This document shows, in pieces, positions 1 to 64,000 of a stretch of 64,000 nt of DNA (positions within the stretch are counted from its first letter, which is position 1; every line of letters begins with the position of its first letter). The notes beneath the pieces are model-generated. The model ran no database searches. It worked only from the letters and a program-made list of their open reading frames with translations, and had not been told where the DNA came from. This stretch comes from a virus. Location of the stretch: the IMG/VR virus record IMGVR_UViG_3300020477_000013, positions 124,001 through 188,000 of that record; one strand, 5' to 3'. Both the position numbers and the translations under genes were made by a program.

Positions 1-26
1 TTAACTACCAAAGAGGATCATTTACA

Positions 27-680
27 ATGAACTATCTGTCACGTGATGCAGCAATGTCTGCTATAAAGAACATGAAGAATTTTCATGATGATATTGTCTT
101 GCTGTATAAACAGCATGGGATGGACCTACTTGATAATTTGGGCCGTCGAAACATTGTAATGTCCCAGGCTCAAGAGAAGTTTTTTGCTCAAGCGCTAGTT
201 GACTTGTGCGGTGACGTTGAAGCCGATGGTAAGACAGGCCAGCCTGACATTGTTATTCCCTCTTTGGGTAGGGAGCTTGAGTGCAAGCTCACGACTCGTA
301 ACAAAGGTGGGGCGATTAGCCTACAGACTGATTTTGAGACGTTAAGCCAGAAGGGTAAGCTGGATTACCTCTATGTTATTGCGGATAGCACCTTTAATAG
401 ATTTTCTGTATTGCACTTCATCGATCTATGCGTGGATGATTTTAGGCATGTTTCCAATGGGTCTAGAGGTAAAGTAGGAATGAAGAAGCATGAAGGCATG
501 AAAAAATGCAATGTCTTGCTTGGGAGTGCTGTTTGTATTAATGATATTAATATTTCGAAGTGGAAGGACAGGCTTTTGTCTGCTAAGACGGACTCTCGTA
601 GAGAAAAAATTAAAGAAAAGATTGAGTATTGGGAGACCACTCCGGGAAAGTATCGCTTCGAATTGGAAGAAGTTTCCTGA
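27..680 (+). CDS. PD-(D/E)XK-like nuclease
   Basis: This 217-residue protein is probably a metal-dependent DNA endonuclease. Its middle carries the core PD-(D/E)XK pattern: Asp74 in QPDIVI, then Glu85-Cys86-Lys87 in ELECKL, separated by a short strand-turn-strand stretch. This spacing is typical of restriction-type and phage repair nucleases. The C-terminal third is basic and helical. The start has a purine-rich AAAGAGGA about 10 bases upstream. The gene lies 35 bases before a small glycine-rich gene and shares its direction. No specificity domain or partner methyltransferase is visible, so the substrate is unknown. The fold assignment rests on the motif and spacing alone. Confidence 0.5.
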   Translation: MNYLSRDAAMSAIKNMKNFHDDIVLLYKQHGMDLLDNLGRRNIVMSQAQEKFFAQALVDLCGDVEADGKTGQPDIVIPSLGRELECKLTTRNKGGAISLQTDFETLSQKGKLDYLYVIADSTFNRFSVLHFIDLCVDDFRHVSNGSRGKVGMKKHEGMKKCNVLLGSAVCINDINISKWKDRLLSAKTDSRREKIKEKIEYWETTPGKYRFELEEVS

Positions 681-715
681 TGAAGACAATATTTATAAGA
701 GTTAAGGAGTAACCA

Positions 716-1036
716 ATGATTTTCAATGCAGATCGGCTTCAAGTTTTATCGGGAATTAAGAACAACAGTAGTGGGGGAAATTTATTAAATGAGTCTTCTA
801 CACGTAGTCGAAATCAGCTAGTCGAGCAAAAGATTCGACAGATCATCAGGGAAGAGATTAAGTCTTATCTCAATGAGCGCCAGTCAAAGGCCGCCTCCGT
901 TGGATTTAAGAAGAATAATCTTACTGCTGCGATGGGCTTCGCCGGGCCCGGCTTCCAACCTAGGAATGAGCCGAACAGGTCTGTATCCAGAGGTCCTGGC
1001 GGTACACTTGGCTTTGGCGGGCCAGGATTTATGTAG
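716..1036 (+). CDS. Small Gly-rich protein with internal QLRRII-like helix
   Basis: The function of this 106-residue protein is not recognised. Residues about 32-54 form a basic amphipathic helix, NQLVEQKIRQIIREEIKSYL, followed by Asn-Glu. It resembles the leader module repeated between 22.5 and 37.8 kb (QLRRIIKEE then hydrophobic-x-Glu). The C-terminus repeats GFAGPGF and GFGGPGF and is likely disordered. The start is preceded by AAGGAGT at about 8 bases. The resemblance to the array module suggests a common handling of the proteins, but here the helix is internal. Confidence 0.55.
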   Translation: MIFNADRLQVLSGIKNNSSGGNLLNESSTRSRNQLVEQKIRQIIREEIKSYLNERQSKAASVGFKKNNLTAAMGFAGPGFQPRNEPNRSVSRGPGGTLGFGGPGFM

Positions 1037-1100
1037 AATTCTAGAATCTGGTTTATAAATTCCAGCTTAGTACTGTATATTTCTTGTAGAGGATATAGCT

Positions 1101-1538
1101 ATGTACAAAGTGGGCCAGGTTTTATATGTGATATTACAAAAAAAGCAGAGGATTATCCCTGTGCAGGTAGTAGAGCAAATTGTTCGCAGGACAGTCGAGG
1201 GTGAAAAAATTCAATACCTCGTTCGTGGGCCTGGGCGAGAGGAAGATATAGATCTCGATACATTCGGTGATCAGGTATTTGAAGACCTCGATGTAGTAAA
1301 AAGTACGTTGAGGCAAAATATATTCAAGGTTATTGATGATATGGCATCGAAAGCTTTAGAGATTGCAGGAAATTATTTTGAGATTGCGCAAAGTGATCCA
1401 GCAGGTGGCGAAGAATCTCATAACCAAGAAGAAAGTGGGGAACCTACCGGTGACACCGTTAGGATTCAACTAGAGAATGGCCAGATGGCAAATGTAAAAA
1501 TTTCTGCACCTACTACTGTTACACAAAAAAAAAGATGA
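1101..1538 (+). CDS. Hypothetical protein
   Basis: This 145-residue protein is of unknown function. Residues 1-55 look like a small beta-barrel (VGQVLYVILQKKQRIIPVQV and following strands), a central helix covers about 65-95, and the C-terminal part is acidic and probably disordered. The start follows GTAGAGGA at a normal distance. The stop overlaps the start of the exonuclease gene (ATGA at 1535), which indicates translational coupling and a possible accessory role to that nuclease. Confidence 0.6.
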   Translation: MYKVGQVLYVILQKKQRIIPVQVVEQIVRRTVEGEKIQYLVRGPGREEDIDLDTFGDQVFEDLDVVKSTLRQNIFKVIDDMASKALEIAGNYFEIAQSDPAGGEESHNQEESGEPTGDTVRIQLENGQMANVKISAPTTVTQKKR

Positions 1539-2353
1539 AAATACTCCTGTTAGACGGCTATAATTTAATCTATAGGGCTCGATACTCCTTTAAGCAAGGC
1601 GATCATCCTACAATATACTCATTTTTTCGTAGCCTGAGGCCGTTGGTGGAGAAATTTGACCCGGATTTCGTGTATTTCGTAACCGAGGGTTATCCGGCAT
1701 CACGGTATGAGATTTTACCTGAGTATAAAGCTTCAAGGGTTAGGGATGATGACCCTTCATTTAGCGAGCAGAAAAAGCAAATTATCTCTATCCTTAAGTC
1801 ATCATTTCCTGTTGCGGTTTGTCGGCACCCTAATTATGAGTGTGATGATGTTATTGCAAGCCTAGTTAGATATAGACACAGCGCAGATGAGTGCGTGGTC
1901 GTGTCAAGTGACACAGATTTTATACAGTTGTACAATACATGTGCTAACGTTTCTATTTACAATCCTGTTAGGAAAAATATCGTACCTGCCCCGGGGTATG
2001 ATTATGTTACGTGGAAGTCTTTACGGGGTGACGCATCTGATAATATTAAGGGAATCAGGGGCATTGGTGATAAGAGGGCGACGAAACTAGTATCCGACAC
2101 AGAGAAGCTAGCCAGCTTCCTAAGCGCTGACTCTGCACGAAGAGAGATATTCGAGAGGAATATGTCCTTAATTAGCTTTATTGACCTATCTGACCAGTTA
2201 GACGTATTAGAGGTTTCTACTTCTACGCCGGACTGGGATGGTGTTAAGAAAATATTTGATGATTTGGGATTCAATTCGATTACAAATCAAAAGTCCTGGT
2301 TAAAATTTCAAAATACATTTTCCAGACTTGGAAATGCCACACATAAAAACTAG
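1535..2353 (+). CDS. 5'-3' exonuclease, FEN/T4 RNase H-like
   Basis: This 272-residue protein is a flap-endonuclease-type 5'-3' exonuclease, the class that removes RNA primers and 5' flaps in phage replication. It shows the N-terminal LLLDGYNLIYRA metal-site motif, ECDDVIASL and SSDTDFIQL acidic motifs in the middle, and a helix-hairpin-helix-like stretch GDASDNIKGIRGIGDKRA at about residues 165-182. Its length is close to T4 RNase H and to the isolated exonuclease domain of DNA polymerase I, and no polymerase domain follows. It overlaps the upstream gene by four bases. Confidence 0.88.
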   Translation: MKILLLDGYNLIYRARYSFKQGDHPTIYSFFRSLRPLVEKFDPDFVYFVTEGYPASRYEILPEYKASRVRDDDPSFSEQKKQIISILKSSFPVAVCRHPNYECDDVIASLVRYRHSADECVVVSSDTDFIQLYNTCANVSIYNPVRKNIVPAPGYDYVTWKSLRGDASDNIKGIRGIGDKRATKLVSDTEKLASFLSADSARREIFERNMSLISFIDLSDQLDVLEVSTSTPDWDGVKKIFDDLGFNSITNQKSWLKFQNTFSRLGNATHKN

Positions 2354-2363
2354 GAGATTAATA

Positions 2364-4222
<1,859 letters not shown>

Positions 4223-4328
4223 GTATGTACTTAGCCTTTGTGGTGCTTATACTTTATCGTAGGTTGAGTTTTTATGTTTAGTTTGCACATTTACTGTGGG
4301 TGTTTTTTTTAAACTTATGGAGGTTAAA

Positions 4329-4568
4329 ATGTCCGGAAATGTTGTGCGTTTTTATAATGATGATGAGGTTCGAAAGTTGCCTACAAAGGAGTTGGCTGAC
4401 ACGCTATATAAGTACAAGAGAATGTTGTCACGTGATAACTCAGTTAAAAATTTAAATGTCGACAGAAGGAGACTTGAGGTAGAAATTTGTTATTTGCAAC
4501 GTGAGCTACAGTCACGTGAAAAGTGGAGTAAATCATTCGCTGAATCAGGCTTCCAAAAAAATCGGTGA
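4329..4568 (+). CDS. Hypothetical small coiled-coil protein
   Basis: This 79-residue, highly charged helical protein is of unknown function. The start at 4329 (MSGNVVRFYND) was chosen because GGAGG lies immediately upstream at the usual spacing; an upstream ATG at 4296 has no such site. It ends 27 bases before the sigma factor gene and may be cotranscribed with it. Confidence 0.6.
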   Translation: MSGNVVRFYNDDEVRKLPTKELADTLYKYKRMLSRDNSVKNLNVDRRRLEVEICYLQRELQSREKWSKSFAESGFQKNR

Positions 4569-4595
4569 TCACTAATTTAGGAGAAGTAATATCTA

Positions 4596-5366
4596 ATGTC
4601 AGATATACTTGAGACATTTTTTAAAGATGTAAGTAAAACCAACCTTCTTTCACATGCGGAAGAGATTGAGCTATCACAAAAGATAGAGGCTGGTGACAAT
4701 GCTGCACGAAACAGGATGATTAAGGCCAACATCAGGTTGGCAATTAGCATAGCTAAGAAGTACCAAAAGAAAGGTTGCGATTTAGAGGATTTGATACAAG
4801 AGTCGAATATCGGTTTGATGAAGGCTGTTGATCGTTATGACTGGAGGCGTGGCTTTAAGTTTTCGACTTATGCATGCTGGTGGATCAAGCAAGCGATTCG
4901 ACGTCATCTCACATCTCAATCATCTGCGATTAAGCTCCCTTCATATGCACGAGGGCTAATGTGGAAGATTAATAACATGAGACAAGAGTACTCAGACGAA
5001 TTCGGTTCACAACCCTCTAATGAAGAGCTAGCGGACTTGTTAGGCGTTTCAATTAAGACGCTTCGAAATGTGCTCCAGTGCTCTTCATCCATAGTGTCTT
5101 TAGAGGCTACCATAGGTAGAAGTGACGCATCAGGTACTCGCACGCTGGCAGAGGTTATTCCCGATGAATCGCTTGTTTCTGTCGACGATAAAATAGATAG
5201 AGAGATTATTATTCAAGCAATTCGCAGGTCGTTATCTAGTTTGACGATGAGGGAAGAGAAAGTAATCCGACTAAGGTTTGGGATATCAGAAGATCCAGCG
5301 GATGATAGTTCATACCCGATTACTAATGAAGAATTGCTTAGACTGGAAAATAGAGGACGGGCCTAA
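4596..5366 (+). CDS. Sigma-70-family sigma factor lacking most of region 4
   Basis: This 256-residue sigma factor would direct RNA polymerase to phage promoters. Region 2 is well conserved (residues about 38-107: AARNRMIKANIRLAISIAKKY, DLEDLIQESNIGLMKAVDRY, FKFSTYACWWIKQAIRRHL). Region 3 follows (PSYARGLMWKINNMRQEY ... NEELADLLGV). Region 4.1 begins (SSLTMREEKVIRLRFGI), but the protein ends at LRLENRGRA before a normal region 4.2 helix-turn-helix. A gene with an HTH-like segment starts two bases after the stop in another frame. The -35-binding part may therefore be supplied by a separate polypeptide. Confidence 0.88.
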   Translation: MSDILETFFKDVSKTNLLSHAEEIELSQKIEAGDNAARNRMIKANIRLAISIAKKYQKKGCDLEDLIQESNIGLMKAVDRYDWRRGFKFSTYACWWIKQAIRRHLTSQSSAIKLPSYARGLMWKINNMRQEYSDEFGSQPSNEELADLLGVSIKTLRNVLQCSSSIVSLEATIGRSDASGTRTLAEVIPDESLVSVDDKIDREIIIQAIRRSLSSLTMREEKVIRLRFGISEDPADDSSYPITNEELLRLENRGRA

Positions 5367-5368
5367 AT

Positions 5369-5665
5369 ATGAGTATGCCGAAGGGTTATAAGAGTGATGT
5401 AGGATATGCTACAGTTGCAAGTGATTTTGGCGGGATGGACTACCGCTCTATTGCTGAGAAAATGAGTGAGGATGGTTATTGCATGAACCATGCAACTGCT
5501 AGGAACGTTTTTTTAAGGGCTATGAAAAAGCTAGCGGTCGTTGTATGCGATCTTCATGACGTGTCTGATGATGACACGATTGAAAGAACCTCCAGAGATC
5601 CTAGGTTTCAGGAAGGAATGATAGATATTGTGACTGATATTTATGAAGACGATATTAGCATTTAG
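5369..5665 (+). CDS. HTH protein, possible detached sigma region 4
   Basis: This 98-residue protein starts two bases after the sigma factor stop. Residues about 24-56 (DYRSIAEKMSEDGY, then TARNVFLRAMKKLA) resemble the helix-turn-helix of sigma region 4.2 or a related DNA-binding HTH, including the typical ending RAMKKL. The remainder is acidic. The neighbouring sigma factor stops where this segment would normally begin, so the two may form one two-subunit initiation factor. An independent regulator is the alternative. Confidence 0.55.
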   Translation: MSMPKGYKSDVGYATVASDFGGMDYRSIAEKMSEDGYCMNHATARNVFLRAMKKLAVVVCDLHDVSDDDTIERTSRDPRFQEGMIDIVTDIYEDDISI

Positions 5666-5675
5666 GGAGATATAA

Positions 5676-6017
5676 ATGGCAATTTCATGGAATTTTTATA
5701 CAAAGAAGAGAAAAGTTAGTGTTACCAAGCTTTTGGCGGAGAATCGAATTACGACGTATGAGGGATTATGCTCATTCTTGAAACTAAAGGGTGTTGCACC
5801 TCCGCCGACTTTTAGCGAGGTCGAGCGGTTCGGTCTAACGAAGCAGGGTGAGCAAGCCACAGGCGACAATAATGCACCAGCGAAGGGTAAAGCCCCTGAG
5901 GAAGTTGAAGTGGTCAACCCTACGGCTGGCGAGTTAGAGGAGTCCAAGGAGGTGAAGCCGTCCAAAAAGAAGGCTCCGTCGTGGAAGAGAAAGAAGCCGG
6001 CTGCTAAAAAGAAATAA
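5676..6017 (+). CDS. Basic-tailed hypothetical protein
   Basis: This 113-residue protein has an N-terminal region (about 1-55) that may be a small folded domain (SVTKLLAENRITTYEGLCSF) and a histone-like C-terminal tail rich in Lys, Pro and Ala (KPSKKKAPSWKRKKPAAKKK). Such tails bind nucleic acid non-specifically. It follows the HTH gene by 10 bases with GGGAGAT upstream of its start, so it belongs to the same operon. The function is unknown. Confidence 0.6.
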   Translation: MAISWNFYTKKRKVSVTKLLAENRITTYEGLCSFLKLKGVAPPPTFSEVERFGLTKQGEQATGDNNAPAKGKAPEEVEVVNPTAGELEESKEVKPSKKKAPSWKRKKPAAKKK

Positions 6018-6029
6018 GAGCTTTAAAAG

Positions 6030-6260
6030 ATGAAAAAAGATCTTTTTCTTAAGCCGGGTGAACTAGTCCGGCTTATACCAGGACAGTACTACAGAGTTGG
6101 TAATCTACCCTCCGATATTCCACCCTTTAAGAGATTGAGTGGTGAAACTAACGCCGTCTTGGTAGACTACCAAGGGTCCACAGATGATAGAGACTGCTGG
6201 ACTGTTTTGGCAAATGATGAAATTTTATTCGCATGGGAAGATAGTCTTTCCAGGATTTAA
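6030..6260 (+). CDS. Hypothetical small beta-rich protein
   Basis: This 76-residue protein (LKPGELVRLIPGQYYRVGNL ...) resembles small SH3/KOW-like phage proteins in its PGELVRL opening and alternating strands. The function is unknown. It sits between two cotranscribed small genes. Confidence 0.55.
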   Translation: MKKDLFLKPGELVRLIPGQYYRVGNLPSDIPPFKRLSGETNAVLVDYQGSTDDRDCWTVLANDEILFAWEDSLSRI

Positions 6261-6281
6261 ATAAAAAAGGTGATTGATATT

Positions 6282-6512
6282 ATGGTAAATGAAGTTGTAG
6301 TTGAGCTAGTCGAAAAGTTGACGAGAATAGAGGGAGAGCTTAAGTTGCTACAGGAAGAGAAAAAAGACTTATTCGATGACTACAAGGAAAAAATTGACCT
6401 TAAGGCATTTAAGGCAGCGGTTCGCATTGCAAAGATTCGGTCAAGGATGGGTGACTCCGAGGTTGCCCTAGACAATATACTTGATGCAGTGTCCAAGAAA
6501 TTAACCGTCTAA
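6282..6512 (+). CDS. GapR-like (DUF2312-type) DNA-binding protein
   Basis: This 76-residue helical protein matches the GapR/DUF2312 pattern: a long N-terminal coiled coil (VEKLTRIEGELKLLQEEKKD) followed by a segment with Lys-Ala-Phe-Lys and RIAKIRSR, parallel to the family's VKALRKIIRLRKQ. GapR clamps overtwisted DNA ahead of replication forks in alphaproteobacteria, and small homologues occur in phages. The ATG at 6282 is preferred over GTG at 6270 because AAAAAAGG lies about 11 bases upstream. The call is by pattern, not by alignment. Confidence 0.5.
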   Translation: MVNEVVVELVEKLTRIEGELKLLQEEKKDLFDDYKEKIDLKAFKAAVRIAKIRSRMGDSEVALDNILDAVSKKLTV

Positions 6513-6524
6513 GGTTTTTTAAAG

Positions 6525-7166
6525 ATGGTATATCGGCCCGTTTTAAAATGGCCAGACCCTCGCCTTAAGGATATCTCCGCTCCAGTCACTGAGTATGGTG
6601 AAGACTTACAGGTCTTGATAAGGGACATGTATGATACCCTTAATGTTGAAATGGGTGTCGGCCTTGCGGCACCTCAAATAGGCATACATCAGCGTGTGAT
6701 TATACTCGACTGTGATGCATTTGATGCTAAAAATCCTGATCCCATGGAAGAAGATGATAGGTTGTGGACGCTTATTAATCCTGAGATTAGTTTGAGTGGC
6801 GATGACGTGACATGGAGAGAAGCATGTCTATCAGTTCCTCTCTATGGAGGCGACGTCCCGAGGAAGACTGCTGTTACGGTTACATATAATGACCGTCATG
6901 GAAGTGAAAAAAAAGTAGAAGTATCATGGCCCCTAAGCGGATGCTTGCAACATGAATGTGATCACCTAGAAGGAATTTTGTTCATTGACCAGATGAATAA
7001 AAGAGAGTCTATGGAGATTCGAAAAAAGATTAACCGCCGGCGCCGAGAGAACAAGAAGGCAGCGCTCAAGCGCAGGCGGCGCCTGCGCGGTGAAAAGAAG
7101 CTGATAGATACCAGGATGTCTCATGGTCCAGGTAAGAGAAAAAAGAGAAAAAAGAGAAAAAAGTGA
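6525..7166 (+). CDS. def: Peptide deformylase with basic C-terminal tail
   Basis: This enzyme removes the formyl group from the N-terminal methionine of new proteins. All three family motifs are present: GVGLAAPQ (residues 44-51), EACLS (99-103, with Ala in place of the usual Gly) and QHECDHLEG (142-150), which supplies the His-Cys-His metal ligands with Cys101, His143 and His147. Unusually, residues about 165-213 form a strongly basic tail ending in repeated Arg-Lys-Lys, absent from most phage and bacterial versions, which may bind RNA or ribosomes. Phage deformylases are known from marine T4-like phages. Confidence 0.92.
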   Translation: MVYRPVLKWPDPRLKDISAPVTEYGEDLQVLIRDMYDTLNVEMGVGLAAPQIGIHQRVIILDCDAFDAKNPDPMEEDDRLWTLINPEISLSGDDVTWREACLSVPLYGGDVPRKTAVTVTYNDRHGSEKKVEVSWPLSGCLQHECDHLEGILFIDQMNKRESMEIRKKINRRRRENKKAALKRRRRLRGEKKLIDTRMSHGPGKRKKRKKRKK

Positions 7167-7180
7167 AAAAAAATCACTTT
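7160..7180 (+). other. Small hairpin after def
   Basis: AAAGTGA (7160-7166) and TCACTTT (7174-7180) are a perfect 7-bp inverted repeat around a poly-A loop. It overlaps the deformylase stop codon and is not followed by a T-run, so it is unlikely to be a strong terminator. Confidence 0.3.
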
Positions 7181-7278
7181 AGGGGTGTTCTTGACTAATC
7201 TGGTGTCTATTATTAGTACATAAGAGCCTATAGGCTGTTATCGTTTTTGTTTTGTAACTTTATAGGAGAAATAGCAAA

Positions 7279-9150
7279 ATGAGTAAAATTATAGGGATTG
7301 ACTTGGGTACGACGAATTCATGCGTCGCTGTTGTTGAGGGCGGGGAGCCCAAAGTCATTGTTAACGAAGAAGGGAACAGGACGACACCTTCCGTCGTTGC
7401 ATTCGGTGATAATGACACCCTGGTGGGTGTAACGGCCCGCCGCCAGGCTGTTGTAAATCCCGGTAAGACTATCTACTCTGTCAAGAGGTTCATTGGGTCT
7501 AAGCTTAAGGAGGTTGAGTCCGCAGCGGGAAAGGTTGCGTACAACGTTGTATCTGCATCCGGAGGAGATGCACATGTAAAGGTTGGTGATAAGACATATT
7601 CACCTCCTGAGATTAGTGCAAAAGTTCTCCAGAAGCTTAAAAGATCTGCCGAGAAGTACTTGGGTGAGTCCGTTTCTGACGCGGTTATCACTGTGCCTGC
7701 ATATTTTAATGATAGCCAGCGTCAGGCAACAAAGGATGCAGGAAAGATCGCAGGCCTTAATGTTAAGCGGATTATTAATGAGCCTACTGCGGCCGCTTTG
7801 GCATACGGCCTTAATACCACAAGCGAACAACTAATTGCTGTTTATGACTTCGGCGGAGGGACATTTGACGTTTCTGTGCTAGAGGTAGGGAATGAAGTCG
7901 TCGAAGTCTTGTCAACGAGTGGAGACACTTACTTGGGGGGTGATAATGTAGATGAAGTGATCATCGATTACCTCACTGGTGTGTTTAAGCAAGAATCCGG
8001 TATTGATGTGAGTGATGATAGCATGGCTATGCAGAGAGTCCGGGAGGCCGCCGAGAAGGCCAAGATTGAACTCAGTTCTGCACAGCAGGCTGAGGTGAAC
8101 TTGCCATTCCTAACTGCAGATGCGACTGGACCCAAGCATATGGTTCACACACTTACGAGGTCAAAGTTCGAACAACTTGTTGAGCCTGTTGTCGAGAAGA
8201 CGTTTAAGTCTTGTAAGACGGCCCTAAAAGACGCCGGCAGGTCTCACTCCGAGATTGATCAAGTTATCCTCGTCGGGGGCTCTACTAGGATTCCTCTTGT
8301 TGTTAAAAAGGTAGAAGAATTTTTTGGGAAGGCTCCTCACCAAGGCGTGAATCCGGATGAGGTTGTCGCGCTCGGTGCAGCCGTTCAAGGTGGGGTACTT
8401 TCCGGAGACGTAAAAGATGTACTTCTTTTGGACGTTACGCCACTTAGTTTGGGTATTGAGACAATGGGCGCGGTTACAACTAAGTTGATCTCTAAGAACA
8501 CGACCGTCCCTACGAAGAAGTCAGAGGTTTTTTCAACCGCGTCTGATGGCCAATCGCAGGTGGAAATTCATGTCTTGCAGGGCGAGCGTGAGATGGCATC
8601 AGACAACCGAACGCTGGGTAGGTTTACCCTGGACGGAATTCCACCGGCTCCTCGTGGTGTCCCTCAAATTGAAGTCACATTTGATCTAGATGCAGATGGT
8701 GTCCTCAAGGTTTCTGCGGTGGATAAAGCAACAGGAAAGGACCAGGGAATCACAATTCAGGACTCATCCGGCCTTTCGTCGGAAGAGATTGAGAGAATGG
8801 TGAGGGAGGCTGCAAAATTCGAGGCGGAAGACCAGAAGAAGAGGGCAGTTGTTGAGTCAAGAAACAAGCTTGATTCTACGATCCACAGCGCTAACAAGAT
8901 GAAGGTTACAATGAAAGAGCAACTTTCTGAAGATGATATTATCGCAGTGGATTCAGCTATCAGCGAGGCTGAAAAGTATCTCACATCAGACATTACGTCA
9001 GACATTGATGGAGCTGTGGGTGCACTCACGTCAGTTTTGCAGGCACTCACAAAGTCTGTGTATGAAAATGCCACACCTCCCGAGAATTCTGGTGTGAATG
9101 ATACTGATACTCCAGCTGACGATGATATTATTGACGCGGAAGTTGCGTGA
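7279..9150 (+). CDS. dnaK: DnaK (Hsp70) chaperone
   Basis: This 623-residue Hsp70 is complete. The ATPase domain has [19 protein letters not shown], the [14 protein letters not shown] phosphate loop and [10 protein letters not shown]. The substrate-binding domain has [16 protein letters not shown] and a helical lid, and the acidic C-terminus ends DDIIDAEVA. The start follows TAGGAGAAAT. It uses ATP cycles to hold unfolded segments and works with DnaJ, which is encoded at 14235. It is unusual for a phage to carry both. GrpE is not seen in the window. Confidence 0.97.
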
Positions 9151-9152
9151 TA

Positions 9153-9183
9153 TAGTGTAAACCCTCCCTACGTGTTATATGAT
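9153..9183 (+). promoter_or_regulatory. Promoter, GTGYAAA class, for 9207
   Basis: TAGTGTAAA (9153-9161), 16 bases, then TATGAT (9178-9183). It shares box and exact spacing with eight other intergenic sites in the window. The predicted start of transcription, near 9190, falls at the beginning of the 3' arm of the hairpin at 9163-9200. Confidence 0.6.
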
Positions 9184-9200
9184 ACTAGTACGTAGGGAGG
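9163..9200 (+). promoter_or_regulatory. Hairpin that sequesters the ribosome-binding site of 9207
   Basis: CCTCCCTACGT (9163-9173) pairs perfectly with ACGTAGGGAGG (9190-9200), and the stem can extend four more pairs to 9177/9186. The 3' arm contains the Shine-Dalgarno GGGAGG of the small gene at 9207. Read-through mRNA from dnaK would hide the site. mRNA from the local promoter would lack the 5' arm and leave it open. Confidence 0.6.
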
Positions 9201-9206
9201 ACTATA

Positions 9207-9356
9207 ATGAAAAACAAAAAGAAAAAAATTACGCTACCCCGTAATTGGTACGCTGTACATGCACATTTTCGTTCAGGTGCAGGTTGTCACATTGATAAAA
9301 AAAAGCAAAATTCTAAGCGAGCATGCCGAGGCAAGGTAAAAGACCTTAGGGAGTAA
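9207..9356 (+). CDS. Conserved-type small basic phage protein
   Basis: This 49-residue protein (MKNKKKKITLPRNWYAVHAH, then FRSGAGCHIDKKK and a basic end with Arg-Gly-Lys-Val) resembles very small basic proteins common in phages that share an R-N-x-x-A-V-x-A-H pattern. The function is unknown. GGGAGG sits 6 bases before the ATG. It has its own promoter and an SD-masking hairpin, which suggests that its timing matters. Confidence 0.65.
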   Translation: MKNKKKKITLPRNWYAVHAHFRSGAGCHIDKKKQNSKRACRGKVKDLRE

Positions 9357-9360
9357 ATAC

Positions 9361-9669
9361 ATGGCAAAGCAATTGCGTCTTCCATTTATCGATAATAATA
9401 AGAAAGATACACAGGTCTTCGAAATCTATAAGCTTGATTCTGCTGTATATCCCTATATCAGGAGGTATCATTCTCATATTAAATTTGTGATAGCTCCTTG
9501 CGCGGATGATGCATCGAATCAAGAGCGCCGTCTTTTTGAAGCGGCTAGGAAAGATAATGCATACCTTGGTATTAAGGAAGCGTCACGTGAGGATGTTATG
9601 ACTCGGTCAATTGTGCTAGAGGGCCAGCTTGAGGCTTGTTATGATGCTATGAAAAAACTAGATAGCTAA
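9361..9669 (+). CDS. Hypothetical protein
   Basis: This 102-residue protein is not recognised. It starts five bases after the previous stop, with TTAGGGAG upstream. It has an opening with QLRLPFID, a central beta/alpha region and a helical end. It is the last coding gene before tRNA-Arg. Confidence 0.55.
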   Translation: MAKQLRLPFIDNNKKDTQVFEIYKLDSAVYPYIRRYHSHIKFVIAPCADDASNQERRLFEAARKDNAYLGIKEASREDVMTRSIVLEGQLEACYDAMKKLDS

Positions 9670-9681
9670 ACATTATTATAT

Positions 9682-9758
9682 GCGCCCGTAGCTCAGCTGG
9701 ATAGAGCATCGGCCTTCTAAGCCGAGGGTCACAGGTTCGAATCCTGTCGGGCGTGCCA
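9682..9758 (+). tRNA. tRNA-Arg (anticodon TCT)
   Basis: A 77-nt cloverleaf. The acceptor GCGCCCG pairs with CGGGCGT, with a G-U first pair. The D arm contains AGCTCAGCTGGATAGAGC, the anticodon stem GGCCT/AGCC-type carries TCT, the T arm has GGTTCGAATCC, and CCA is encoded. It reads AGA, a codon used often by the surrounding genes. Confidence 0.95.
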
Positions 9759-9798
9759 TTTTATTTTTGTTATATGCGTTGGGCGTGAGGCTTCATAC

Positions 9799-10092
9799 AT
9801 GGAACAAGATATTTTAACTAAGGTCAGGATGATTGAAGAAGGTATTGTACCATTTGATTGGCCGGATTGCCATGTAAATGACGGATTGCATAGCATGCCA
9901 GAAGGCCTCCGCCGAAAGGCTCGGAGGAAATTTCGCAAGTTGTGGCGAAAGGCGTTAAAGAAAAAGTCTTCGAATGCTGTTCTTTTTCGCAACCTCGTAA
10001 ATAGTTGTGGTGTAGGTCTGGATGAGAGTAAATTACGTCCCCACCACCGCCGGGCCCGGGCTAAGCTTGTGATAGAATATCTCTACCCCTAA
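9799..10092 (+). CDS. Basic hypothetical protein
   Basis: This 97-residue protein is not recognised. Its middle is strongly basic (GLRRKARRKFRKLWRKALKK), which suggests nucleic-acid contact. It is the first gene after tRNA-Arg and ends 33 bases before a probable terminator. Confidence 0.55.
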   Translation: MEQDILTKVRMIEEGIVPFDWPDCHVNDGLHSMPEGLRRKARRKFRKLWRKALKKKSSNAVLFRNLVNSCGVGLDESKLRPHHRRARAKLVIEYLYP

Positions 10093-10124
10093 TTATTCCT
10101 TTTTCATTTTATAAATTTTCCTAC

Positions 10125-10151
10125 CCGCCGACAGGTTAAACTGATCGGCGG
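10125..10151 (+). terminator. Probable terminator
   Basis: CCGCCGA (10125-10131) and TCGGCGG (10145-10151) form a GC-rich stem directly followed by TTTATATTT. The T-tract is interrupted, so efficiency may be partial. Confidence 0.5.
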
Positions 10152-10184
10152 TTTATATTTATAATGTTGTGGGAGGATATTAGT

Positions 10185-10760
10185 ATGCATTATAGAAGAT
10201 TAGTAGAGGCAGAGTCCCCGGAGGAGAGATTGATGGAGGTTTCCATACAGAAGGCTCTATCTAGGGCTCCTTTAAGTGTTACTGAGTTAAATCGCTTAAT
10301 GGAAGCAGACTTTGGTACATTAATATCAGAATGGGGCCTGGGCTATGATGAAGCGAACCGTGTTCTATACTGGATGAAAAATGAAACATATCGCATGAAC
10401 GCACAGTCATTATCATTTGGGAAGGTTGATGACTATGACATTCGTGGCCGTCGCCCTGGTTCTCCTGGTTTACTTGAGTCTCGCCGTAGAAAACACCTGA
10501 AGACAAGAATTAGGAATTCTATTAATGAGAGTATGAATCAAGTTTCGAAGTCAGCAAAGTCCCATCCTCTCAACGACCAGTCAGGCCATCATGCAAGGTG
10601 CTGGGGTCATGGGTCCGTTGTGGATCCTGAAGGTTACACCGGGCTCATTCAACAAGGGATTAATTTTACGAAAGGTAAGTCTAAATCTCCCCTAAGAATG
10701 ACCGAAGGTCAACTCCGTAGGGCACTTCGGGCTATTTTAAGGAAAAATATTTCCGGGTGA
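10185..10760 (+). CDS. Hypothetical protein with C-terminal QLRR helix
   Basis: This 191-residue protein is of unknown function. The start at 10185 is preferred over 10164 because GGGAGG lies 8 bases upstream of it. The N-terminus MHYRRLVEAESP resembles short T4-type capsid-targeting leaders, which end in a hydrophobic-x-Glu followed by a small residue. The C-terminus contains MTEGQLRRALRAILRK, similar to the leader module of the 22.5-37.8 kb array but at the opposite end of the protein. Confidence 0.6.
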   Translation: MHYRRLVEAESPEERLMEVSIQKALSRAPLSVTELNRLMEADFGTLISEWGLGYDEANRVLYWMKNETYRMNAQSLSFGKVDDYDIRGRRPGSPGLLESRRRKHLKTRIRNSINESMNQVSKSAKSHPLNDQSGHHARCWGHGSVVDPEGYTGLIQQGINFTKGKSKSPLRMTEGQLRRALRAILRKNISG

Positions 10761-10806
10761 TAGCTTAAGCTATTATAAGCTACATCATTCTTCTTCTGCC
10801 CATAAT

Positions 10807-10879
10807 ATGTTGTTAATTAAACAACATTCCTCAAAACCCTATACTTATATTAGGATGGTGGGAGATCGCCGAGGAATGT
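10807..10879 (+). promoter_or_regulatory. Overlapping inverted repeats in the leader of 10883
   Basis: ATGTTGTT/AACAACAT (10807-10814 and 10820-10827) form an 8-bp hairpin. ACATTCCTC (10824-10832) is the exact complement of GAGGAATGT (10871-10879), which holds the Shine-Dalgarno of the lipoprotein gene. The two structures share bases 10824-10827 and exclude each other, as in an attenuator-like switch. The 38-base loop makes the second one uncertain. Confidence 0.35.
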
Positions 10880-10882
10880 AGC

Positions 10883-13033
10883 GTGGAGAGTAAAAGAGAA
10901 TATTTAAGGCTAGTTTTTCTTGCTTTGGTACCAACTCTTTTGGTAATAGCATGTCCAGTGAGTGATGGGGGAGGAAAGCAGTCCTCGATAGACGTCCTTG
11001 TTTCACATGACATCCAGGATGTTAATGATGATTTAGACGTGGAACCTGATACACAGGATGTCGGGCCTGACCCATGGGCTTACCCTTTTCCTGGTAATTC
11101 ATGTGTCCAATGTCAGTGGTATTATTGCCCACCCCTCGACTCAGTTTGGCAAAAGCAGATATGCATAGATCACTGTGAGGATCCGCCTGTTGTACTGCAT
11201 GAGGGTGAATGCGAGGAATATTTGCAGTGTGACCCCACACAGCCCACTATGGAGACCGGCATTCCATGTATTACTGATGACGGGTACCCTGGAACCCAGG
11301 ATAAAATTTGCAACAAAGGCCAGATACAGTATACCAATTGCGAGACAGAGTGCTTCGAAGAGCTGTGCAACGGCATAGACGATGACTGTGATGGGGAAAC
11401 AGACGAAGGGTTTGAGGAATATGAGGAGGTTTGTAATAACATCGATGACAACTGCAACGGTGTAGTTGACGAGGGTGAGTGGGAGTGTGATGAAGGTTGC
11501 GGGCCAGCACCGAACCTGTGCGTCGCGGGTGAATTTATCTGCACCGCACCCCTTCCGGAAGAGGAGATCTGCGACGGCCTGGACAATGACTGCGATGGAC
11601 TAACTGACGAAGACCAGCTAAACGCATGTGGCTCCTGCGGCCTAGAACCAGAAGAGTCATGTAATGGTATAGACGATGACTGTGACGGATTTATAGATGA
11701 AGAGTTAATTCAACCCTGTAGCACATCATGTGGCGAGGGTTACGAGATATGTGACGATGGTAACTGGATTTCATGCAATGCGCCCCCTGTCCTGGATGAG
11801 ATCTGTGACGGTCTGGACAACGACTGCGATGGCCAAATTGATGAAGAGCTACAATGTGTATGCACAATCCAGGATGTAGGTACTCTTTTCCCTTGCAGCG
11901 AACCTCCTCTCCTCTGCGGCCAGGGATATAAGACATGCGAGTGCCTAGATTCAGAGTGCAAGACGATTGTCACGACGCCATGTCATGCCATCTGCTATTG
12001 GTTAGCGGATCCCTGGGGGTCAGATCCATCCTGTGATCCTCATGTGGGCATTGCATTGGTGGATGAGAAGTGTAATAACTTTGATGATGATTGTGACCAA
12101 GATATAGATGAAGACCTATTCTCAGGATGCTATACAGGCCCTGAGGGAACCCTGTACGTAGGAATCTGTGAGCCCGGAGAGATGACATGTAGTGCAGGTA
12201 CATGGGGACACTACAGCGATGAATCCCAAAATTTTATTCCAGGATTCTGTAAAGATGAAGTTACCCCCCAACCTGAAATCTGCAACGGTCAGGATGATGA
12301 TTGTGATGGGGAAACTGACTGGGGCGAAGAGCTTAAGGACACCGATGTCCTGTTTATAATAGACTGGTCCGGGTCAATGAGTGATGAGATATCTGCAATT
12401 ATGACGGCACTAAATCAATTTGCAAATAACTTTAAGGATGAGACTGTGATTCACTGGGGCGTTATCCTCGGTCCAAAGCAGGCCCCCAATTTATATGATG
12501 AGCACCTAGAGCTATATCATAACCTCACAGGGTTTACCGACTTCTTAAACGCAATGTCAAGCCTCACATTTACAGGTATGAATACATCAAAGGAAATGCT
12601 TTTAGACGCCTTATACCTTTCATTACAAAATATTAGTGGGAGTACACCATACGCAGTTCCAGATATGACATGGCTTAATTTTGGAGGAATTGTTGATTCG
12701 GCGCCGCCTAAAGATTCTTTCTCTATTGACTGGCGCCCCGGGGCAGATCGCATAATAATAGTATTCACTGATGAAGTTGAGCAGAGCTACCTCTCACACT
12801 CAGATCCTCCTAGCGGAGCGCACGTCTTGGACTCCAGCATTATTATGTCGATGGCACAGGCAACACCACAGCTTAAAATCTACACTTTCGCCAAAAATGA
12901 GGTATGGCAGTGGGATGAAATAGCGAACAAGACAGGAGGGAAGTTCTTCCCCCTCACGAACAAGCCTACTGAGATGTATATTAGCCTTACAGAAATTTTA
13001 GATGAAATATGTAAGGGCGGTAACACCGAATGA
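10883..13033 (+). CDS. Secreted lipoprotein with MopE-type repeats and VWA domain
   Basis: This 716-residue protein begins with GTG (GAGG 8 bases upstream). Residues 1-24 are a lipoprotein signal ending LLVIAC. Seven copies of a Cys-rich acidic motif of the form C-[ND]-G-x-D-[DN]-[DN]-C-[DN]-G-x-x-D-E follow between about residues 150 and 480, the repeat called putative metal-binding or MopE-type and typical of myxobacteria and relatives. A von Willebrand A domain then begins with a MIDAS motif (FIIDWSGSMSDE) and fills the C-terminus. It probably binds calcium and acts at the cell surface, in adhesion, exclusion or lysis. It overlaps the metallopeptidase gene by four bases. It is probably acquired from the host lineage. 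Confidence 0.85.
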   Translation: MESKREYLRLVFLALVPTLLVIACPVSDGGGKQSSIDVLVSHDIQDVNDDLDVEPDTQDVGPDPWAYPFPGNSCVQCQWYYCPPLDSVWQKQICIDHCEDPPVVLHEGECEEYLQCDPTQPTMETGIPCITDDGYPGTQDKICNKGQIQYTNCETECFEELCNGIDDDCDGETDEGFEEYEEVCNNIDDNCNGVVDEGEWECDEGCGPAPNLCVAGEFICTAPLPEEEICDGLDNDCDGLTDEDQLNACGSCGLEPEESCNGIDDDCDGFIDEELIQPCSTSCGEGYEICDDGNWISCNAPPVLDEICDGLDNDCDGQIDEELQCVCTIQDVGTLFPCSEPPLLCGQGYKTCECLDSECKTIVTTPCHAICYWLADPWGSDPSCDPHVGIALVDEKCNNFDDDCDQDIDEDLFSGCYTGPEGTLYVGICEPGEMTCSAGTWGHYSDESQNFIPGFCKDEVTPQPEICNGQDDDCDGETDWGEELKDTDVLFIIDWSGSMSDEISAIMTALNQFANNFKDETVIHWGVILGPKQAPNLYDEHLELYHNLTGFTDFLNAMSSLTFTGMNTSKEMLLDALYLSLQNISGSTPYAVPDMTWLNFGGIVDSAPPKDSFSIDWRPGADRIIIVFTDEVEQSYLSHSDPPSGAHVLDSSIIMSMAQATPQLKIYTFAKNEVWQWDEIANKTGGKFFPLTNKPTEMYISLTEILDEICKGGNTE

Positions 13034-13647
13034 GAAAGGTAGTAGCTGCAGCGATTATAGTGCTCTTAAGTGCAGTGACATGTGTCGGGCATAATCAGGG
13101 ATCGTCTGTTTTCTTTTCCAACGATTATAAGATAATAAGGGGCGGCTCAACCTGCAATCCAGACGGTGACTTTCCTCAAATGATTATCATCCCATTTTTT
13201 GTTCATGCTACACAGGTCGTTAACGATTGTGATGTTTATGCTAAACACAAAGTTGGGCTTGCACTGTTAATATATTACCACAAGTGGGTCGAGGAATTCG
13301 GGGATCCGGATTTCAAGGTTAGAGAAATGCTAGAGAAAGTTATGATTCAATGGGGAGATCAAGTTAAGATTTCCAAAAGGGGGTTCTCTATTGATGGAGA
13401 ACCATTTACAAACAGGAATATTATTGGCCGTGTTATGGGACCTTCGGTGATCTGGGTTTTCAAGGGAAGAGAAAATAAGATATCAGAGACTGCATTAGTT
13501 CATGAATTGGTGCATCTTTCAATCAGGGCCGAATATGGTGAGCATGGAGATCCGGATCATGAAGGAGGAAAGTATGGAGGCTGGTCTGTGGTTCATACTC
13601 ACATGATTCAGGAGGTTAACCAGATGCTGAGGGCTTTTAATATATAG
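13030..13647 (+). CDS. Exported zinc metallopeptidase
   Basis: This 205-residue protein has an N-terminal signal sequence (VVAAAIIVLLSAVTC) and a zinc site HELVH at about residue 160 in ETALVHELVHLSIRAEYGEH. A later Asp-His-Glu may supply the third ligand. It is coupled to the VWA lipoprotein by an ATGA overlap, so both probably act outside the cytoplasm together, for example in processing of the lipoprotein or opening the envelope. The exact peptidase family cannot be fixed by eye. Confidence 0.65.
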   Translation: MRKVVAAAIIVLLSAVTCVGHNQGSSVFFSNDYKIIRGGSTCNPDGDFPQMIIIPFFVHATQVVNDCDVYAKHKVGLALLIYYHKWVEEFGDPDFKVREMLEKVMIQWGDQVKISKRGFSIDGEPFTNRNIIGRVMGPSVIWVFKGRENKISETALVHELVHLSIRAEYGEHGDPDHEGGKYGGWSVVHTHMIQEVNQMLRAFNI

Positions 13648-13744
13648 TTATCTTTGTGAGATACATGTGTATAATCAACATGTCTTTCGTGTCAAAAGAA
13701 TGTGAAGGTACTAATTATACAAGGCGCAACATGGGAGCTAAGTC

Positions 13745-14194
13745 ATGAGTTTAAATTGGGCAAATAATAATCATAATTACGTTCCAGCGTATCAGATGTC
13801 GGGCCTTCCGTTTGCGACCGGATCCGCCTCTACGTCAGAGCTGGCCAACAACGTTGTCGTAAAGGTCAAATTTCCATACGTGACAAGGTGGATTTATGTT
13901 CGGAATAATGGTTCAGGCGATCTTCGCTTAGGTTTTAGCGAGAATGGTGTTAATGCAAATAATGCAAATACATACAATGTGACAGGTTCAAACAGGAACT
14001 ACATTGTTATCCCTGCGGCCGCGGCCGGTAAATTTAGTCACCTTGGACCCCTGGAGGTTAAGTGTACATCTGTTTATCTCCGGCGCGATGCTAGTACTTC
14101 TACTGGGTTCGAACTCATGGCAGGGTATACTGCTATTCCGGAAAATCAATTCCTTGTACTGACTGGGTCGAATGACTTCCAGGGTGTTGGATAA
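13745..14194 (+). CDS. Probable virion structural protein
   Basis: This 149-residue protein is rich in beta strands, Asn, Ser and Thr and lacks charged tails (NWANNNHNYVPAYQMSGLPF near the start, then PYVTRWIYVRNNGSGDLRLG). The VPAYQxSGxPF opening is reminiscent of small structural proteins conserved in marine myoviruses. It likely decorates the capsid or tail. It has its own leader of about 100 bases after the metallopeptidase gene. Confidence 0.55.
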   Translation: MSLNWANNNHNYVPAYQMSGLPFATGSASTSELANNVVVKVKFPYVTRWIYVRNNGSGDLRLGFSENGVNANNANTYNVTGSNRNYIVIPAAAAGKFSHLGPLEVKCTSVYLRRDASTSTGFELMAGYTAIPENQFLVLTGSNDFQGVG

Positions 14195-14234
14195 TTTTTT
14201 TATAAATCTTATTGTCTCTCTATAGAATTGGCAT

Positions 14235-15281
14235 ATGGAAAAAGATTATTATGATATCTTAGGCGTATCTAGATCAGCGAATTCTGATGATATAAAAAAA
14301 GCTTATCGAAAGCTAGCTGTTCAATTTCATCCGGATAAAAACCCGGACGATTCAGTTGCAGAAGAAAAATTCAAGGAGATAAGCGAGGCATACAGCATTC
14401 TGTCTGATCCCACAAAGAGGTCACAATATGATTCACCTACGGGGTTTACACATGCCGAGGGCTTTAACACAGCGGGTGATTTCAACGATATCTTTCAGCA
14501 GTTTGGGTTTGACGATATTTTTTCTGGTTTTTTCGGCGGCCGCAGGAGGCGCCGTCAGCAGTCGAGGAACCCCAATATAGAGATGGAGATGGAGATCCCA
14601 TTTCTCGACTCAGTACGCGGCGTGACGAATAAGATTCACCTGCAGCGCCGCGCGTCATGCGGCTCATGTCATGGCTCTGGTGCAAAGTTGGGTAGTAAGC
14701 CTGTGACATGCCCAACATGTAATGGCGCGGGAAGGACAGCACACAGGCAGGGGTTTATGTCTGTGACTATGGGATGCAGTACATGTTCTGGCTCCGGGAA
14801 AATTCTTACTGACCCTTGTTTGTCATGCTCTGGCACAGGCGTAACGCTGGAGACTGAAGAATTTGATATTAGGGTTCCTGCTGGGATTCATGAAGGAGAA
14901 TGTGTTGCTATAAGGGGGATGGGTGAGGTAGTGGATCCCTCTCTTCCACAAGGCGACTTAAATATTTTCATAAAAGTAAAGAAGACAAAAGATTTTGACC
15001 GCCGAGGTAATGATATTTTCTCCGATGTATCAGTACCGTTTGAGATTGCTACGCTGGGAGGTACTGTAGATCTTACGACTATCCACGGGACAAAAAAAGT
15101 GACTGTGCCGAAAGGTACACAGACAGGAAAGACAATTCGTGTAGCAGGTATGGGGGTTCACCATGAAACAGACTCTGCAAAGGGTGATCATTTTGCAAGG
15201 GTAATGATATCTGTTCCCACTACACTTACTGAGGATCAAGAGAATGTTTTGAGGATGTATTTTTCTTTGAACAATACATGA
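14235..15281 (+). CDS. dnaJ: DnaJ (Hsp40) co-chaperone
   Basis: This 348-residue type I DnaJ is complete. It has the J domain with QFHPDKN (HPD at about 33-35), a Gly/Phe-rich linker ([20 protein letters not shown]), four CxxCxGxG zinc modules ([32 protein letters not shown]) and the C-terminal substrate domains. It stimulates the ATPase of DnaK, encoded at 7279. Phages more often carry DnaJ alone than with its own DnaK. Confidence 0.95.
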
Positions 15282-15326
15282 TAACGGTTTAATTTTTTAA
15301 CTAAGAAGCAAAAGGAGCCGCAAGGG

Positions 15327-15545
15327 ATGGATACCATCGAAGATCTCAAGAAGCTTAATAAAGAGCTCAATGAAGAGATTAATAACTTAGAGTCTGATCT
15401 TGAATTTTGCCGAAGGGAACTAGCCGAATCCGTACGGGACGACATAGAATACCAGGCGACAATTCGAAAATTGCGTGCAGAAGTCAATAATTTAAAAAAC
15501 AAGATTAAAGTTCTAGAGAGCCCTAACACAGGAGGAGATGAGTAA
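15327..15545 (+). CDS. Small coiled-coil protein
   Basis: This 72-residue protein is almost entirely heptad coiled coil (LKKLNKELNEEINNLESDLE onward). The function is unknown. AAGGAG precedes the start and the stop overlaps the next gene, so it lies in a small operon downstream of dnaJ. Confidence 0.6.
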   Translation: MDTIEDLKKLNKELNEEINNLESDLEFCRRELAESVRDDIEYQATIRKLRAEVNNLKNKIKVLESPNTGGDE

Positions 15546-15730
15546 TGGCAATGTCAGTAAAGAAGATGACAGGAATGCCTAGCCCAAAGAAGAAGACGTC
15601 ACAGGGGTGTGGGAAATACACAAAGACATCCCATGCTGGGGGCGAGACTTATTACGGGCATGTGAGGTCTGGGTCACCACCAGGCAAAGCACATAGGAGA
15701 AAGAAGCCTTATAGGGGACAAGGTAGATAA
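15545..15730 (+). CDS. Small basic protein with KPYRGQGR end
   Basis: This 61-residue basic protein, rich in Gly, Ser and Lys, ends RRKKPYRGQGR. Small proteins ending in K-P/K-Y-R-G-Q-G are common in marine T4-like phages, with unknown function. It overlaps both neighbours by one base. Confidence 0.55.
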   Translation: MAMSVKKMTGMPSPKKKTSQGCGKYTKTSHAGGETYYGHVRSGSPPGKAHRRKKPYRGQGR

Positions 15731-15999
15731 TGCAAGGCCAACCCTGGAAAGTCGAAAAGATATTTGATACATTTGAGCTAGCTGATAAGAAGCGCAAGAA
15801 TATTCTCCGAAATTCAGAAAATGTAAGTGTGAAGGTTAAGAGGATGTCAACCGGTAAATTTGCCGTGAAGACTAGGACACAGCACGTTGATGCCTCCGCG
15901 GTGGCTAGGGAAGATAAGCAGCCCCTTAGTCCAAAAAAGCTTAGGCAGGAAAAGAAGCGCAAAAATCGAGAACGTCGAGCTAAGAAAATGCCGTCCTAA
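15730..15999 (+). CDS. Small basic protein
   Basis: This 89-residue protein has a small alpha/beta N-terminal half (WKVEKIFDTFELADKKRKNI ... VKVKRMSTGKFAVKTR) and a strongly basic helical tail (KKLRQEKKRKNRERRAKKM). The tail suggests nucleic-acid binding. The function is unknown. It is the last gene of the post-dnaJ operon. Confidence 0.55.
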   Translation: MQGQPWKVEKIFDTFELADKKRKNILRNSENVSVKVKRMSTGKFAVKTRTQHVDASAVAREDKQPLSPKKLRQEKKRKNRERRAKKMPS

Positions 16000-16010
16000 T
16001 ACCTTCCACT

Positions 16011-16041
16011 TAGTGCAAAAATCGAATATTTATTTTATAAT
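16011..16041 (+). promoter_or_regulatory. Promoter, GTGYAAA class, for 16067
   Basis: TAGTGCAAA (16011-16019), 16 bases, TATAAT (16036-16041). The -10 is a perfect consensus and lies 25 bases before the start codon of the next gene. Confidence 0.7.
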
Positions 16042-16066
16042 AATATTGTAAGGCACGGAGGATACC

Positions 16067-16891
16067 ATGGCACGAAAGTCAAGAGAATTGAGACTTTCAC
16101 AATCTAGAGACCTAATGCTTGCTTACGAAGAAGCATGTATGGACTCTGATTATCGATATCGGTTTATCGGTGACATGGTAAGGAGGCTTGAACGCCCTAA
16201 GGCCCTAAGTCAAAAGCAACGAAAGTGGCTGGATTCTCTTATCGACGAGGGGGCCCCCGCGCCTAAAGGCGACCCAGTTCTCATACAGAAGATTAAAGAT
16301 GCTGCTGAGCTTGACGGGATGCAGCATCGCCGTCAGGTTCTATGTGATTTTGCCGGAACGATTTGTAGAGGATATACCCTCAGCGAAAAGCAGTTTAAAT
16401 TTTTGGATATCATGTTATCTGAGGCGGAAGAGATTAGGCAGAATGGAAGGTATCGCCCTGCGGATCCTGGCCGGTTAGCCACCGCAAGTTCGCTGTTGTC
16501 AGGTAAGTCAGAGTGGTATTGGGCTCACCGCCGTGGTACAGCGAAAGCCTATCATAAAGTTCAATCATGGCTTAAGTGGAACACCATGCGAGAGGTGATT
16601 GAAGAAGTTAAGCTGCTTGGCAAAGAAACAAACCACGTTTTAGGTGAAGAGCCGGTTATCGATGAGTGGTCGTGCGAAAAGGTTTTGAAGGCAGCAAAAA
16701 CCGGTTTGTCTGAGATTGACTCTCCTCGTCATGAGGTCGGTGCACTACGTTATGTGGTCCTCGCCGGAAAAAGCATTCCCGGCATGGTAATGACTGAACC
16801 AAAAGTTATGGGTAATGATGTTAAGCAACAAATCCTGGTGGGGGGTGAAATGATTACATGCTCCACTACAGATATTCGTAAAAGAAAATAA
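16067..16891 (+). CDS. Hypothetical protein
   Basis: This 274-residue, helical, basic protein is of unknown function. Two short similar segments, LSQKQRKWLDSLIDEG (about 46-61) and LSEKQFKFLDIMLSEA (about 105-120), look like a duplicated helix pair. It has its own promoter and ends before a probable terminator, so it is a single-gene unit. Confidence 0.6.
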   Translation: MARKSRELRLSQSRDLMLAYEEACMDSDYRYRFIGDMVRRLERPKALSQKQRKWLDSLIDEGAPAPKGDPVLIQKIKDAAELDGMQHRRQVLCDFAGTICRGYTLSEKQFKFLDIMLSEAEEIRQNGRYRPADPGRLATASSLLSGKSEWYWAHRRGTAKAYHKVQSWLKWNTMREVIEEVKLLGKETNHVLGEEPVIDEWSCEKVLKAAKTGLSEIDSPRHEVGALRYVVLAGKSIPGMVMTEPKVMGNDVKQQILVGGEMITCSTTDIRKRK

Positions 16892-16947
16892 ATGCAGTAA
16901 AAAAGGTTTATACACTTAGCACAGTATAGATAGAATATTCACAACCT

Positions 16948-16966
16948 GGGGTCACTTGGCCCCTTT
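16948..16966 (+). terminator. Probable terminator
   Basis: GGGGTCA (16948-16954) pairs with TGGCCCC (16957-16963), with one G-U pair and a very short loop, followed by TTTGTTATATT. It separates gene 16067 from the lipoprotein gene. Confidence 0.5.
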
Positions 16967-16989
16967 GTTATATTAAAAAAGGTATTAAA

Positions 16990-17352
16990 ATGTTGAGAAT
17001 AATTTTGGTAATAGCGATGATTGCTGTCTCTCTTCTGTTGATGGGTTGCAGTGATGATGTTGTCAATGAGGTATCAGATACCCAGGGGGTTTCTGTATCG
17101 GAGGACGCTTTGGGCTCGGATGCATCTGGGTTAGATGCTGAGGGTTCTCCAGCAGATGCTGGTGAAGCTTCCACCGACGTTGACGAGCAAGATAGTGCTG
17201 CCTCAGAGGGTGGTGATTCTGTACCAGCAGAGCCCATTGGCGATGATGCCGAGGAACTACCCTCAGATCCAACTGAGAATCCTGGTGATCAGTCAGCACA
17301 TTATTCATTTCCCGCTTGGGAAATTCCACCTTCAAATGACGATAACAGATAG
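16990..17352 (+). CDS. Small acidic lipoprotein
   Basis: This 120-residue protein has a signal and lipobox (VIAMIAVSLLLMGC, Cys at about 20) followed by a long acidic, Ala/Ser/Asp-rich low-complexity chain. It is likely anchored in a host membrane. The function is unknown; superinfection exclusion is one possibility for small phage lipoproteins. It is followed 10 bases later by another membrane-anchored gene. Confidence 0.6.
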   Translation: MLRIILVIAMIAVSLLLMGCSDDVVNEVSDTQGVSVSEDALGSDASGLDAEGSPADAGEASTDVDEQDSAASEGGDSVPAEPIGDDAEELPSDPTENPGDQSAHYSFPAWEIPPSNDDNR

Positions 17353-17362
17353 GAGGTTTATC

Positions 17363-17698
17363 ATGAAGGAATTTTTAAAGAAGAATGGTATTTGGGTCGT
17401 TGCAGTTACGGTAATTGTTGCAGTTTTGCTTTGGGTATCTGGTATCGTGGGTAGTTTTGTGCCTGGTGTAGCTACTAACACTAACACAGCCACTGATACT
17501 ACTATCACTGCGCCTGCGTCGACATCTACTTCTGGTGAGAATACAGGTACAACCACAGGTACAACCACAGGTACAACCACAGGTACAACCACAGGTACGA
17601 CGAATACGGGTACAACAACTACACCTGAGAATTCTGTGCCTACGATTGAGGGTACCTCCACGAATGCTGATAAGACGAATATTAATACAGACAATTAA
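17363..17698 (+). CDS. Membrane-anchored Thr/Gly repeat protein
   Basis: This 111-residue protein has one N-terminal membrane segment (WVVAVTVIVAVLLWVSGIVG) followed by a Thr/Ser/Asn-rich extracellular-type chain with GTTT repeats. The start at 17363 has AGGAGG 8 bases upstream; longer forms in this frame would overlap the lipoprotein gene. The repeats come from a 12-base DNA tandem repeat and probably vary in number. Confidence 0.65.
   Translation: MKEFLKKNGIWVVAVTVIVAVLLWVSGIVGSFVPGVATNTNTATDTTITAPASTSTSGENTGTTTGTTTGTTTGTTTGTTNTGTTTTPENSVPTIEGTSTNADKTNINTDN
17543..17602 (+). repeat. 12-bp tandem repeat
   Basis: Five copies of ACAGGTACAACC, the last with two changes, inside gene 17363. They encode Gly-Thr-Thr-Thr units. 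Such repeats expand and contract by slippage. Confidence 0.9.
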
Positions 17699-17720
17699 TA
17701 TACGCTATTAAGCATGCCAT

Positions 17721-17754
17721 AAAAGGCATCCCCGGCATCGGGGATGCCTTTTTT
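17721..17754 (+). terminator. Strong intrinsic terminator
   Basis: GGCATCCCC (17725-17733) pairs with GGGGATGCC (17740-17748). Flanking AAAA/TTTT extends the stem, and TTTTTT follows. It ends the two-gene membrane operon. Confidence 0.9.
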
Positions 17755-17831
17755 ATTATAACCATGTCTATACCACGTAGTGCCACACATGATGCTTGTA
17801 CACTGTATGTGGGTTATATAAGGTTTAACAT

Positions 17832-17905
17832 GTTCTCGTAGCTCAGCTGGATAGAGCGACCGCCTCCTAAGCGGTAGGTCGCAGGTTCGAATCCTGCCGG
17901 GAACG
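17832..17905 (+). tRNA. tRNA-Arg (anticodon CCT)
   Basis: A 74-nt cloverleaf with acceptor GTTCTCG/CGGGAAC, D arm AGCTCAGCTGGATAGAGC, anticodon CCT and T arm GGTTCGAATCC. CCA is not encoded, unlike the other five tRNAs here, so it must be added after transcription. It reads AGG. Confidence 0.95.
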
Positions 17906-17906
17906 A

Positions 17907-18197
17907 TTAATACTCACTATCGGAAGCATCAGGTAGTCTCATTGTTATCCTGCCGCTTTCAAGCTCGTCAGAAAGGAATTTTTGTGTATAAGATAATTCA
18001 TGCCTAAATTTTTCGAGTTGCCGTTCGACATGATGATATTCTACGTTGACTAATTCTTCTATTTTGTTTAGCCTATCATGGACTCCGGCGTCCCATTCAT
18101 ATTCTGCTGACATTTTTTTTCTTTCTAAGATAATTCCTATAGAGAAGCCAAGAACAAATGCAGCCGCTACTGCGGCTACAAAAACAATGACGTCCAT
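17907..18197 (-). CDS. Membrane-anchored coiled-coil protein
   Basis: This is one of the few minus-strand genes. The predicted 96-residue protein has one N-terminal membrane helix (VIVFVAAVAAAFVLGFSIGI) and then a cytoplasmic or periplasmic coiled coil (HDRLNKIEELVNVEYHHVER). The start at 18197 has GGAAAT just upstream; in-frame ATGs at 18215 and 18239 are possible. The stop lies two bases from the end of tRNA-Arg, on the opposite strand. A spanin- or anchor-like role is possible, but there is no direct evidence. Confidence 0.55.
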   Translation of the reverse strand: MDVIVFVAAVAAAFVLGFSIGIILERKKMSAEYEWDAGVHDRLNKIEELVNVEYHHVERQLEKFRHELSYTQKFLSDELESGRITMRLPDASDSEY

Positions 18198-18291
18198 TAT
18201 TTCCAACCCAATCATGATTTTATAAATAAGCGATAGCAATTAACTTATACACATAATGGAAAATTAAATCTTATTACGAGGTAGTAGGCTG

Positions 18292-19365
18292 ATGGCAGTA
18301 ACTAAAATTCATTACAGCAGAACGAGCGAAGGGGGGGTGGAACGAGCAGTCGGTCACGCCCTGAAAGCTTACCCAGGTACACTTTTAATATTCGTGGCCG
18401 ATTCGTCTAAAATATATGATGCAGTACGAGAGCGTTATCCTTTTCATGCTTGTATTCTTGCCGATAAGGAGCCTGATGAAGTCGTACCTGATATACTTAA
18501 GGAAAAGCGTATTGACATCAAGCAAGCAACATTTGTAATTGCATGCAACAGCGACCAGAAAGCCTTAAGGTATGTTGTATATATCACTGAGAATGGTGGG
18601 AAATATTTTCCCTGTGAAGACTCAAGGACGGCACAATATTTTCACATTAATGATAAGTGCTTTAGCATTGTAAATAGGCTGATGTGGATAGCACCAAGCC
18701 ATGTATCGGTCGACCAGTGGTGTAACATTATTCAGGCTATCGATATGACTTCCGATCTCACTGGCTCATACGTCGAGATAGGTGTGTTTAGAGGTTCTAG
18801 TGCAAAAGTTGCGTATGATTATTATAATACCATATGTAGGGAACAGACATGCTATTTTTTAGATACGTTTGGAGGGTTTCTTTATGATAGTGCTAAGGAC
18901 AGCCCTGACGCTAGGTGGGCAGAGGCCGATTTGCATGTTGTAGAGGATCATCCTATTTTCGGTAATTTGAAAGAGCAAGTTGGGGCATATTTGGATGGTA
19001 AGGCGGTGACTGCACATGGCGTGCTAGTACCTCCAGCTTCATGTACTAGCGGCACCCCGGATTCAACATATGCGGAATATAAATTGGTATCATGTGATAT
19101 TTGTGAAGATAACCTCCCTGGGGAGATAAAAAAGATCGCGGTATGTAATATCGACGTTGACCTCCAGGGTGCTATTGAGGCTGCTCTAAGAAAGTGTCAT
19201 CCTGTGATGGAATCAGGTGGTATAATGATAGTTCAAGACCCCGGAAAGACTCCTAGGCTTATCGGCGCCCGCCACGGTCTAGATAAATTCATGCAAGAGT
19301 TTGGCTCTAATTATCACCAAGTATACCTTGAGTCGTCAGGTCAGACTTACCTTATCAAGAAATAA
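18292..19365 (+). CDS. SAM-dependent methyltransferase, TylF-like
   Basis: This 357-residue protein has a C-terminal class I methyltransferase domain (residues about 155-350). It has a SAM-binding GSYVEIGVFRGSSAKVA, an acidic strand CYFLDTFGGF and a late motif GGIMIVQDPGKTP. This order resembles macrocin O-methyltransferase (TylF) relatives that modify sugars. The N-terminal 130 residues are unassigned. It lies 14 bases upstream of tilS. It may modify surface glycans together with the glycosyltransferases at 23990 and 56757. Confidence 0.65.
   Translation: MAVTKIHYSRTSEGGVERAVGHALKAYPGTLLIFVADSSKIYDAVRERYPFHACILADKEPDEVVPDILKEKRIDIKQATFVIACNSDQKALRYVVYITENGGKYFPCEDSRTAQYFHINDKCFSIVNRLMWIAPSHVSVDQWCNIIQAIDMTSDLTGSYVEIGVFRGSSAKVAYDYYNTICREQTCYFLDTFGGFLYDSAKDSPDARWAEADLHVVEDHPIFGNLKEQVGAYLDGKAVTAHGVLVPPASCTSGTPDSTYAEYKLVSCDICEDNLPGEIKKIAVCNIDVDLQGAIEAALRKCHPVMESGGIMIVQDPGKTPRLIGARHGLDKFMQEFGSNYHQVYLESSGQTYLIKK
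18798..18828 (+). promoter_or_regulatory. Internal match to the GTGYAAA promoter
   Basis: TAGTGCAAA (18798-18806), 16 bases, TATAAT (18823-18828): a perfect match to the phage promoter class, but inside the methyltransferase gene. It could drive tilS and the downstream tRNA and guaB-like genes, or be coincidental to the encoded Asp-Tyr-Tyr-Asn. Confidence 0.35.
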
Positions 19366-19379
19366 GAGGAAGGTGCTCA

Positions 19380-19994
19380 ATGATTAAGTTGCTAGGGAAG
19401 GTGCCACGCAAGATATACGTTGCTTGTTCTGGTGGTTCCGATTCGATTGCTGCTTTAGATTTTTTAAGGCGTGGCAATCGGGATGTGTCTGCATGTTATT
19501 TTGACCATGTGACAGATCACAGCCCTGTAGCATGTGATGCAGTCAGTTCATATTGTAGCGAGCATGGTTTATCACTCACTTTAGGTAGTTGTAAGCGCAC
19601 GAAAAGCAAGGGGGAGAGCTGGGAGGAGTATTGGAGAAATGAGAGGCTAGATTTCTTTCACTCTTTAGATGCACCAGTGGTTACAGGACATACATTAGAC
19701 GACGTGTGTGAGTGGTGGGTGTTTACTTCGCTGACTGGGGTTCCTCGATTGATCCCATATGCACATAAAAACGTCATTAGGCCATTCATGCTAACACCAA
19801 AGGCTGATATGGTTTCGTGGTGTGAGAAGAAGGGAATCAAATTCGTTGAAGACCCGTCGAATTTTAGTGACAAGTATATGAGGTCGTTTATCAGAAAAAA
19901 TATGATGCCTCATGCACTTTATGTGAACCCTGGGTTTTATAAAGTTATGAGAAAAAAGCTAATCGATGAAACATCACACTTGGGAAGTGTATAG
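19380..19994 (+). CDS. tilS: tRNA(Ile)-lysidine synthase, short form
   Basis: This 204-residue N-type ATP pyrophosphatase has the PP-loop SGGSDS at residues 17-22, the GHTLDDVCEWW motif (TilS-like GHxxDD) and the late segment VEDPSNFSDKYMRSFIRKNM, equivalent to the D-x-S-N ... R-N signature of TilS. TilS converts C34 of tRNA-Ile(CAU) to lysidine, so that it reads AUA. The protein stops after the catalytic domain and lacks the C-terminal domains of the roughly 430-residue E. coli enzyme. A CAT-anticodon tRNA follows 29 bases later, its likely substrate. Confidence 0.82.
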   Translation: MIKLLGKVPRKIYVACSGGSDSIAALDFLRRGNRDVSACYFDHVTDHSPVACDAVSSYCSEHGLSLTLGSCKRTKSKGESWEEYWRNERLDFFHSLDAPVVTGHTLDDVCEWWVFTSLTGVPRLIPYAHKNVIRPFMLTPKADMVSWCEKKGIKFVEDPSNFSDKYMRSFIRKNMMPHALYVNPGFYKVMRKKLIDETSHLGSV

Positions 19995-20022
19995 TTTGGT
20001 ATACATTTTTTAAGCAATCTTC

Positions 20023-20100
20023 GGGCCCCTAGCTCAATCAGGTTAGAGCAAGCGGCTCATAACCGCTAGGTTCAGGGTTCAAGTCCCTGGGGGCCCACCA
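20023..20100 (+). tRNA. tRNA with CAT anticodon, probably Ile2
   Basis: A 78-nt cloverleaf with acceptor GGGCCCC/GGGGCCC, anticodon CAT (loop CTCATAA), T arm GGTTCAAGTCC and encoded CCA. The overall layout resembles tRNA-Ile(CAU) more than elongator Met. Pairs C4-G69 and C5-G68, reported as TilS recognition elements in E. coli, are present. With tilS just upstream, lysidine modification and AUA decoding are likely. Elongator Met remains the alternative. Confidence 0.85.
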
Positions 20101-20125
20101 AAAACTATGAAGACAGGTTTTTATC

Positions 20126-21160
20126 TTGAGTAATATTACTAGCGCAATTTGTTTTGATGATGTCTTGCTTGTCCCTAAGTATTCTGATATCCATTCAAGA
20201 AAAGAGATCGACTTGAGCGTCCCGCTACCTCGTACTAACATGTCTTTGGAAGTACCTATCATCTCTAGCCCGATGGATACAGTTACTGAAGATAACATGT
20301 CACATGCCATGTATGCATCAGGGGGCATGGGGATTATTCATAGGTATAATACTGTGGACAGGCAGGTCGAGATCTTAAATGATGCGATTATCGCCGGTGT
20401 GAAGCTGCCGGCTGCGGCTGTGGGTGTGTCTGGCGATTATCTAGATAGGGCAAGGGCATTGGCTGCCCATGGTGCAAAGGTTATATGCATCGATATTGCT
20501 CACGGTCATCATATCCTTATGAAGAATGCATTGTATGAACTGAGATGCTCACTTGGTAAAAGCGTGCATATTATGGCAGGTAATGTTGCAACTCTTGATG
20601 CGTTTAATGATCTTGCAGACTGGGGTGCTGACAGTATCAGGGTAGGAATAGGGGGCGGTTCAATCTGCTCTACACGTGTCCAGACTGGGCATGGAATGCC
20701 AACACTCCAGACAATTTTTCACTGCGCAAAATCAGATAGGGATGCGTTGCTTATCGCCGACGGAGGAATTCGAAATAGCGGAGATATCGTTAAGGCATTA
20801 GCGGCTGGAGCAGATGCGGTGATGCTGGGCTCTCTACTTGCAGGTACTGATGAGTCTCCTGGTGAGGTTATTTATATTCCCACCGAAGACAGGCGAGTCA
20901 AGGCTTATCGTGGTATGGCTTCAATAGAAGCCCAGGTTGATTGGCGGGGTCATACATCATCAGTGGAAGGTGTTTCAACGACCATTGATTATAAGGGTCC
21001 TGTCGGGGTAGTCATTGGAGGCCTAGTAACAGGCATAAGGTCAGGCTTATCCTACTCTGGAGCAAGGGATGTAAGGGAGTTCCAAGCAGCAGCAGAATTT
21101 ATAAGGCAAAGTGCAGCTGGGGCTGTTGAGAGTTCAACCCACATCCTAAAGTCTTCTTAG
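20126..21160 (+). CDS. IMP dehydrogenase/GMP reductase family enzyme
   Basis: This 344-residue TIM-barrel enzyme starts with TTG. It has the N-terminal [13 protein letters not shown] and ISSPMDTVT motifs of IMPDH, the loop [20 protein letters not shown] with the catalytic Cys, [20 protein letters not shown], and a flap-equivalent region with [12 protein letters not shown]. The CBS regulatory domains found in most bacterial IMPDHs are missing, which gives GMP-reductase-like length. IMPDH makes XMP for guanine nucleotides, and GMP reductase runs a different step; the motifs do not separate them safely. It likely supports the nucleotide supply during replication. Confidence 0.85.
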
Positions 21161-21201
21161 CCTACATATTTATATAACATAAATAATGTGAGGAAAACAC
21201 C

Positions 21202-21783
21202 ATGCAGGTTTTGGCATTAGACTTAAGCTATGTAATGGCACCTTCTATCTCGGAATATGATTCCTTCCCGTGCAGCACAAGAATAAGCCCTGAGAAGCAC
21301 TGGGATGCCATTAGGCATTCAACTGGAAAAGATCGGTTTGCGTTTAGTCTAGAGAGATTAGGCGAATTAATACGGGTTTTTTCGAAAGCGCTTAAGAATA
21401 TAGAGCAAGATCAAATACACTGGGTGATGCACCAGAGTGATGTTTTACCCGTTCTAGTGTCATGTGACCACCTAACAATACATAATATTGACCATCACCA
21501 TGATATAGAGTCTCAGTCACTCGATATGGCAGGGTGGGTACATGAGCTTGATAGGCAGAAATTAGTTGATGAATATACCTGGTGGCGAAATAGGAATTCT
21601 AAAAACATAAATGAGGATATGCTGAACTGCTCTTATGGTGAAACTACATTTTCAAAAAGGCAGCCCATGAAAAACCCGGATGTTGTTATTATTTCACGCT
21701 CACCCTTGATGGTACCACCCGAGTTACAAGGGCTTTACGATATTTTTCAAGGTATGGCATGTTCGTGGTTCAATTCTCACTGA
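21202..21783 (+). CDS. Hypothetical protein with DHHHD motif
   Basis: This 193-residue protein is not recognised. It opens with a beta strand VLALDLSYVM, and a central HNIDHHHDI could bind metal. The C-terminal VVIISRSPLMVPPELQGLYD adds another strand-helix unit. An alpha/beta metal-dependent hydrolase is possible but unproven. AGGAAA precedes the start. Confidence 0.55.
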   Translation: MQVLALDLSYVMAPSISEYDSFPCSTRISPEKHWDAIRHSTGKDRFAFSLERLGELIRVFSKALKNIEQDQIHWVMHQSDVLPVLVSCDHLTIHNIDHHHDIESQSLDMAGWVHELDRQKLVDEYTWWRNRNSKNINEDMLNCSYGETTFSKRQPMKNPDVVIISRSPLMVPPELQGLYDIFQGMACSWFNSH

Positions 21784-21816
21784 TATTTGCTTAGTGTTTT
21801 AGGATGATAGTTAATT

Positions 21817-22191
21817 ATGACGACGGGGAGTCGAGGCGTGGAATATACGAAGCACTTGCTTAAGGTTCTGATAGGTGAAATGATAGAGGCTAGAGACCCG
21901 TTAACGGTACCAGGTCCTGCTATGTGGCGTGCACAAGCCCAGAAAAGAAAAGATGCAGAGGCCGAAGCAGAAGAGAAGAAGAAAAAGCGAACACCTAAGT
22001 CCTCTACAGGTCATGAATACTCACCAGCCAGCGGGTTTGTTGACTACTATGGCGACACCAATGATGCATCATTTATGGATGATTACGGTTACTATGGGTA
22101 CCCAGAGGTGGGTGACTATGACGACTATGACGACTATGACGACTATGACGACTATGATGGTGGTTATGATATAGGTGAAGGCGATTACTAG
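21817..22191 (+). CDS. Hypothetical protein with Asp-Tyr repeat tail
   Basis: This 124-residue protein has an N-terminal helix (VEYTKHLLKVLIGEMIEARD) loosely similar in character to the array leader, a Lys/Glu-rich middle, and a very acidic Tyr/Asp/Gly tail with DYD repeats. The tail is encoded by a tandem repeat. It may be a nucleic-acid mimic or a disordered scaffold, but the function is unknown. Confidence 0.55.
   Translation: MTTGSRGVEYTKHLLKVLIGEMIEARDPLTVPGPAMWRAQAQKRKDAEAEAEEKKKKRTPKSSTGHEYSPASGFVDYYGDTNDASFMDDYGYYGYPEVGDYDDYDDYDDYDDYDGGYDIGEGDY
22114..22158 (+). repeat. 9-bp tandem repeat
   Basis: Five copies of GACTATGAC, the last ending in T. They encode Asp-Tyr-Asp units in gene 21817 and are prone to copy-number change. 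Confidence 0.9.
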
Positions 22192-22194
22192 TTT

Positions 22195-22368
22195 ATGAAG
22201 TTAGATATTAAAACGCTCATTACGCTTTTGTCCATCGCTGCTATGCTGGGGGGCTTCTATTATTCTACCGAGGTTCGTCTTGATACATTGGAAAGTAATG
22301 TTGTTGAATTAAAGTCTGAAATTCAGGGGCTGAAAAAGCAAGTTAACAGACTTAAGAAAAGGAATTAA
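22195..22368 (+). CDS. Small membrane/coiled-coil protein
   Basis: A 57-residue protein with one membrane helix (LITLLSIAAMLGGFYY) followed by a coiled coil (VVELKSEIQGLKKQVNRLKK). This layout resembles inner-membrane spanins and other phage lysis accessories, though spanin genes usually come in pairs. It starts three bases after the previous stop with a weak ribosome-binding site. Confidence 0.6.
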   Translation: MKLDIKTLITLLSIAAMLGGFYYSTEVRLDTLESNVVELKSEIQGLKKQVNRLKKRN

Positions 22369-22371
22369 GGG

Positions 22372-22527
22372 ATGTCTGACACAGTAGTTGCATCATTAAT
22401 AATTTTAGGATTCACTGTCACGGGTATATTTTTAGGTGCATGGTTTGCCGCACGGGGGTTCGAGAAATCGCTTATTCAAATGATGGATGATCCTGATGCA
22501 CCGTGGAACAAGGAGGATGAAGAGTGA
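22372..22527 (+). CDS. Small membrane protein
   Basis: A 51-residue protein with an N-terminal membrane helix (VVASLIILGFTVTGIFLGAW) and an acidic tail. AAGGGATG surrounds the start. It overlaps the first gene of the QLRRII array (GTGA). Together with 22195 it could form a two-component membrane unit. Confidence 0.6.
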   Translation: MSDTVVASLIILGFTVTGIFLGAWFAARGFEKSLIQMMDDPDAPWNKEDEE

Positions 22528-22898
22528 GAATTACAAAGAAGCAGCTAAGGCAAGTCATTCGTGAAGCAGTCGAAGAAAATGAGCTGCTCGGCCTTACGGG
22601 CCCATGGCATGAAGTCGTAGCTGCATACATAGCTCGTGGTCCCGGTAATGGGAGTCAGTCTGCAACAAATATGGTGCTTAATAAGTTACACATGGGCCCG
22701 GATCTATGGCGTATGCAAGAGGATGTTTTAGAGGACATGCTTATTGAGCTTGGGCCAAATGCCACCCCTGAACAAATTGATGCGGTGAGTATTGAATTTC
22801 GCGATGGCGTTCGTGCCAATAAGTGGATGCCTCAAACCAAGGAAGAAATGGAGGCTGATTGGGCCCGCGGCGGAAAGCCTCGTGCGGATTACAGTTAG
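22524..22898 (+). CDS. QLRRII-leader protein 1
   Basis: This first member of the array is a 124-residue protein with leader MRITKKQLRQVIREAVEENE and a helical body (WRMQEDVLEDMLIELGPNAT ...). It starts with GTG, and AAGGAGG lies 8 bases upstream. The leader is a basic amphipathic helix shared by more than 30 genes up to 37.8 kb, while the bodies are unrelated. The leader pattern and the Glu that follows resemble T4 capsid-targeting propeptides. The body's role is unknown. Confidence 0.75.
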   Translation: MRITKKQLRQVIREAVEENELLGLTGPWHEVVAAYIARGPGNGSQSATNMVLNKLHMGPDLWRMQEDVLEDMLIELGPNATPEQIDAVSIEFRDGVRANKWMPQTKEEMEADWARGGKPRADYS

Positions 22899-22906
22899 GG
22901 TGTTAG

Positions 22907-23152
22907 ATGAAAATTACACGTAGCCAACTTAGAAGAATCATCCGAGAAGCGATATTGCTAGAAGACAAAGAGGGAAAAGGAAAATGCCCTGATGATGGTT
23001 GTGTTCAAAAGCGCTCGAAGGGCTGGGTTATTATCTCTAACAAGACCGGAGAATGCTGGGGCAGAAGTAAGAAGCAGGGAGGCGAGTGTACATATTATGG
23101 CTCAAGGGAAAAAGCTGAAGCAGCGCTTGGCGCTTATCATGCAGGTGGGTAA
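22907..23152 (+). CDS. QLRRII-leader protein 2, Cys-containing body
   Basis: 81 residues, leader MKITRSQLRRIIREAILLED. The body contains four Cys (CPDDGC, ECW, ECTYYG) around strands KGWVIISNKTGECWG, then SREKAEAALGAYHA. The last element resembles a small domain common in marine phages, where a short beta hairpin precedes a helix with an EAEAxLxAxHA pattern. The cysteines could bind a metal. It ends exactly one base before the next start. Confidence 0.72.
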   Translation: MKITRSQLRRIIREAILLEDKEGKGKCPDDGCVQKRSKGWVIISNKTGECWGRSKKQGGECTYYGSREKAEAALGAYHAGG

Positions 23153-23401
23153 ATGAAGATGTCTGGCAAACAGTTGAGAAAGATTATTCGAGAGACGTTA
23201 TCATTGGACCTTGAGGTTGGTGACGTAATTCTAACAGGCCGATTCAAGAATAAGCGCACTGTCGTTAGGGAACTAGGGACTGATGATCTAGGTCAACCAA
23301 CCGTTAACGGGATGAAGGTCTTATCTTTTCGCATTGAAAAACTGATGCCAAAAAGTAAGTGGAGTAAGAAGACACTGGAAGAGATAGGGGAAGACGAATG
23401 A
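23153..23401 (+). CDS. QLRRII-leader protein 3, SH3/KOW-like body
   Basis: 82 residues, leader MKMSGKQLRKIIRETLSLD. The body (LEVGDVILTGRFKNKRTVVR, later GQPTVNGMKVLSFRIEKL) looks like a small beta barrel seen in T4-like marine phages, where a GDxVLxGKFKNK motif also follows a short leader peptide. That parallel supports the idea that the leader is interchangeable. The function is unknown. Confidence 0.7.
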   Translation: MKMSGKQLRKIIRETLSLDLEVGDVILTGRFKNKRTVVRELGTDDLGQPTVNGMKVLSFRIEKLMPKSKWSKKTLEEIGEDE

Positions 23402-23685
23402 GAATAGGGTTATCAAATTTGAGAATGTTGATTAGAGAGGCATTGGAGGTGTCTGATGAAGAGATTAGGGCATTTCTTTCTGACCAGGCTGCAACTTACC
23501 ATCAGGACCACAGTCTAGACATTGATGGTGATGAAATTCCGGATGCATCCGCTATTCGTGAACTACTGCAGGCCGATTTTCTAAATAACTTTAGTCATAT
23601 CTCAATTAGCGATTATGCTGATCTTATTGACAGGTTATCTGTGATGCCTGACGTCAAGTGGTCACGCCCTGTGATGATGGTGTAG
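23398..23685 (+). CDS. QLRRII-leader protein 4 (divergent leader)
   Basis: 95 residues, leader MRIGLSNLRMLIREALEVSD, so only the LRxxIREA core is kept. The body is acidic and helical (IPDASAIRELLQADFLNNFS). The start overlaps the previous stop by four bases. Unknown function. Confidence 0.65.
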   Translation: MRIGLSNLRMLIREALEVSDEEIRAFLSDQAATYHQDHSLDIDGDEIPDASAIRELLQADFLNNFSHISISDYADLIDRLSVMPDVKWSRPVMMV

Positions 23686-23692
23686 GTTATAG

Positions 23693-23989
23693 ATGTGGCC
23701 GAAGGGGTATCAACTTAAATGGTTTCGAAGGGAACTTCCAAGAAAAGAAGGTCCTGCCCCGCCTATGAGACCCGGTTTCGGCCAAACACCCCTTAACGTA
23801 ATACAGGATGGTGATAAATTTTACGTTGGGACCTACTTTGTTTTACCTGATGGGTCTAGGAAACCATATACAGTTGAGAGTCAATATTTCTCCACGGAGA
23901 AAGAAGCCAAAGTTGTATTGTCAAGAATGACAGGCGGAAAAATGAAGGAGTCACTACTGCGTGCTTATGTAAGAGAGATGCTGGGCTAA
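23693..23989 (+). CDS. Small protein with leader-like helix at the C-terminus
   Basis: 98 residues. It has no N-terminal leader. Instead it ends MKESLLRAYVREMLG, a helix of the same type as the array leader. The body (NVIQDGDKFYVGTYFVLPDG ... VESQYFSTEKEAKVVLSRM) resembles a small beta-alpha domain. Its place inside the array and the relocated helix suggest module shuffling. The stop TAA abuts the next ATG. Confidence 0.6.
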   Translation: MWPKGYQLKWFRRELPRKEGPAPPMRPGFGQTPLNVIQDGDKFYVGTYFVLPDGSRKPYTVESQYFSTEKEAKVVLSRMTGGKMKESLLRAYVREMLG

Positions 23990-25147
23990 ATGAGTAATGA
24001 TAAAATATCTGCATTTTACATAATGACAGAACCTGAGAAGATGGGTTACCCATATATTGAATCGATCACCTCTGTGCTGTCTTTTGCCGACGAGGTGGTT
24101 CTGGTGATGGGTAGAGATGAACCGGCTAGCGAGAAAAAGATTGACCAGTTGGCACGTTCTATTCCTCGGCAAAAGTCAGTTAAAATAGTGAAGACCCATG
24201 CTTGGCCAGAATTCGGATGGAACTATAATATAATGAGAGATCATATTCAACGCGGTTTGGACGAGTGTACACATGACTTATGTTTAAAGGTGGATTGTGA
24301 CTATGTCTTTAGAGATCAGCATTGTGATGAGATCCGTTCAGCAATTCAAATTCATGCACAGGATAATCATTTAGTAACCTTTGGCAGGGTCAATTTTTCA
24401 TGTTTAGGAAAAGCAGATTATCAACCAGCGATAGATCACACGCCTTGTTACGTTATTAATAAACGTGCATTGAGAGATGATGGCATAGAGTGTGCTATAT
24501 CCAATGAGTCGGGATCGAACCAACCTATTTTCATGAAAGACGAAAGGGTCCTAGATGTGTCTTCCGGTAAGGACCTCAAGGTGCTACCCCTAAGTCCTAT
24601 GTTACCAGATAGCCTAGAATCCTGGGTTTATCATTACCTTGTGATATGTCCAGTAAATTATTCATACACTTTCATGACTGCATCAAGAATTGCTAAGACG
24701 TGGTCTGAGTGGCATAGGGCTATACATCTCAGGTTTGGTAATCTCCGCATGCCGAATTTCGATTTAGATGATATGCATCAATCAATCAAGAATTTTGCGG
24801 CTTATCATTTCCAAGCAAAGATTCCATCCCTGGGGCATTGTAGAGACTGGGATGAAATAAGGGGTATTATTTTAGGCTCCAGCGGTGATACTTTAGCGGA
24901 TATGGTCAACAGGGGTATTTTACATTGTAATGACAGAGGTGAACCCCAGGTGTCAGGGGCCATGACAATGCAACTTGTAGACCACCCTGCATGTATGAGA
25001 CATGTATTACAGGGCATTTCATCCGACAAGTGGGGATTTAATAACTTTAACCTGCCTGAACCTCCCTCGAGGGGATTAACGCATGAAGGTGCGGCTGCCA
25101 TATATGAGAAGTGGTTAGGGGATATTGGTAGTTACTTGAATGAATAA
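23990..25147 (+). CDS. Glycosyltransferase-like protein (GT-A type)
   Basis: This 385-residue protein resembles GT2-type glycosyltransferases. Strands near the start (ESITSVLSFADEVVLVMGRD) precede an acidic metal-binding motif in LCLKVDCDYVFRDQH (Asp-Cys-Asp) at about residue 105. The C-terminal half is unassigned. It is the only large enzyme within the QLRRII array and lacks the leader. A second glycosyltransferase is at 56757. It probably decorates a phage or host surface glycan. Confidence 0.6.
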   Translation: MSNDKISAFYIMTEPEKMGYPYIESITSVLSFADEVVLVMGRDEPASEKKIDQLARSIPRQKSVKIVKTHAWPEFGWNYNIMRDHIQRGLDECTHDLCLKVDCDYVFRDQHCDEIRSAIQIHAQDNHLVTFGRVNFSCLGKADYQPAIDHTPCYVINKRALRDDGIECAISNESGSNQPIFMKDERVLDVSSGKDLKVLPLSPMLPDSLESWVYHYLVICPVNYSYTFMTASRIAKTWSEWHRAIHLRFGNLRMPNFDLDDMHQSIKNFAAYHFQAKIPSLGHCRDWDEIRGIILGSSGDTLADMVNRGILHCNDRGEPQVSGAMTMQLVDHPACMRHVLQGISSDKWGFNNFNLPEPPSRGLTHEGAAAIYEKWLGDIGSYLNE

Positions 25148-25269
25148 ATAAACCCCCCCGCAACAACCGGGATTTTAATTCATTTTTAAGTGTCCCTTAT
25201 CGGTTGCATGTGATATTTATTTGCAGAATTGAATTATGGTATTCATATGATATCATCTAGGGGTTTAAA

Positions 25270-25377
25270 ATGAGTGAATTTTTATGGGGCTTTGTTGCGG
25301 GTGCGGTTGCTTCTCCTTTTGCATGGGAAGGCCTTAAGTGGTGCTTCCGAAAGGTGAAGGAAGCCACTAGTAAATAA
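25270..25377 (+). CDS. 35-residue membrane protein of a marine-phage type
   Basis: MSEFLWGFVAGAVASPFAWE followed by GLKWCFRKVKEATSK: one membrane helix and a short basic tail. Very short proteins with a G-x-x-x-G-x-x-x-x-P-F-x-W-E-G-L-K-W pattern occur in many marine T4-like phages, with unknown role. It has a weak ribosome-binding site. TATGAT upstream (25246) is a candidate -10, but it lacks the usual phage box. Confidence 0.6.
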   Translation: MSEFLWGFVAGAVASPFAWEGLKWCFRKVKEATSK

Positions 25378-25443
25378 GTGGTATTATATTAAAATTTGCG
25401 TTAGCGTGGGATAATTGGTCTGGGCCCACGAGGGGAAAATAAA

Positions 25444-25704
25444 ATGAGACTATCAAAAAATCAATTAAGACAAATCATTCGAGAATCGCATAGTGAGTCG
25501 ATGTCGGGTGTGAATAGTCAGGTTAGAGAGTCACTCAGCTCTCACGAAGAAAAAGCTCAGGCGGACTCCTTCGCCATGTTTCCCGGTAACACTATCATGG
25601 ACTTGGAATCACTTCACGACTTGTGGTATGGTCGCTTTACAAGTGATGAAAACTTGATACTTGACCAGGCAATTGCACTTTTGAACAGGGAGCTCAGGGG
25701 GTAA
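25444..25704 (+). CDS. QLRRII-leader protein 5
   Basis: 86 residues, leader MRLSKNQLRQIIRESHSES. The body is acidic with a helical end (LHDLWYGRFTSDENLILDQA). GAGGGGA lies upstream of the start. It resumes the array after the glycosyltransferase and a 300-base gap that holds only the 35-residue gene. Confidence 0.7.
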   Translation: MRLSKNQLRQIIRESHSESMSGVNSQVRESLSSHEEKAQADSFAMFPGNTIMDLESLHDLWYGRFTSDENLILDQAIALLNRELRG

Positions 25705-25706
25705 TA

Positions 25707-25988
25707 ATGCAAATATCACGTAAGAAGTTAAGAAGAATCATTAGGGAATCGTTGCTTCAAGAGTACGGTCCTGAATCTCGTGGGGAGCCCGGGCACAGAG
25801 GTGCAGATGGAAACTGGGTCGATCCTGGCATGGATGGTTACAATCCATACAAGGACAAGTCTCTGGCACCTGGTAACGGTTGGCCCCCTGAAGAGAGATC
25901 GGCAGCTATTAGAGCGTATACAGGCAGAGATGGTTACATTGCCAACTCTCAAGTGGACAAAAGCTGGGTGCATCCAGCATTTCGATAA
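25707..25988 (+). CDS. QLRRII-leader protein 6, Gly/Pro-rich body
   Basis: 93 residues, leader MQISRKKLRRIIRESLLQEY, giving a possible L-Q-E cut. The body is rich in Gly, Pro and aromatic residues (GADGNWVDPGMDGYNPYKDK) and probably lacks a regular fold. AGGGGG is upstream. Unknown function. Confidence 0.68.
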   Translation: MQISRKKLRRIIRESLLQEYGPESRGEPGHRGADGNWVDPGMDGYNPYKDKSLAPGNGWPPEERSAAIRAYTGRDGYIANSQVDKSWVHPAFR

Positions 25989-25999
25989 GAGATAAACTA

Positions 26000-26362
26000 G
26001 TGAAAATCACAAAACGACAACTCAGACGAATTATTCGGGAATCAATCACGGGCACGACAATTTATGTCGAGAAGAGTCCATACGGTGGGACTATGATTGA
26101 AGATGAGAATGGCGAATATCTTTCTGTGGGAGAGATGGTAAAATCCTTATTAGACTCAGGTGAATCAGACTTCTTTCACGATGCTTTAGGGCTACAGGAA
26201 CTCATGGCAGCCCATAGCCGTGGTGTTCAGGGTGGTATGCAGAAGTGGGACTCTGATGTGTTCGAACAATACTACAGCCTAGACATGGATAAAATGATTG
26301 ACACATATGCCGGTGCTAATGGATTACAAGTCAAATACATCCCCATGGGAGAGGATTACTAA
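26000..26362 (+). CDS. QLRRII-leader protein 7
   Basis: 120 residues from a GTG start, leader MKITKRQLRRIIRESITGT. The body is acidic with mixed strands and helices (YGGTMIEDENGEYLSVGEMV ... DMDKMIDTYAGANGLQVKYI) and ends GEDY, an ending shared with protein 11 at 27261. Shared ends as well as shared starts suggest recombination between members. Confidence 0.7.
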   Translation: MKITKRQLRRIIRESITGTTIYVEKSPYGGTMIEDENGEYLSVGEMVKSLLDSGESDFFHDALGLQELMAAHSRGVQGGMQKWDSDVFEQYYSLDMDKMIDTYAGANGLQVKYIPMGEDY

Positions 26363-26363
26363 A

Positions 26364-26633
26364 ATGAAGATCACAAAAAGACAACTTAGAAGAATCATCA
26401 AGGAAGAGAAAGCGAGGCTTCTTATAGAAATGAATCCCGCTGTTGAGGAGGGAATCTCACGTGGCGTGCAGAATGGCATTTGGGGCTGGCTCGAGCGCGA
26501 GTTTGCCCAAGACATGACCGGTGAAGATGTGTGGAATAATCCTACATACACCGAGAGTATTGCACACGCATTGGAAACAATTGCCAAGGAAGTACGGACC
26601 GCAGGGACGCAAGAAGGTACGTACGGGGGGTAA
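26364..26633 (+). CDS. QLRRII-leader protein 8
   Basis: 89 residues, leader MKITKRQLRRIIKEEKARLL then Ile-Glu. The start at 26364 is the ATG beginning the leader; a longer frame-mate would overlap the previous gene. The body is helical (EEGISRGVQNGIWGWLEREF). Unknown function. Confidence 0.7.
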   Translation: MKITKRQLRRIIKEEKARLLIEMNPAVEEGISRGVQNGIWGWLEREFAQDMTGEDVWNNPTYTESIAHALETIAKEVRTAGTQEGTYGG

Positions 26634-26634
26634 A

Positions 26635-26922
26635 ATGAAGATCACAAAAAGACAGCTCAGACGAATTATCAAAGAACAACTTCAACTTCTTAGTGAGGAG
26701 GGCTATGATAGTTATCGTGATAGTAGGCGAGAGGCTGGCTATGGTGGAACAACTTGGAAGAGTAAGCAAGACTATAGGCGTCGAAGAGCCCAACAGATAA
26801 AGTATGCAGAGGAAGTCACAGCCCAGGGAAGAGAAGATGCCCTTGCCGGCCGGCCTAAAGACGCTAGCATAGGGCACCTTGCGTACCATGAGGCATACGA
26901 CGAAGCGCTCAAGGAAGCATGA
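26635..26922 (+). CDS. QLRRII-leader protein 9
   Basis: 95 residues, leader MKITKRQLRRIIKEQLQLLS then Glu-Glu (L-S-E site). The body is Arg/Tyr-rich and helical, with a C-terminal pattern TAQGREDALAGRPKD ... AYDEAL loosely recalling ribosome modulation factor-type repeats of Gly and Ala helices. It starts one base after the previous stop. Confidence 0.7.
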   Translation: MKITKRQLRRIIKEQLQLLSEEGYDSYRDSRREAGYGGTTWKSKQDYRRRRAQQIKYAEEVTAQGREDALAGRPKDASIGHLAYHEAYDEALKEA

Positions 26923-26923
26923 T

Positions 26924-27259
26924 ATGAAGATCACAAAGAGACAACTCAGAAGAATCATCAAGGAAGAGCTTCAATCCATGACAGTTGACAAGCGAGATCA
27001 GCTTATGGATGCGCTGGAAGATAAATACGGACTCCAGGTAAGAACTACCGAAGAGTTTGGTTCTGGTCCTGGGGGCGTATGGATTGCTGCTGAGTCAGCT
27101 TCCGCACAAACGCCGGACGGCTTACCACTGTTTGACTACTACTTGGACATGGATCCATATGAATTTGGTGTACACCCGGAATTTTCAAGGTTTATTGCAC
27201 CTTATGGTTTTTATGCAGAGTGGAATGATCCAGGAACATTAATGTTGTGGAGGGTGTAA
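26924..27259 (+). CDS. QLRRII-leader protein 10
   Basis: 111 residues, leader MKITKRQLRRIIKEELQSM. The body is an alpha/beta unit (RDQLMDALEDKYGLQVRTTE ... FIAPYGFYAEWNDPGTLMLW) with a YGxYAEWxDxGTxML ending that resembles domains in other marine phage proteins. Unknown function. Confidence 0.7.
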   Translation: MKITKRQLRRIIKEELQSMTVDKRDQLMDALEDKYGLQVRTTEEFGSGPGGVWIAAESASAQTPDGLPLFDYYLDMDPYEFGVHPEFSRFIAPYGFYAEWNDPGTLMLWRV

Positions 27260-27260
27260 C

Positions 27261-27608
27261 ATGAGAATCACAAAGAGGCAGCTAAGAAGAATTATTAAGG
27301 AAGAAAAGGCGAAGCTGATAAGAGAGTCATTTTCGCCTGATTCTATCGCTGAGTTTGATAGGGAAATTAATTCCAATCTGGAACAGGGGAAGTTGTACCT
27401 TGACATGGGTGATACTTCGATGGCTCAGATGTACGATGATGATGCATATTCTTTAGAGGCCATTAGAGATATGGCCATTCAAGACAGGGCAGCTGGTGAG
27501 CCTATGGGATCAAATTCACTTCGTAATTTGGTTAGCCGTTTAGACACAGCCGCACGTGAAAAGATACCAGACGACTTCTATTACTGGATAATCGGCGAGG
27601 ATTATTAA
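27261..27608 (+). CDS. QLRRII-leader protein 11
   Basis: 115 residues, leader MRITKRQLRRIIKEEKAKLI then Arg-Glu. The body is a helical bundle (NLEQGKLYLDMGDTSMAQMY, SLRNLVSRLDTAAREKIPDD) and ends GEDY. One base separates it from each neighbour. Unknown function. Confidence 0.7.
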   Translation: MRITKRQLRRIIKEEKAKLIRESFSPDSIAEFDREINSNLEQGKLYLDMGDTSMAQMYDDDAYSLEAIRDMAIQDRAAGEPMGSNSLRNLVSRLDTAAREKIPDDFYYWIIGEDY

Positions 27609-27609
27609 A

Positions 27610-28068
27610 ATGAGAATCACAAAGAGGCAGCTAAGAAGAATCATTAGGGAAGCTTATTATGAAGATGCCGAAGACCGAGGATATTTTGACCATGTTGGTG
27701 GTCTCAACGCTCCTAAGCATCCTGATAATGAAGAGTATATGGCTGGGTGGGATCAATCCATCATAGATGATAAGGTCTCCGCGGACCACAAGGCAGAGAA
27801 GGAGATGGAAAGAAGGCTCCAGCCAGCACGCGATAGAACAATGGCAACACTCGATAGATCACGTCAGGAACTGGAGAGTGCCCATGGAATCACTGACGAC
27901 TTGGCCTACGAAGTTGAGATGGGAAGTCTCTTTCTGGCTAAGGAAGATGAGCTCCGTAAGCTGGCCAATGCAAGTGGTGCCCAAGGCCTAGCCGCTAAAA
28001 AGTTATTGGACATGACCCCCCAGCAACGTGCTGCATATAAAAGTTTAATGATTAGGACAACGATGTAG
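27610..28068 (+). CDS. QLRRII-leader protein 12
   Basis: 152 residues, leader MRITKRQLRRIIREAYYED. The body is a long charged coiled coil (KAEKEMERRLQPARDRTMAT) with a helical end (LAAKKLLDMTPQQRAAYKSL). It is among the larger array proteins and could be a structural or scaffold-like helix. Unknown function. Confidence 0.7.
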   Translation: MRITKRQLRRIIREAYYEDAEDRGYFDHVGGLNAPKHPDNEEYMAGWDQSIIDDKVSADHKAEKEMERRLQPARDRTMATLDRSRQELESAHGITDDLAYEVEMGSLFLAKEDELRKLANASGAQGLAAKKLLDMTPQQRAAYKSLMIRTTM

Positions 28069-28087
28069 GTCGTAAATAAGATATTAC

Positions 28088-28348
28088 ATGAAAATCACTA
28101 AGAGACAACTAAGAAGAATCATCAAGGAAGAGAAGGCTAAGCTTCTTAATGAGTATACGCCTGCCGATACCAGCGGGTCAGCTCCTTATTCTAGCCCTGC
28201 AAACATTGAAGAAGAAATAGCAGAACTCGAAAATGCTCTTAACTCTCTATACGTCGCAGGCAGAGCACTTCCTTTTCCGATGGATAGAAGAATCATGGAT
28301 GCTACCGAGATGATCGAGAGGGCGCTCAATATATTACAAGGAAAGTAA
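28088..28348 (+). CDS. QLRRII-leader protein 13
   Basis: 86 residues, leader MKITKRQLRRIIKEEKAKLL then Asn-Glu (L-N-E site). The body has a low-complexity linker (YTPADTSGSAPYSSP) and a helical hairpin (EEEIAELENALNSLYVAGRA). Unknown function. Confidence 0.7.
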   Translation: MKITKRQLRRIIKEEKAKLLNEYTPADTSGSAPYSSPANIEEEIAELENALNSLYVAGRALPFPMDRRIMDATEMIERALNILQGK

Positions 28349-28349
28349 A

Positions 28350-28622
28350 ATGAAGATCACAAAGAGACAACTAAGAAGAATCATCAAAGAAGAGAAGGCC
28401 AGGCTCATGAATGAACAACCTACTCGCCGGCCTGACTATAAGTTTAATCAGGGCGTACAGGGTGAATATGCTCCCGGTGAATCAGTACTTGAGGATTTGA
28501 TGGTCGCGGTTGACGAAGCTATTGCCAACGCCACGGGTCAGATCGATCTAGATTTTCAAGATGGTCCGCTATCGTCTAGACAAGTTGTCAATTTTGTTAT
28601 TCGATCGTTACAGGAAAGATAA
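28350..28622 (+). CDS. QLRRII-leader protein 14
   Basis: 90 residues, leader MKITKRQLRRIIKEEKARLM then Asn-Glu. The body (ESVLEDLMVAVDEAIANATG ... VVNFVIRSLQER) is a short helical domain. It starts one base after the previous stop. Unknown function. Confidence 0.7.
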   Translation: MKITKRQLRRIIKEEKARLMNEQPTRRPDYKFNQGVQGEYAPGESVLEDLMVAVDEAIANATGQIDLDFQDGPLSSRQVVNFVIRSLQER

Positions 28623-28623
28623 A

Positions 28624-29013
28624 ATGAAAATCACCAAACGACAACTTAGAAGAATCATCAAAGAAGAGAAGGCCAGGCTCATGTCCGAAGCCGACACTGG
28701 AATGCGACCAGGGCCAGATGGCATTATCGTCGTCGATCGTGGAAATATGGGGAGAGAAAAAGATCGTTGGCTGGTACTGTTTGAGGTGGAAGATATTGTA
28801 TCCCCCGAGCTATACACTTATCTCTCGCAAAGAAGCGATTGGAGAAAACTAACATCTGGCCCTAAGGCAACAGGCCCGACCGAAGAGGCAGCCCGGGCCA
28901 AGCTCAACAAGGCTATTGATAAGTTTCTGGCAATGCTATCTCAGAAAATCATTGAAGCACGAAACGAGGTCGGCATGCTGGACGAATTCAGGGCAAGCTT
29001 GGAGAAACTATAA
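28624..29013 (+). CDS. QLRRII-leader protein 15
   Basis: 129 residues, leader MKITKRQLRRIIKEEKARLM then Ser-Glu-Ala, close to the T4 prohead protease rule of a hydrophobic residue, any residue, Glu, then a small residue. The body begins with strands (DRWLVLFEVEDIVSPELYTY) and ends in a long helix. Unknown function. Confidence 0.72.
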   Translation: MKITKRQLRRIIKEEKARLMSEADTGMRPGPDGIIVVDRGNMGREKDRWLVLFEVEDIVSPELYTYLSQRSDWRKLTSGPKATGPTEEAARAKLNKAIDKFLAMLSQKIIEARNEVGMLDEFRASLEKL

Positions 29014-29014
29014 A

Positions 29015-29299
29015 ATGAAAATCACAAAACGACAACTTCGAAGAATCATCAAAGAAGAGAAGGCCAGGCTTCTATCTGAGGTGACCCCCGGTGAACGTGA
29101 TGATGCTAAGAGGCTTGATGCAGAGTGGGCAGCAAGGGTAAATGCAGAGCAAGGTGCCCTCCAATCTCAAGCTGATATCTCACGTGAGTTAGGCGAATTA
29201 CATAATGCTATCGATCGATTGATTGACGTGATGGGCCGTGATGAAGTAGCCGCTGAGCTTGAGGGAATCGCAGAAGAGATTAGGATGGGAATGGTATGA
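29015..29299 (+). CDS. QLRRII-leader protein 16
   Basis: 94 residues, leader MKITKRQLRRIIKEEKARLL then Ser-Glu (L-S-E). The body is helical and charged (DISRELGELHNAIDRLIDVM). It overlaps the next gene by four bases. Unknown function. Confidence 0.7.
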   Translation: MKITKRQLRRIIKEEKARLLSEVTPGERDDAKRLDAEWAARVNAEQGALQSQADISRELGELHNAIDRLIDVMGRDEVAAELEGIAEEIRMGMV

Positions 29300-30951
29300 A
29301 AATCACAAAAAGACAACTCAGGCGAATCATCAAAGAAGAGAAGGCCAGGCTCATGGAGTATGGTGGCCGACCTTATGACCCAACTGTTCCTGGAGACTAC
29401 GAGCGATATCGTGATAATCCGACCGGCGACGCGCCTCCGGGTGGCGAGTGGGATGCAAAACTGGAGAAGATGGCCGATGAAGTCGGTGATCGAGCCGCCG
29501 GTGGATACGAACCATCGATGGACGGTTCTCCTGAAGCGTATGCTGACCATATCCTTGATTGGTATGCTGAAGACCCACCACCTCCGCTCGACGAGATGGA
29601 GGGTTTAGCGTTTGCACTGTCAAAGCCCTATTATAGAAAGGTGATTAAGGCCGCGGTTCTCGAGTACATCGGAATGATGACAGAAGGAAGGGCTTTACAT
29701 GAGCAATACCATTCCATGTCACCAGCCGGCAAATCCTTGTCTAGATCGATTAAAGGTAAATTCATGAGGATGTACCCCGACGCCTCGGTCGGGATTGACG
29801 GTCGTGAAGGGTGGATCACAGTCAATGGTAAAAAGGCTATCAATATGTCCCAGGCTAGCGGACGCGGAATGTCAGATGAAGAAATGATAGACAAGATGCA
29901 TGCAGTATATGCCCAGTCACAAGTAGATCCCGATATCCCAACCGCCGACACGAGAATGGATACGTTTATGGAGGGAAAAATGAAAATCTCAAAACGACAA
30001 CTCAGGCGAATCATCAAAGAAGAGAAGTCGAGGGTTTTATCTGAGCGCCGAATGCAAATTGCACCACGACGAAGGCGTAGCGTTCTGTTGACAGAGCGTA
30101 GTTTACGTTACGTAGCACGCCAGGCTATCATCGATCACAACCGAGGTGTTCGAATTGATGAGAATTGGTTTAGTGACGTAGCAAAGAAGGCCAAGGCCTT
30201 TGTCGCCGATAAAGTGGAAGACGCCCAGATAATGTTTAATGACTTCAAGAAGAAGCTCCCGGGTGGTATGGCAAAGCACATATCTAAGGCGTACAAGAAA
30301 ATGATCAGAGATGTCAAAGAGATGACAGACAAGGTCGATTTTGGGCTATACGATTTGAAAGCTATCGAATGGCAGCCAGATTCCATGGAGGAGGCACTAG
30401 AGAACGGCAAGATCGTCAAGAAGTTCTTTGATGACTTTAACATCGACATGGACATCAACGATCTAATGGGTCAAGAGAATTTTGACGCTGATACCGAGTA
30501 TGATCTCAATCAAAAATTTAAGAAATCCCTAAGGGATGTTATGCAACGAACAGAGTTTTACGTGTTCACTGATACTGAGATTGAGAAAACTAAAAAGAAG
30601 ATTGTCGACGCCCTAGGGGAAAAGAAAGGAAAGGCAGTTGCTGAAGAGATGGCAGAAGAGCTAGTTGCAACAATGAAAGAGTACGAAGAAGACGTGCTTA
30701 GTCGCGATTATGCTGATGAAATATCGCTGGCAGTCCGTGGGTATGCCAAGTCCTTAGCCTATGCTGCTGAGCAAGAGTGGGCAAAGAAGATGGATGAGAA
30801 AGAGCGTCGATTAGCTGGCCTAGAGCGTATGAAGATAGCTGATGCCAACGAAAAAGCAGCTTGGAAGAAGGAGGAGCGACGAAAAGATCGCGCCGCTAAG
30901 AAGAAGTACAGCACTGAGCCGGAGGACCGGACAAGGTCTAAGTGGAGCTAA
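29296..30951 (+). CDS. QLRRII-leader protein 17, fused double-leader protein
   Basis: 551 residues, by far the largest member. It begins with leader MKITKRQLRRIIKEEKARLM. A second full leader, MKISKRQLRRIIKEEKSRVL then Ser-Glu, starts at residue 229 (base 29980), preceded by GAGGG as if it were once a separate gene. Near residue 262 a further related element, LTERSLRYVARQAI, follows. The second part is a long helical, Lys-rich region (residues about 290-551). This is either an in-frame fusion of two neighbours or a polyprotein cut at the second leader. The internal ATG may also be translated on its own. Confidence 0.72.
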   Translation: MKITKRQLRRIIKEEKARLMEYGGRPYDPTVPGDYERYRDNPTGDAPPGGEWDAKLEKMADEVGDRAAGGYEPSMDGSPEAYADHILDWYAEDPPPPLDEMEGLAFALSKPYYRKVIKAAVLEYIGMMTEGRALHEQYHSMSPAGKSLSRSIKGKFMRMYPDASVGIDGREGWITVNGKKAINMSQASGRGMSDEEMIDKMHAVYAQSQVDPDIPTADTRMDTFMEGKMKISKRQLRRIIKEEKSRVLSERRMQIAPRRRRSVLLTERSLRYVARQAIIDHNRGVRIDENWFSDVAKKAKAFVADKVEDAQIMFNDFKKKLPGGMAKHISKAYKKMIRDVKEMTDKVDFGLYDLKAIEWQPDSMEEALENGKIVKKFFDDFNIDMDINDLMGQENFDADTEYDLNQKFKKSLRDVMQRTEFYVFTDTEIEKTKKKIVDALGEKKGKAVAEEMAEELVATMKEYEEDVLSRDYADEISLAVRGYAKSLAYAAEQEWAKKMDEKERRLAGLERMKIADANEKAAWKKEERRKDRAAKKKYSTEPEDRTRSKWS

Positions 30952-30955
30952 AACA

Positions 30956-31219
30956 ATGAAAATCACCAAACGACAACTTAGAAGAATCATCAAAGAAGAG
31001 AAGGCACGAATCCTTAGGGAGATCCGAGATGAACGATCTCCCCAGGGCCGCCAATCTGCTCGTGGTCCCGCTAGCGCCTATGATCAGGGATATGAAGCAG
31101 GCACAAGGGGCGATCGATCTGAAATGCCACTCGAGCAATACGGTACACCTTTCTACGATGCATGGATGGAAGGCTGGGATGACGGACTAGCTTCATTCCA
31201 TGGTGGCGGAAGCTACTAA
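30956..31219 (+). CDS. QLRRII-leader protein 18, RMF-like body
   Basis: 87 residues, leader MKITKRQLRRIIKEEKARIL then Arg-Glu. The body (YDQGYEAGTRGDRSEMPLEQ, then Tyr-Gly-Thr-Pro and DAWMEGWDDGLA) matches the layout of ribosome modulation factor: Q-G-Y-x-A-G, a Pro-containing middle, then W-x-x-G-W. RMF silences 70S ribosomes by dimerising them. If the body is delivered or expressed early it could act on host translation. The match is short and by pattern only. Confidence 0.6.
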   Translation: MKITKRQLRRIIKEEKARILREIRDERSPQGRQSARGPASAYDQGYEAGTRGDRSEMPLEQYGTPFYDAWMEGWDDGLASFHGGGSY

Positions 31220-31266
31220 ACGAAACAGGCAATTTTAGCCAACAATATTATAAAGGAGAAATTACA

Positions 31267-31365
31267 ATGAGAAAAGTATTACATAGATTAGTAAATTTAT
31301 TCAATAACTCACACTGCTGCTGCTGCTGTGGTTGCTGTCCTCACCCTGAGAAGTCTTGCTGTTAG
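31267..31365 (+). CDS. 32-residue Cys-rich miniprotein
   Basis: MRKVLHRLVNLFNNSHCCCC continues CGCCPHPEKSCC, giving nine Cys and two His in the last 17 residues behind a basic amphipathic helix. AAGGAGA lies 8 bases upstream, a strong site, so it is very probably expressed. It may bind metal like a tiny metallothionein, or be lipid-modified or oxidised. It lies inside the array but lacks the leader. Confidence 0.65.
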   Translation: MRKVLHRLVNLFNNSHCCCCCGCCPHPEKSCC

Positions 31366-31376
31366 GGGTACATGAT

Positions 31377-31631
31377 ATGAGAGTCACTAAGCGGCAACTA
31401 AGGCAAATCATTAGAGAAGCTCTTGAAACCGAAATGGAAGAGGGGGATGTACTTGGTGAGGAAGACCTTGAGGAGTACTGGACACCCGGCATAGATACTT
31501 CAGGCCGGGTAGATACCAGCAGGGCAGACAAAAAGCCTACAGGCCAGGAAATGGGTTGCAAAGATCGAAGGACCGGGAAGACTGTTGAGCCGTATTGGCA
31601 ACAGAGAATGGGAAAATGGGTGTGCCCATAA
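31377..31631 (+). CDS. QLRRII-leader protein 19
   Basis: 84 residues, leader MRVTKRQLRQIIREALETEM. The body is acidic then basic (GEEDLEEYWTPGIDTSGRVD ... DRRTGKTVEPYWQQRMGKWV) and ends CP. The start at 31377 begins the leader. The end overlaps the next ATG by one base. Unknown function. Confidence 0.68.
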   Translation: MRVTKRQLRQIIREALETEMEEGDVLGEEDLEEYWTPGIDTSGRVDTSRADKKPTGQEMGCKDRRTGKTVEPYWQQRMGKWVCP

Positions 31632-31894
31632 TGAAAATTACAAAAAGACAATTAAGAAGAATCATCAAAGAAGAGAAAGCCAAGCTCGTCTCCGAGATAT
31701 CGGCTGAACGGGGTGCTAGCCTGCCTCGTACCCATATGGGCGAGACAATCACACCAGAGAGCGTCGTTGCCGACCTGTTTAATTTAGCAGCTAAGGTAGA
31801 AGCTTTAGGTGAAGATTTCTTTTCTGACAGCGACAGCTTAGCTGATTGGGCGAATAATTTTATGTCCAGACATAACGTTATGCAGGAGAGATAA
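31631..31894 (+). CDS. QLRRII-leader protein 20
   Basis: 87 residues, leader MKITKRQLRRIIKEEKAKLV then Ser-Glu. The body is a helical domain (SVVADLFNLAAKVEALGEDF). Unknown function. Confidence 0.7.
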   Translation: MKITKRQLRRIIKEEKAKLVSEISAERGASLPRTHMGETITPESVVADLFNLAAKVEALGEDFFSDSDSLADWANNFMSRHNVMQER

Positions 31895-31901
31895 CATTAA
31901 A

Positions 31902-32150
31902 ATGAAAATCACGAAGCGACAACTCAGAAGAATCATCAAGGAAGAGAGGGCCAGGTTACTTAATGAAGGGCCTAACCTAGCGCTTCGTAATGCGATCATG
32001 GATACTTACGAGGGCGTGTATGGAGATCTAATCTCACAAGGTGCCGATCCATCGGTTGCACAAGATCGAGCTAGTGATGCAGTTATGTCAGAGGTTGAAG
32101 CCTGGTTGGATGCCGTAGGAATTCCACGCACATATGTGGGATTATCATAA
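31902..32150 (+). CDS. QLRRII-leader protein 21
   Basis: 82 residues, leader MKITKRQLRRIIKEERARLL then Asn-Glu-Gly, a good prohead-protease-like site. The body is helical (LRNAIMDTYEGVYGDLISQG). It overlaps the next start by one base. Unknown function. Confidence 0.7.
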   Translation: MKITKRQLRRIIKEERARLLNEGPNLALRNAIMDTYEGVYGDLISQGADPSVAQDRASDAVMSEVEAWLDAVGIPRTYVGLS

Positions 32151-32401
32151 TGAAAATCGCCAAACGTCAGCTAAGAAGAATCATCAAAGAAGAGAAAGCA
32201 CGATTGTTGACAGAGGATAGCATTAATGCTGCAGAAGATCGACTTTTCGCCGCTATAGATGACTTTGTACAAGTGGTAGATGAGGAACTAGGGTACGATG
32301 TTCCACTTCACGTGTTACGGCGGCAGGTTGATGATGTAGTTGGCTCAGCTTTTGCACAGTTTGAAGCGGACCAAAAAGCAGAGGATGACTTAAGATCATG
32401 A
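32150..32401 (+). CDS. QLRRII-leader protein 22
   Basis: 83 residues, leader MKIAKRQLRRIIKEEKARLL then Thr-Glu. The body is a helical bundle (AEDRLFAAIDDFVQVVDEEL). It overlaps the next gene by four bases. Unknown function. Confidence 0.7.
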   Translation: MKIAKRQLRRIIKEEKARLLTEDSINAAEDRLFAAIDDFVQVVDEELGYDVPLHVLRRQVDDVVGSAFAQFEADQKAEDDLRS

Positions 32402-32760
32402 GAATCACAAAACGACAACTCAGACGAATCATTAAAGAAGCCATGGAAGATGAGCCCATCCGCATGATACCAGGTGATTCATTCCCTGCAGATGCGCTTA
32501 AATCAAGGCGCTCCAGGAAACCCCAACCCTCCGGCGAATTCAGAGACACAATCGTTATGAGTCCAACCGGCGATACTCTCCTAGTCGGTGGGCAGGAAGT
32601 GGCTCTTCAAAATGCTGTAAAAGAACTCGAGATACAGTCAGGTCAGCCAGTGTCGGCCATACAAGCAGGTGATATCAACGCGAAGCTATTAAGACAGTAT
32701 GGTCAAGGATACGTTGAGCTTCCAATATCTTGGTCGCCCAATACAGGATGGAAATTCTAA
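32398..32760 (+). CDS. QLRRII-leader protein 23
   Basis: 120 residues, leader MRITKRQLRRIIKEAMEDE. The body (DTIVMSPTGDTLLVGGQEVA, ISAIQ-like helix, LPISWSPNTGWKF) is strand-rich, unlike most neighbours. It overlaps the next ATG by one base. Unknown function. Confidence 0.7.
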   Translation: MRITKRQLRRIIKEAMEDEPIRMIPGDSFPADALKSRRSRKPQPSGEFRDTIVMSPTGDTLLVGGQEVALQNAVKELEIQSGQPVSAIQAGDINAKLLRQYGQGYVELPISWSPNTGWKF

Positions 32761-33017
32761 TGAAAATCACGAAAAGACAGTTAAAGCAGATCATCAAAGA
32801 AGAGAAGGCAAAGCTCAATGAAGGTGGATGGAGTAAGGGTCCAGAGCGCCTTAGGGAGATTAGGGAAGGAATGCTAGAGGCCTTATTCCAGTCCATCGAT
32901 GCTCAAGCCTCTTATGATCCAGAAGCCCTGGGAATTATTAAGTCTGAAATAATGATGCGAGGCCTAGATTTTAGAAAAGAGGCACTGGCTTACTTACGAG
33001 AACTAGAGGGTTATTAA
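32760..33017 (+). CDS. QLRRII-leader protein 24
   Basis: 85 residues, leader MKITKRQLKQIIKEEKAKLN then Glu-Gly (L-N-E-G, matching the T4-type cleavage rule). The body is helical (LREIREGMLEALFQSIDAQA). Unknown function. Confidence 0.7.
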   Translation: MKITKRQLKQIIKEEKAKLNEGGWSKGPERLREIREGMLEALFQSIDAQASYDPEALGIIKSEIMMRGLDFRKEALAYLRELEGY

Positions 33018-33018
33018 A

Positions 33019-33333
33019 ATGAAAATTACAAAGAGACAGCTTAGAAGAATCATCAAGGAAGAGAAAGCCCGGCTTGTAAATGAGATCCAGGCTGAGAAAG
33101 ACGTCAGGCAGCTGACCCTTAATCAAGGTGAGGTTGATAAGGTTGAGGCCATGCGATCAGCACTGGATAGAATGTTCTTTGAGTATCGAAAAATAAATTC
33201 AATACCCCCACAATGGCTTGATGACTCCAACGGGTTCGGTACATCCAGGTATGATAAACTAGAAGAACTGTTGATGGATGCAGGCGAAGAAATGTCAGAC
33301 TTGGTACATGATATGAAGAAAGTGGGAATATAA
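33019..33333 (+). CDS. QLRRII-leader protein 25
   Basis: 104 residues, leader MKITKRQLRRIIKEEKARLV then Asn-Glu. The body is a helical domain (VEAMRSALDRMFFEYRKINS ... LEELLMDAGEEMSDLVHDMK). It is followed by a hairpin at 33344. Unknown function. Confidence 0.7.
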   Translation: MKITKRQLRRIIKEEKARLVNEIQAEKDVRQLTLNQGEVDKVEAMRSALDRMFFEYRKINSIPPQWLDDSNGFGTSRYDKLEELLMDAGEEMSDLVHDMKKVGI

Positions 33334-33343
33334 GACTCAGAGT

Positions 33344-33364
33344 GAGGTTCAAAGGTTGAACCTC
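33344..33364 (+). other. Intergenic hairpin in the array
   Basis: GAGGTTCAA (33344-33352) and TTGAACCTC (33356-33364) form a perfect 9-bp stem with a 3-base loop. No T-run follows, so it more likely stabilises or processes mRNA than terminates transcription. Confidence 0.6.
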
Positions 33365-33413
33365 GTATCATTAACAAAAAATTATCTATATTAAAAAATG
33401 GGAGGCACCTAAA

Positions 33414-33995
33414 ATGATAGTTACAAAGAGACAATTGAGAAGAATAATCAAGGAAGAAGCACGCCGTCTAATGGAGGACAGCATTGACAGTGAGCTTGAT
33501 CACCTTAAGAAAAATGTGCATGATGATATTGAGCACATTCGTGATCTAAAAGATGACATTAGGGATGATCATGAAGAAGAGCTTCGTGCGGAGAAGGCAC
33601 GCAAGGATGAGTCGCGCCGGAGGACAAAGTCTAAGCTACGCAGGATTGTTCGTCGTACTATCAACGAAGAGCATGCAGACTGGGGCATGGGAAAAGATGA
33701 AGATTCACGTACACACCATGGCGAAAAAGATTATACAGGCCATAAGGGTGATCATTCAAAGACTCATCCAGGTGAATTAGACTATGAAGATGATGCAGCT
33801 GGAAGAGCACATGATGCAATTGCTGCTATTCATGACCTGGCATCTGCAGCAGGCGTTGAGCTTGATGTTACGGCCGGGGATGCTCTTGACAGTGAGGATG
33901 CAACGATCATCGCTATGGAAGGCAGGCTCCGCCGACAGGCACTAAAGAAGCGTATTAAAAGATTGACGAGGGATGCGATCCGCCGAGGACTATAA
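33414..33995 (+). CDS. QLRRII-leader protein 26 with second leader-like helix
   Basis: 193 residues, leader MIVTKRQLRRIIKEEARRLM then Glu-Asp. A charged coiled coil follows, then RTKSKLRRIVRRTINEEHAD at about residues 70-89, a second copy of the leader type with an I-N-E site. After a His-rich linker (THHGEKDYTGHKGDHSKTHP) a helical domain ends with KKRIKRLTRDAIRRGL. It has GGGAGG upstream. It may be cut in two places if the leader is a protease target. Confidence 0.7.
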   Translation: MIVTKRQLRRIIKEEARRLMEDSIDSELDHLKKNVHDDIEHIRDLKDDIRDDHEEELRAEKARKDESRRRTKSKLRRIVRRTINEEHADWGMGKDEDSRTHHGEKDYTGHKGDHSKTHPGELDYEDDAAGRAHDAIAAIHDLASAAGVELDVTAGDALDSEDATIIAMEGRLRRQALKKRIKRLTRDAIRRGL

Positions 33996-33996
33996 G

Positions 33997-34239
33997 ATGA
34001 AAATCTCAAAACGACAACTAAGAAGAATTATCAAAGAAGAGAAGGCCAAGTTACTAAAAGAGGCACCGACTCCTGAATTTGGTATATTCGATCAGTATTA
34101 CCTAGCTGATCTACTGATGGAAGAGGTCGAAAGTTTTATGGACCAGACAGGGGTGGATAGCTTCGGGCCGGCCGAGGTCGAGGATATGCGTAATGCAGTC
34201 ATGGCGGCACTTGATACGATTGTGAAACAGGTGAGCTAA
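33997..34239 (+). CDS. QLRRII-leader protein 27
   Basis: 80 residues, leader MKISKRQLRRIIKEEKAKLL then Lys-Glu-Ala. The body is helical and acidic (YYLADLLMEEVESFMDQTGV). Unknown function. Confidence 0.7.
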   Translation: MKISKRQLRRIIKEEKAKLLKEAPTPEFGIFDQYYLADLLMEEVESFMDQTGVDSFGPAEVEDMRNAVMAALDTIVKQVS

Positions 34240-34259
34240 ACCTAAGTGAGGTTAAAATT

Positions 34260-34652
34260 ATGAGAATTTCAAAACAACAATTAAGAAGAATCATCAAAGA
34301 AGAGCGCATGCGAATTCTTTATGAGGAAGTTGAAGAGATGGAGATCAAGGTAGACACTAATGAACACCACTGGCCTCGTGTAGAGTGGTCGAACATTGGT
34401 GAGCTTACCGATAAGTGGGCAGACCAAGAGAGAAATGCTTGGGATAAAGGTGATACGTCTATGCTTCCGGAGAAGCCGGAAGACGTCAGCATATCCGCAT
34501 GGGAAGCAGAGCATAAGGCTGCTTGGGAAGACCAGGTAGAAAATGCTGCATTAGATTTAGAGGCGGAGTTAACCACACGGATCCGCAGGCTAGCTCTTAA
34601 AACGATGCAGGAATTTACTGATTCGCTGATAGCGGGTGATTATTCTGCCTAG
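34260..34652 (+). CDS. QLRRII-leader protein 28
   Basis: 130 residues, leader MRISKQQLRRIIKEERMRIL then Tyr-Glu. The body is acidic and Trp-rich (NEHHWPRVEWSNIGELTDKW) with a helical end. GTGAGGTTAAA is upstream. Unknown function. Confidence 0.7.
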   Translation: MRISKQQLRRIIKEERMRILYEEVEEMEIKVDTNEHHWPRVEWSNIGELTDKWADQERNAWDKGDTSMLPEKPEDVSISAWEAEHKAAWEDQVENAALDLEAELTTRIRRLALKTMQEFTDSLIAGDYSA

Positions 34653-34675
34653 TTTGGTAAATGGGGGTGAAGCAG

Positions 34676-35506
34676 ATGCCTAAAGACAACCACAAGAAAT
34701 TTCTATCAGAACTTAAGGACTTATCACCGACAGAGCGCCGTGTTGCTTTAAAACTAGCACGCTCATCACGTCCTTCAGCGCGAAGGTATATAAGGCTTGT
34801 CTTAGAGAATAAGAAATCCTACAGCAAAGCCGGTACGGGTAGTATGTCTGCTAAGGAGGGTGATTCTCGGCACTCCGCCAAAAGAAAAGGGGATTATTTT
34901 CAAGCTAATGTCATCGCTGAGGGAATTTTTGGGTGGTCTGGCGAAAAGATAATGAAGAAGATTGTTGGTAGGAATTATGCACCCCCTATCCGAGTAGATG
35001 CTGCTGCAAAAAATCTCGAGGTTGCGCTTGGGCAGTATGCGACGTCTTATGCGAGGAAGGCTACGCCTCGCCGTGTATCTCCTGATGAATTTGCTCAAGA
35101 AGCAAAGGCAGGTTTAGCTAAGGGCCTGCGGCTATGTACTTCATTTGCAAGGCACGTTGCTACTTCTTTAGACGCTAAAACTGAACCTGCTCAAATCAAG
35201 AGGGAATCTACGGATATTCGGGAAAAAATTCTGCGTGCAAAGATTAGGGAGCTTCTTGTAAAAGAGCAAGTTGTTGGGTATACGGCGCCGCAAGAAAAAA
35301 AGTCTGATGGTGGGGGATACTTGAGCGTAGGTGACATGGGTGTTGATACAACACTCGGTGATGATTCAACGGACGAAGATCAGGCATCAGCTAACCAGGT
35401 AAGAAAGCTAACACAGCAACGCCAACAAGATTTAGATTCTGGTGATACAGTTGATGCAGAAAATGTGGGTCAACAGCTTGGCATGGCCAGGAAGATGAGA
35501 GGGTAA
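34676..35506 (+). CDS. Hypothetical array-associated protein
   Basis: 276 residues, no N-terminal leader. The start at 34676 has GGGGTG upstream; ATG at 34661 is an alternative. A basic N-terminal region (LSPTERRVALKLARSSRPSA) precedes a helical domain. Near residue 190, IREKILRAKIRELLVKEQV resembles the array leader placed internally. The C-terminal third is acidic and disordered. It may be a larger scaffold- or core-like protein of the same system. Confidence 0.6.
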   Translation: MPKDNHKKFLSELKDLSPTERRVALKLARSSRPSARRYIRLVLENKKSYSKAGTGSMSAKEGDSRHSAKRKGDYFQANVIAEGIFGWSGEKIMKKIVGRNYAPPIRVDAAAKNLEVALGQYATSYARKATPRRVSPDEFAQEAKAGLAKGLRLCTSFARHVATSLDAKTEPAQIKRESTDIREKILRAKIRELLVKEQVVGYTAPQEKKSDGGGYLSVGDMGVDTTLGDDSTDEDQASANQVRKLTQQRQQDLDSGDTVDAENVGQQLGMARKMRG

Positions 35507-35507
35507 A

Positions 35508-36149
35508 ATGAGGGTCACACGAAAGCAACTAAGAAGAATTATTAGAGAAACATGGGCCGATGATGATAGAGATTTCTCTGCACCCCCAGGCGAAGAAGAC
35601 TACTACGCTCCCGGTGGAGAAGGTGAGCAGGTTACGGATACACAGCTCAAAAGAGGCTGGGGTTCATGGCTAGAAGAAAGAGGCCTGGAATTTGAAGACT
35701 TGGACGATCTCGCCCTCGCGGCCGGCGCACCTAACAGGACATGGCTAGATTCCATCCCTCCGCATGATGGTTTCATCGGCCCGTTGGATGTTGGGGTGTG
35801 GGTAAAAGATATACAGGCTGCTAAGGAAATATTGTCAACAAGAGCAGGAGACTACAGTTCGTCGCCACATGGTAAGAAGATGAATGAAGGCGTTGACCCC
35901 CGAGGCCTTAAGACATATCTCAAAAGCCTGGGGGTCAAGCGAAGCTTCGGCAACTTGACCGATGTTCTATCAACAGTGTTTAACGAATTCGAGGGTGATG
36001 CTGTAGACATGAAGGAAGAGGTTGAGATCGTTAATGGCATACGTGATGATAACGGGCAGGCGATCAATTGGCCCATTGAAGTCTACCAAGACATCTACGG
36101 GCTATATAAAAAGCACCGGCGGGGATTCCGCGCTCAAAGGAGATGGTAG
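35508..36149 (+). CDS. QLRRII-leader protein 29
   Basis: 213 residues, leader MRVTRKQLRRIIRETWADDD. The acidic linker is followed by two folded-looking segments (LKRGWGSWLEERGLEFEDLD and LKTYLKSLGVKRSFGNLTDV). It contains a strong hairpin at 35893-35938 in the mRNA. Unknown function. Confidence 0.68.
   Translation: MRVTRKQLRRIIRETWADDDRDFSAPPGEEDYYAPGGEGEQVTDTQLKRGWGSWLEERGLEFEDLDDLALAAGAPNRTWLDSIPPHDGFIGPLDVGVWVKDIQAAKEILSTRAGDYSSSPHGKKMNEGVDPRGLKTYLKSLGVKRSFGNLTDVLSTVFNEFEGDAVDMKEEVEIVNGIRDDNGQAINWPIEVYQDIYGLYKKHRRGFRAQRRW
35893..35938 (+). other. Stable hairpin inside a coding region
   Basis: TTGACCCCC (35893-35901) pairs with GGGGGTCAA (35930-35938), and AGGC (35903-35906) with GCCT (35926-35929). 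This 13-bp interrupted stem is strong for a coding sequence of this base composition. Confidence 0.55.
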
Positions 36150-36151
36150 TA

Positions 36152-36586
36152 ATGAAGATATCTAAAAAAAAGATTCAACAAATCGTAGCTGAAAATATAT
36201 TTGATTTGTTTATCGCACCAAAAAAAGTACATACGATGAAAATTTCCCAGCGGCAATTAAAAAGAATGATAAAAGAAGAGAAGGCAAAGCTCAAAGAAGC
36301 CGGCCCAAATTATCCCAAGCATGCATTTCCAGAGAAGACGCCGGCCAAACAAGGCGCTGCTATGACAACCTCTGGAGACCCACAGTCATACCATGACTTA
36401 GCGACACGCATGGATAAGATTACTTTATTGATTGAAGATCTTTCTATGGACTACGTCGATAGTGGCTGGTTGAAGGGAGGTGATCATGCTTCTTTGGCTA
36501 ATGATTTAGATAATCTCTTCTCTAACTCAGATAGGCTAGCTATGGCGGTTATGGGATTAGCACGATCAATGGGAGATATAGAGTGA
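36152..36586 (+). CDS. QLRRII-leader protein 30, tandem leaders
   Basis: 144 residues from 36152 (GGAG upstream). Two leaders lie back to back: MKISKKKIQQIVAENIFDLF, then at residue 29 (base 36236) MKISQRQLKRMIKEEKAKLK followed by Glu-Ala. The body is helical (LATRMDKITLLIEDLSMDYV). The tandem arrangement looks like a duplication or a leftover gene start. The stop overlaps the next GTG. Confidence 0.68.
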   Translation: MKISKKKIQQIVAENIFDLFIAPKKVHTMKISQRQLKRMIKEEKAKLKEAGPNYPKHAFPEKTPAKQGAAMTTSGDPQSYHDLATRMDKITLLIEDLSMDYVDSGWLKGGDHASLANDLDNLFSNSDRLAMAVMGLARSMGDIE

Positions 36587-36711
36587 GAATCACCCGCAGG
36601 CAACTAGGAATAATTATCCGGGAAGAGATAGAGAAGTCGGCCCCCTTTGGAAGTGGCATGGAGCAGGCTGATCTCGACCCTGAAGAGAAAGAACTGATTG
36701 GGCACACATGA
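36583..36711 (+). CDS. QLRRII-leader protein 31 (very short)
   Basis: 42 residues from a GTG start overlapping the previous stop. Leader MRITRRQLGIIIREEIEKSA, then an acidic tail ending GHT. It is almost all leader, so it may be a truncated member or a decoy. The downstream 60 bases hold no other clear gene. Confidence 0.55.
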   Translation: MRITRRQLGIIIREEIEKSAPFGSGMEQADLDPEEKELIGHT

Positions 36712-36771
36712 CTGACACATGCCAAGCTGAAGTCTTCAGCTTTACAGGAATCTTACGGGATACGAGGGAAT

Positions 36772-36921
36772 ATGGCAGGAAAGGTTGTTTGGCACTCTTT
36801 AAAGAAGGACGGGTCAATCACTAAATATGATATAAGGTTCGGGGGTAAGATCCTTAGGGGGATTCCTGCTGCCCTTGTGGAGTCAATTAAAGAAGTACAA
36901 CATGAACATGAGGAGAGATAA
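36772..36921 (+). CDS. Small hypothetical protein in the array
   Basis: 49 residues (MAGKVVWHSLKKDGSITKYD, then IRFGGKILRGIPAALVESIK and an acidic end). GAGGG lies just upstream. It has a strand-strand-helix pattern and no leader. The stop is followed after one base by the TTG of the next array gene. Confidence 0.55.
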   Translation: MAGKVVWHSLKKDGSITKYDIRFGGKILRGIPAALVESIKEVQHEHEER

Positions 36922-36922
36922 G

Positions 36923-37168
36923 TTGAAAATTTCAAAAAAACAACTAAGAAGAATTATAAAGGAAGAATTCGACAATATGCTGAGTGAGCCGACTCCGGAG
37001 GATGTTGTGCCGGTAGAGGATGCATGGGCAGGTGGGGAAGATTTGGTGATGCCGATAGACCACTCAGAGGCCGGCGGGTCTGAACCTGTAACTAGTTTTC
37101 CAGAGACGCTAGACATTGTCGACTCGATAACCGAAAGGGTAATGAGAAGATTAAGAGGGAATAGGTGA
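36923..37168 (+). CDS. QLRRII-leader protein 32
   Basis: 81 residues from a TTG start (AGGAGAG 5 bases upstream). Leader MKISKKQLRRIIKEEFDNML then Ser-Glu. The body is acidic (PTPEDVVPVEDAWAGGEDLV) and ends in a basic helix (SITERVMRRLRGNR). It overlaps the next gene by four bases. Confidence 0.68.
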   Translation: MKISKKQLRRIIKEEFDNMLSEPTPEDVVPVEDAWAGGEDLVMPIDHSEAGGSEPVTSFPETLDIVDSITERVMRRLRGNR

Positions 37169-37845
37169 GATATAAATTATCAGAATCATCTCTTCGTTAC
37201 ATTATTCGAAATCTATTAATAGAGAAGAGGTGGGTGGATCTTGGCGCAAAAAAAGGCGTTGTCATCGATCTCCACCCTTCTGATTTTGAGGATGAGGAGT
37301 GCCTTGAAGAACCATGTCCTGAGGGTGTCCGCGATTTAGATGATGAGATATTTGACCTGATTCAGAACGCATACAGGGATGTTGAGTTGGAACCTGGCAA
37401 GTTTGGAAATGCAAAAGTTAGGTCTCCCTCTGATTTACCTGGTGGGTATACTATAATGCAGGCCGCTGATTTAGATGATGATCCTGATCCGGATTTTTTT
37501 CGTGGTGGAAAGATGAGGGGTGGAAGGTACAAGCTAGGGATTGTGGGCCACGATGGTTCACAGGCTGCTATCGATAAATATCTTGAAGAAACAGCTAGCC
37601 AGCTAATGTCAGGGGCAATGGCTGAAATGTCTGGTAAGATAGCACATATCATGATTACAAGGTATGGTGTACCGGCAGTTACTTCCCATGCTGCTGTACA
37701 GTCAATGCTAGGTAAGGATGTATCATGGGTGGGACGCCATCCGGATGATCACTACGCCGACCGCTATGGTCCTGAGTACGAGGGATTTTATGATCGTGTT
37801 ATTGGGGGTAAGTCCCATATGAAAATTTTATTAGGGGGCACTTGA
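37165..37845 (+). CDS. Array-end protein with divergent leader, possibly GNAT-like
   Basis: 226 residues from a GTG start. The leader is divergent: MRYKLSESSLRYIIRNLLIE, keeping only LRxIIRxLLxE. The body (DEIFDLIQNAYRDVE, AADLDDDPDPDFF, GIVGHDG, ITRYGVPAVTSHAAV, MKILLG) resembles phage proteins sometimes labelled N-acetyltransferases, but no acetyl-CoA motif can be confirmed by eye. It closes the array. Confidence 0.55.
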   Translation: MRYKLSESSLRYIIRNLLIEKRWVDLGAKKGVVIDLHPSDFEDEECLEEPCPEGVRDLDDEIFDLIQNAYRDVELEPGKFGNAKVRSPSDLPGGYTIMQAADLDDDPDPDFFRGGKMRGGRYKLGIVGHDGSQAAIDKYLEETASQLMSGAMAEMSGKIAHIMITRYGVPAVTSHAAVQSMLGKDVSWVGRHPDDHYADRYGPEYEGFYDRVIGGKSHMKILLGGT

Positions 37846-37909
37846 TTTTTTAATTAACTAGTATACTTATTCACGTAGAATTTTGCCTTTTACGAGAGGA
37901 GCCTATGTG

Positions 37910-38182
37910 ATGAAGAGATATCTATCTTTATTTTACTGGTTATTATTACTAGGTTTTTTGATGATGTTCCTGGTTGCTCTTGACTCCGCGGTTGTTAGGG
38001 CCGCGCAACCAAAAAGCAAATTTTACGATTTCAGTGAGCAATTAATAGACGGCGAAATTAAAAAGCCCACAACCCTTTATACAGATGCTCGAGAAAGTGT
38101 AAGATTTGATAGGTTACTTAAGTTAAAGAAGTCGTTTATCCCCGATCTCCTTGATACTGCCAAGGAGAGGGTATTTAAGTAA
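37910..38182 (+). CDS. Signal-anchored protein, weakly like myxobacterial motility proteins
   Basis: 90 residues with an N-terminal signal/anchor (LFYWLLLLGFLMMFLVALDS). The mature part (FYDFSEQLIDGEIKKPTTLY, then RLLKLKKSFIPDLLDTAKER) has the layout of small exported proteins in myxobacteria, with an I-x-G-x-x-x-x-P segment and a Leu-Lys-x-Lys-x-x-F-x-x-x-L helix near the end, such as gliding-motility CglF-type proteins. The similarity is from memory of the pattern and weak. GAGAGGA is upstream. If right, it is host-derived. Confidence 0.5.
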   Translation: MKRYLSLFYWLLLLGFLMMFLVALDSAVVRAAQPKSKFYDFSEQLIDGEIKKPTTLYTDARESVRFDRLLKLKKSFIPDLLDTAKERVFK

Positions 38183-38191
38183 TGTGATGAG

Positions 38192-38482
38192 ATGGAAAAA
38201 AGGGATGATGAAAATCGCGCCGACCAAGCTATAAAGAAAATCGATTCTTTATTAAGCCGCATAGGGTCTGGTACAATTCCATCCGGAATGTACGTTGAGA
38301 ATTCGTTAAACGAAATTAGGGATGTAATTATAGAGTTGCAACATGAGAATGAATCGTTGTGGTTTATGCTAGATGAAATACGCGACTCTGACATTGAAGA
38401 GCATTCTGATACATTGAATAAGGCTCTAGAGCAAATTAAGCTGGAGTCTTTAATGAAAAATATGAAACCCGTAGAAGCATGA
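38192..38482 (+). CDS. Hypothetical coiled-coil protein
   Basis: 96 residues, mostly helical and acidic (SLNEIRDVIIELQHENESLW). Unknown function. It lies between the exported protein and a small SH3-like protein, close to the endolysin gene. Confidence 0.58.
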   Translation: MEKRDDENRADQAIKKIDSLLSRIGSGTIPSGMYVENSLNEIRDVIIELQHENESLWFMLDEIRDSDIEEHSDTLNKALEQIKLESLMKNMKPVEA

Positions 38483-38492
38483 GGGGCTTTAG

Positions 38493-38690
38493 ATGTTGAG
38501 AGTGGGAAACCGTGTTTCTCCCTTTTTCGATATGGGAAAAAAGGGAACCATAATAGACATGATACAAACTAGTCACCAGACATGGATGGTCGATGGCTCT
38601 GCTAGCCACTCATGGGTCATTAGGGTGAAATTTGACAATGGTGATATATTTGAATATTCACCAGGCGACCTCATGCCGATAGACGACTAA
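38493..38690 (+). CDS. Small SH3/KOW-like protein
   Basis: 65 residues (LRVGNRVSPFFDMGKKGTII ... WVIRVKFDNGDIFEYSPGDL). The pattern of strands with a Gly-Thr-Ile turn is that of small beta barrels common in phages. Similar proteins are at 53209 and 53423. Unknown function. Confidence 0.58.
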   Translation: MLRVGNRVSPFFDMGKKGTIIDMIQTSHQTWMVDGSASHSWVIRVKFDNGDIFEYSPGDLMPIDD

Positions 38691-38702
38691 GCAGAAATAG
38701 AA

Positions 38703-39371
38703 TTGAATAAATTTAGACTGGTATTTTTTATATCACTTACCTTTGTGCTACTTCAATATCCAGAAGGCCATGCACATAAGGGTGATTATATGAATCGTGA
38801 TATGTCATGTGACCATGGTCCTGGAGATGAAATCTCATATGAAGAAATTCGCCGTATAGCCATTCACGGATGTCCACTTCGAAAATCAAGTAGCGTGAAT
38901 ATTGAGCTTATAGATAAGTTGATTTCTATTGAGAAGAAGTTCGGCTTACCGTCCTCGGTACGAGGCCTTCTACTATCTGCAGCATGTTCAGAGTCCGGCT
39001 ACAACCCCAAGGCCCGTGGTGATTATAGAAAGAGCAAAAAGACAAAAAGAAAGATCGCCAAGGCCCACGGTCTACTGCAGTTTTGGCCATGGGCTAAGAA
39101 GTATATAGATAGAGATGACCCCGTCCAGTCTGCTGATTTCTGGCTTAAACGAATTAAGAGACAAATTCCATTCGTTAAAAAGAGATGCAAGTTTAAGAAT
39201 AAGAGGAAGATCTGGTTTGCATCACATGTCACAGCCGTACGTGCTCCAAAGAAAACGGGGAGGTGTTATGAGTCAAGCCGGCACCACAGGTTACTGAAGG
39301 GATGGCACCGATCGATTATCAGGGACCGTAAAGCATGCCATGACAGAATGTTGAATAATAATGGGTGCTGA
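38703..39371 (+). CDS. Exported lysozyme/transglycosylase-like endolysin
   Basis: 222 residues from a TTG start. Residues 1-24 are a signal sequence (FRLVFFISLTFVLLQYPEGHA). The middle (LLLSAACSESGYNPKARGDY, Glu at about 98, then AHGLLQFWPWAKKY and PVQSADFWLKRI) matches the SLT/lysozyme-like fold: catalytic Glu in S-E-S-G-Y-N-P and the G-L-L-Q-F motif. It would cut peptidoglycan in the periplasm after export by the host, as signal-containing endolysins do. The basic C-terminus may bind the wall. Confidence 0.75.
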   Translation: MNKFRLVFFISLTFVLLQYPEGHAHKGDYMNRDMSCDHGPGDEISYEEIRRIAIHGCPLRKSSSVNIELIDKLISIEKKFGLPSSVRGLLLSAACSESGYNPKARGDYRKSKKTKRKIAKAHGLLQFWPWAKKYIDRDDPVQSADFWLKRIKRQIPFVKKRCKFKNKRKIWFASHVTAVRAPKKTGRCYESSRHHRLLKGWHRSIIRDRKACHDRMLNNNGC

Positions 39372-39378
39372 GGATACA

Positions 39379-39711
39379 ATGGGGGGTTACTGTAACGTGT
39401 TAAGGGCACATGAGGATTATCTTCTTAAGTCAAAGGAAGCTGCTTTGGAGCTTAAGTCGTATCTAACTAAGCTGCATATGTCTTTAGAGAAAGACATTGC
39501 TAAGCGGAAAGAGCTTCTAGACTTTAGCGAAGGAGAAGCTGTATGCTCACCTGAAGAGATTAAAAAAGAGAAAGAGGAAATAGCATTTCTTGAATCCATA
39601 TGCCATGAGCAGTTATACAGGCAACTTACAAGGTGGATCAAGTTTCAGGAGAAAATAAAAGATGGACCACCAAGAAAAAAAAGAAAGCGCGGCCGTAATA
39701 GATCTCGTTAA
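39379..39711 (+). CDS. Hypothetical coiled-coil protein with basic tail
   Basis: 110 residues. The start at 39379 has GAGGATA upstream; ATG at 39361 overlaps the endolysin gene. Helical coiled coil (LKSYLTKLHMSLEKDIAKRK) and a tail PPRKKRKRGRNRSR. It overlaps the next gene by 50 bases. Unknown function. Confidence 0.55.
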   Translation: MGGYCNVLRAHEDYLLKSKEAALELKSYLTKLHMSLEKDIAKRKELLDFSEGEAVCSPEEIKKEKEEIAFLESICHEQLYRQLTRWIKFQEKIKDGPPRKKRKRGRNRSR

Positions 39712-40015
39712 GTATAAGATAGAAAAATATATAAAATTTTTACCTCCGGGAAGTACTGAGAGGAAGATTAACGAAAAGATTTTGGAGTTATATGAGGATG
39801 GAAAAGTTACCGTATACTGGTCTGATGAGGACCTCTGGGTAGCAATGACTGATGGTTCACCTGTTTCACCCGAGCTCCTAGGGTTACCTGAGACAGGTGA
39901 TGATGAAGTTGAGATTATATACCGGGACCTATCTTATGACGATTTTCCGGAGATAGAATTTACCCCCGATTTCGGTTCTTCTGACGATGGGGATGACGAG
40001 CCGATTGATGAGTGA
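39662..40015 (+). CDS. Hypothetical acidic protein
   Basis: 117 residues, helical start (VIDLVKYKIEKYIKFLPPGS), then strands and an acidic tail. It overlaps the previous gene's basic tail-coding part in another frame. Acidic/basic partners encoded in overlapping frames may interact. Unknown function. Confidence 0.55.
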   Translation: MDHQEKKESAAVIDLVKYKIEKYIKFLPPGSTERKINEKILELYEDGKVTVYWSDEDLWVAMTDGSPVSPELLGLPETGDDEVEIIYRDLSYDDFPEIEFTPDFGSSDDGDDEPIDE

Positions 40016-40130
40016 TTTATTGAAGTTGGTAACACTTACATTTTGTGGTGTTATACTGGTTCAGGTGGTATGTATATTTTCTTTTTTTGTTAGTTTTCTG
40101 CTTATTGCATGGGCAGTATCAGGGCTATGA
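40008..40130 (+). CDS. 40-residue membrane protein
   Basis: MSDLLKLVTLTFCGVILVQV followed by a second hydrophobic run to SGL: nearly all hydrophobic, probably one long or two short membrane helices. It overlaps the previous stop. Near the endolysin, a holin-like role is conceivable. Confidence 0.5.
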   Translation: MSDLLKLVTLTFCGVILVQVVCIFSFFVSFLLIAWAVSGL

Positions 40131-40148
40131 TATACAGGGTGAAGTAGT

Positions 40149-40283
40149 ATGATAAAAAATATTAAGCATATGACATTTAAGAGCACTGATGGATCTCTTA
40201 ATACGTTTGGGTTTGTTACGCTAATTGTTGCGTCGATAGTGGGAGCGCTGTCGCCTTTTTTACTATCATTATTTTTTAATTAA
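40149..40283 (+). CDS. 44-residue membrane protein
   Basis: A polar start (MIKNIKHMTFKSTDGSLNTF) and one membrane helix (FVTLIVASIVGALSPFLLSL). It is the second micro membrane protein after the endolysin region. The start has only a weak AAGTAG site. Function unknown. Confidence 0.5.
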   Translation: MIKNIKHMTFKSTDGSLNTFGFVTLIVASIVGALSPFLLSLFFN

Positions 40284-40335
40284 ACACAGCTCTTCTGTGC
40301 ATTAGATTTAATGATATTGATGTACAGTACAAAAT

Positions 40336-40360
40336 AATGCCCGTATCGTTCAAGGGCATT
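40336..40360 (+). other. Leader hairpin upstream of pckA
   Basis: AATGCCC (40336-40342) pairs with GGGCATT (40354-40360), 70 bases before the PEP carboxykinase start. No T-run follows. It may be a leader structure; no phage promoter box was found here. Confidence 0.35.
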
Positions 40361-40432
40361 GCAAATAGATTTAGGTGAAACGATAGTCGCGATACATTTT
40401 CTTAGTAACTTTTTTATTTTATAGGAGCTGAT

Positions 40433-41899
40433 ATGGGAAAGCTTAAGCAACTAAGAGGCAATTTGATTAGGGATTCCCTATCATCTGGAGCGAATAATGC
40501 ATACCAGCTAGATACCGGCGCTATCTCTGTACAGACAGGAGAACATACAGGCAGGTCGCCTGATGCAAAGTGTATAGTAAGGGATTCTAATACTGAGGGT
40601 GTCGTTGATTGGGAGAATAACCAGGCGTGTACACCATCTGAGTTTCTATCTTTACGCGATAAGATGCTGGCCTATTCTGGGACCATTCACACATATAAGC
40701 AGGCCTTGTTTGCGGGCCGAGATGAAGACTACCAGATAGGTATTTCTGTTAATACTTCAACTGCATGGCAAGCATTATTTGCGAATAATATGTTTGTGAG
40801 ATGCAGGGAAAAAACAACCCCCCCTCAGGTCAGGTGGGAGATTTTTTGCTTTCCTGAATTCCAAGAAGAAGCTAGGGTGATGATAAGTTTTACACATCGC
40901 CAAATTCTCCTAACAGGTACCCATTATGCAGGGGAAATTAAGAAAAGTATTTTTACGGTTTTAAATTATATCCTCCCTGGGTTGAACGTCCTCCCGATGC
41001 ATTGCTCAGTCAATGCTGGTTCTGACCTCAAGAATTCTGCTGTATTTTTCGGCCTTTCGGGGACCGGAAAAACTACGTTGTCTGCATCTCCAGGTCGTGT
41101 TTTGATCGGCGACGATGAGCATGGCTGGTCACCTGACGGGCTTTTTAATTTTGAGGGTGGCTGTTATGCAAAAGTCATAAATTTATCAAGAGAGTCTGAG
41201 CCAGAGATTTGGGATGCTGTTAATCGAGAAGGCGCAATTCTCGAGAATGTTGTTGCCGATGAGTCAGGTGTACCAGATTTTTCCAGGAGTGACCTAACAG
41301 AAAATACGAGAGGCTCTTACCCTATTTCACATATTGATAATGCATCGCTAGAAGGTACAGCACCTCACCCTCAAAATATTATTTTTCTTACGTGTGATGC
41401 TTTTGGTGTGTTACCTCCTGTATCTAGATTGAGTAAAGAAGAAGCAGTTGAACATTTCTTGCTGGGGTATACTGCCAAGGTTGCCGGTACTGAGCGGGGT
41501 ATATCTAGTCCAGTTGCAACGTTTTCACACTGTTTTGGCGCACCATTTATGCCTCACAAGCCGTCGGTATACGCAGATATTTTACGAGATAAAATTAGCG
41601 ATCATGATGTTGACTGTTGGCTTGTCAATACGGGGTGGGTAGCAGGAAACTATAACGACGGTCATAGGATTCCTCTGGGCGTTTCCAGAAAGATTGTCGA
41701 CATGATACTTGCCGGTACTTTAGCTAATGAACAATTTTGCAAACATGAATATACTGGATTATCGATTCCATCTGGCACTAAAGAAATACTGGGCTGTAAG
41801 CTTCAGCCTGAACTAAATTGGAAAGATGAATCTAAATATCAACGTGAGGTTATTTCACTAATGGAGAAATGGTCAAGCGTTCTACAAAAACTGCGTTAG
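40433..41899 (+). CDS. pckA: Phosphoenolpyruvate carboxykinase (ATP)
   Basis: 488 residues. The enzyme converts oxaloacetate and ATP to PEP, CO2 and ADP, the entry to gluconeogenesis. ATP-type motifs are all present: substrate-binding TGRSPDAK (39-46), HYAGEIKK (164-171) with the metal-binding Lys/His, the kinase P-loop GLSGTGKTT (207-215), the metal-binding LIGDDEHGW (224-232) and NTRGSYPI. It is somewhat shorter than the 540-residue E. coli enzyme but looks intact. It is followed by a cytidylyltransferase. It would act with the glyoxylate-bypass enzymes at 58192-60940. AGGAG precedes the start. Confidence 0.95.
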   Translation: MGKLKQLRGNLIRDSLSSGANNAYQLDTGAISVQTGEHTGRSPDAKCIVRDSNTEGVVDWENNQACTPSEFLSLRDKMLAYSGTIHTYKQALFAGRDEDYQIGISVNTSTAWQALFANNMFVRCREKTTPPQVRWEIFCFPEFQEEARVMISFTHRQILLTGTHYAGEIKKSIFTVLNYILPGLNVLPMHCSVNAGSDLKNSAVFFGLSGTGKTTLSASPGRVLIGDDEHGWSPDGLFNFEGGCYAKVINLSRESEPEIWDAVNREGAILENVVADESGVPDFSRSDLTENTRGSYPISHIDNASLEGTAPHPQNIIFLTCDAFGVLPPVSRLSKEEAVEHFLLGYTAKVAGTERGISSPVATFSHCFGAPFMPHKPSVYADILRDKISDHDVDCWLVNTGWVAGNYNDGHRIPLGVSRKIVDMILAGTLANEQFCKHEYTGLSIPSGTKEILGCKLQPELNWKDESKYQREVISLMEKWSSVLQKLR

Positions 41900-41917
41900 T
41901 ATTTTTAGGGACAAATA

Positions 41918-42433
41918 ATGGGTGATGTCAAGGTAGGGGATAACGTTAACATCGGTGAGAATGTAGCTATTGCAAAATCGCCGTATGAGAATGATTCTCC
42001 GAATACAATCATTGGATTTACATGCGGCGCGTTCGATCTCTTACATGCAGGGCATGCATTAATGCTTGAAGAAGCGAGAAGTAAATGTGACTACTTAATA
42101 GTAGGTGTACAGTCTGATCCAACTCTTGACCGACCAGAAAAAAACCAGCCAGTGCAGAGTTACGACGAGAGAATAACCATGGTTAGGTCTATAAGATATG
42201 TAGATGAGGTTGTCTTATACGATACTGAAAATGATTTAATCGACGTACTTCAGAAATTAATGCCTGACGTAAGGATAGTAGGTGCTGACTGGGAAGGTAA
42301 AGAATTTACCGGTAGTGATTTACCTATCGATGTATATTTTAACTCTAGGGACCATGGGTGGTCGACAAGCGATTTAAGGCGAAGGGTATACAATGCAGAG
42401 AAGTCTAATGTTAGCAGGGGATCTATAAGTTGA
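41918..42433 (+). CDS. Cytidylyltransferase-like protein
   Basis: 171 residues. The nucleotidyltransferase motif GAFDLLHAGHALMLEEA (His-x-Gly-His) lies at about 36-52 and a WSTSDLRRRV end motif (S-T-S/T pattern) near residue 150, as in glycerol-3-phosphate or sugar-phosphate cytidylyltransferases. It makes a CDP- or ADP-activated sugar or alcohol for surface polymers. The N-terminal 30 residues are extra. It lies between pckA and a small gene that overlaps its stop. Confidence 0.78.
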   Translation: MGDVKVGDNVNIGENVAIAKSPYENDSPNTIIGFTCGAFDLLHAGHALMLEEARSKCDYLIVGVQSDPTLDRPEKNQPVQSYDERITMVRSIRYVDEVVLYDTENDLIDVLQKLMPDVRIVGADWEGKEFTGSDLPIDVYFNSRDHGWSTSDLRRRVYNAEKSNVSRGSIS

Positions 42434-42705
42434 ATGTTGACCTAGGTTCTTCAAGTTGGCATAATTTTTCTACACCTTCAAAGCCTCTGGGGGTTAGGGA
42501 GTCGCAACAGTCTGGTGAGAGTTTTACTGGGAATGCGTATCTCAACTCGCGTAGGGAAAAGAAGGCCTCCCGGAATGCCAAGAAGAAATATGCCCCGGCG
42601 GTGATATGCAATATTTCTGGCATCCACCCGGATTCCCTAAAGAGGTCTGTGTTAACATATAATAGATTCGGGGGGCTGTGTTATACGTATGATATCATTA
42701 AATGA
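42430..42705 (+). CDS. Hypothetical protein
   Basis: 91 residues from a TTG start that overlaps the previous stop. Basic middle (LNSRREKKASRNAKKKYAPA). Its end overlaps the cysteine synthase start by 17 bases. Start choice is uncertain. Unknown function. Confidence 0.45.
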   Translation: MNVDLGSSSWHNFSTPSKPLGVRESQQSGESFTGNAYLNSRREKKASRNAKKKYAPAVICNISGIHPDSLKRSVLTYNRFGGLCYTYDIIK

Positions 42706-43558
42706 TAGATTTAGCTATGTTGGTAATACACCACTCATGCGATTGGGCGAAAATCTTTGGGCAAAACTTGAAACCTTTAGTCTAACCGGGTCCGTTAAAG
42801 ACAGGCTAATTAGCTTTATTCTTGCCCGTGCTATTTCTAGGGGTGATATTGATGAGAATTCTGTACTCGTTGAAGCCACATCGGGGAACACCGGTATATC
42901 GCTAGCTGCGCACGGAGCCAAGCTCGGCCTTAAAGTTAAGATCATTATGCCTAAAAATATGAGTGCTGAACGTAAGCAAATGATGAGTATCTACGGGGCA
43001 GAGATAATAGAGGTGGGGGATAGCGATTTTGAAGGTGCAATTGTTGCCCGTAATAATCTCGTGGCCTCGAATACTAGGTACTGGTCACCAAATCAATTTG
43101 AGAATTTAGACAACATACTGTGCCATCGTCTAACTACTGCACCTGAAATTTCATCTCAATTACCTCCAGGCGTTAAATGGGAAGCATTTGTTTCGGGCGC
43201 TGGAACGGGAGGTACGATTATGGGTGTACAGCAATATGTTAATGCGGTAGGATCATTAGACACTAAGGTAATAATGGTTATGCCTGCTGAGGACTCAAAA
43301 AAACATGGCATCCAAGGAATTAATGATGGGGCTGATTTTTTGGTAGATCATACATGCATTGATGAATCGATTAGTATTAAGACTACCGATGCAAAGAACA
43401 GGGCGCGCCGACTAGCCAGTGAGAATGGCTTGTTAGTAGGGATTAGCGCCGGTGCGAATGTTTTAGCTGCTGAAATGTGGATCCGAAAAAATAAGCCAAA
43501 AGGTGCAGTGGTTACAATATTATGTGATCGTGGCGAGAGATACCTTAGTATTCTATAG
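42689..43558 (+). CDS. Cysteine synthase (CysK/CysM family)
   Basis: 289 residues, PLP-dependent fold type II. The PLP lysine lies in LTGSVKDRLI, the substrate loop in EATSGNTGISLA, the phosphate loop in SGAGTGGTIMGV, and GISAGAN and LCDRGERYLS complete the family. It makes cysteine from O-acetylserine (or a related donor) and sulfide or thiosulfate. Phage versions could supply cysteine or release sulfur; this window also encodes Cys-rich proteins at 10883 and 31267. CysK and CysM cannot be told apart by eye. Confidence 0.92.
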   Translation: MISLNDRFSYVGNTPLMRLGENLWAKLETFSLTGSVKDRLISFILARAISRGDIDENSVLVEATSGNTGISLAAHGAKLGLKVKIIMPKNMSAERKQMMSIYGAEIIEVGDSDFEGAIVARNNLVASNTRYWSPNQFENLDNILCHRLTTAPEISSQLPPGVKWEAFVSGAGTGGTIMGVQQYVNAVGSLDTKVIMVMPAEDSKKHGIQGINDGADFLVDHTCIDESISIKTTDAKNRARRLASENGLLVGISAGANVLAAEMWIRKNKPKGAVVTILCDRGERYLSIL

Positions 43559-43580
43559 GTTGCTGCATATATAGATTATA

Positions 43581-43775
43581 ATGAAGTTGACCATAACAGA
43601 GCTTAGGGCGTTGATTAGAGAGTCATTTATCTCTATAATTAATGAGGGCCTCCCTTATCCGGATAAAGGAGCACCTGATATTAATATCCCTGACCCTGAC
43701 CCAGATGTCGGAGATGCTGAAGATCTTCCAGGCGAAGGTGATGTCAATAGGCTCATCGCAACGGTTTATCCCTAA
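43581..43775 (+). CDS. QLRRII-leader protein outside the array
   Basis: 64 residues, leader MKLTITELRALIRESFISII then Asn-Glu-Gly, an excellent match to the T4-type prohead cleavage rule (I-x-E then Gly). The body is short, acidic and Pro-rich (PDINIPDPDPDVGDAEDLPG). It sits 6 kb beyond the array and ends against a minus-strand gene. Unknown function. Confidence 0.68.
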   Translation: MKLTITELRALIRESFISIINEGLPYPDKGAPDINIPDPDPDVGDAEDLPGEGDVNRLIATVYP

Positions 43776-44498
43776 TTATTTTATCCCTTGAGCCTTAGGG
43801 TACCTTTTTGTGGCGTATGAGAGATACTCTTTTCTAATCATAGACATTAAGCTATGGAGTTCTTCTTCATCATAGCCTTCCCTTAATCCTCTCTCATAAA
43901 TGAAAGTTAGTTCTTCATCTATAATTTTACCTAGGGGAAGCCGATTTCTTTTTGCTCGTTTCATAAATCCAGCTATATGGCCTGCGATCTCCCCGGGACA
44001 CATATAGTATGATGCAGCGTTAGATAAAGACGCCCAAATATCTTCTTCTCCGGATAGGTGTTTAGAGCAGTCCATTAATTCTGATGTCTCTTGTCCAGAG
44101 TGCTCTAGTTCATGCCGAAGTGCATCAGTTAATTCTTCATCAATGAACCCCAGCATGCTATCTTTAAAGTCTCGTGGTAGCCTGAGAAAAACCCTAATAT
44201 CAGAATTTTTTCTTTGCTTTTCTGTTGCATCAATGTCGAATTCATAAGCTGCTGAGGCGCTTGGCGTACCTTCGCTAATATCGATTATCACATATCGTAA
44301 ATACTCGATATCGTCAAGCTCGGGGACATCCTGGAGCATAAAGCTCACGTTTCCGATTTCCATAAAGTGTTCACGTACTTCAGGATCTTTTATCGCTTTC
44401 ATAACATGGCGCTTGATTGTTGTTGTGTACCTATCAAGCTTTCTACCCGTTATAATAGCTTCTGATATAACAAGGCGTAAGAGTTTTAATCCTTTCAT
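43776..44498 (-). CDS. Minus-strand HExxH metallopeptidase-like protein with leader
   Basis: 240 residues. The N-terminus MKGLKLLRLVISEAIITG resembles the leader family, with an I-S-E-A site at residues 11-14. Near residue 125, TDALRHELEHSGQE gives the zinc motif HELEH. The rest is helical. If the leader is real, this would be a virion-packaged peptidase. It is convergent with the plus-strand genes and meets 43581 end to end. Confidence 0.65.
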   Translation of the reverse strand: MKGLKLLRLVISEAIITGRKLDRYTTTIKRHVMKAIKDPEVREHFMEIGNVSFMLQDVPELDDIEYLRYVIIDISEGTPSASAAYEFDIDATEKQRKNSDIRVFLRLPRDFKDSMLGFIDEELTDALRHELEHSGQETSELMDCSKHLSGEEDIWASLSNAASYYMCPGEIAGHIAGFMKRAKRNRLPLGKIIDEELTFIYERGLREGYDEEELHSLMSMIRKEYLSYATKRYPKAQGIK

Positions 44499-44518
44499 GT
44501 TTTTAAATATATGTTGTG

Positions 44519-44549
44519 TTGTGCAAAATGGCTCTTCTTAGAATATAAT
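44519..44549 (+). promoter_or_regulatory. Promoter, GTGYAAA class, for 44576
   Basis: TTGTGCAAA (44519-44527), 16 bases, TATAAT (44544-44549). It lies in the divergent gap between the minus-strand peptidase and gene 44576, exactly where a promoter is expected. Confidence 0.75.
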
Positions 44550-44575
44550 ATGAATATAAGGCAAAGGAAAACTTT

Positions 44576-45025
44576 ATGGCAAGCATTTCCAAGAAAACAC
44601 TTGCGGCGGCAAAAGCCAATATTAGAGAAAAAACGCCTGATGTGTGTGAAGACGAACGTGTTAACAATACACGTGCACGTAAGAAAGATATGCAAAATGC
44701 TAGGGCTGCTGCACGCGCTATGAGGCCCGACCGGTCTTTCTCTAGAAAGGTAGTAACCGGCCCAAATTCTTTAAAGCGGCGCCGGCCTAAGACTAGCTTT
44801 AATTACTCTGAGGGCTCTCTTGTTGAGGTTCGAAAGTCATTTTCGAATTACAATACGCAATACATTTCCGTAGATAAAGGTACCATTGCTATGGTTGTCA
44901 ATGGTCCATATGAGACAGGACATTCTACATATGGGGTAGACATTCTCATTGGTGGAATGATGGTTAAAAATGTTAATCCCAAGTATCTCATAATGCATAT
45001 GGCACCGGGGAGAGATCATGAATAA
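44576..45025 (+). CDS. Hypothetical basic protein
   Basis: 149 residues. The basic N-terminal half (RARKKDMQNARAAARAMRPD) precedes a beta-rich C-terminal half (GSLVEVRKSF, STYGVDILIGGMMVKNVNPK), perhaps an SH3-like barrel. First gene of an operon of small genes under the promoter at 44519. Unknown function. Confidence 0.6.
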   Translation: MASISKKTLAAAKANIREKTPDVCEDERVNNTRARKKDMQNARAAARAMRPDRSFSRKVVTGPNSLKRRRPKTSFNYSEGSLVEVRKSFSNYNTQYISVDKGTIAMVVNGPYETGHSTYGVDILIGGMMVKNVNPKYLIMHMAPGRDHE

Positions 45026-45299
45026 AGACTTTAATACCAGGTCGGCAGTTGAACCTCTGCTACTGGAAGGGTATGCTTTGAAAGAGAAGTGTGGACGTAC
45101 ATCATTGTGTATCGGCTCAAGGCTAAAAAGCTTGCGTGCACCCCAGGTTTCTAATGAGAAATATGCTCGTCTAGACGCACCCAGCATTCCTGTATACGAA
45201 TACAAGATGTTTGATGAGGGAATGATATCATATATAGATTCAGATGACGTTGTTGAGATGTTATCAGGGGGCGCTAGAATTGTCATCACGGAAATCTAG
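45018..45299 (+). CDS. Hypothetical protein
   Basis: 93 residues overlapping the previous gene. Mixed strands (YKMFDEGMISYIDSDDVVEM). Unknown function, same operon. Confidence 0.55.
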   Translation: MNKDFNTRSAVEPLLLEGYALKEKCGRTSLCIGSRLKSLRAPQVSNEKYARLDAPSIPVYEYKMFDEGMISYIDSDDVVEMLSGGARIVITEI

Positions 45300-45516
45300 T
45301 AAAAGAAGGCAAGCTGGTCACAAGTCGCAAAAAGACCTTCCTCCTAAATTTAAGTTGGGTCATAGGATTGCACTTGATACACCGGCCGGTGATGTGATAG
45401 GTGAGATAAAAGAATGTGATTTAACTCATGCGGTAATGGTTAGCGATTTAGACAACACGATACGTTATCGGCTGCCTCATGAAATGATTAAGCGAGGAAA
45501 GGTTAGATTTTTATAG
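45280..45516 (+). CDS. Small SH3-like basic protein
   Basis: 78 residues from a TTG start with AGGGGG upstream; it overlaps the previous gene by 20 bases. The basic start (SSRKSSKRRQAGHKSQK) is followed by a beta-barrel-like body (FKLGHRIALDTPAGDVIGEI). Unknown function. Confidence 0.5.
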   Translation: MSSRKSSKRRQAGHKSQKDLPPKFKLGHRIALDTPAGDVIGEIKECDLTHAVMVSDLDNTIRYRLPHEMIKRGKVRFL

Positions 45517-45583
45517 CATGTGAGATGCGAATATCTAGTTAGGAGATTAGTTATAAAATAGGGATTTAGTAATTCTGTTTTTT

Positions 45584-45925
45584 ATGTCACTTACTATTAA
45601 AAATTTTATCTCAGAAAGATATGAATATGCTACTTTTTACTTTTTGCTATTTTTCATTGTCGCTGCAAATGCTTTCGATGCACTGTGTACGATAAGCTGG
45701 ATTGAGTCCGGCCTAGCCGTCGAGGCGAATCCTCTTATGGCATATCTTTTAGAGCGTGGGCATAACTTATTTTTTGTTGTAAAGATGTCTGTCGTTTGTG
45801 TAGCTACATGGATTCTTTATTTGAGGCGGCACTTTAGGCTAACCCGGATTCTGGTCGTACCGGTTTCATTGGTTTACGCAGTTGTGTTAATGATTCACTT
45901 AAGTATGATAGGCTTACCAGGCTAG
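45584..45925 (+). CDS. DUF5658-like membrane protein
   Basis: 113 residues with three to four membrane helices. The segment NAFDALCTISWIESGLAVEA then NPLMAYLLERG matches the D-x-x-x-T ... E-x-N-P-L-M pattern of DUF5658-type membrane proteins, whose function is unknown. The host or phage role is not clear. Confidence 0.6.
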   Translation: MSLTIKNFISERYEYATFYFLLFFIVAANAFDALCTISWIESGLAVEANPLMAYLLERGHNLFFVVKMSVVCVATWILYLRRHFRLTRILVVPVSLVYAVVLMIHLSMIGLPG

Positions 45926-45939
45926 GAGAAAATTAATTT

Positions 45940-46164
45940 ATGGTGACATGGATTATTATTGCTATCGCTTTTTCGATTCTACTTCACAGTATATACCACT
46001 CTTACAGGCGCGCGAAGTATGAGTCTGACATCACTTCTTATCTTGAGGAATGCCGCCGGCGAAGAATCGATGCCTTATACGGTCGGCTTTCTATTGCGGA
46101 CGACAGGGATGCGGTTTACCAGGTGGTAGAAAATGAAGATGAAAAGCCTAACGGGGAGTTTTGA
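45940..46164 (+). CDS. Membrane-anchored small protein
   Basis: 74 residues with an N-terminal membrane helix (VTWIIIAIAFSILLHSIYHS) and a charged cytoplasmic tail (EECRRRRIDALYGRLSIADD). It overlaps the DUF1289 gene. Unknown function. Confidence 0.58.
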   Translation: MVTWIIIAIAFSILLHSIYHSYRRAKYESDITSYLEECRRRRIDALYGRLSIADDRDAVYQVVENEDEKPNGEF

Positions 46165-46339
46165 TTTGTGCACCCGCGATTGCCTACTGGATTATGATAT
46201 CATGACCTGCATGGGTTGTGGAAGAACGCTGGACGAAATCAGTAACTGGTTTTTCATGTCAGCTCAAGAAAAGTATGCAGTCGCTCAGAGAATTGATAGG
46301 GCCAAGTCATGTGGCGATAACAAGAAAGGGGGTAAGTAA
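46133..46339 (+). CDS. DUF1289-like Cys-motif protein
   Basis: 68 residues. CTRDCLLDYDIMTCMGCGRT then LDEISNWFFMSAQEKYAV reproduces the DUF1289 signature: four Cys, the C-x-G-C-G-R-T-L-D-E-I motif, then W-x-x-M-S-x-x-E-K. Bacterial members are small proteins thought to bind metal. Its presence in a phage operon is unusual. It overlaps its upstream neighbour. Confidence 0.75.
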   Translation: MKMKSLTGSFDLCTRDCLLDYDIMTCMGCGRTLDEISNWFFMSAQEKYAVAQRIDRAKSCGDNKKGGK

Positions 46340-46341
46340 GT

Positions 46342-46590
46342 ATGGAAGCCCCAGGTGTCGAAAATAACCTCAGTCATATCATAAGAGATATCGACGATTC
46401 TTTAAAGAAGTTTTCCGAAGTGTACATGACCATTAATAGTTCAATACAGTCTGCAGGTGACCTAGATGTTGACAAGGCTTTTATCATAAGGGCTGAAATG
46501 ATGCTAGGTCGTATGCATTCGCTTAGGGAAGATATACAGAAGGTTAGAGATGGCCTTAGGGAGATATCTACTTCTGCTAGTGCAATTTGA
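46342..46590 (+). CDS. Hypothetical coiled-coil protein
   Basis: 82 residues, helical (NNLSHIIRDIDDSLKKFSEV ... MLGRMHSLREDIQKVRDGLR). It ends inside the promoter for 46646. Unknown function. Confidence 0.58.
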   Translation: MEAPGVENNLSHIIRDIDDSLKKFSEVYMTINSSIQSAGDLDVDKAFIIRAEMMLGRMHSLREDIQKVRDGLREISTSASAI

Positions 46591-46608
46591 AATAACGCAT
46601 GGTATAAT
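46578..46608 (+). promoter_or_regulatory. Promoter, GTGYAAA class, for 46646
   Basis: TAGTGCAAT (46578-46586), 16 bases, TATAAT (46603-46608), with TG one base upstream of the -10 (extended -10). It starts inside the end of gene 46342. Confidence 0.7.
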
Positions 46609-46613
46609 ATAAA

Positions 46614-46634
46614 TGTGGTAAGGGGATTACCACA
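46614..46634 (+). promoter_or_regulatory. 5'-end hairpin with GGGGA loop
   Basis: TGTGGTAA (46614-46621) and TTACCACA (46627-46634) pair perfectly around GGGGA. It begins where transcription from 46578-46608 should start and ends just before the AGGAG of the next gene. Confidence 0.65.
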
Positions 46635-46645
46635 CAGGAGATATC

Positions 46646-46762
46646 ATGATTAGGTTTTTAACAGATTGTGTTTGTGCTTTTTTCTTGGGCCAACTAGCCG
46701 CCTTAGGCTTTGTCGTCGGTTCTTGTTTGGGTATCGCGCTTCTGTTGGCTATGGTGTTTTAG
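46646..46762 (+). CDS. 38-residue membrane protein
   Basis: MIRFLTDCVCAFFLGQLAAL followed by a Gly/Leu/Val-rich run to MVF. Almost entirely hydrophobic; AGGAG lies 7 bases upstream. It has its own promoter and leader hairpin, so it is probably real and well expressed. Its last 60 bases overlap the end of a minus-strand gene. Confidence 0.6.
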   Translation: MIRFLTDCVCAFFLGQLAALGFVVGSCLGIALLLAMVF

Positions 46763-47437
46763 CTCTTTGCGCCTTGCAAACCTGGTTAACAATCTTCTGG
46801 TTAGTGCACTCGGTTTCTCCCATGCCCTATGCGAAGTGGGGAGTGTAGCACAGTAATTCATGAATCTAATGAAGCTAAAAAATTCAGGCCGTAAGTAAGA
46901 AGGAATATCACGGTCTTTTTCGTATTGTAGCCTTTGGGCTTTATCAATCCACCCATTTTTTTCTATGAATTTTTTTCTATATTCACTGTGTTCAGGGATG
47001 ATGAGCTCAGCTAGCTTTCTTCTCTTCTTTGCCCATGGTGAATTTTCATATTCAATACGCTCCATGTAGCTGCGAAATTTTTCCAATCCTTTATCATGGG
47101 TTTGTAGGAGTTGTAGATCGTATGACGGAAACACTTGGTGGTGCACTAGATTGAGGTGTCGGCATATGCTAATTGCTTTTGCCCCAAGGCCAGACCCTAT
47201 GTGAAAATGATCCATGCCTATGTGATTGAGGATGATCATCGTTCGCAATATTGGGTTTCCGAATTTCGCCCCCGCATATCTTTCTGAATCATCAATATCA
47301 GGTATGATAACATAGGGGGCCATTTCGAAATTCCCCTGGATTAACTGCCACTTATTCGGAACGGTTTTAATGAGGCCGGCATCAATGAATACCTGTAGTC
47401 TGTCTTCAAGCATCACTTTAAATGCATCGGTACCCAT
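46703..47437 (-). CDS. Hypothetical minus-strand protein
   Basis: 244 residues of unknown function. The N-terminal half contains strand-rich stretches (APYVIIPDIDDSERYAGAKF, RTMIILNHIGMDHFHIGSGL) and the second half is basic and helical. The very basic end (LKHHSQQKRDTQTRTDDKA) overlaps the convergent micro-gene at 46646. Not recognised. Confidence 0.55.
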   Translation of the reverse strand: MGTDAFKVMLEDRLQVFIDAGLIKTVPNKWQLIQGNFEMAPYVIIPDIDDSERYAGAKFGNPILRTMIILNHIGMDHFHIGSGLGAKAISICRHLNLVHHQVFPSYDLQLLQTHDKGLEKFRSYMERIEYENSPWAKKRRKLAELIIPEHSEYRKKFIEKNGWIDKAQRLQYEKDRDIPSYLRPEFFSFIRFMNYCATLPTSHRAWEKPSALTRRLLTRFARRKELKHHSQQKRDTQTRTDDKA

Positions 47438-47516
47438 TCCACTATTCCTTAAGAAAGATCGAAGGCGCTACCCTTCTTATTAATAGATATGGGATATCAA
47501 AATAAATGTATACAGC

Positions 47517-47547
47517 ACGTGTAAAAAACTGTGATTTATAATATGAT
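47517..47547 (+). promoter_or_regulatory. Promoter, GTGYAAA class, for tRNA-Leu
   Basis: ACGTGTAAA (47517-47525), 16 bases, TATGAT (47542-47547), 19 bases before the mature tRNA. Confidence 0.55.
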
Positions 47548-47566
47548 TGCTATGTAAAGATAATAT

Positions 47567-47653
47567 GGCACCGTGGCGGAATTGGTATACGCATCAGACT
47601 TAAAATCTGACGCCCGTACGGGATTGAGGGTTCGAGTCCCTCCGGTGCTACCA
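47567..47653 (+). tRNA. tRNA-Leu (anticodon TAA)
   Basis: An 87-nt class II tRNA with acceptor GGCACCG/CGGTGCT, anticodon TAA (loop CTTAAAA), a long variable arm (GCCCGTACGGGAT region), T arm GGTTCGAGTCC and encoded CCA. It reads UUA. Confidence 0.95.
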
Positions 47654-47692
47654 CACATGTTACAGACTTGGTCGGTAAATTTTTGAGAGAAA

Positions 47693-48316
47693 ATGATTAT
47701 ATTTAGATACGAGGGTATACCAGTACGTCTTCATTTTAGTTTCTGGATTTTAGTTGCTTTTTTAGTACTTCCCGAGATGGTCACTGGAAGTATGGGAAGT
47801 GCTTTTTTATTGGTGCTAATGCTTACTGGGCTTTTCGGCTCTGTCGTTCTTCATGAGTTTGGGCATGCCTTGATGGCCAGAAGGTTTGGTATTGACACAA
47901 CTTCAATTACATTATACCCCTTTGGGGGTATTGCTGCTCTTAAGAGTGAGCCCCAGACGAGTAGGTCAGAATTTTATATAGCAGTCGCCGGTCCGGCTGT
48001 TAACATCGTTTTGTGCGTTATGCTTTTTCCATTTTATATGATAGACATGCCTTTAGCTGCGGAGCTAATTACTGTTAATCTAGTTTTGGGTATTTTTAAT
48101 CTAATTCCCGCTTTTCCGATGGACGGGGGCAGAATATTGAGGGCATATTTGTCACAAAAAATGTCACGTAAGGGTGCAACGATCATTTCTTTAAGGGTCT
48201 CTAGGGTATTTGCATGGGTGTTTATTGCCCTCGGTTTGGTCACCAGTGGCGTTAACCTAGTGTTGATTGGGGGATTCTTGCTTCTATTCATTAGCCAAAT
48301 AGAGCGTCAGGTTTAG
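47693..48316 (+). CDS. M50-family membrane metalloprotease
   Basis: 207 residues with about five to six membrane helices. The zinc motif LHEFGHAL is at residues 53-60 (His54, Glu55, His58), and the third ligand motif is PAFPMDGGR at about 140. This is the site-2-protease/SpoIVFB type that cuts within membranes. No PDZ or CBS domain is attached. In a phage it might release an anchored regulator or process the small membrane proteins nearby; this is inference. Its host homologues regulate sigma factors. Confidence 0.9.
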   Translation: MIIFRYEGIPVRLHFSFWILVAFLVLPEMVTGSMGSAFLLVLMLTGLFGSVVLHEFGHALMARRFGIDTTSITLYPFGGIAALKSEPQTSRSEFYIAVAGPAVNIVLCVMLFPFYMIDMPLAAELITVNLVLGIFNLIPAFPMDGGRILRAYLSQKMSRKGATIISLRVSRVFAWVFIALGLVTSGVNLVLIGGFLLLFISQIERQV

Positions 48317-48406
48317 GTTAACCAAAGGCATATGCCCTAAACATGTTTACAATATTGTAATCATGATGGATATTATGTGTTCTAATAGAGATTGAGGATG
48401 AATTTT

Positions 48407-48583
48407 ATGAGATATGTACTTATGATTATTTTGATGTTTGTTGCACTAACAATGGGTTCGTGCTATGTCCCAATGCCATCAGTTGGTGTTAGGTCGACTC
48501 CCATTAAGCATACTAAGAGGTGTGTACACACTTCAGGCGGCTCAATTAAATGTGAGCATACTCAGACGTACGTTAGGTATTAA
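48407..48583 (+). CDS. Small lipoprotein
   Basis: 58 residues. The start at 48407 has GAGG 8 bases upstream. Signal with lipobox (YVLMIILMFVALTMGSC), then a short chain with Cys and His (KHTKRCVHTSGGSIKCEHTQ). Palindromes GGCATATGCC (about 48328) and TTACAATATTGTAA (about 48348) lie upstream. Function unknown. Confidence 0.6.
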   Translation: MRYVLMIILMFVALTMGSCYVPMPSVGVRSTPIKHTKRCVHTSGGSIKCEHTQTYVRY

Positions 48584-48588
48584 TCACA

Positions 48589-48915
48589 ATGCGTATATGG
48601 ACAATATCAACGATAGGGAAATGTGTTCTCTTAGCATTGTTTTATTTATCTTTGTCTTCATGTATAGATGTCAGTATAGATCCGCTAGACCCCCTAGGGC
48701 ACCCACCACATGATGGAATGTACATATCCCTTTATGCGGATGCCCACTATACACACCCCCAGTGTTATGCCGACATTGTTTTTGAGTATGATCATCCTAT
48801 AGATTGTGATGATGAATGTTGCTATTGGGAAGATGGGTATTGTGAGTTACTATATTGCACCGATGATGTCTTGGATTGCGATTGGAAGTTAGTATCGGAT
48901 TCATGCGTGACTTAA
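48589..48915 (+). CDS. Small Cys-rich lipoprotein
   Basis: 108 residues with a signal and probable lipobox (CVLLALFYLSLSSC), then an acidic, Cys-rich chain (IDCDDECCYWEDGYCELLYC). The cysteines suggest disulfides in the periplasm or outside. It pairs with the upstream small lipoprotein. Function unknown; a superinfection-exclusion or spanin-like role is possible. Confidence 0.6.
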   Translation: MRIWTISTIGKCVLLALFYLSLSSCIDVSIDPLDPLGHPPHDGMYISLYADAHYTHPQCYADIVFEYDHPIDCDDECCYWEDGYCELLYCTDDVLDCDWKLVSDSCVT

Positions 48916-48973
48916 TAACCCCATGGGAAGGGGCAAAGTGAGTTATGCGGTTTTGCGTGTGTAGTCCCGTTAT

Positions 48974-48991
48974 AAGAACACTAGTGTTCTT
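48974..48991 (+). promoter_or_regulatory. 18-bp perfect palindrome
   Basis: AAGAACACTAGTGTTCTT, its own reverse complement, in the gap between the lipoproteins and gene 49043. It may be an operator or a weak terminator (followed by CTTCC). Confidence 0.45.
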
Positions 48992-49042
48992 CTTCCGTGC
49001 CTCTCATCCGCGTTTCGCAAATCGAGGGATATAGTTATATGT

Positions 49043-49678
49043 ATGCAAGGAGAAGAACCAGAGACAGGCTTTCAAGAGCTGCTAGTGCTTGCCGACGTCG
49101 CCCGTCTCGAGTTCGAACAGTTTAGTGAGAGAGACAAGCTTTATCGACGTGAGTTCAATCGAGAATTTGCGGATGAACTAGCATACCTCGTTTCACAGGA
49201 TGCACTTCCCAAGGAAGAAAAGGGTGCTAAGATTGATGGGGAAGACGAGAGGGAAGCTGTGTCTAAAAAGACCCTCAAGAAAATGCACCGAAAACTAGCA
49301 AGGTTGACCCACCCCGACCTCACGGATGCAGAGGATGACACAGAGTTTAAAAAGATCCAGGAGGCATATGAGGCCGGTGACGTTGCAACGATCGTCGCGG
49401 CCTGCAAGCAACACAATGTCAACGTTGACCTGACCGCCCTAGAGTCTCGCTCTCTCCGAAAACAGATAGAATCAAGGAGACAACATGTTGCTGCTGGAAT
49501 GGCCACCGCTCACTGGATCTGGTGTGAGTCTGACAAGACTGATAGCATCCGACGCCACATGTGGACATACATGAACATTGACCCCGCTGAATATGAAAAG
49601 TGGTTATCTGATAATGACATAGTCGTTCTTAAGGAGCTAAAAGAAGATGAGATTTTGGTCAGTTTTAGTGTGGAATAG
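49043..49678 (+). CDS. J-domain-like protein
   Basis: 211 residues. The central region SKKTLKKMHRKLARLTHPDL followed by DTEFKKIQEAYEAGD is a J-domain helix II, HPD and helix III (HPD at about 95-97). It lacks the Gly/Phe and zinc regions of DnaJ. The C-terminal part is unassigned. It could recruit the phage DnaK to a special task. It overlaps the next gene by 32 bases. Confidence 0.7.
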   Translation: MQGEEPETGFQELLVLADVARLEFEQFSERDKLYRREFNREFADELAYLVSQDALPKEEKGAKIDGEDEREAVSKKTLKKMHRKLARLTHPDLTDAEDDTEFKKIQEAYEAGDVATIVAACKQHNVNVDLTALESRSLRKQIESRRQHVAAGMATAHWIWCESDKTDSIRRHMWTYMNIDPAEYEKWLSDNDIVVLKELKEDEILVSFSVE

Positions 49679-49835
49679 CGAGACAGAGAGTGAAGAGAGT
49701 TTCCGCGTTGCCGGACCCAGCACGAATACCGCGAAGACAATAAAGGATACATTTCGACAAGTGCATCCAGAGTGGAAGAACATCCGCATGCGACGGGTAA
49801 AGAAGCCGACCTGGTGGAAATATGGCGAGAAGTAG
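49647..49835 (+). CDS. Small hypothetical protein
   Basis: 62 residues, Trp-rich and basic (MRFWSVLVWNSETESEESFR ... MRRVKKPTWWKYGEK). It overlaps the J-domain gene. A small alpha/beta fold is likely. Unknown function. Confidence 0.55.
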   Translation: MRFWSVLVWNSETESEESFRVAGPSTNTAKTIKDTFRQVHPEWKNIRMRRVKKPTWWKYGEK

Positions 49836-49879
49836 CAATGCTTAAACTTTCGGCAGATCTCGCGTAGGGTTAATCACAT

Positions 49880-50461
49880 ATGGCTGATGGCACACAGGTC
49901 CTGAAAATAATTGATGATATGAACCTAGGCGCGGGTTCTGTCTTTATCGATGCAGGTGCACAGACGGGCCAGGAGCTTCACTACTTGGCCAACACTGATA
50001 TCGAGGTGCACTCTTTTGAGTGTCACCCTGAACACTTTAAGCAACTGAATAAAGTGTACGGAGGCTGTCGTAATATTGAGCTATATCATGCATGTGTGTA
50101 TATTCATGATGAGATGATCCCGGTATACTTTAAGCATGGAGACTCTATGGGTTCAATGTCCCTGTGCGAAGCGAAGATTAACGTGAATGAGAGAGATGGA
50201 ATTATGGTGCGCTCGATTGACATATGCAATTTTGTCTCTAGCCTAGGGAGACATGTCGATGTGCTCAAGTTAGATGTAGAGGGCGCTGAGTTTGATATTA
50301 TAGAAAAGCTCATCACCTCCCACAAGATTAACAACATATCACGCATATACTTCGAGGATCACCTACATAAATTCCACGATCACGCCTGGCACCAGAAGAG
50401 AGAGAAGGTTCTTGAAATGATGACTGCTTTCCCTAATAGTAAATTCGGTGTGTGGTATTAA
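49880..50461 (+). CDS. FkbM-family methyltransferase
   Basis: 193 residues. SAM-binding GSVFIDAGAQTGQELHYL at about 19-36 and the FkbM motif VDVLKLDVEGAEFDIIEKL near 130 are clear. FkbM enzymes methylate hydroxyls of sugars or small molecules. Together with 18292 and 60943 it is the third methyltransferase likely to modify glycans or other small molecules here. Confidence 0.85.
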   Translation: MADGTQVLKIIDDMNLGAGSVFIDAGAQTGQELHYLANTDIEVHSFECHPEHFKQLNKVYGGCRNIELYHACVYIHDEMIPVYFKHGDSMGSMSLCEAKINVNERDGIMVRSIDICNFVSSLGRHVDVLKLDVEGAEFDIIEKLITSHKINNISRIYFEDHLHKFHDHAWHQKREKVLEMMTAFPNSKFGVWY

Positions 50462-50483
50462 TTTTTCAATTTTAGTAATTTAA

Positions 50484-50514
50484 TTGTGTAAAATGCGCCA
50501 GTATTGGGTAGAAT
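50484..50514 (+). promoter_or_regulatory. Promoter, GTGYAAA class, for 50522
   Basis: TTGTGTAAA (50484-50492), 16 bases, TAGAAT (50509-50514). The predicted start of transcription is at or within a base or two of the ATG at 50522. Confidence 0.6.
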
Positions 50515-50521
50515 AGTACAC

Positions 50522-50977
50522 ATGGATAATAAAAAGCCAGAGACTGTCATCGTTGCCTTGAGCGGAGGGTTTGACCCCCCCACCCCGGGGCACGTCTCGA
50601 TGATTCGAGATGCCAAGAATATTGGTGACGTCATTATTATCCTGAATAGCGATGGATGGTGCGACAAGGCACGGTGGTCGGGCAAGAGGTTCCTACCTTT
50701 TGAGACCAGGAAGAGGTGCTTGGAGCTAATCCCCGGGGTTGTGGGGGTCATTGAGGCAAAGGATGCCGATGGTACTGTATGCGAATCCTTACGTGAGCTC
50801 AAGCCGGACTTTTTTGGAAACGGCGGGAACCGTACGGTAAAGAATACTCCGGAGGTTGAGATGTGTAAGGATCTCGGAATTGGGATGTTGTGGTTCCTGG
50901 GTGATAATGTCAAGCAGGAGGATCATGACGTCCTTAAGGAGGCCGTGATGGAGGCCAACAGGGTGAGAGGCCTATAG
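50522..50977 (+). CDS. Cytidylyltransferase-like protein, possibly leaderless
   Basis: 151 residues. GGFDPPTPGHVSMIRDAK at about 15-32 is the nucleotidyltransferase motif, with Pro-Gly-His in place of the usual His-x-Gly-His; ETRKRCLELIP matches the R-x-x-x-L helix. It resembles RfaE2/TagD-type enzymes that activate heptose or glycerol phosphates. The ATG at 50522 has no Shine-Dalgarno, and the promoter ends seven bases before it, so the mRNA may be leaderless. Confidence 0.72.
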   Translation: MDNKKPETVIVALSGGFDPPTPGHVSMIRDAKNIGDVIIILNSDGWCDKARWSGKRFLPFETRKRCLELIPGVVGVIEAKDADGTVCESLRELKPDFFGNGGNRTVKNTPEVEMCKDLGIGMLWFLGDNVKQEDHDVLKEAVMEANRVRGL

Positions 50978-51027
50978 TATGGGAGCAAATATGTTTTTTT
51001 TGTAATGGAGCTATGACGTTTTGTATT

Positions 51028-51046
51028 GGGGATTTTTAGTATCCCC
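51028..51046 (+). other. Intergenic hairpin
   Basis: GGGGAT (51028-51033) and ATCCCC (51041-51046) with a 7-base loop, between gene 50522 and tRNA-Lys. No T-run follows directly. Confidence 0.3.
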
Positions 51047-51118
51047 GCATGTAAATTAATTTAGGTGAAAATGCATATGCAGAGTAACCGCTGTTCTTTT
51101 TAAAATAAAGCAATATTT

Positions 51119-51194
51119 GCCCTCGTAACTCAGCAGGCAGAGTAGCGGGCTTTTAACCCGAAAGTCGTAGGTTCGAAACCTACCGGGGGCACCA
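51119..51194 (+). tRNA. tRNA-Lys (anticodon TTT)
   Basis: A 76-nt cloverleaf with acceptor GCCCTCG/CGGGGGC, D arm AACTCAGCAGGCAGAGT, anticodon TTT (loop CTTTTAA), T arm GGTTCGAAACC and encoded CCA. Confidence 0.92.
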
Positions 51195-51265
51195 AACACT
51201 TCTGTTCCAGGTATCAAAATGATATATCATGCCATGATATGTCACGCCGAGGATGGAAGCCTTAA

Positions 51266-51403
51266 GGAACGACAATCCTAACTGTTGAGCTGCTACTCCA
51301 GTTAGACAAATCGTTCGCCGTTGCAGCGGAAACCGGAGCCTTGGCACAGCCACCCGGGCAAGCGGTGACGGGGGCATGCGCCGGTTAGCCCGGCGTGTCC
51401 CCC
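51266..51403 (+). ncRNA. Structured GC-rich non-coding region
   Basis: Between tRNA-Lys and gene 51458 lies a GC-rich stretch without a convincing gene. GAACGA (51267-51272)/TCGTTC (51311-51316) enclose CTAACTG (51278-51284)/CAGTTAG (51299-51305), forming one long hairpin. GGGGG-CATG-CGCCGG (51370-51384)/CCGGCG-TGT-CCCCC (51390-51403) form a second, 14-bp hairpin with one bulge, followed by T-rich sequence like a terminator. It may be a small RNA or a degenerate element. Confidence 0.45.
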
Positions 51404-51457
51404 TAGCTTGTTTGTTTAGAGACTAAGACATAAATTTTTAAAATTAGGAGTTTAACC

Positions 51458-51712
51458 ATGTCCGTAGGAAGACAATTACATAGGGCAGCTGTTGCCCACT
51501 TTGAATCCCAGAGGGAAGAAGCTATCGCTGTGCTTCAGCTTTACTTCACTTCGCCTAGTGCAGTTGGAGATCATCCAGGCCTCGTCGGCGATATCGTTGA
51601 ATGGACCTCAAAGATAGCTGAAGCAGAGGATGCCCTCAGGGTCTTGAGTACCATGTTCAGGTTTGAGGAAAATTCACAGGCACCCATGGGTAAATCCGAA
51701 CCAGGCTCCTGA
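51458..51712 (+). CDS. Hypothetical protein
   Basis: 84 residues, helical (MSVGRQLHRAAVAHFESQRE ... IVEWTSKIAEAEDALRVLST). TAGGAGT is upstream. Unknown function. It sits between two tRNA genes. Confidence 0.6.
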   Translation: MSVGRQLHRAAVAHFESQREEAIAVLQLYFTSPSAVGDHPGLVGDIVEWTSKIAEAEDALRVLSTMFRFEENSQAPMGKSEPGS

Positions 51713-51724
51713 TAACCCAGATAT

Positions 51725-51800
<76 letters not shown>

Positions 51801-51860
51801 CATATTGATCTTGTACATTTATTCATTGTCTTTTAATTTTTCTTAGGAGGATTTTTTAAA

Positions 51861-52103
51861 TTGAATAGAATTTGGACTGCAGTTAGTACTAATCGTTCTA
51901 CCGGCCAGCGATGCCGCAATGTCTTCAACGGCGGGTTTGACTATGACGTGGCACTTAAGGAATTTAATGAAGAATTCCCAGGCCACATGCTAGAAGTGCT
52001 AGCACCTGGTACAGTGGAAATGAAAACGTTTAGTACCGGTAAATCGCGTAGTGGGCAATCCCTCCGTGTTAACCCTCTAAATGATATGCCTTCGGGATTT
52101 TAG
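51861..52103 (+). CDS. Hypothetical protein
   Basis: 80 residues from a TTG start, with AGGAGG about 10 bases upstream. Small alpha/beta unit (WTAVSTNRSTGQRCRNVFNG ... ALKEFNEEFPGHMLEVLAPG). Unknown function. Confidence 0.55.
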   Translation: MNRIWTAVSTNRSTGQRCRNVFNGGFDYDVALKEFNEEFPGHMLEVLAPGTVEMKTFSTGKSRSGQSLRVNPLNDMPSGF

Positions 52104-52111
52104 GAGAAAAT

Positions 52112-52585
52112 ATGAACAAGTTGGACAAGCTAAATTCTGCACTTACGGATGGTACCATGGACGTTGTGATGATCTATGAAGATCGTTGCGATGTATGGCA
52201 CTGTACGGATGAATACGTTGCGGAGGCAGTTGAGCAAACTAGCACCGCTGATGCACTGGCACAGCTAATTACACTGTCACCAGAAATAACGGATCAGTGG
52301 GGTAATCCCATCCTTGATAACATGCGTGATAGTGGTTATCTTGAGGATTATCAGCGTGGCGGCGGGACTTTTTGCGAACATGTTGCTAGTTCGATTCGCC
52401 AAAATTTTTATGAGGGTGATTGGCTAGAGTATAACACAGAAAAGTACGATCACAAACGTGGGTGTACAACCATTTCTGCTACTGTTAAGCTTCCTATGCG
52501 TGACGTTATTAAGCTTGATGAGGCTGCATTATCAGGGTGGACGCTACAGGTAACAACTGACCTAGGCAACCTGATTATTGAGTAA
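52112..52585 (+). CDS. Hypothetical protein
   Basis: 157 residues, acidic alpha/beta. The C-terminal strands (CTTISATVKLPMRDVIKLDE) suggest an OB-like or beta-sheet domain. AGGAGA is upstream. Unknown function. Confidence 0.6.
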   Translation: MNKLDKLNSALTDGTMDVVMIYEDRCDVWHCTDEYVAEAVEQTSTADALAQLITLSPEITDQWGNPILDNMRDSGYLEDYQRGGGTFCEHVASSIRQNFYEGDWLEYNTEKYDHKRGCTTISATVKLPMRDVIKLDEAALSGWTLQVTTDLGNLIIE

Positions 52586-52587
52586 TC

Positions 52588-52618
52588 TTGTGCAAATCTC
52601 CTGCCTGTATGTTACAAT
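52588..52618 (+). promoter_or_regulatory. Promoter, GTGYAAA class, for 52643
   Basis: TTGTGCAAA (52588-52596), 16 bases, TACAAT (52613-52618), three bases after the stop of 52112 and 24 bases before the next start. Confidence 0.7.
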
Positions 52619-52642
52619 GTACATACAAGGCAAGGAGGCCAC

Positions 52643-53044
52643 ATGAGTAAGAAACTCTCGAAAGGTTGTTTAGTTCGTCTCGATCCGCAAGTGTGCTTCA
52701 CTAAGAAGCATGGTGGTGGTCTTCAATACCCTAGAACGAACTACCTAAATGATGAGCGCGGGACAGTCGAGAGTTCTCGGCCTGTGACACCCGAAGAGAC
52801 TAAGGCTTGGTATGCGTCTGACGCATCGAAAGGCATGAATAGTGCCGGCGAGTCGAAGCTGCCACCTCAGTCGGCCTATGTTCTCTTGCACCGTGATCGT
52901 ACATATCAAGTACTTCGTGCTCGATGTCGAGTCCGACTGGGCTGGGGTAATCCGACGCCTGGCTTGACTAAGATTCTTTGTACGCATACGGGTGAAGAGA
53001 CATACGTTAAGCGAGAGTTGCTTGAGGTTGTCTGTGAAGGATAA
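52643..53044 (+). CDS. Hypothetical protein
   Basis: 133 residues, basic. Opening strands (KLSKGCLVRLDPQVCFTKKH) and a long polar loop. It may be a KOW/SH3-like barrel with an insertion. AAGGAGG is upstream. First gene of a four- to five-gene operon. Unknown function. Confidence 0.58.
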   Translation: MSKKLSKGCLVRLDPQVCFTKKHGGGLQYPRTNYLNDERGTVESSRPVTPEETKAWYASDASKGMNSAGESKLPPQSAYVLLHRDRTYQVLRARCRVRLGWGNPTPGLTKILCTHTGEETYVKRELLEVVCEG

Positions 53045-53222
53045 GTTGCTCAAGGTAATAGCATGGAGGTTGATATCTATCACTATAACTCTCATCATCC
53101 TGGCTGTCGTCATGGGTGATGTAGGGTCTGCAACTGGGATTACATTTTTTCTTCATGGATTTTTAACCGTATGTCATTTTGCATTTGAAAATTTATGGGA
53201 GAAATTTCATGAAAGAGGGTGA
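53034..53222 (+). CDS. DUF2061-like membrane protein
   Basis: 62 residues from a GTG start (GAGG upstream), overlapping the previous stop. IAWRLISITITLIILAVVMG and FFLHGFLTVCHFAFENLWEK match the two-helix DUF2061 pattern (K-x-x-x-W-R ... H-x-x-x-E-x-x-W). The family is of unknown function. Confidence 0.6.
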   Translation: MKDKLLKVIAWRLISITITLIILAVVMGDVGSATGITFFLHGFLTVCHFAFENLWEKFHERG

Positions 53223-53436
53223 TATCGTAAGGGTGAAAAACCCGACTAATCTTTGGCCTGAGGATAATGAAGAAAAGGCTCGATCTCTGTATCCGTGGAA
53301 GTTTGAGGTGGGGATTGTGACATGTACGAAACCATACGGGGGATTTCCAGGTAAAGAAGTTTATGTGCACTTCCCCAGCTATCCTGAAAAGACTATCTTA
53401 GCCGACGCCCTAATTGTTGTACATGAAGGTGGGTGA
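53209..53436 (+). CDS. Small SH3-like protein
   Basis: 75 residues. The start at 53209 has GGGAGA upstream. MKEGDIVRVKNPTNLWPEDN and following strands (EVGIVTCTKPYGGFPGKEVY) look like a small beta barrel. Similar to 53423 and 38493. Unknown function. Confidence 0.58.
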   Translation: MKEGDIVRVKNPTNLWPEDNEEKARSLYPWKFEVGIVTCTKPYGGFPGKEVYVHFPSYPEKTILADALIVVHEGG

Positions 53437-53605
53437 TCTAGTTGTACCCCTCCGCACTAAAGAAGAGGCTGGTTTGGGGTTTGGGTTAATCATTGAATCA
53501 TATTTCAATGACTCAGACTTAACTGAGTATTTCTATGTTGCTTGGAAACATGAGGCCCAGTGGTGGTCTGAGCTTGAGCTTAAGGTAATTGATGAACCTG
53601 CTTGA
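53423..53605 (+). CDS. Small SH3-like protein
   Basis: 60 residues (MKVGDLVVPLRTKEEAGLGF ... DLTEYFYVAWKHEAQWWSEL). It overlaps its neighbours at both ends. The ATG at 53423 is chosen by similarity to other GD-x-V starts; its ribosome-binding site is weak. Unknown function. Confidence 0.52.
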   Translation: MKVGDLVVPLRTKEEAGLGFGLIIESYFNDSDLTEYFYVAWKHEAQWWSELELKVIDEPA

Positions 53606-53885
53606 ATTTGACGATAACGATTGGGATATATGGTCCGGCTGTGAATCTCCTCGCCCATTGAGGTGCGAGGTTGAATGTCTTACCGGCGACCCAATTACAG
53701 TAATCATCGATGGTGTAGATGTTATCATATGCGGAGATGAATCCGAGGTAGGAATTCTGGGCAATCACTTTTCCTATCATTCAGAGGGAATAGCAATGAT
53801 AGCTGTTCTGTCATTGGGACAGCCTAGCGTGCCGGCATGTATTAATGAACTACGAAATATTTTGTTGTCATTTGTGCAAACATGA
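53592..53885 (+). CDS. Hypothetical protein
   Basis: 97 residues, acidic and strand-rich (GDPITVIIDGVDVIICGDES). It ends inside the -35-like box of the next promoter (53872-53880). Unknown function. Confidence 0.55.
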   Translation: MNLLEFDDNDWDIWSGCESPRPLRCEVECLTGDPITVIIDGVDVIICGDESEVGILGNHFSYHSEGIAMIAVLSLGQPSVPACINELRNILLSFVQT

Positions 53886-53902
53886 TAATATCGTATTATA
53901 AT
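53872..53902 (+). promoter_or_regulatory. Promoter, GTGYAAA class, for 53957
   Basis: TTGTGCAAA (53872-53880), 16 bases, TATAAT (53897-53902). Both elements are perfect consensus. Confidence 0.78.
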
Positions 53903-53908
53903 ATACTT

Positions 53909-53929
53909 GTGGTTAGGGGAAATAGCCAC
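53909..53929 (+). promoter_or_regulatory. 5'-end hairpin with GGGGAAA loop
   Basis: GTGGTTA (53909-53915) pairs with TAGCCAC (53923-53929), with one G-U pair, around GGGGAAA. It begins at the predicted transcription start. Confidence 0.62.
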
Positions 53930-53956
53930 TAAGATAACGGACTTGGAGCTTAGAAA

Positions 53957-54634
53957 GTGAAAGCTAGTGAACGTGACGCAATCATCGATGACCTTCTCCT
54001 TAAGCGCCCTGTAGGGCCGAAGGGCGTGAATCTTACATTCACTACGACGGAAGAGTACTGCTATGATACCGGCAGGTACCGCAATATTCAACGCTGTGAT
54101 ACGCCCCATTACGGTTACGACGTTGAAACGCTCTTTGACCTTGGCCTTCATGATAGCTCTAGCGTTTCAAAGTATGTCAGGGATCGATGGTTCGCCGGAA
54201 AGTCTTCTTGGGAAATTGGCCGAAGGAAGTCGACGATAACACGCCGCGCAAATCGCATCTGGGAACGTATCGGCCAGGGTGTTCGTCACATGAAGCGTGA
54301 GGGAGGCCGAGGTATCTACGCAGTCCGTCCCGCATATGGGGGAGACACGATTGCATACATCTTCGGTAGCAATCCCCAAGAGGCCATCAGCGTCGCTGCG
54401 ACGTTCATCCCTCCCACAGACGGTAGGAGCTACCGCGCGGATTTCAAAGAGCTTGGAGGCGTAGAGAAACTGCGGTCTTACAACGAGAAGCTCCAGAAGT
54501 ATCTACAGAATGAAGTCAAGCGTTGCGAAGAGCAGCTCAAGACTTATGAAAAAAAGATGAGTGACTGCACAAATCGGATGACAATGCTCAATGTTTTGGC
54601 CGGGCACCAGGTTGCTCTAGAAACTGATGTTTAA
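53957..54634 (+). CDS. Hypothetical DNA-binding-like protein
   Basis: 225 residues from a GTG start (GGAG upstream). Residues 65-100 (SSVSKYVRDRWFAGKSSWEI) could form an HTH, and the C-terminal 60 residues are a coiled coil (LQKYLQNEVKRCEEQLKTYE). It has its own promoter and leader hairpin. Function unknown. Confidence 0.58.
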   Translation: MKASERDAIIDDLLLKRPVGPKGVNLTFTTTEEYCYDTGRYRNIQRCDTPHYGYDVETLFDLGLHDSSSVSKYVRDRWFAGKSSWEIGRRKSTITRRANRIWERIGQGVRHMKREGGRGIYAVRPAYGGDTIAYIFGSNPQEAISVAATFIPPTDGRSYRADFKELGGVEKLRSYNEKLQKYLQNEVKRCEEQLKTYEKKMSDCTNRMTMLNVLAGHQVALETDV

Positions 54635-54643
54635 TCACCATCT

Positions 54644-54674
54644 CTGTGCAAATATTTTCCCCATGTGATACTAT
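54644..54674 (+). promoter_or_regulatory. Promoter, GTGYAAA class, for the RadA-like gene
   Basis: CTGTGCAAA (54644-54652), 16 bases, TACTAT (54669-54674). Located just after the stop of 53957. Confidence 0.65.
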
Positions 54675-54680
54675 ATAAAT

Positions 54681-54699
54681 GTTGGTGGGGAAAACCAAC
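54681..54699 (+). promoter_or_regulatory. 5'-end hairpin with GGGGAAA loop
   Basis: GTTGGT (54681-54686) pairs with ACCAAC (54694-54699) around GGGGAAA, at the predicted transcription start. The loop is the same as at 53916-53922. Confidence 0.62.
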
Positions 54700-54739
54700 C
54701 CAGTATAACGAAGCTTTAACTTTCGACCAAGGAGATATC

Positions 54740-55495
54740 GTGAAGCTAAACGTTAAGAATAATGAGGTACCTTTTGGCACTAACATTCTTGAGGTAAAGG
54801 TACCCAAGCAATTGCGCAACAAGGTCAAGTCAGGCCTTGAGTACATTGACTGCGCACTGGGAGGTGAGGGCTTTACACCTTCAGCTGTCACATTCTTTAC
54901 AGGCACCCCGGGGTCAGGCAAGACCACGATGATGCTCAAGCTGGCAGATAGCCTGACTAAGCAGGGGGCCGTGGTCCTCTTCAACACTGCTGAGGAGAGT
55001 CTCTTCCAGGTCAAGCTGGTCGCTGAGCGACTCGGACTCCGAAACGGGTTCGTCGCCGGCCAGGAGAACCACATCCCTACGCTGCTTGAAAATTGTGACA
55101 AGCTTCGAGCCAAGCGTGGCAACAAGAAGAAGCCGTTCTTCCTCATCGTCGACAGTCTCCAGTGTATGGACGACGGTAAGTACAAGGATGGCCACGTTAA
55201 TCGAGCTTCTGCTGAACGTAGCCTAGGTATGATTACCGATTACTGTAAGGAGAATTTCTGTAACGCTGTCGTCATTGGACAGGTCAACAAATCCGGACAA
55301 ATGGCGGGTACCAATAAGCTTAAGCATATGGTTGACGCCATGATGGAATTGAGCGTTGAAGAGAAAGACCGCGACCTTGAGGGTTGCCGAGTTCTTCAGA
55401 CAACGAAAAATCGGTTTGGGGGATGTGGTCATACATTTTTCCTCCAGCTCAACCGCAGAGGGTTTACTGAGGTTGCTCGGGTTAGTGCTGCCTAG
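54740..55495 (+). CDS. RadA-like RecA-fold ATPase
   Basis: 251 residues from a GTG start (AAGGAGATATC upstream). Walker A GTPGSGKTT at about 55-63, Walker B FFLIVDSLQ, and KNRFG in VLQTTKNRFGGCGHTFFLQL, a motif characteristic of RadA/Sms. The zinc finger and the C-terminal Lon-like domain of RadA are missing. RadA helps branch migration and unwinding in recombination. It may be a phage recombination mediator or helicase. It has its own promoter and 5' hairpin. Confidence 0.8.
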   Translation: MKLNVKNNEVPFGTNILEVKVPKQLRNKVKSGLEYIDCALGGEGFTPSAVTFFTGTPGSGKTTMMLKLADSLTKQGAVVLFNTAEESLFQVKLVAERLGLRNGFVAGQENHIPTLLENCDKLRAKRGNKKKPFFLIVDSLQCMDDGKYKDGHVNRASAERSLGMITDYCKENFCNAVVIGQVNKSGQMAGTNKLKHMVDAMMELSVEEKDRDLEGCRVLQTTKNRFGGCGHTFFLQLNRRGFTEVARVSAA

Positions 55496-55589
55496 GTAAG
55501 CTAGCTCAAATAGATGGGCTAGGAGTGGTTATTTACATTTACAAGTGTACGTGTGAACATAATAATAGTTAAGAAATTAAGGTGACATC

Positions 55590-56162
55590 ATGAAGGTAAT
55601 GTTTTTGCATGGGCTCGAGGGTAGCCCTGAGGGCCTAAAGGCAACTTATTTGTGTGAAAAATACAATGCGGTTGTACCGAAACTAGATATGAGCGAATTG
55701 ATTCGGCTCAAGGGGGATTCTAAAAACTGGAGCCTCGTTGATCGATATGATATCTTGTGGGCATCTAGGATTCCTCTCCGGCAAGTTCGTGAAGCTATAA
55801 CAGAGAATAAACCTGACATCATTGTTGGGTCTTCGATGGGCGGCGCGCTACTGGCGAAAATGATTATAGAAAATGCATGGTCAGGTCCATCAGTTTTTCT
55901 TGCGTCTGCTTCAAAAATGATGTTTGATATCTCGAAGGTTTCACCTGCAACAGGTAAGAAGTGCAGGTGGATCCACGGGTCCATGGATGATGTTGTACCC
56001 CTAGACGACAGTATCGACATCTCAAAGGCGTCTGGGGGTAGCCTAGAGGTAATTGATGACGACCATCGCCTAGAAAAAATTATTGAACTTGGCAGCCTAG
56101 ATGAAGCTATCATGCATGCAGGAAATTACGTTGAAAGAAGTCTGGAAAAAAATACTGGCTAA
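55590..56162 (+). CDS. Alpha/beta hydrolase, YqiA-like
   Basis: 190 residues. VMFLHGLEGSPEGLKATYL gives the oxyanion loop, VGSSMGGALLAK the G-x-S-x-G nucleophile elbow (about residue 82), and HGSMDDVVPLDDS and DDDHRLEKI supply Asp and His. It resembles small YqiA/UPF0227-type esterases. The substrate is unknown. It overlaps a micro membrane protein gene. Confidence 0.8.
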   Translation: MKVMFLHGLEGSPEGLKATYLCEKYNAVVPKLDMSELIRLKGDSKNWSLVDRYDILWASRIPLRQVREAITENKPDIIVGSSMGGALLAKMIIENAWSGPSVFLASASKMMFDISKVSPATGKKCRWIHGSMDDVVPLDDSIDISKASGGSLEVIDDDHRLEKIIELGSLDEAIMHAGNYVERSLEKNTG

Positions 56163-56250
56163 TCTGACATCATATGAATTTATGGTGTATACCTTCGCTG
56201 CCAATGTCACACTGTTGCTCATCTTTGCCCTGATGATCCAATATTGTTAG
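56131..56250 (+). CDS. 39-residue membrane protein
   Basis: From a TTG start with AGGAA 8 bases upstream: MKEVWKKILANLTSYEFMVY, then one membrane helix (TFAANVTLLLIFALMIQYC). It overlaps the hydrolase end. Function unknown. Confidence 0.5.
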   Translation: MKEVWKKILANLTSYEFMVYTFAANVTLLLIFALMIQYC

Positions 56251-56263
56251 GAGGCATCATCTC

Positions 56264-56569
56264 GTGGGCTCTGAGTGGCGTTACATAACAGCATTGAGCT
56301 ACGGTGCCTGGTACATGTATGTAGTGGAGTGTGCTGATACTACTCTATATACCGGAATCACCAAGTGCATCGATAGAAGGCTACGAGAACATAATGGAAG
56401 TAATCGCGGGGCGAAGTATACACGCTCACGCCGGCCGGTAAAATTAGTGTATTACAAGCAGTATCAAGATCAGTCATCAGCTCTAAAGGCAGAGTCAAAA
56501 TTTAAGAAGATGACTAGATTTCAGAAACTACAAATAGTTAAGGGATTTTACAAAAATGGAAAAGACTGA
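56264..56569 (+). CDS. GIY-YIG nuclease-like protein
   Basis: 101 residues from a GTG start (GGAGGCATC upstream). WYMYVVECADTTLYTGITK then DRRLREHNGS and RRPVKLVYY are the GIY-YIG domain core as in YhbQ/UvrC-N/SLX1-type proteins, with Tyr, Arg and a distal Glu (KAESKFK). Stand-alone members process branched DNA. It overlaps the next gene. Confidence 0.85.
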   Translation: MGSEWRYITALSYGAWYMYVVECADTTLYTGITKCIDRRLREHNGSNRGAKYTRSRRPVKLVYYKQYQDQSSALKAESKFKKMTRFQKLQIVKGFYKNGKD

Positions 56570-56747
56570 CGTCAAGAATTTAATGCAGTTGAGGGAGTAT
56601 ATACGCAACTACTATCAGGAGTTGCCCAAGAAATATGTCGCAGGAAATGTCGAACATGACGTTGCATTTAGGGAAGTAACGACATTCTGTGCGACACTTA
56701 TCAATAGCTTAGACGATCTGCTCAAAGATCATGTAGATTTTACGTAG
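56556..56747 (+). CDS. Small helical hypothetical protein
   Basis: 63 residues, all helical (DVKNLMQLREYIRNYYQELP). Unknown function. It lies 9 bases before the glycosyltransferase. Confidence 0.55.
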   Translation: MEKTDVKNLMQLREYIRNYYQELPKKYVAGNVEHDVAFREVTTFCATLINSLDDLLKDHVDFT

Positions 56748-56756
56748 TAGATATCA

Positions 56757-57965
56757 ATGGATCATTCGAAGAAAACGGGTGTACTGCTGTGTTTGGATGA
56801 AGACCGTACCCTTGAATTCGAGGCCGGCCTAGAGTCCCTTATTCCAGGCTACAGGTACATTGATTGGAGAATAACACCCATCCTTAAGCCCTCACGATCT
56901 TGTGGGGAAGATGCTTTTAGGTGGGACCACACATGGAAAGCAAAGATAGGCTTGCATGATGAGTCTGTAATAACAGATTCCAGCATAGGAATAAAGACAA
57001 GAGACTATCTATCGAAGTATGCAGATGAATTTGGATGGCATCTTGTAACTAATTTAAAGCAAGAGTTTCCTGTACCATGGGATAACTCTTCTTTTTTTAT
57101 AACGCTATACAAGGGCCACAAGTCATGGGATAAATCGCTAATCCCTACCCCTCAGCGCACATGGAGTCACTCTGTTGGGGTAGGCACACCTAGGCGAATC
57201 GTTGGGGTAATGCAGGTAAAAAATTCAGAGCTAATAGTCGAGAAGACTATAGAGAATATTATGCCCTTACTTGACTGGCTTATCGTATTAGACAACGAGT
57301 CGTCTGATTCGACACCATCAATCGTACGAGAGATTGCCTCTCACGACCCGCGTATTCTGACAAAGGATATCCTCACGACAGAATCAGGTGCAAGGTATCT
57401 TCATTCGCTATGTGGAACAGACACAGTCATAGTTAAGGTTGATGCTGATGAAATTTGGAACCCTTTTTACGTAACATGGTTGCGGGATTACCTTTTGTGT
57501 GCTAATGTAGTTAACACATGCGAATTTGAAATTCCATCCGGCCAGATATACGTCAACGGAGTAGATTTAAACAATAATGTATGTACAGGTAAGCCTGAAT
57601 CGTGGAATGGCATGCATTATTTTGGAAATATTATAGCATGGCCTCAACAATCAGAAAGGCTGCACGGACCTAAGAAGAAGATCCGGGCAGGAACACGGTC
57701 TCAACCTGTTCAGCTGGGTGGGCCTAGGGGTTCCTACCCTATTTTGCATTTCCCATTTTTCCAGTTTTCCAAAGAAAAGACCTGGGGTAAGAAACTTGGT
57801 TGGGAACAGCACAAGGTTTCATATGTAGAGCCTGACCCCAAGAAATGGAAAGTTGAATCTCTGGATGAATTCGGCGTTACTTCCGTCATGTCACAATTGT
57901 TGGGGAATGAAAAAATGTGGGTCGTACCGGGTGAATTTATAAATGCAGCATTGGAGAGAGAATAG
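56757..57965 (+). CDS. GT2-like glycosyltransferase
   Basis: 402 residues. RRIVGVMQVKNSELIVEKTI opens the GT-A domain at about 140; WLIVLDNESSDSTPSIVREI and TVIVKVDADEIWNP (Asp-x-Asp) are the GT2 motifs. The N-terminal 135 residues are separate and unassigned. It probably transfers sugar to a protein or glycan, together with the enzyme at 23990. It abuts the next gene. Confidence 0.78.
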   Translation: MDHSKKTGVLLCLDEDRTLEFEAGLESLIPGYRYIDWRITPILKPSRSCGEDAFRWDHTWKAKIGLHDESVITDSSIGIKTRDYLSKYADEFGWHLVTNLKQEFPVPWDNSSFFITLYKGHKSWDKSLIPTPQRTWSHSVGVGTPRRIVGVMQVKNSELIVEKTIENIMPLLDWLIVLDNESSDSTPSIVREIASHDPRILTKDILTTESGARYLHSLCGTDTVIVKVDADEIWNPFYVTWLRDYLLCANVVNTCEFEIPSGQIYVNGVDLNNNVCTGKPESWNGMHYFGNIIAWPQQSERLHGPKKKIRAGTRSQPVQLGGPRGSYPILHFPFFQFSKEKTWGKKLGWEQHKVSYVEPDPKKWKVESLDEFGVTSVMSQLLGNEKMWVVPGEFINAALERE

Positions 57966-58202
57966 ATGAAGAACTATATAGCCTGCGGTGTAGCAGGTCT
58001 TGTCATGGGATTTTTGGTGAGCTGGTTTGTGATGACTGTTTGGGATGGGCTTATTCCTGCTCCACCCGAGAACGTTATTATCCGGCAGGCTCTTATGAGC
58101 CATTGTCAAGATACACCTGTGAGGGTATTATCCTGCCCCGGTCGGGTAGATACGTGTGTTTGTGGAAATCTTACAGAGAAGGATCTAAAGGGTGGAAAAT
58201 AA
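57966..58202 (+). CDS. Membrane-anchored Cys protein
   Basis: 78 residues with an N-terminal membrane helix (YIACGVAGLVMGFLVSWFVM) and a small Cys-containing domain (SHCQDTPVRVLSCPGRVDTC). It overlaps the malate synthase start. The cysteines suggest an exported, disulfide-bonded tail. Confidence 0.58.
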   Translation: MKNYIACGVAGLVMGFLVSWFVMTVWDGLIPAPPENVIIRQALMSHCQDTPVRVLSCPGRVDTCVCGNLTEKDLKGGK

Positions 58203-59703
58203 TATTTTAGACGCTGGCGCCGAAGAGTTTATAACTGAGCTTGCGGGTGTTTTTCATACGAGTCTTAAGGTTTTGCTAGGTGCCCGCAGGGATAGACAAC
58301 TACAATATGACAGCGGGCACCTACCTGATTTTCTGCAAGAGACAGAAGGTATTAGAAATTCAACATGGGAAGTTTCACCCGTACCTGAAGATATTCATGA
58401 TAGAAGGGTAGAGATCACAGGCCCACCTGATAGAAAAATGGTGATTAATGCACTCAATTCTGGTGCGAATGTCTTCATGGCTGATTTTGAGGATAGCATG
58501 TCGCCCACATGGGAGAATGTGCTAAGTGGTCAGCAAAATTTATATGACGCAGTTCGAGGCACTATAACTTATGAGCACCCCACAAAGGGGACATACAGAT
58601 TGTGCTCCAATCCCGCAGTTTTATTTGTCAGGCCTAGGGGGTTACACCTACCGGAGTCTCATTTTAAAGTAGGGGGAGAGGATGTACCAGCGTGCTTGTT
58701 CGACTTTGGTATTTTTATGTATAATAATGCCAGGTACCTTGTTGATAGTGGGCGCGCTCCGTATTTTTACCTGCCAAAGCTAGAGCATTATTTGGAGGCA
58801 AGGTGGTGGAACAGCGTATTCACCTGGACCCAGGAGAAATTAGGCATTGAGCCCGGTACGATCAAGGCAACAGTTTTGCTAGAGACCCTTCCTGCTGCAT
58901 TTCAAATGAATGAAATTCTTTATGAGCTTAAGGAGCACTCAGCAGGCTTGAATTGTGGTAGGTGGGACTACATCTTTAGCTATATTAAGACGCTGGGGGG
59001 TGATCCTTCATATGTGCTACCTGATAGGTCACAGGTTACGATGGAATCCTCTTTTATGACTGCGTATTCAAATTTGGTCGTTCACACATGTCATAAAAGA
59101 GGAATTCATGCCATGGGAGGAATGGCGGCTCAGATCCCCATTAGGGATGATGCTGCAGCAAATGCCTCAGCAATGGAAAAAGTTTACCAGGATAAGCGCA
59201 GAGAAGTCGCCGCCGGACATGACGGCACATGGGTAGCTCATCCTGGCCTTATATCCATAGCAAAAGATGTATTTAATGAATTCATGCCTGGTAAAAACCA
59301 AATATCTTTAAAGACAGAGTGCTCATGTTCACAGAGCGATTTGCTGCAACCGTCGCAGGGAACTATCACCCGACAGGGCCTACAGCAAAATGTTGATGTA
59401 GGTATTCGATATATTTCTGCATGGCTTAACGGGAATGGGTGCGTGCCTCTTTATAATTTAATGGAAGATGCAGCTACTGCAGAGATATCTCGCACGCAGA
59501 TTTGGCAATGGATAAAGCATGGTGCAACCCTGGACGACGGCACACCGGTTAGCCACGGTTTGCTGGAGGCAATTACAGGAAAAATTGTATGGGATAATCC
59601 ATCATTGAAAGATGGCGCAAATTTATTTTTAGACATGTGTTTAAATGAAACCGTGGTAGAGTTTTTAACCATACCTGCATATAAAAGGATTATGAATGGG
59701 TAA
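58192..59703 (+). CDS. aceB: Malate synthase A
   Basis: 503 residues from a GTG start. It condenses glyoxylate with acetyl-CoA to malate. The family signature [16 protein letters not shown] is at about 248-263, with catalytic and metal residues in FVRPRG (145-150), [14 protein letters not shown] (229-242), GRWDY (256-260) and [13 protein letters not shown] (about 420-432). It is close to the E. coli AceB length and shows no gaps, so it is probably active. It overlaps isocitrate lyase by eight bases, forming an aceB-aceA unit. Confidence 0.96.
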
Positions 59704-60940
59704 TAATGATGATCGTTGGCATGGTATATCCAGGCCGTATTCTACAGAAGATGTTGTACGTTTGAGGGGATCACTTCCGGAACGTTATGTCCTTGCCGAA
59801 AGGACGTCAAAGAAACTATGGAGGCTGCTCAACGAAAAGGACTATACACATGCTATGGGTGCCGTTACAGGCAATCAAGCTATGCAGATGGTGAAGGGTG
59901 GCTTGCCGGCAATATACTGTTCGGGGTGGCAAGTTGCAGCTGATGCTAACGATTCACATGAAATGTATCCCGATCAAAGTCTTTATGCGGTCCACAGCGT
60001 TCCCATGCTAGTCCAAAAAATAAACAATGCTTTGAGGAGAGCAGACCAGGTTGAGTGGTCCGAGAATAGCTCATCTACGTCAAGGGACTGGTTTGTACCG
60101 ATCGTAGCAGATGCCGAAGCTGGGTTTGGGGGATCACTTAACGCGTTTGAATTAATGAAATCTATGATCAGGGCAGGTGCGGCGGGTGTACACTTTGAAG
60201 ATCAGTTAAGCTCTGCGAAAAAGTGCGGTCATCTCGGTGGTAAGGTCTTAGTGCCAGGCAGCGAATTTATCAAAAAACTAGTTGCGGCCCGCCTGGCTGC
60301 TGACGTGATGGGAACGGACACCATATTGATAGCAAGGACTGATGCCAATAGCGCAAAACTATTAACGTCAGACATAGATCCGGAAGATAAGCCATTCATT
60401 ACTTCAAGTGACAGGACGCCAGAGGGATTTTATCGAATCACCGGTGGTCTAGATCTAGCTATTTCTAGAGGGCTAAGATATGCACCCTACGCAGACCTAA
60501 TTTGGTGTGAGACTGGAAAGCCTGACTTAGAAGAAGCAAAGAGATTCGCAGATGCTATTCATGAGAAGTATCCTGGAAAACTGCTGGCGTACAATTGTTC
60601 ACCGAGCTTTAACTGGAAGAAAAATCTGGATGATGAAACAATAGCAAAGTTCCAACGTGAGCTAGGGAAGATGGGTTACAAGTTTCAATTCATTACCCTG
60701 GCTGGTTTTCATAATCTCAATTACCACATGTTTCAGTTAGCTCGAAATTATGAAGAAAAAGATATGACGGCATACTCTGAATTACAGGAGAGTGAATTTG
60801 AGGCAGAGGTTAATGGGTATACGGCAACTAAGCATCAGAGAGAAGTTGGGACCGGATACTTTGACGCGGTTGCTCAGGTGATATCAAGCGATTCATCTAC
60901 GCTAGCATTAAAAGAGTCAACAGAGGCGGAGCAGTTTTAG
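59696..60940 (+). CDS. aceA: Isocitrate lyase
   Basis: 414 residues. It splits isocitrate to succinate and glyoxylate. The active-site signature KKCGH is at 175-179 (Cys177), the metal-binding ADAEAGFGG at 138-146, and [23 protein letters not shown] and YNCSPSFNW are in order. The gene starts inside the end of malate synthase, so glyoxylate-forming and glyoxylate-using enzymes are coupled. All key residues visible are intact. This completes the glyoxylate bypass on a phage-like genome. Confidence 0.97.
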
Positions 60941-60942
60941 AA

Positions 60943-61740
60943 ATGTCATATGCTTCTTATATTCCCTTTGTTTCAATGTATTGTCACAATTTTAAAACAG
61001 CCAATATTTTAGAGGTTGGTACCGAATATGGAACATCTTTTATTTCTTTGTTGCATCGGCTGGTAAATAGCAATCGATCTTTTAATATGGTGGGTGTAGA
61101 TATTTGGATTAGGGATTCATTTAATGCTACGGTTCAATCAATCCCGCGCGATCAGGAAAAACAAAGAGTCACACTTTTAGAGGCTAACAGCCTAGATATC
61201 CTAGGTCATGTCTTACAGCCGGGCCGCCTAGGCGGCCCATCAGGGCGCTCAATATTAGAGATGCCTATATCCGTAGCACTGGTGGACGGCGATCATAATT
61301 ACTATACTGTTAGTAAAGAGTTAGAGCTAATCGGTAAGTATTCATCACCAGAAACGATTATCGTTTGTGATGACTATAGTACTCGATATGGTGATAAAGA
61401 CATGTTTTACTCTGAGGTGGCTGAGTATAAGCACGTCGACGAAGGTTCATTTACACCCCGTGTATCCCTTGAAAAAGAAGGTGTCCGACCTGCTGTTGAC
61501 GATTTTCTGGAAAACAATAATATGTGGGAAAAGCTAGATGATCCCCCTGATTTGACACACGATGGCTGCTTGTTGTATAGGAAAGATAATAGGATATTTA
61601 ACTCGCTATTCCAGGCGTATCCAGATCTACCTGTACAAATAAGAAATATCCAGGCTATTGATTCGGGTAACGGTGCAATCATCGACATGACGGGAGACAA
61701 AGCTGTTAGTATCATACAGCAATTAAATTCCGCACCATGA
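60943..61740 (+). CDS. Class I methyltransferase (Methyltransf_24-like)
   Basis: 265 residues. SAM site ANILEVGTEYGTSFISLL (about 20-37), then VALVDGDHNYYTVSKELELI and TIIVCDDYS. These are the motifs of small-molecule or glycan methyltransferases related to 18292. It starts two bases after isocitrate lyase. A perfect GC-rich palindrome (GGGCCGCCTAGGCGGCCC, about 61221-61238) lies inside its coding sequence. Confidence 0.75.
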   Translation: MSYASYIPFVSMYCHNFKTANILEVGTEYGTSFISLLHRLVNSNRSFNMVGVDIWIRDSFNATVQSIPRDQEKQRVTLLEANSLDILGHVLQPGRLGGPSGRSILEMPISVALVDGDHNYYTVSKELELIGKYSSPETIIVCDDYSTRYGDKDMFYSEVAEYKHVDEGSFTPRVSLEKEGVRPAVDDFLENNNMWEKLDDPPDLTHDGCLLYRKDNRIFNSLFQAYPDLPVQIRNIQAIDSGNGAIIDMTGDKAVSIIQQLNSAP

Positions 61741-61833
61741 GATGAATGAGCTCTTTTCACGATATATTTAAATTTGTAGCACGTTGCTGTGCTGTAGCTC
61801 TATTTGACAATAAGCAGTGGGGGGCAGGGTATT

Positions 61834-62304
61834 GTGTTGAGCGCGATAATCCAGATAATGATAGCAATTATAGTCGCTAATCTTTACGAATGGGTTATCC
61901 ACAAACATGTTTTACACGGCCTCGGAAAAAAGAAAAATTCTTCATGGAGTTCACACTGGTCAGTGCACCACAGAAACTGTCGTCAAAATGAAAATTTTGA
62001 CCAAGACTACCTAGATGTTTTTGGCGGCGGCTGGAGCGAAGGAGCAAAAGAGATAGTAGGCGTTTTGTTTTTGGCTATTATTCAAATTCCTACATTTTTT
62101 GTGTTTCCCTGGTACGCTGGAACATCTATCATGATGGCTGGGCTATATTTCTTCATACACCGAAAAGCCCATCTAGATATTGATTGGTGTAAAAAATGGG
62201 TACCGTGGCACTATGATCACCACATGGGAAAAGACCAGGACAAAAACTGGGGTGTTACCCTCCCGCTGTGGGACTATATCTTGGGCACTAGGGTAAAGTT
62301 ATAA
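61834..62304 (+). CDS. Di-iron fatty acid hydroxylase/desaturase-like membrane protein
   Basis: 156 residues from GTG at 61834 (GGGGGGCAGGG upstream); TTG at 61804 is an alternative. Histidine boxes HKHVLH, HWSVHH, HRKAH and HYDHH between membrane helices match the fatty acid hydroxylase superfamily (sterol/carotenoid-type, PF04116-like). It would hydroxylate a lipid or lipid-linked substrate in the host membrane, using iron and oxygen. It lies downstream of the metabolic cluster. Confidence 0.8.
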   Translation: MLSAIIQIMIAIIVANLYEWVIHKHVLHGLGKKKNSSWSSHWSVHHRNCRQNENFDQDYLDVFGGGWSEGAKEIVGVLFLAIIQIPTFFVFPWYAGTSIMMAGLYFFIHRKAHLDIDWCKKWVPWHYDHHMGKDQDKNWGVTLPLWDYILGTRVKL

Positions 62305-62354
62305 AATCTGTGATTACTTTTTTATAACGAGTTATTCTTTCGTTATAGTTTGGT

Positions 62355-62687
62355 ATGTACGGATTAATCATTTCACTGTTGTTGCTCGGCGCGCCAGACA
62401 TGCATGACCCCACCTGGGAAAGGGCTGATGTTCGATCATTCGAAAGATACGATGCAGGTAATACATGCATTTTTAATTTTTATTCTCCAAAAATATTGAA
62501 GAAATATGAGGTCTGGATTAAGCCCAAGTGGAGGAAGTATCGGCACTCCAGAAGTATAGAGAGACTGGTGATTATTCACCCCATATGTAATGATCGCAAC
62601 TGGTATGCACATGGTGGTATGTATGAGACTCATACCATGAACAAGTATTTGAGAAAGTTTGGAGCGAAGTTTAAAAAAGTTAATTAA
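62355..62687 (+). CDS. Small exported or anchored protein
   Basis: 110 residues. A short hydrophobic start (MYGLIISLLLLGAPDMHDPT) suggests a signal. The rest is basic (KILKKYEVWIKPKWRKYRHS) with Cys pairs. Function unknown. An 8-bp hairpin TATAACGA/TCGTTATA lies in its leader. Confidence 0.55.
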   Translation: MYGLIISLLLLGAPDMHDPTWERADVRSFERYDAGNTCIFNFYSPKILKKYEVWIKPKWRKYRHSRSIERLVIIHPICNDRNWYAHGGMYETHTMNKYLRKFGAKFKKVN

Positions 62688-62775
62688 TTTCTGTACACCT
62701 TCAGCGTTTCAGATAATATTATCACATAACCAATTGGCGACATCGCCACCAACTATCTTTTAAAGGAGATACTAC

Positions 62776-62976
62776 ATGAGCTATTTGAATTCTAAGAGCA
62801 CCAAGCGTTTCGATTTTACAATTAACCAGAACAAGACGTCCAAGAAGGCTGGATCCAACCAGCTGACGATTAGCACACGCCCCTATGGCGACCGCTACAG
62901 CGTGGGTACCAGCACCCTCCAGATGACTGTGAAGGAAGCGCAGACTCTCAAGAATTTCCTGAATGAGAACCTCTAG
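62776..62976 (+). CDS. Small hypothetical protein
   Basis: 66 residues (SYLNSKSTKRFDFTINQNKT ... MTVKEAQTLKNFLNENL), a strand-rich body and a helix at the end. AAGGAGAT is upstream. It is followed by a strong terminator. Unknown function. Confidence 0.62.
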   Translation: MSYLNSKSTKRFDFTINQNKTSKKAGSNQLTISTRPYGDRYSVGTSTLQMTVKEAQTLKNFLNENL

Positions 62977-63005
62977 GGTACTTGCTTAGGCATTTGCTTA
63001 ATATG

Positions 63006-63039
63006 AAAGGACACCCAGTTAACTGGGTGTCCTTTTTTT
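63006..63039 (+). terminator. Strong intrinsic terminator
   Basis: AAAGGACACCCAGTT (63006-63020) is followed by its exact complement AACTGGGTGTCCTTT (63021-63035) and a T-run to 63039. It ends the transcript of 62776 and probably of upstream genes. Confidence 0.93.
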
Positions 63040-63090
63040 ATTTGGTGAATAATAAAATATACATCTGTTGTCTAGAGGGTATCTTTAGTA

Positions 63091-63104
63091 TGTCCCTAGG
63101 GACA
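63091..63104 (+). promoter_or_regulatory. 14-bp palindrome in the leader of 63133
   Basis: TGTCCCTAGGGACA, a perfect palindrome, followed at 63109 by a short AC dinucleotide repeat and AAGGAGA. Possible operator or leader hairpin. Confidence 0.4.
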
Positions 63105-63132
63105 TTGGACACACACACACAAGGAGAAAAAA

Positions 63133-63336
63133 ATGGGTGATTCAAAAAAGAGTGGATACGAGCTTCGTACCGACTTACTAGGAATGGCAATCGGAATTGT
63201 TTCCGACAAGACTAATCGCCAGTTTGAGAACGAGCATCTTAAGCCGGAAGGACAGCGTAATGCTGTTGCTCCATATACGACTGAAGATATTATTGCAGAA
63301 GCTGAAAAGCTGTATGCGTTCGTCCAGAAGAAGTAA
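63133..63336 (+). CDS. Conserved marine-phage-type small protein
   Basis: 67 residues. YELRTDLLGMAIGIVSDKTN and TTEDIIAEAEKLYAFVQKK resemble a small protein found in T4-like marine phages (R-T-D-L-L-G ... T-x-E-x-I-x-E-A-E-K-L-Y-x-F-V). Unknown function. AAGGAGA is upstream. Confidence 0.65.
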   Translation: MGDSKKSGYELRTDLLGMAIGIVSDKTNRQFENEHLKPEGQRNAVAPYTTEDIIAEAEKLYAFVQKK

Positions 63337-63407
63337 TATTATATGCCGCAGGGGGGCACGGGCTAAAAGGTGTCTCATTTCTTAACACACAACAAAATTG
63401 GAAAAAA

Positions 63408-63845
63408 ATGAAAGTAGAAGTAGGGCAGAATGTCAGTGTACATTACATGGGTACGCTTGAAGATGGAACTGAATTTGACAATTCTCGTACAAAGGGTACA
63501 CCCCTAGATTTCACAGTGGGTTCAGGACAGTTGATTCCTGGGTTTGACAGTGCGGTCGTTGGAATGGGCGTAGGAGAAGTTAAGAGTATCAAGGTAGCTC
63601 CCGGTGAGGCTTACGGTGATTTTATACCAGAGGCGATCGTTAGCGTACCTAAGTCTCAGTTTCCCGAAGGGTTCCAATTTGAGGTAGGCGCCGTGGTACA
63701 TGGTAAAAACCCAGACGGATCTATAGCTGCGGCTACGATAGCATCTCAAGATGGATTTACTGTTACATTAGATTGCAATCATCCCCTTGCAGGAAAGAAC
63801 CTCAATTTCGAAATTGAAGTGGTAAGCATTAATGAAAACCAATAA
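63408..63845 (+). CDS. FKBP-type peptidyl-prolyl isomerase, SlyD-like
   Basis: 145 residues. VEVGQNVSVHYMGTLEDGTE then DNSRTKGTPLDFTVGSGQLI and PGFDSAVVGMGVGE are the FKBP core. The segment from AYGDFIPEAIVSVPKSQFPE to DCNHPLAGKNLNFEIEVV is the inserted IF domain of SlyD-type enzymes. It speeds proline isomerisation and chaperones folding. The His-rich metal-binding tail of SlyD is absent. It fits the other folding proteins of the window. Confidence 0.92.
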   Translation: MKVEVGQNVSVHYMGTLEDGTEFDNSRTKGTPLDFTVGSGQLIPGFDSAVVGMGVGEVKSIKVAPGEAYGDFIPEAIVSVPKSQFPEGFQFEVGAVVHGKNPDGSIAAATIASQDGFTVTLDCNHPLAGKNLNFEIEVVSINENQ

Positions 63846-64000
63846 GAGAAGCCGGCCGTCCCGTAAGGGGTACCGCAATAAGTCTGAGCTTGAAAGAATA
63901 GGCGAAATTGTAGCTTCAATTGCCGGCCTGGACAACGATGAGATAGTGAGCTTGTACGAAGAACATGAGTCAATTCGTGACCGGCGTATTAACAAGAATG
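63832..64000 (+). CDS. Partial basic protein at the window end
   Basis: The first 56 residues are visible (MKTNKRSRPSRKGYRNKSEL, then ERIGEIVASIAGLDNDEIVS). Basic start, then a helix. It overlaps the FKBP stop by 14 bases and continues past the window. Not recognised. Confidence 0.55.
   Translation, partial: MKTNKRSRPSRKGYRNKSELERIGEIVASIAGLDNDEIVSLYEEHESIRDRRINKN

Follow-up and report, generated by a model that had tools for sequence, protein, structure and literature searches.

Does a phage that carries the catalytic domain of TilS directly beside a tRNA gene with a CAT anticodon bring its own means of reading AUA codons? Whether a CAU tRNA stands for Met or for Ile depends on TilS, and the bacterial types described so far avoid modifying tRNA-Met by means of appended domains. 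The known type I and type II enzymes bind tRNA with their C-terminal domains, and residues of CTD2 are essential in type I (PMC12514573). In the established chemistry, C34 is first adenylated with ATP and then attacked by the side-chain amine of lysine (PMC12069591). The locus studied here lies in a window of 64,000 bases, corresponding to bases 124001-188000 of the 201,585-base IMG/VR virus record IMGVR_UViG_3300020477_000013. Positions are those of the window unless the record is named.

The tilS locus

The tilS gene was located at 19380-19994 on the plus strand, where an ATG start opened a reading frame of 204 aa comprising the catalytic N-terminal domain and the start of the linker helix. 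It was the sole tilS match within the 201,585-base record. The PP-loop motif SGGSDS (residues 17-22) was encoded at 19428-19445 on the same strand, which bore out the 204-residue TilS with this motif proposed in the initial annotation. Six bases before the ATG, AGAGGAAGG (19365-19373, plus strand) is, from its position, the probable ribosome binding site of tilS. The upstream neighbour (18292-19365, plus strand), a 357-aa protein with a weak TylF-type methyltransferase match, ended 14 bases 5’ of tilS, and the two genes are probably on one transcript. Downstream of tilS, a tRNA gene with a CAT anticodon was found at 20023-20100 on the plus strand. It had been claimed that tilS lies upstream of this tRNA by 29 bases; the order held, while the spacing was found to be 28 bases from the tilS stop codon. 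Starting 25 bases past the tRNA, a protein of the IMP dehydrogenase/GMP reductase family was encoded at 20126-21160 on the plus strand, and its score was far under every curated equivalog cut-off.

The same record carries a phage terminase. A bacterial gene or a misassembly was ruled out as the source of the locus by this terminase and by the dense small same-strand ORFs in the record.

Assignment of the 204-aa protein to TilS

The window protein was matched by the whole of profile TIGR02432 (lysidine_TilS_N) with 92.2 bits (E 3.7e-26), narrowly below the curated cut-off of 93.6 bits, and by Pfam ATP_bind_3 with 90.1 bits. Each of the 57 relatives in the alignment was matched by the TilS_N profile, with E values down to 1.7e-38, and TilS was the best profile for each of them. 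Sequence matches in the PDB were to the three known TilS structures (1wy5, 1ni5, and 3a2k), and to the catalytic domain only. The AlphaFold model of the 204-aa protein had a mean pLDDT of 96 and a pTM of 0.91, and the top five PDB entries returned by VIA-align (2e89, 2e21, 1ni5, 1wy5, and 3a2k) were all TilS, with Z scores of 21.0-23.1 over 200-202 residues; TtuA came next at 18.2. The best structural match, 2e89 from Aquifex TilS (Z 23.1), covered residues 6-235 of 313, and since the match ended at residue 235 the phage TilS stops in the linker helix.

Within the PP-loop, S17, G18, G19, D21, and S22 were invariant in 57 and 60 relatives. In the HxxDD..E motif, H104, D108, and E111 were invariant among the aligned relatives and D107 at least nearly so, and P135-F136, D158, N161, R168, and R172 were invariant or nearly so. 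The D-x-S-N...R-N-x-I-R motif was the same in phage TilS as in bacterial TilS. A CxxC pair of the FeS-binding TtcA/TtuA type was sought in the 204-aa sequence and none was present. Judged by profile, motifs, and a confident AlphaFold model, the window protein is a TilS catalytic domain. One segment departed from the bacterial pattern. The RG(S/T)GxxGLxG loop, which lies between the HxxDD and RP(L/F) motifs in bacteria, was absent from the entire phage clade and was replaced by an (L/M)(H/T/N)GxPxLIP-type stretch that is a few residues shorter. As this TilS-specific loop is altered in the phage clade, the lysine site may differ, though some Gemmatimonadota sequences likewise deviate from RG(S/T)GxxGLxG and the loop is not established as family-defining.

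Architecture without CTD1 and CTD2

CTD1 and CTD2 were sought with the TilS C-terminal domain profiles PF11734 and PF09179, neither of which had a match at E <= 1 across the 201,585-base record; both profiles gave sub-cut-off matches in two archaeal control genomes, which makes weak matches to them unreliable. A split gene was ruled out, as neither profile was found anywhere in the record. The earlier claim that the enzyme lacks its C-terminal domains was therefore upheld, with the ORF ending at the linker helix. Type I TilS (E. coli 1ni5, Geobacillus 3a2k) has the catalytic domain and motifs in common with phage TilS and carries both CTD1 and CTD2, whereas phage TilS carries neither. Type II TilS (Aquifex aeolicus, 1wy5/2e21/2e89) has the same catalytic fold (Z 21.1-23.1 over 202 residues) and the same motifs but keeps CTD1, which phage TilS lacks. 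From domain content and the structural model, the phage protein is a TilS-type catalytic domain outside both architectures.

Short TilS proteins in other phages

Two scans of viral contigs, the second of which used a consensus-like query built from the first set and so favoured the short-TilS family, yielded 73 distinct proteins of the short TilS type, including 64 that were less than 85% mutually identical. All 73 were 195-229 residues long. Bacterial and archaeal genomes were scanned using the family alignment, and this returned seven equally short proteins on metagenome-bin contigs (L140-L146), after which identity fell to 24-37%. The seven clustered with the phage proteins in the tree and had the same short length; their contigs probably belong to phages and were binned into MAGs. 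The bacterial proteins at 24-37% identity extended at least 103 residues beyond the catalytic domain, with three exceptions (L156, L193, and L206) that were cut or partial in the ORF reading. Beyond the catalytic domain, sampled bacterial type II-like proteins had 103-137 residues and phage proteins 2-30.

In a 129-row tree, made by a quick method with no bootstrap and with bacterial rows taken from the 80 best loci, the short proteins made up one side of a branch with an SH-aLRT of 100, apart from every bacterial TilS sampled. Ka/Ks was 0.07-0.24 in the eight close pairs with unsaturated, nonzero synonymous change, which indicates purifying selection on short tilS in these pairs; more divergent pairs were near saturation at synonymous sites. 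A decayed gene was ruled out by the conserved length, the conserved catalytic residues, and Ka/Ks. Judged from these sequence comparisons, short TilS is a maintained single-domain lineage that is widespread in phages. The PHROGs matches of the phage short-TilS proteins never included a TilS family, which reveals a gap in phage annotation.

Identity of the neighbouring tRNA

The tRNA at 20023-20100 was called by both ARAGORN and Rfam (68.5 bits). The CAT anticodon was placed by ARAGORN at 20058-20060 on the plus strand, where C34 would be the expected site of lysidine. The acceptor stem GGGCCCC/GGGGCCC was made up of the pairs G1-C72, G2-C71, G3-C70, C4-G69, C5-G68, C6-G67, and C7-G66, followed by A73 and an encoded CCA. 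Class was assigned against 23 labelled gammaproteobacterial CAT tRNAs, whose labels derive from similarity to annotated E. coli genes; a leave-one-out nearest-neighbour check recovered 23/23 labels. The closest Ile2 in this set had an identity of 0.87 to the window tRNA, whereas the closest elongator Met reached 0.78 and the closest initiator Met 0.65. In E. coli genomes, the sole match at E <= 1e-5 was a gene annotated as tRNA-Ile (78% over the full length). ARAGORN printed tRNA-Met, a label that it gives to any CAT anticodon. By its sequence, the window tRNA is thus a tRNA-Ile2. This agrees with the CAT tRNA with C4-G69 and C5-G68 and an Ile2-like layout described initially, the stem having been read directly, and the classification proposed as a check came out as Ile2 and as neither elongator nor initiator Met. 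Assignment as tRNA-Met was ruled out by the same identities.

A second CAT tRNA was present in the record at position 189793, beyond the window (1501-1578 of the stretch L022). It has its T arm in common with the window tRNA and carries C4-G69 but U5-G68, with identities of 0.82 to Ile2 and 0.79 to Met.

Pairing of tilS with CAT tRNA genes

A same-strand CAT tRNA was found at most 100 bases from tilS in 17 of the 64 distinct loci, after tilS in 11 and before it in 6. The other 47 loci had no CAT tRNA directly beside tilS, and in 33 of the 64 none occurred in the fetched stretch, the stretches being short and some records fragments. Of the tRNAs adjoining tilS, 17/22 had a CAT anticodon, as opposed to 15/118 of the other tRNAs in these loci (Fisher p 2.6e-9, with shared ancestry not corrected for). 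Adjacency of tilS and CAT tRNA exceeds chance. The loci with the tRNA before tilS were mostly confined to one part of the tree, and this gathering indicates that the two gene orders are separate states kept over long divergence. In one locus (L003), the tilS CDS overlapped the tRNA (5636-5713 of L003) by 10 bases, and its TAG stop codon was the conserved T8-A9-G10 of the tRNA. The initial proposal of a TilS together with its probable tRNA substrate gained support, as the pairing recurs in distant relatives and in both gene orders; lysidine would be the predicted product.

Fifteen of the 17 linked tRNAs were Ile2-like by nearest class, and two (L069 and L113) leaned towards Met. Both C4-G69 and C5-G68 were present in 5 of the 17, with C5-G68 in 11 and C4-G69 in 7; one tRNA without an encoded CCA (L123) was left unscored for acceptor pairs.

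A putative minimal lysidine system

We consider it likely that a minimal lysidine system is encoded by the phage itself, in which a single-domain TilS would serve the adjoining tRNA-Ile2 for AUA decoding. In the proposed mechanism, the single-domain TilS would adenylate C34 of the adjoining CAU tRNA with ATP, and lysine would then be joined to C34. The modified tRNA would no longer be a Met-type CAU tRNA; it would be charged by the host IleRS and read AUA. Phage AUA codons could then be decoded during infection whether or not the host TilS keeps up. Catalysis, lysine as the amine, the tRNA as substrate, and a benefit for AUA decoding are all predicted parts of this system. In the ORF set of this phage, called by a simple longest-ORF rule, AUA made up 319 of 1170 Ile codons (27%), or 17.8 per 1000. 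The figure for E. coli, which serves as a reference only, is 4.9 per 1000 (PMC12514573). The phage thus uses AUA as an ordinary codon. A tRNA(CAU) encoded by a T4-like vibriophage carries lysidine, according to a work cited in a passage of a review (PMC13191261).

Other explanations of the locus were weighed against this system. The protein might be an active C34-modifying ligase that uses another amine or another tRNA, such as the second phage CAT tRNA or host tRNAs, so that the adjoining tRNA would be one target among several. The alteration of the TilS-specific loop in the whole phage clade, the unconserved acceptor determinants of the linked tRNAs, and the second CAT tRNA at 189793 with its C4-G69 but U5-G68 would all fit such an enzyme. 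However, the catalytic and motif residues are of the lysidine synthetase type, TilS is the best-matching profile for every member, and the adjacency singles out CAT tRNAs, and we regard this explanation as unlikely. Alternatively, tilS and the tRNA could be neighbours merely because both lie in tRNA-rich translation islands, with the host TilS lysidinylating the tRNA and the phage protein doing something else or backing up the host. Many phages do carry an Ile2-like tRNA while no relative of this TilS is detectable in them (a similar tRNA in 188 records versus a tilS match in 24), and tRNA clusters occur near tilS in some relatives. An island would not account for the concentration of CAT tRNAs directly beside tilS compared with further off in the same loci, nor for the window tRNA, which stands alone, the next tRNA being 2.1 kb away on the upstream side and 27 kb away on the downstream side; this origin of the pairing therefore seems improbable.

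Reading the short protein as the inactive leftover of a once full-length TilS would be in keeping with the loss of all C-terminal domains and with an NCBIfam score just below the curated cut-off. Against this, all relatives have a common end point and form a single clade (SH-aLRT 100), their catalytic residues are invariant, and close pairs are under purifying selection, which leaves very little room for a remnant. It is still harder to believe that the window tRNA is an elongator tRNA-Met and its pairing with tilS coincidental. The tRNA-Met label from ARAGORN speaks for it, but is printed for any CAT anticodon, whereas the nearest-class identity is 9 points higher for Ile2, the only E. coli gene matching at E <= 1e-5 is annotated as tRNA-Ile, and the acceptor pairs C4-G69/C5-G68 are unlike U4-A69/A5-U68 of metT.

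Recognition of the tRNA by a single domain

Under the preferred reading of a phage-borne lysidine system, the catalytic domain would have to choose its tRNA without CTD1 or CTD2. The pairs C4-G69 and C5-G68 are determinants for E. coli TilS, and CTD2 touches the acceptor stem in type I TilS (PMC12514573). The absence of CTD2 and the drift of the acceptor pairs in the linked tRNAs fit together because CTD2 contacts the acceptor stem. The E. coli determinants are missing in other bacteria too (PMC12069591), so the drift is consistent with, but not proof of, acceptor-independent recognition. The suggestion that the enzyme may recognise its tRNA differently was strengthened, given that only 5/17 linked tRNAs keep both determinants. 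The single domain most likely reads the anticodon arm rather than the acceptor stem to tell Ile2 from Met tRNA. More speculatively, and with some doubt on our part, these proteins might constitute a third, phage-borne TilS class in which the catalytic domain alone selects tRNA-Ile2 through the anticodon arm, a partner, or dimerisation, is co-inherited with the tRNA as a minimal codon-reading cassette, and may attach an amine other than lysine in view of the altered loop. With a natural one-domain class that many phages conserve and that often lies beside its tRNA, one can test directly how little the choice between Met and Ile requires, and a one-domain TilS would provide a compact means of modifying C34.

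Relation to known systems

The closest described counterparts were the TilS proteins of the Pseudomonas jumbo phages MIJ3, PA5oct, and Paride (Wroclawvirus), which are likewise short and single-domain, 41% identical over 98%, and placed in the same clade (row PH_L013). Unlike the window, these phages have no tRNA within 5 kb of their tilS. In the accessible part of the 2019 account, TilS of MIJ3 was reported as the first in phages and noted in PA5oct as well, its function was called unknown, and a role in host viability was suggested; that part mentions neither the missing domains nor a tRNA-Ile2 partner (PMC6892783). Chlorovirus TilS is also virus-encoded, was proposed to aid AUA reading, and is kept in 39/41 chloroviruses, as stated in the accessible part of its description; it belongs to viruses of eukaryotic algae, is likened here by description and not by sequence, and that part does not speak of an Ile2 tRNA next to the gene (PMC7589089). 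The phiKZ-like phages have a similar CAT tRNA (78% over the full length), but their records were not among the tilS matches, so they presumably depend on the host TilS. Huge phages encode tRNAs and tRNA-modifying enzymes, although Al-Shayeb et al. name neither lysidine nor TilS in their main text (PMC7162821); short tilS was found here in two uncultured phage records of 634-642 kb. In the openly readable literature (main texts), we found neither a single-domain TilS class nor a coupling of such a TilS with an Ile2 gene described. Our results suggest that some phages supply the reading of AUA themselves rather than depend on the host enzyme for it.

Other features of the record

Several further genes were noted in the window. 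Host-like chaperones were encoded within 2582-15281, namely Cpn60 (2582-4222), Hsp70 (7279-9150), and DnaJ (14235-15281). In a 716-aa protein at 10883-13033, metal-binding motifs of the MopE type recurred and a von Willebrand A domain may be present; this protein had no match in the phage collection searched. PEP carboxykinase was encoded at 40433-41899, and the genes for malate synthase and isocitrate lyase, the glyoxylate shunt pair, were adjacent at 58192-60940 in this terminase-bearing phage record. Between 22524 and 37168, about 25 small plus-strand ORFs shared a near-identical leader, M(K/R)ITKRQLRRIIKEEKARL, and then diverged completely; the leader looks like a tag that phage proteins with nothing else in common share at their N-terminus.

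Follow-up and report, generated by a model that had tools for sequence, protein, structure and literature searches.

The window analysed here, a stretch of 64,000 nucleotides of a phage genome, carries 33 ORFs between positions 22524 and 37845, all on the plus strand, in which a short shared leader precedes unrelated bodies. The sequence data indicate that this array is most probably a much enlarged capsid-targeting and internal-protein system of the T4 type, with exchangeable leaders and polyproteins. Since the leader is marked as a ticket into the head that is cut by the head protease, it is probable that dozens of different proteins reach the host cell together with the phage DNA. The sequence-only reading had proposed a cargo set carrying one propeptide, a proposal supported by the head protease, the capsid maturation site, the site behind the leader, the swapping of leaders and the junctions within fusions, all presented below. 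Packaging, cleavage, ejection and effector function are what we infer. In the proposed mechanism, the array of this T4-related phage would encode internal head proteins, and the basic amphipathic helix (14 residues with an I-I-x-E end, often ~22 with an L-L-x-E end) would serve as capsid-targeting propeptide, binding the prohead core during head building. A gp21-like protease would then cut after hydrophobic-x-Glu (here denoted phi-x-E), releasing the body within the head, and the freed body would be ejected along with the DNA. Leader B, a second leader, would play the same role, interchangeably with the first, and part of the cargo would be made as polyproteins with phi-x-E sites between the parts.

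The 33 ORFs comprise 30 distinct ORFs starting with the leader and three with divergent versions of it (23398, 36583 and 37165), mostly in stop-to-ATG adjacency. ORF starts were set by the leader, as the gene caller often placed the start within it. Two of the 30 contain a second in-frame leader copy (at 29980 and 36236). The earlier estimate of about 32 consecutive leader genes thus stands as to number; the genes are not fully consecutive, as a few leaderless genes are interspersed and the run is broken at 23693-25147, 34661-35506 and 36772-36921. The first break holds a small ORF ending in a leader-like helix, followed by a 385-aa leaderless ORF. Further leaders were found elsewhere in the genome, at genome positions 83243-84382, 87602, 109447, 120452 and 167581 (window 43581). 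The ORFs are listed by window position and strand; a slash marks the predicted cut, and L-numbers denote other phage records.

22524-22898, +, leader ORF, GTG start, VRITKKQLRQVIREAVEENE
22907-23152, +, leader ORF, MKITRSQLRRIIREAILLEDKE; homologue of a body behind a leader in L016
23153-23401, +, leader ORF, MKMSGKQLRKIIRETLSLDLEVGD; homologous body in L102 behind leader B (..ILLE/SISLDVDVGD)
23398-23685, +, divergent leader ORF, MRIGLSNLRMLIREALEVSDEE
23693-23989, +, ORF with C-terminal leader-B-like helix (MKESLLRAYVREMLG)
25444-25704, +, leader ORF, MRLSKNQLRQIIRESHSESM
25707-25988, +, leader ORF, MQISRKKLRRIIRESLLQE; in L061 the body is fused behind an internal leader
26000-26362, +, leader ORF, GTG, VKITKRQLRRIIRESITG
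26364-26633, +, leader ORF, ..KARLLIE/M
26635-26922, +, leader ORF, ..QLQLLSE/E
26924-27259, +, leader ORF, MKITKRQLRRIIKEELQSM
27261-27608, +, leader ORF, ..KAKLIRE/S
27610-28068, +, leader ORF, short form, ..RRIIRE/A
28088-28348, +, leader ORF, ..KAKLLNE/Y
28350-28622, +, leader ORF, ..KARLMNE/Q
28624-29013, +, leader ORF, ..KARLMSE/A
29015-29299, +, leader ORF, ..KARLLSE/V
29296-30951, +, 551-aa leader ORF, second full leader inside (29980)
30956-31219, +, leader ORF, ..KARILRE/I, RMF-like body (PF04957)
31377-31631, +, leader ORF, MRVTKRQLRQIIREALETEMEE; in L054 the body lies within a fusion, behind PLLKE
31631-31894, +, leader ORF, ..KAKLVSE/I
31902-32150, +, leader ORF, ..RARLLNE/G
32150-32401, +, leader ORF, ..KARLLTE/D
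32398-32760, +, leader ORF, short form, ..RRIIKE/A
32760-33017, +, leader ORF, ..KAKLNE/G
33019-33333, +, leader ORF, ..KARLVNE/I
33414-33995, +, leader ORF, second leader-like segment inside (KSKLRRIVRRTINEE)
33997-34239, +, leader ORF, ..KAKLLKE/A
34260-34652, +, leader ORF, 7 homologues
34661-35506, +, 281-aa ORF without N-terminal leader; internal leader-like helix, then LLVKE
35508-36149, +, leader ORF, probable fusion
36152-36586, +, leader ORF, second in-frame leader at 36236
36583-36711, +, divergent leader ORF, GTG, VRITRRQLGIIIREEIEKS
36923-37168, +, leader ORF, TTG, LKISKKQLRRIIKEEFDNMLSE/P
37165-37845, +, divergent leader ORF, GTG, VRYKLSESSLRYIIRNLLIE/K
43581-43775, +, leader ORF, isolated and not in the array, MKLTITELRALIRESFISIINE/G

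A gp21-type motif, hydrophobic-x-Glu, is present by pattern at the predicted end of the propeptide. The enrichment of phi-x-E behind the helix, noted earlier by inspection, proved real: the motif follows 28 of 39 of the genome's own leaders where shuffling predicts 7.7, and 210 of 315 leaders in other phages against 65 expected. Counted by body family, it occurs in 130 of 182 against 38 expected, and control residues 40-51 give 38 of 182. Both the hydrophobic residue and the Glu are required, as [AGST]xE, [KRDENQ]xE and [LIVM]xD are not enriched, and sequence conservation falls at the Glu of the predicted cut. The 14-residue leader itself ends in phi-phi-x-E (I-I-K-E14), which gives many members two possible cut positions, E14 and ~E22. 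The second site is absent in about a third of leaders, and in these Glu tends to be replaced at residue 15, mostly by Ala (odds ratio 9, p=6e-10 per family), yielding a T4-like IxE/A site at Glu14. The ORF at 34260-34652 illustrates the arrangement: among its seven homologues leader and body are conserved and the linker is hypervariable, and the AF2 model has an N-terminal helix set apart, a disordered linker and a helical body.

Leader B, 14 residues long (MKLLREYIRxLLxE), replaces the first leader before homologous bodies. Some bodies sit inside fusions in other phages, where phi-x-E was present at 10 of 14 junctions against 1.1 expected in a strict test and missing at the other 4; this supersedes a looser test with wide windows (20 of 27 against 10.3 expected). 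Where the helix was not kept at the junction, phi-x-E was found in 6 of 9, and internal in-frame leaders occur inside fusions. Within the array, the internal ALHE/QYHSMSP junction of the 551-aa ORF at 29296-30951 has its counterpart in a separate leader protein of L068, and the product of this ORF is a probable cargo polyprotein. Similarly, the internal KKMNE/GVDPRGLKT of 35508-36149 matches a separate leader protein (..SLLNE/GVDPRGLKT) in L054.

A search of the genome for a gp21-like protease, which the earlier reading called for, identified g016 (genome 30278-30880; phrog_207, E=1.2e-50), which matches the T4 gp21 structure 5JBL at E=1.9e-16 in an alignment that takes in the ISSRGVGS serine motif. 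Besides this T4 gp21 homologue, the genome encodes a gp23-like capsid protein and a portal. A protease of this kind is present in 18 of 23 leader-bearing records, including 15 of 15 of those of at least 136 kb. The capsid protein has a predicted maturation site QAGQVLRE/A, and 15 relatives have a matching site, [VILA]L[RK]E/[AQS]; phages immuto and Mel-JY01 have VSE/A or ISE/A. The earlier reading also called for a search for the leader on scaffold or core proteins: leader-like N-termini occur on core-like proteins, and examination of the portal and the capsid protein showed that neither carries the leader, leaving short motifs as the link to the core. One of these is the scaffold C-terminal signature RWxxLAGI, found in only 23 of 2600 ORFs, mostly scaffolds, and also on the leader-like g091 and g100 and on the leader-A protein L051:917. 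By eye we take the leader not to be similar to the T4 capsid-targeting sequence (CTS); the scaffold N-terminus here (LYxEAIAEAKxL) presumably resembles it more than the leader does, and serves as a lead.

Targeting and binding by basic amphipathic helices is common, and the enzymes of leader-bearing relatives could act in the cytoplasm. The leader could accordingly stay uncut and either direct the proteins elsewhere, to a membrane, the ribosome, DNA or some phage compartment, or act as an interaction domain for one shared partner; the bodies would then act in the cell and not as virion cargo. We regard this as unlikely, as it predicts neither phi-x-E at variable distance, nor a drop in conservation there, nor covariation of residue 15, nor phi-x-E at fusion junctions without the helix, and leader-like proteins with the scaffold signature suggest a tie to the prohead core.

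The bodies had been described as unrelated, and a single pair among the 47 leader ORFs of the genome shows similarity at E<=1e-4. They are mostly acidic (median pI 4.6), and searches of 34 array proteins against PHROGs and Pfam returned almost nothing. A minority is recognisable: GNAT, nuclease, Zeta-toxin-like kinase, pentapeptide repeat and RMF-like. The body at 30956-31219 resembles ribosome modulation factor, matching PF04957 at 26.6 bits (E=6.4e-6), just below the curated cut-off of 27.9, and its top three PDB matches are all RMF, though weak (E 0.33-0.5). ADP-ribosyltransferase-like bodies, including g068, are suggestive only: g068 and relatives have ART motif-like VYRGM / GVSWSE / ENE by eye, a PDB sequence search for this assignment gave nothing, and the AF2 model of g068's L095 relative (pLDDT 72) gave weak best matches to solved ART folds in Foldseek (E ~0.2, prob ~0.35). 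That the bodies are early anti-host effectors is a reasonable guess.

Head maturation in T4 involves the degradation of gp67, gp68 and the greater part of gp22. The leader proteins might likewise be extra scaffold or core parts, degraded by the same protease, which would cut them too, their bodies being assembly material that is never delivered; the acidity of the bodies and the acidic, core-like character of g091, g094 and g105 would fit. We consider this quite improbable, since the bodies vary greatly from phage to phage and count folded enzyme families among them (GNAT, exonuclease, HAD and the polyA polymerase head domain among leader-bearing relatives), which suits cargo better than structural filler. 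Enrichment of phi-x-E is seen at the body boundary, and the control residues stay at the shuffled level.

The leader peptide is strongly basic (mean net charge +4) and stands apart from the body in AF2 models. At leader codons 2-14, synonymous sites are saturated (pS 0.735) and the protein is kept (pN 0.134), indicating that selection acts on the peptide. The tandem, tightly packed genes and the 75% identity of the leader DNA could suggest a recently duplicated DNA cassette or translation signal (a recombination hot spot or coupling element), an origin we reject as contradicted by this substitution pattern, by unconserved upstream sequence (32% identity over 25 bases) and by in-frame leaders inside fusions.

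T4 injects a handful of internal proteins, of which IPI is a model for phage counter-defence. Read as internal head proteins, the array products are like IPI, IPII, IPIII and Alt in having a short N-terminal leader, a predicted propeptide, common to unrelated bodies, together with a homologous protease, portal and major capsid protein and a predicted cut after hydrophobic-x-Glu. They differ in having ~10x more members, many in one gene run, in their polyprotein forms, and in mostly acidic bodies where the T4 internal proteins are described as basic. The T4 CTS has 10-19 residues, its targeting and processing residues are mapped, and Alt and the internal proteins act on the host after their ejection (PMC9026906); the leaders here are other sequences, of 14 or 22 residues, forming a basic helix of two exchangeable types. 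The phiKZ-like giant phages SPN3US and phiKZ also have many internal head proteins with propeptides that are removed, and two SPN3US ejection-protein paralogues have an identical 15-residue start (PMC5694885). Unlike in the array, several of those propeptides exceed 100 residues, the sites are A/S-x-E, and the ejection proteins do not form a large collection of unrelated small bodies sharing one leader. Delivery together with phage DNA is likewise predicted for polyvalent proteins, which are multidomain effectors (Iyer et al. 2017, PMC5512222); their domains lie in one chain with proposed autoproteolysis by built-in peptidases, whereas the array has short bodies parted by sites fitting the head protease. 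If our reading is true, some phages of this group carry at least 30 such internal proteins each, two short packaging tags are added to the known T4 tag, and a short leader labels cargo in metagenomic phage genomes by sequence alone, giving a route to many uncharacterised early-infection proteins.

We know of no cultured phage carrying the leader, and a literature search for the leader strings found no paper. The cultured relatives immuto and Mel-JY01 have homologous head genes and no leader in the stretches read, and a search of annotated phages for close DNA relatives found none. A search for the leader in other phages, which the earlier reading had proposed, found it in dozens of other phage contigs. 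It is possible, and we suggest it tentatively, that a wide group of large T4-like phages shares a general modular cargo loading, in which two 14-residue tickets, one replaceable by the other, and polyprotein cassettes cut by the protease would serve dozens of exchanged bodies (ribosome-modulation-like, ADP-ribosyltransferase-like, GNAT, kinase, nuclease), all injected at the start of infection. Among annotated phages, tblastn with the leader peptide gave one weak match, to the huge phage LR756508, which holds leader-like ORFs with phi-x-E.

The sequence-only reading had described more than 30 small genes with a common leader and bodies without obvious similarity, and counting bore this out. 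Window 22524-37845 holds 30 clear and 3 divergent ORFs with this leader (leader A, a basic amphipathic N-terminal helix of 14 residues ending I-I-x-E14), and only one pair of bodies is alike among 47 own leader ORFs. A further in-frame copy of the leader occurs in two of the 30. Elsewhere on the record, leaders lie at 83-84, 87.6, 109, 120 and 167.6 kb. Within leader codons 2-14, differences reach saturation at synonymous sites (0.735) and remain few at non-synonymous ones (0.134), and the DNA upstream of the leader is not conserved, indicating at the codon level that the leader has long been selected as a peptide.

A search for the leader in other phages yielded 315 ORFs, most from contigs retrieved with a degenerate pattern, which were analysed with 39 own leaders. 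[LIVM]-x-E occurs within residues 16-27 in 28 of the 39 (7.7 in shuffles) and in 210 of the 315 (65 in shuffles). Taking one leader per body family, the site is found in 130/182, compared with 38 expected and with 38/182 at control residues 40-51 of the same families, so that the hydrophobic-x-Glu noted after the helix was upheld. Information per position drops to near background directly past the predicted cut. I-I-x-E14 provides a candidate site within the leader itself. Residue 15 is Glu in 14 of 52 families lacking the downstream site, most commonly Ala there, versus 100 of 130 having it (p=6e-10). We read this as two leader forms with predicted cuts, a long one near E22 and a short one at E14, the latter cut lying before a small residue. 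The covariation of residue 15 with the downstream site is difficult to account for unless a protease is involved.

The same genomes carry leader B (MKLLREYIRxLLxE), likewise of 14 residues and ending hydrophobic-hydrophobic-x-E, with Glu before the predicted cut (/) in 59 of 71. Homologous bodies follow leader A in some phages and leader B in others, as in window 23153 (..RKIIRE/TLSLDLEVGDVILTGRF) versus phage stretch L102 (..RQILLE/SISLDVDVGDVILTGRF), or phage stretches L013:1832 versus L089:5006 (68% identity across 187 residues). At window 23693-23989 a leader-B-like helix (MKESLLRAYVREMLG) stands at the ORF end instead of the start, directly upstream of a 385-aa leaderless ORF.

Bodies that form separate leader proteins in one phage recur as internal segments of larger proteins in another. 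The junction may retain the whole leader (phage stretch L093, ..VRQVVRGILTE/GIEFREVDSPL) or hydrophobic-x-Glu alone, as in window 35508 (..GKKMNE/GVDPRGLKT), window 29296 (..ALHE/QYHSMSP) and phage stretch L020 (..AVMKE/AFGGFSYARK). In a strict test with the site position set by alignment, the site lay at most 1 residue off in 10 of 14 families versus 1.1 expected; junctions scored helix-free had the site in 6/9. The numbers are small, and where the helix is kept, conservation of the leader itself also bears on the result. A 1104-aa ORF at genome 78330-81644 (L005:2330-5644) is probably a cargo polyprotein: leader-B-like helices recur several times inside it, and LSE, LVE or LKE comes after each.

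The whole record (201,585 bases, of which the window takes up 124001-188000; the remainder was examined as overlapping pieces) has 268 genes, 261 on the + strand by a simple gene caller, and includes a head cluster:

Head cluster as a whole: record positions ~25.8-37.6 kb
Large terminase, head cluster
Portal, head cluster: phrog_213, E=3.6e-78
gp21-like head maturation protease (g016), head cluster: phrog_207, E=1.2e-50
gp23-like major capsid protein, head cluster: phrog_138, E=3e-71

The gp21-like protease sought for the proposed cleavage is thus present, and g016 also aligns with T4 gp21 (5JBL, E=1.9e-16); such a protease occurs in 18 of 23 leader-bearing records, including 15/15 of those of at least 136 kb. 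The closest named relatives of the major capsid protein are from Flavobacterium phages immuto, Microcystis phage Mel-JY01 and a 484-kb uncultured phage, and remoter ones from Rhodothermus phage RM378 and cyanophages. The phage belongs to a deep branch among T4-like phages. Its capsid protein carries a conserved L-[RK]-E ahead of the predicted mature part, as do those of 15 relatives; immuto and Mel-JY01 have VSE/A and ISE/A at that place. As to the proposed search for the same leader on scaffold or core proteins, the C-terminal signature common to scaffolds, RWxxLAG[IL], is confined in this genome to the scaffold g023 and to g091 and g100, which both start with leader-like helices, and leader A itself is joined to the signature in one protein of another phage (L051:917). 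For the window 34260 family, AF2 predicts an N-terminal helix set apart from a helical body by a disordered linker.

The array parallels the anatomy of the T4 capsid-targeting/internal-protein system, whose sequence-testable features are found here, and we call the leader system a much enlarged new form of that type and a candidate member of it.

Nearly no known relatives were recognised for the array bodies. The window 30956 body resembles ribosome modulation factor (E=6.4e-6, slightly under the curated cut-off), and four further leader proteins have similar motifs. Elsewhere, leader proteins have matches to GNAT, exonuclease, HAD, DUF192, Zeta toxin, pentapeptide repeats and a polyA-polymerase head domain; several are ADP-ribosyltransferase-like by motif, fold comparison being suggestive only. 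This mix is compatible with host-takeover cargo without proving it.

Near the scaffold gene of Mel-JY01, a hypothetical protein (L085:22429-23595) has a C-terminal half that by eye is ADP-ribosyltransferase-like, cf. T4 Alt. A ribosomal protein S21-like gene at genome 33596-33820 (L002:14596-14820; phrog_21469, E=9e-10) lies between protease and scaffold, and one is annotated at the matching position in Mel-JY01. By eye, a head-cluster ORF at genome 40065-41231 (L003:2065-3231) has a tubulin/FtsZ-like GGGGGTGS motif, and the starts of the genes at window 7279-9150 and 14235-15281 resemble DnaK and DnaJ. Many other small genes at genome 177-198 kb (window from ~53423, and L008) share the start M(K/R)VGDLVK, possibly a paralogous expansion of another kind.
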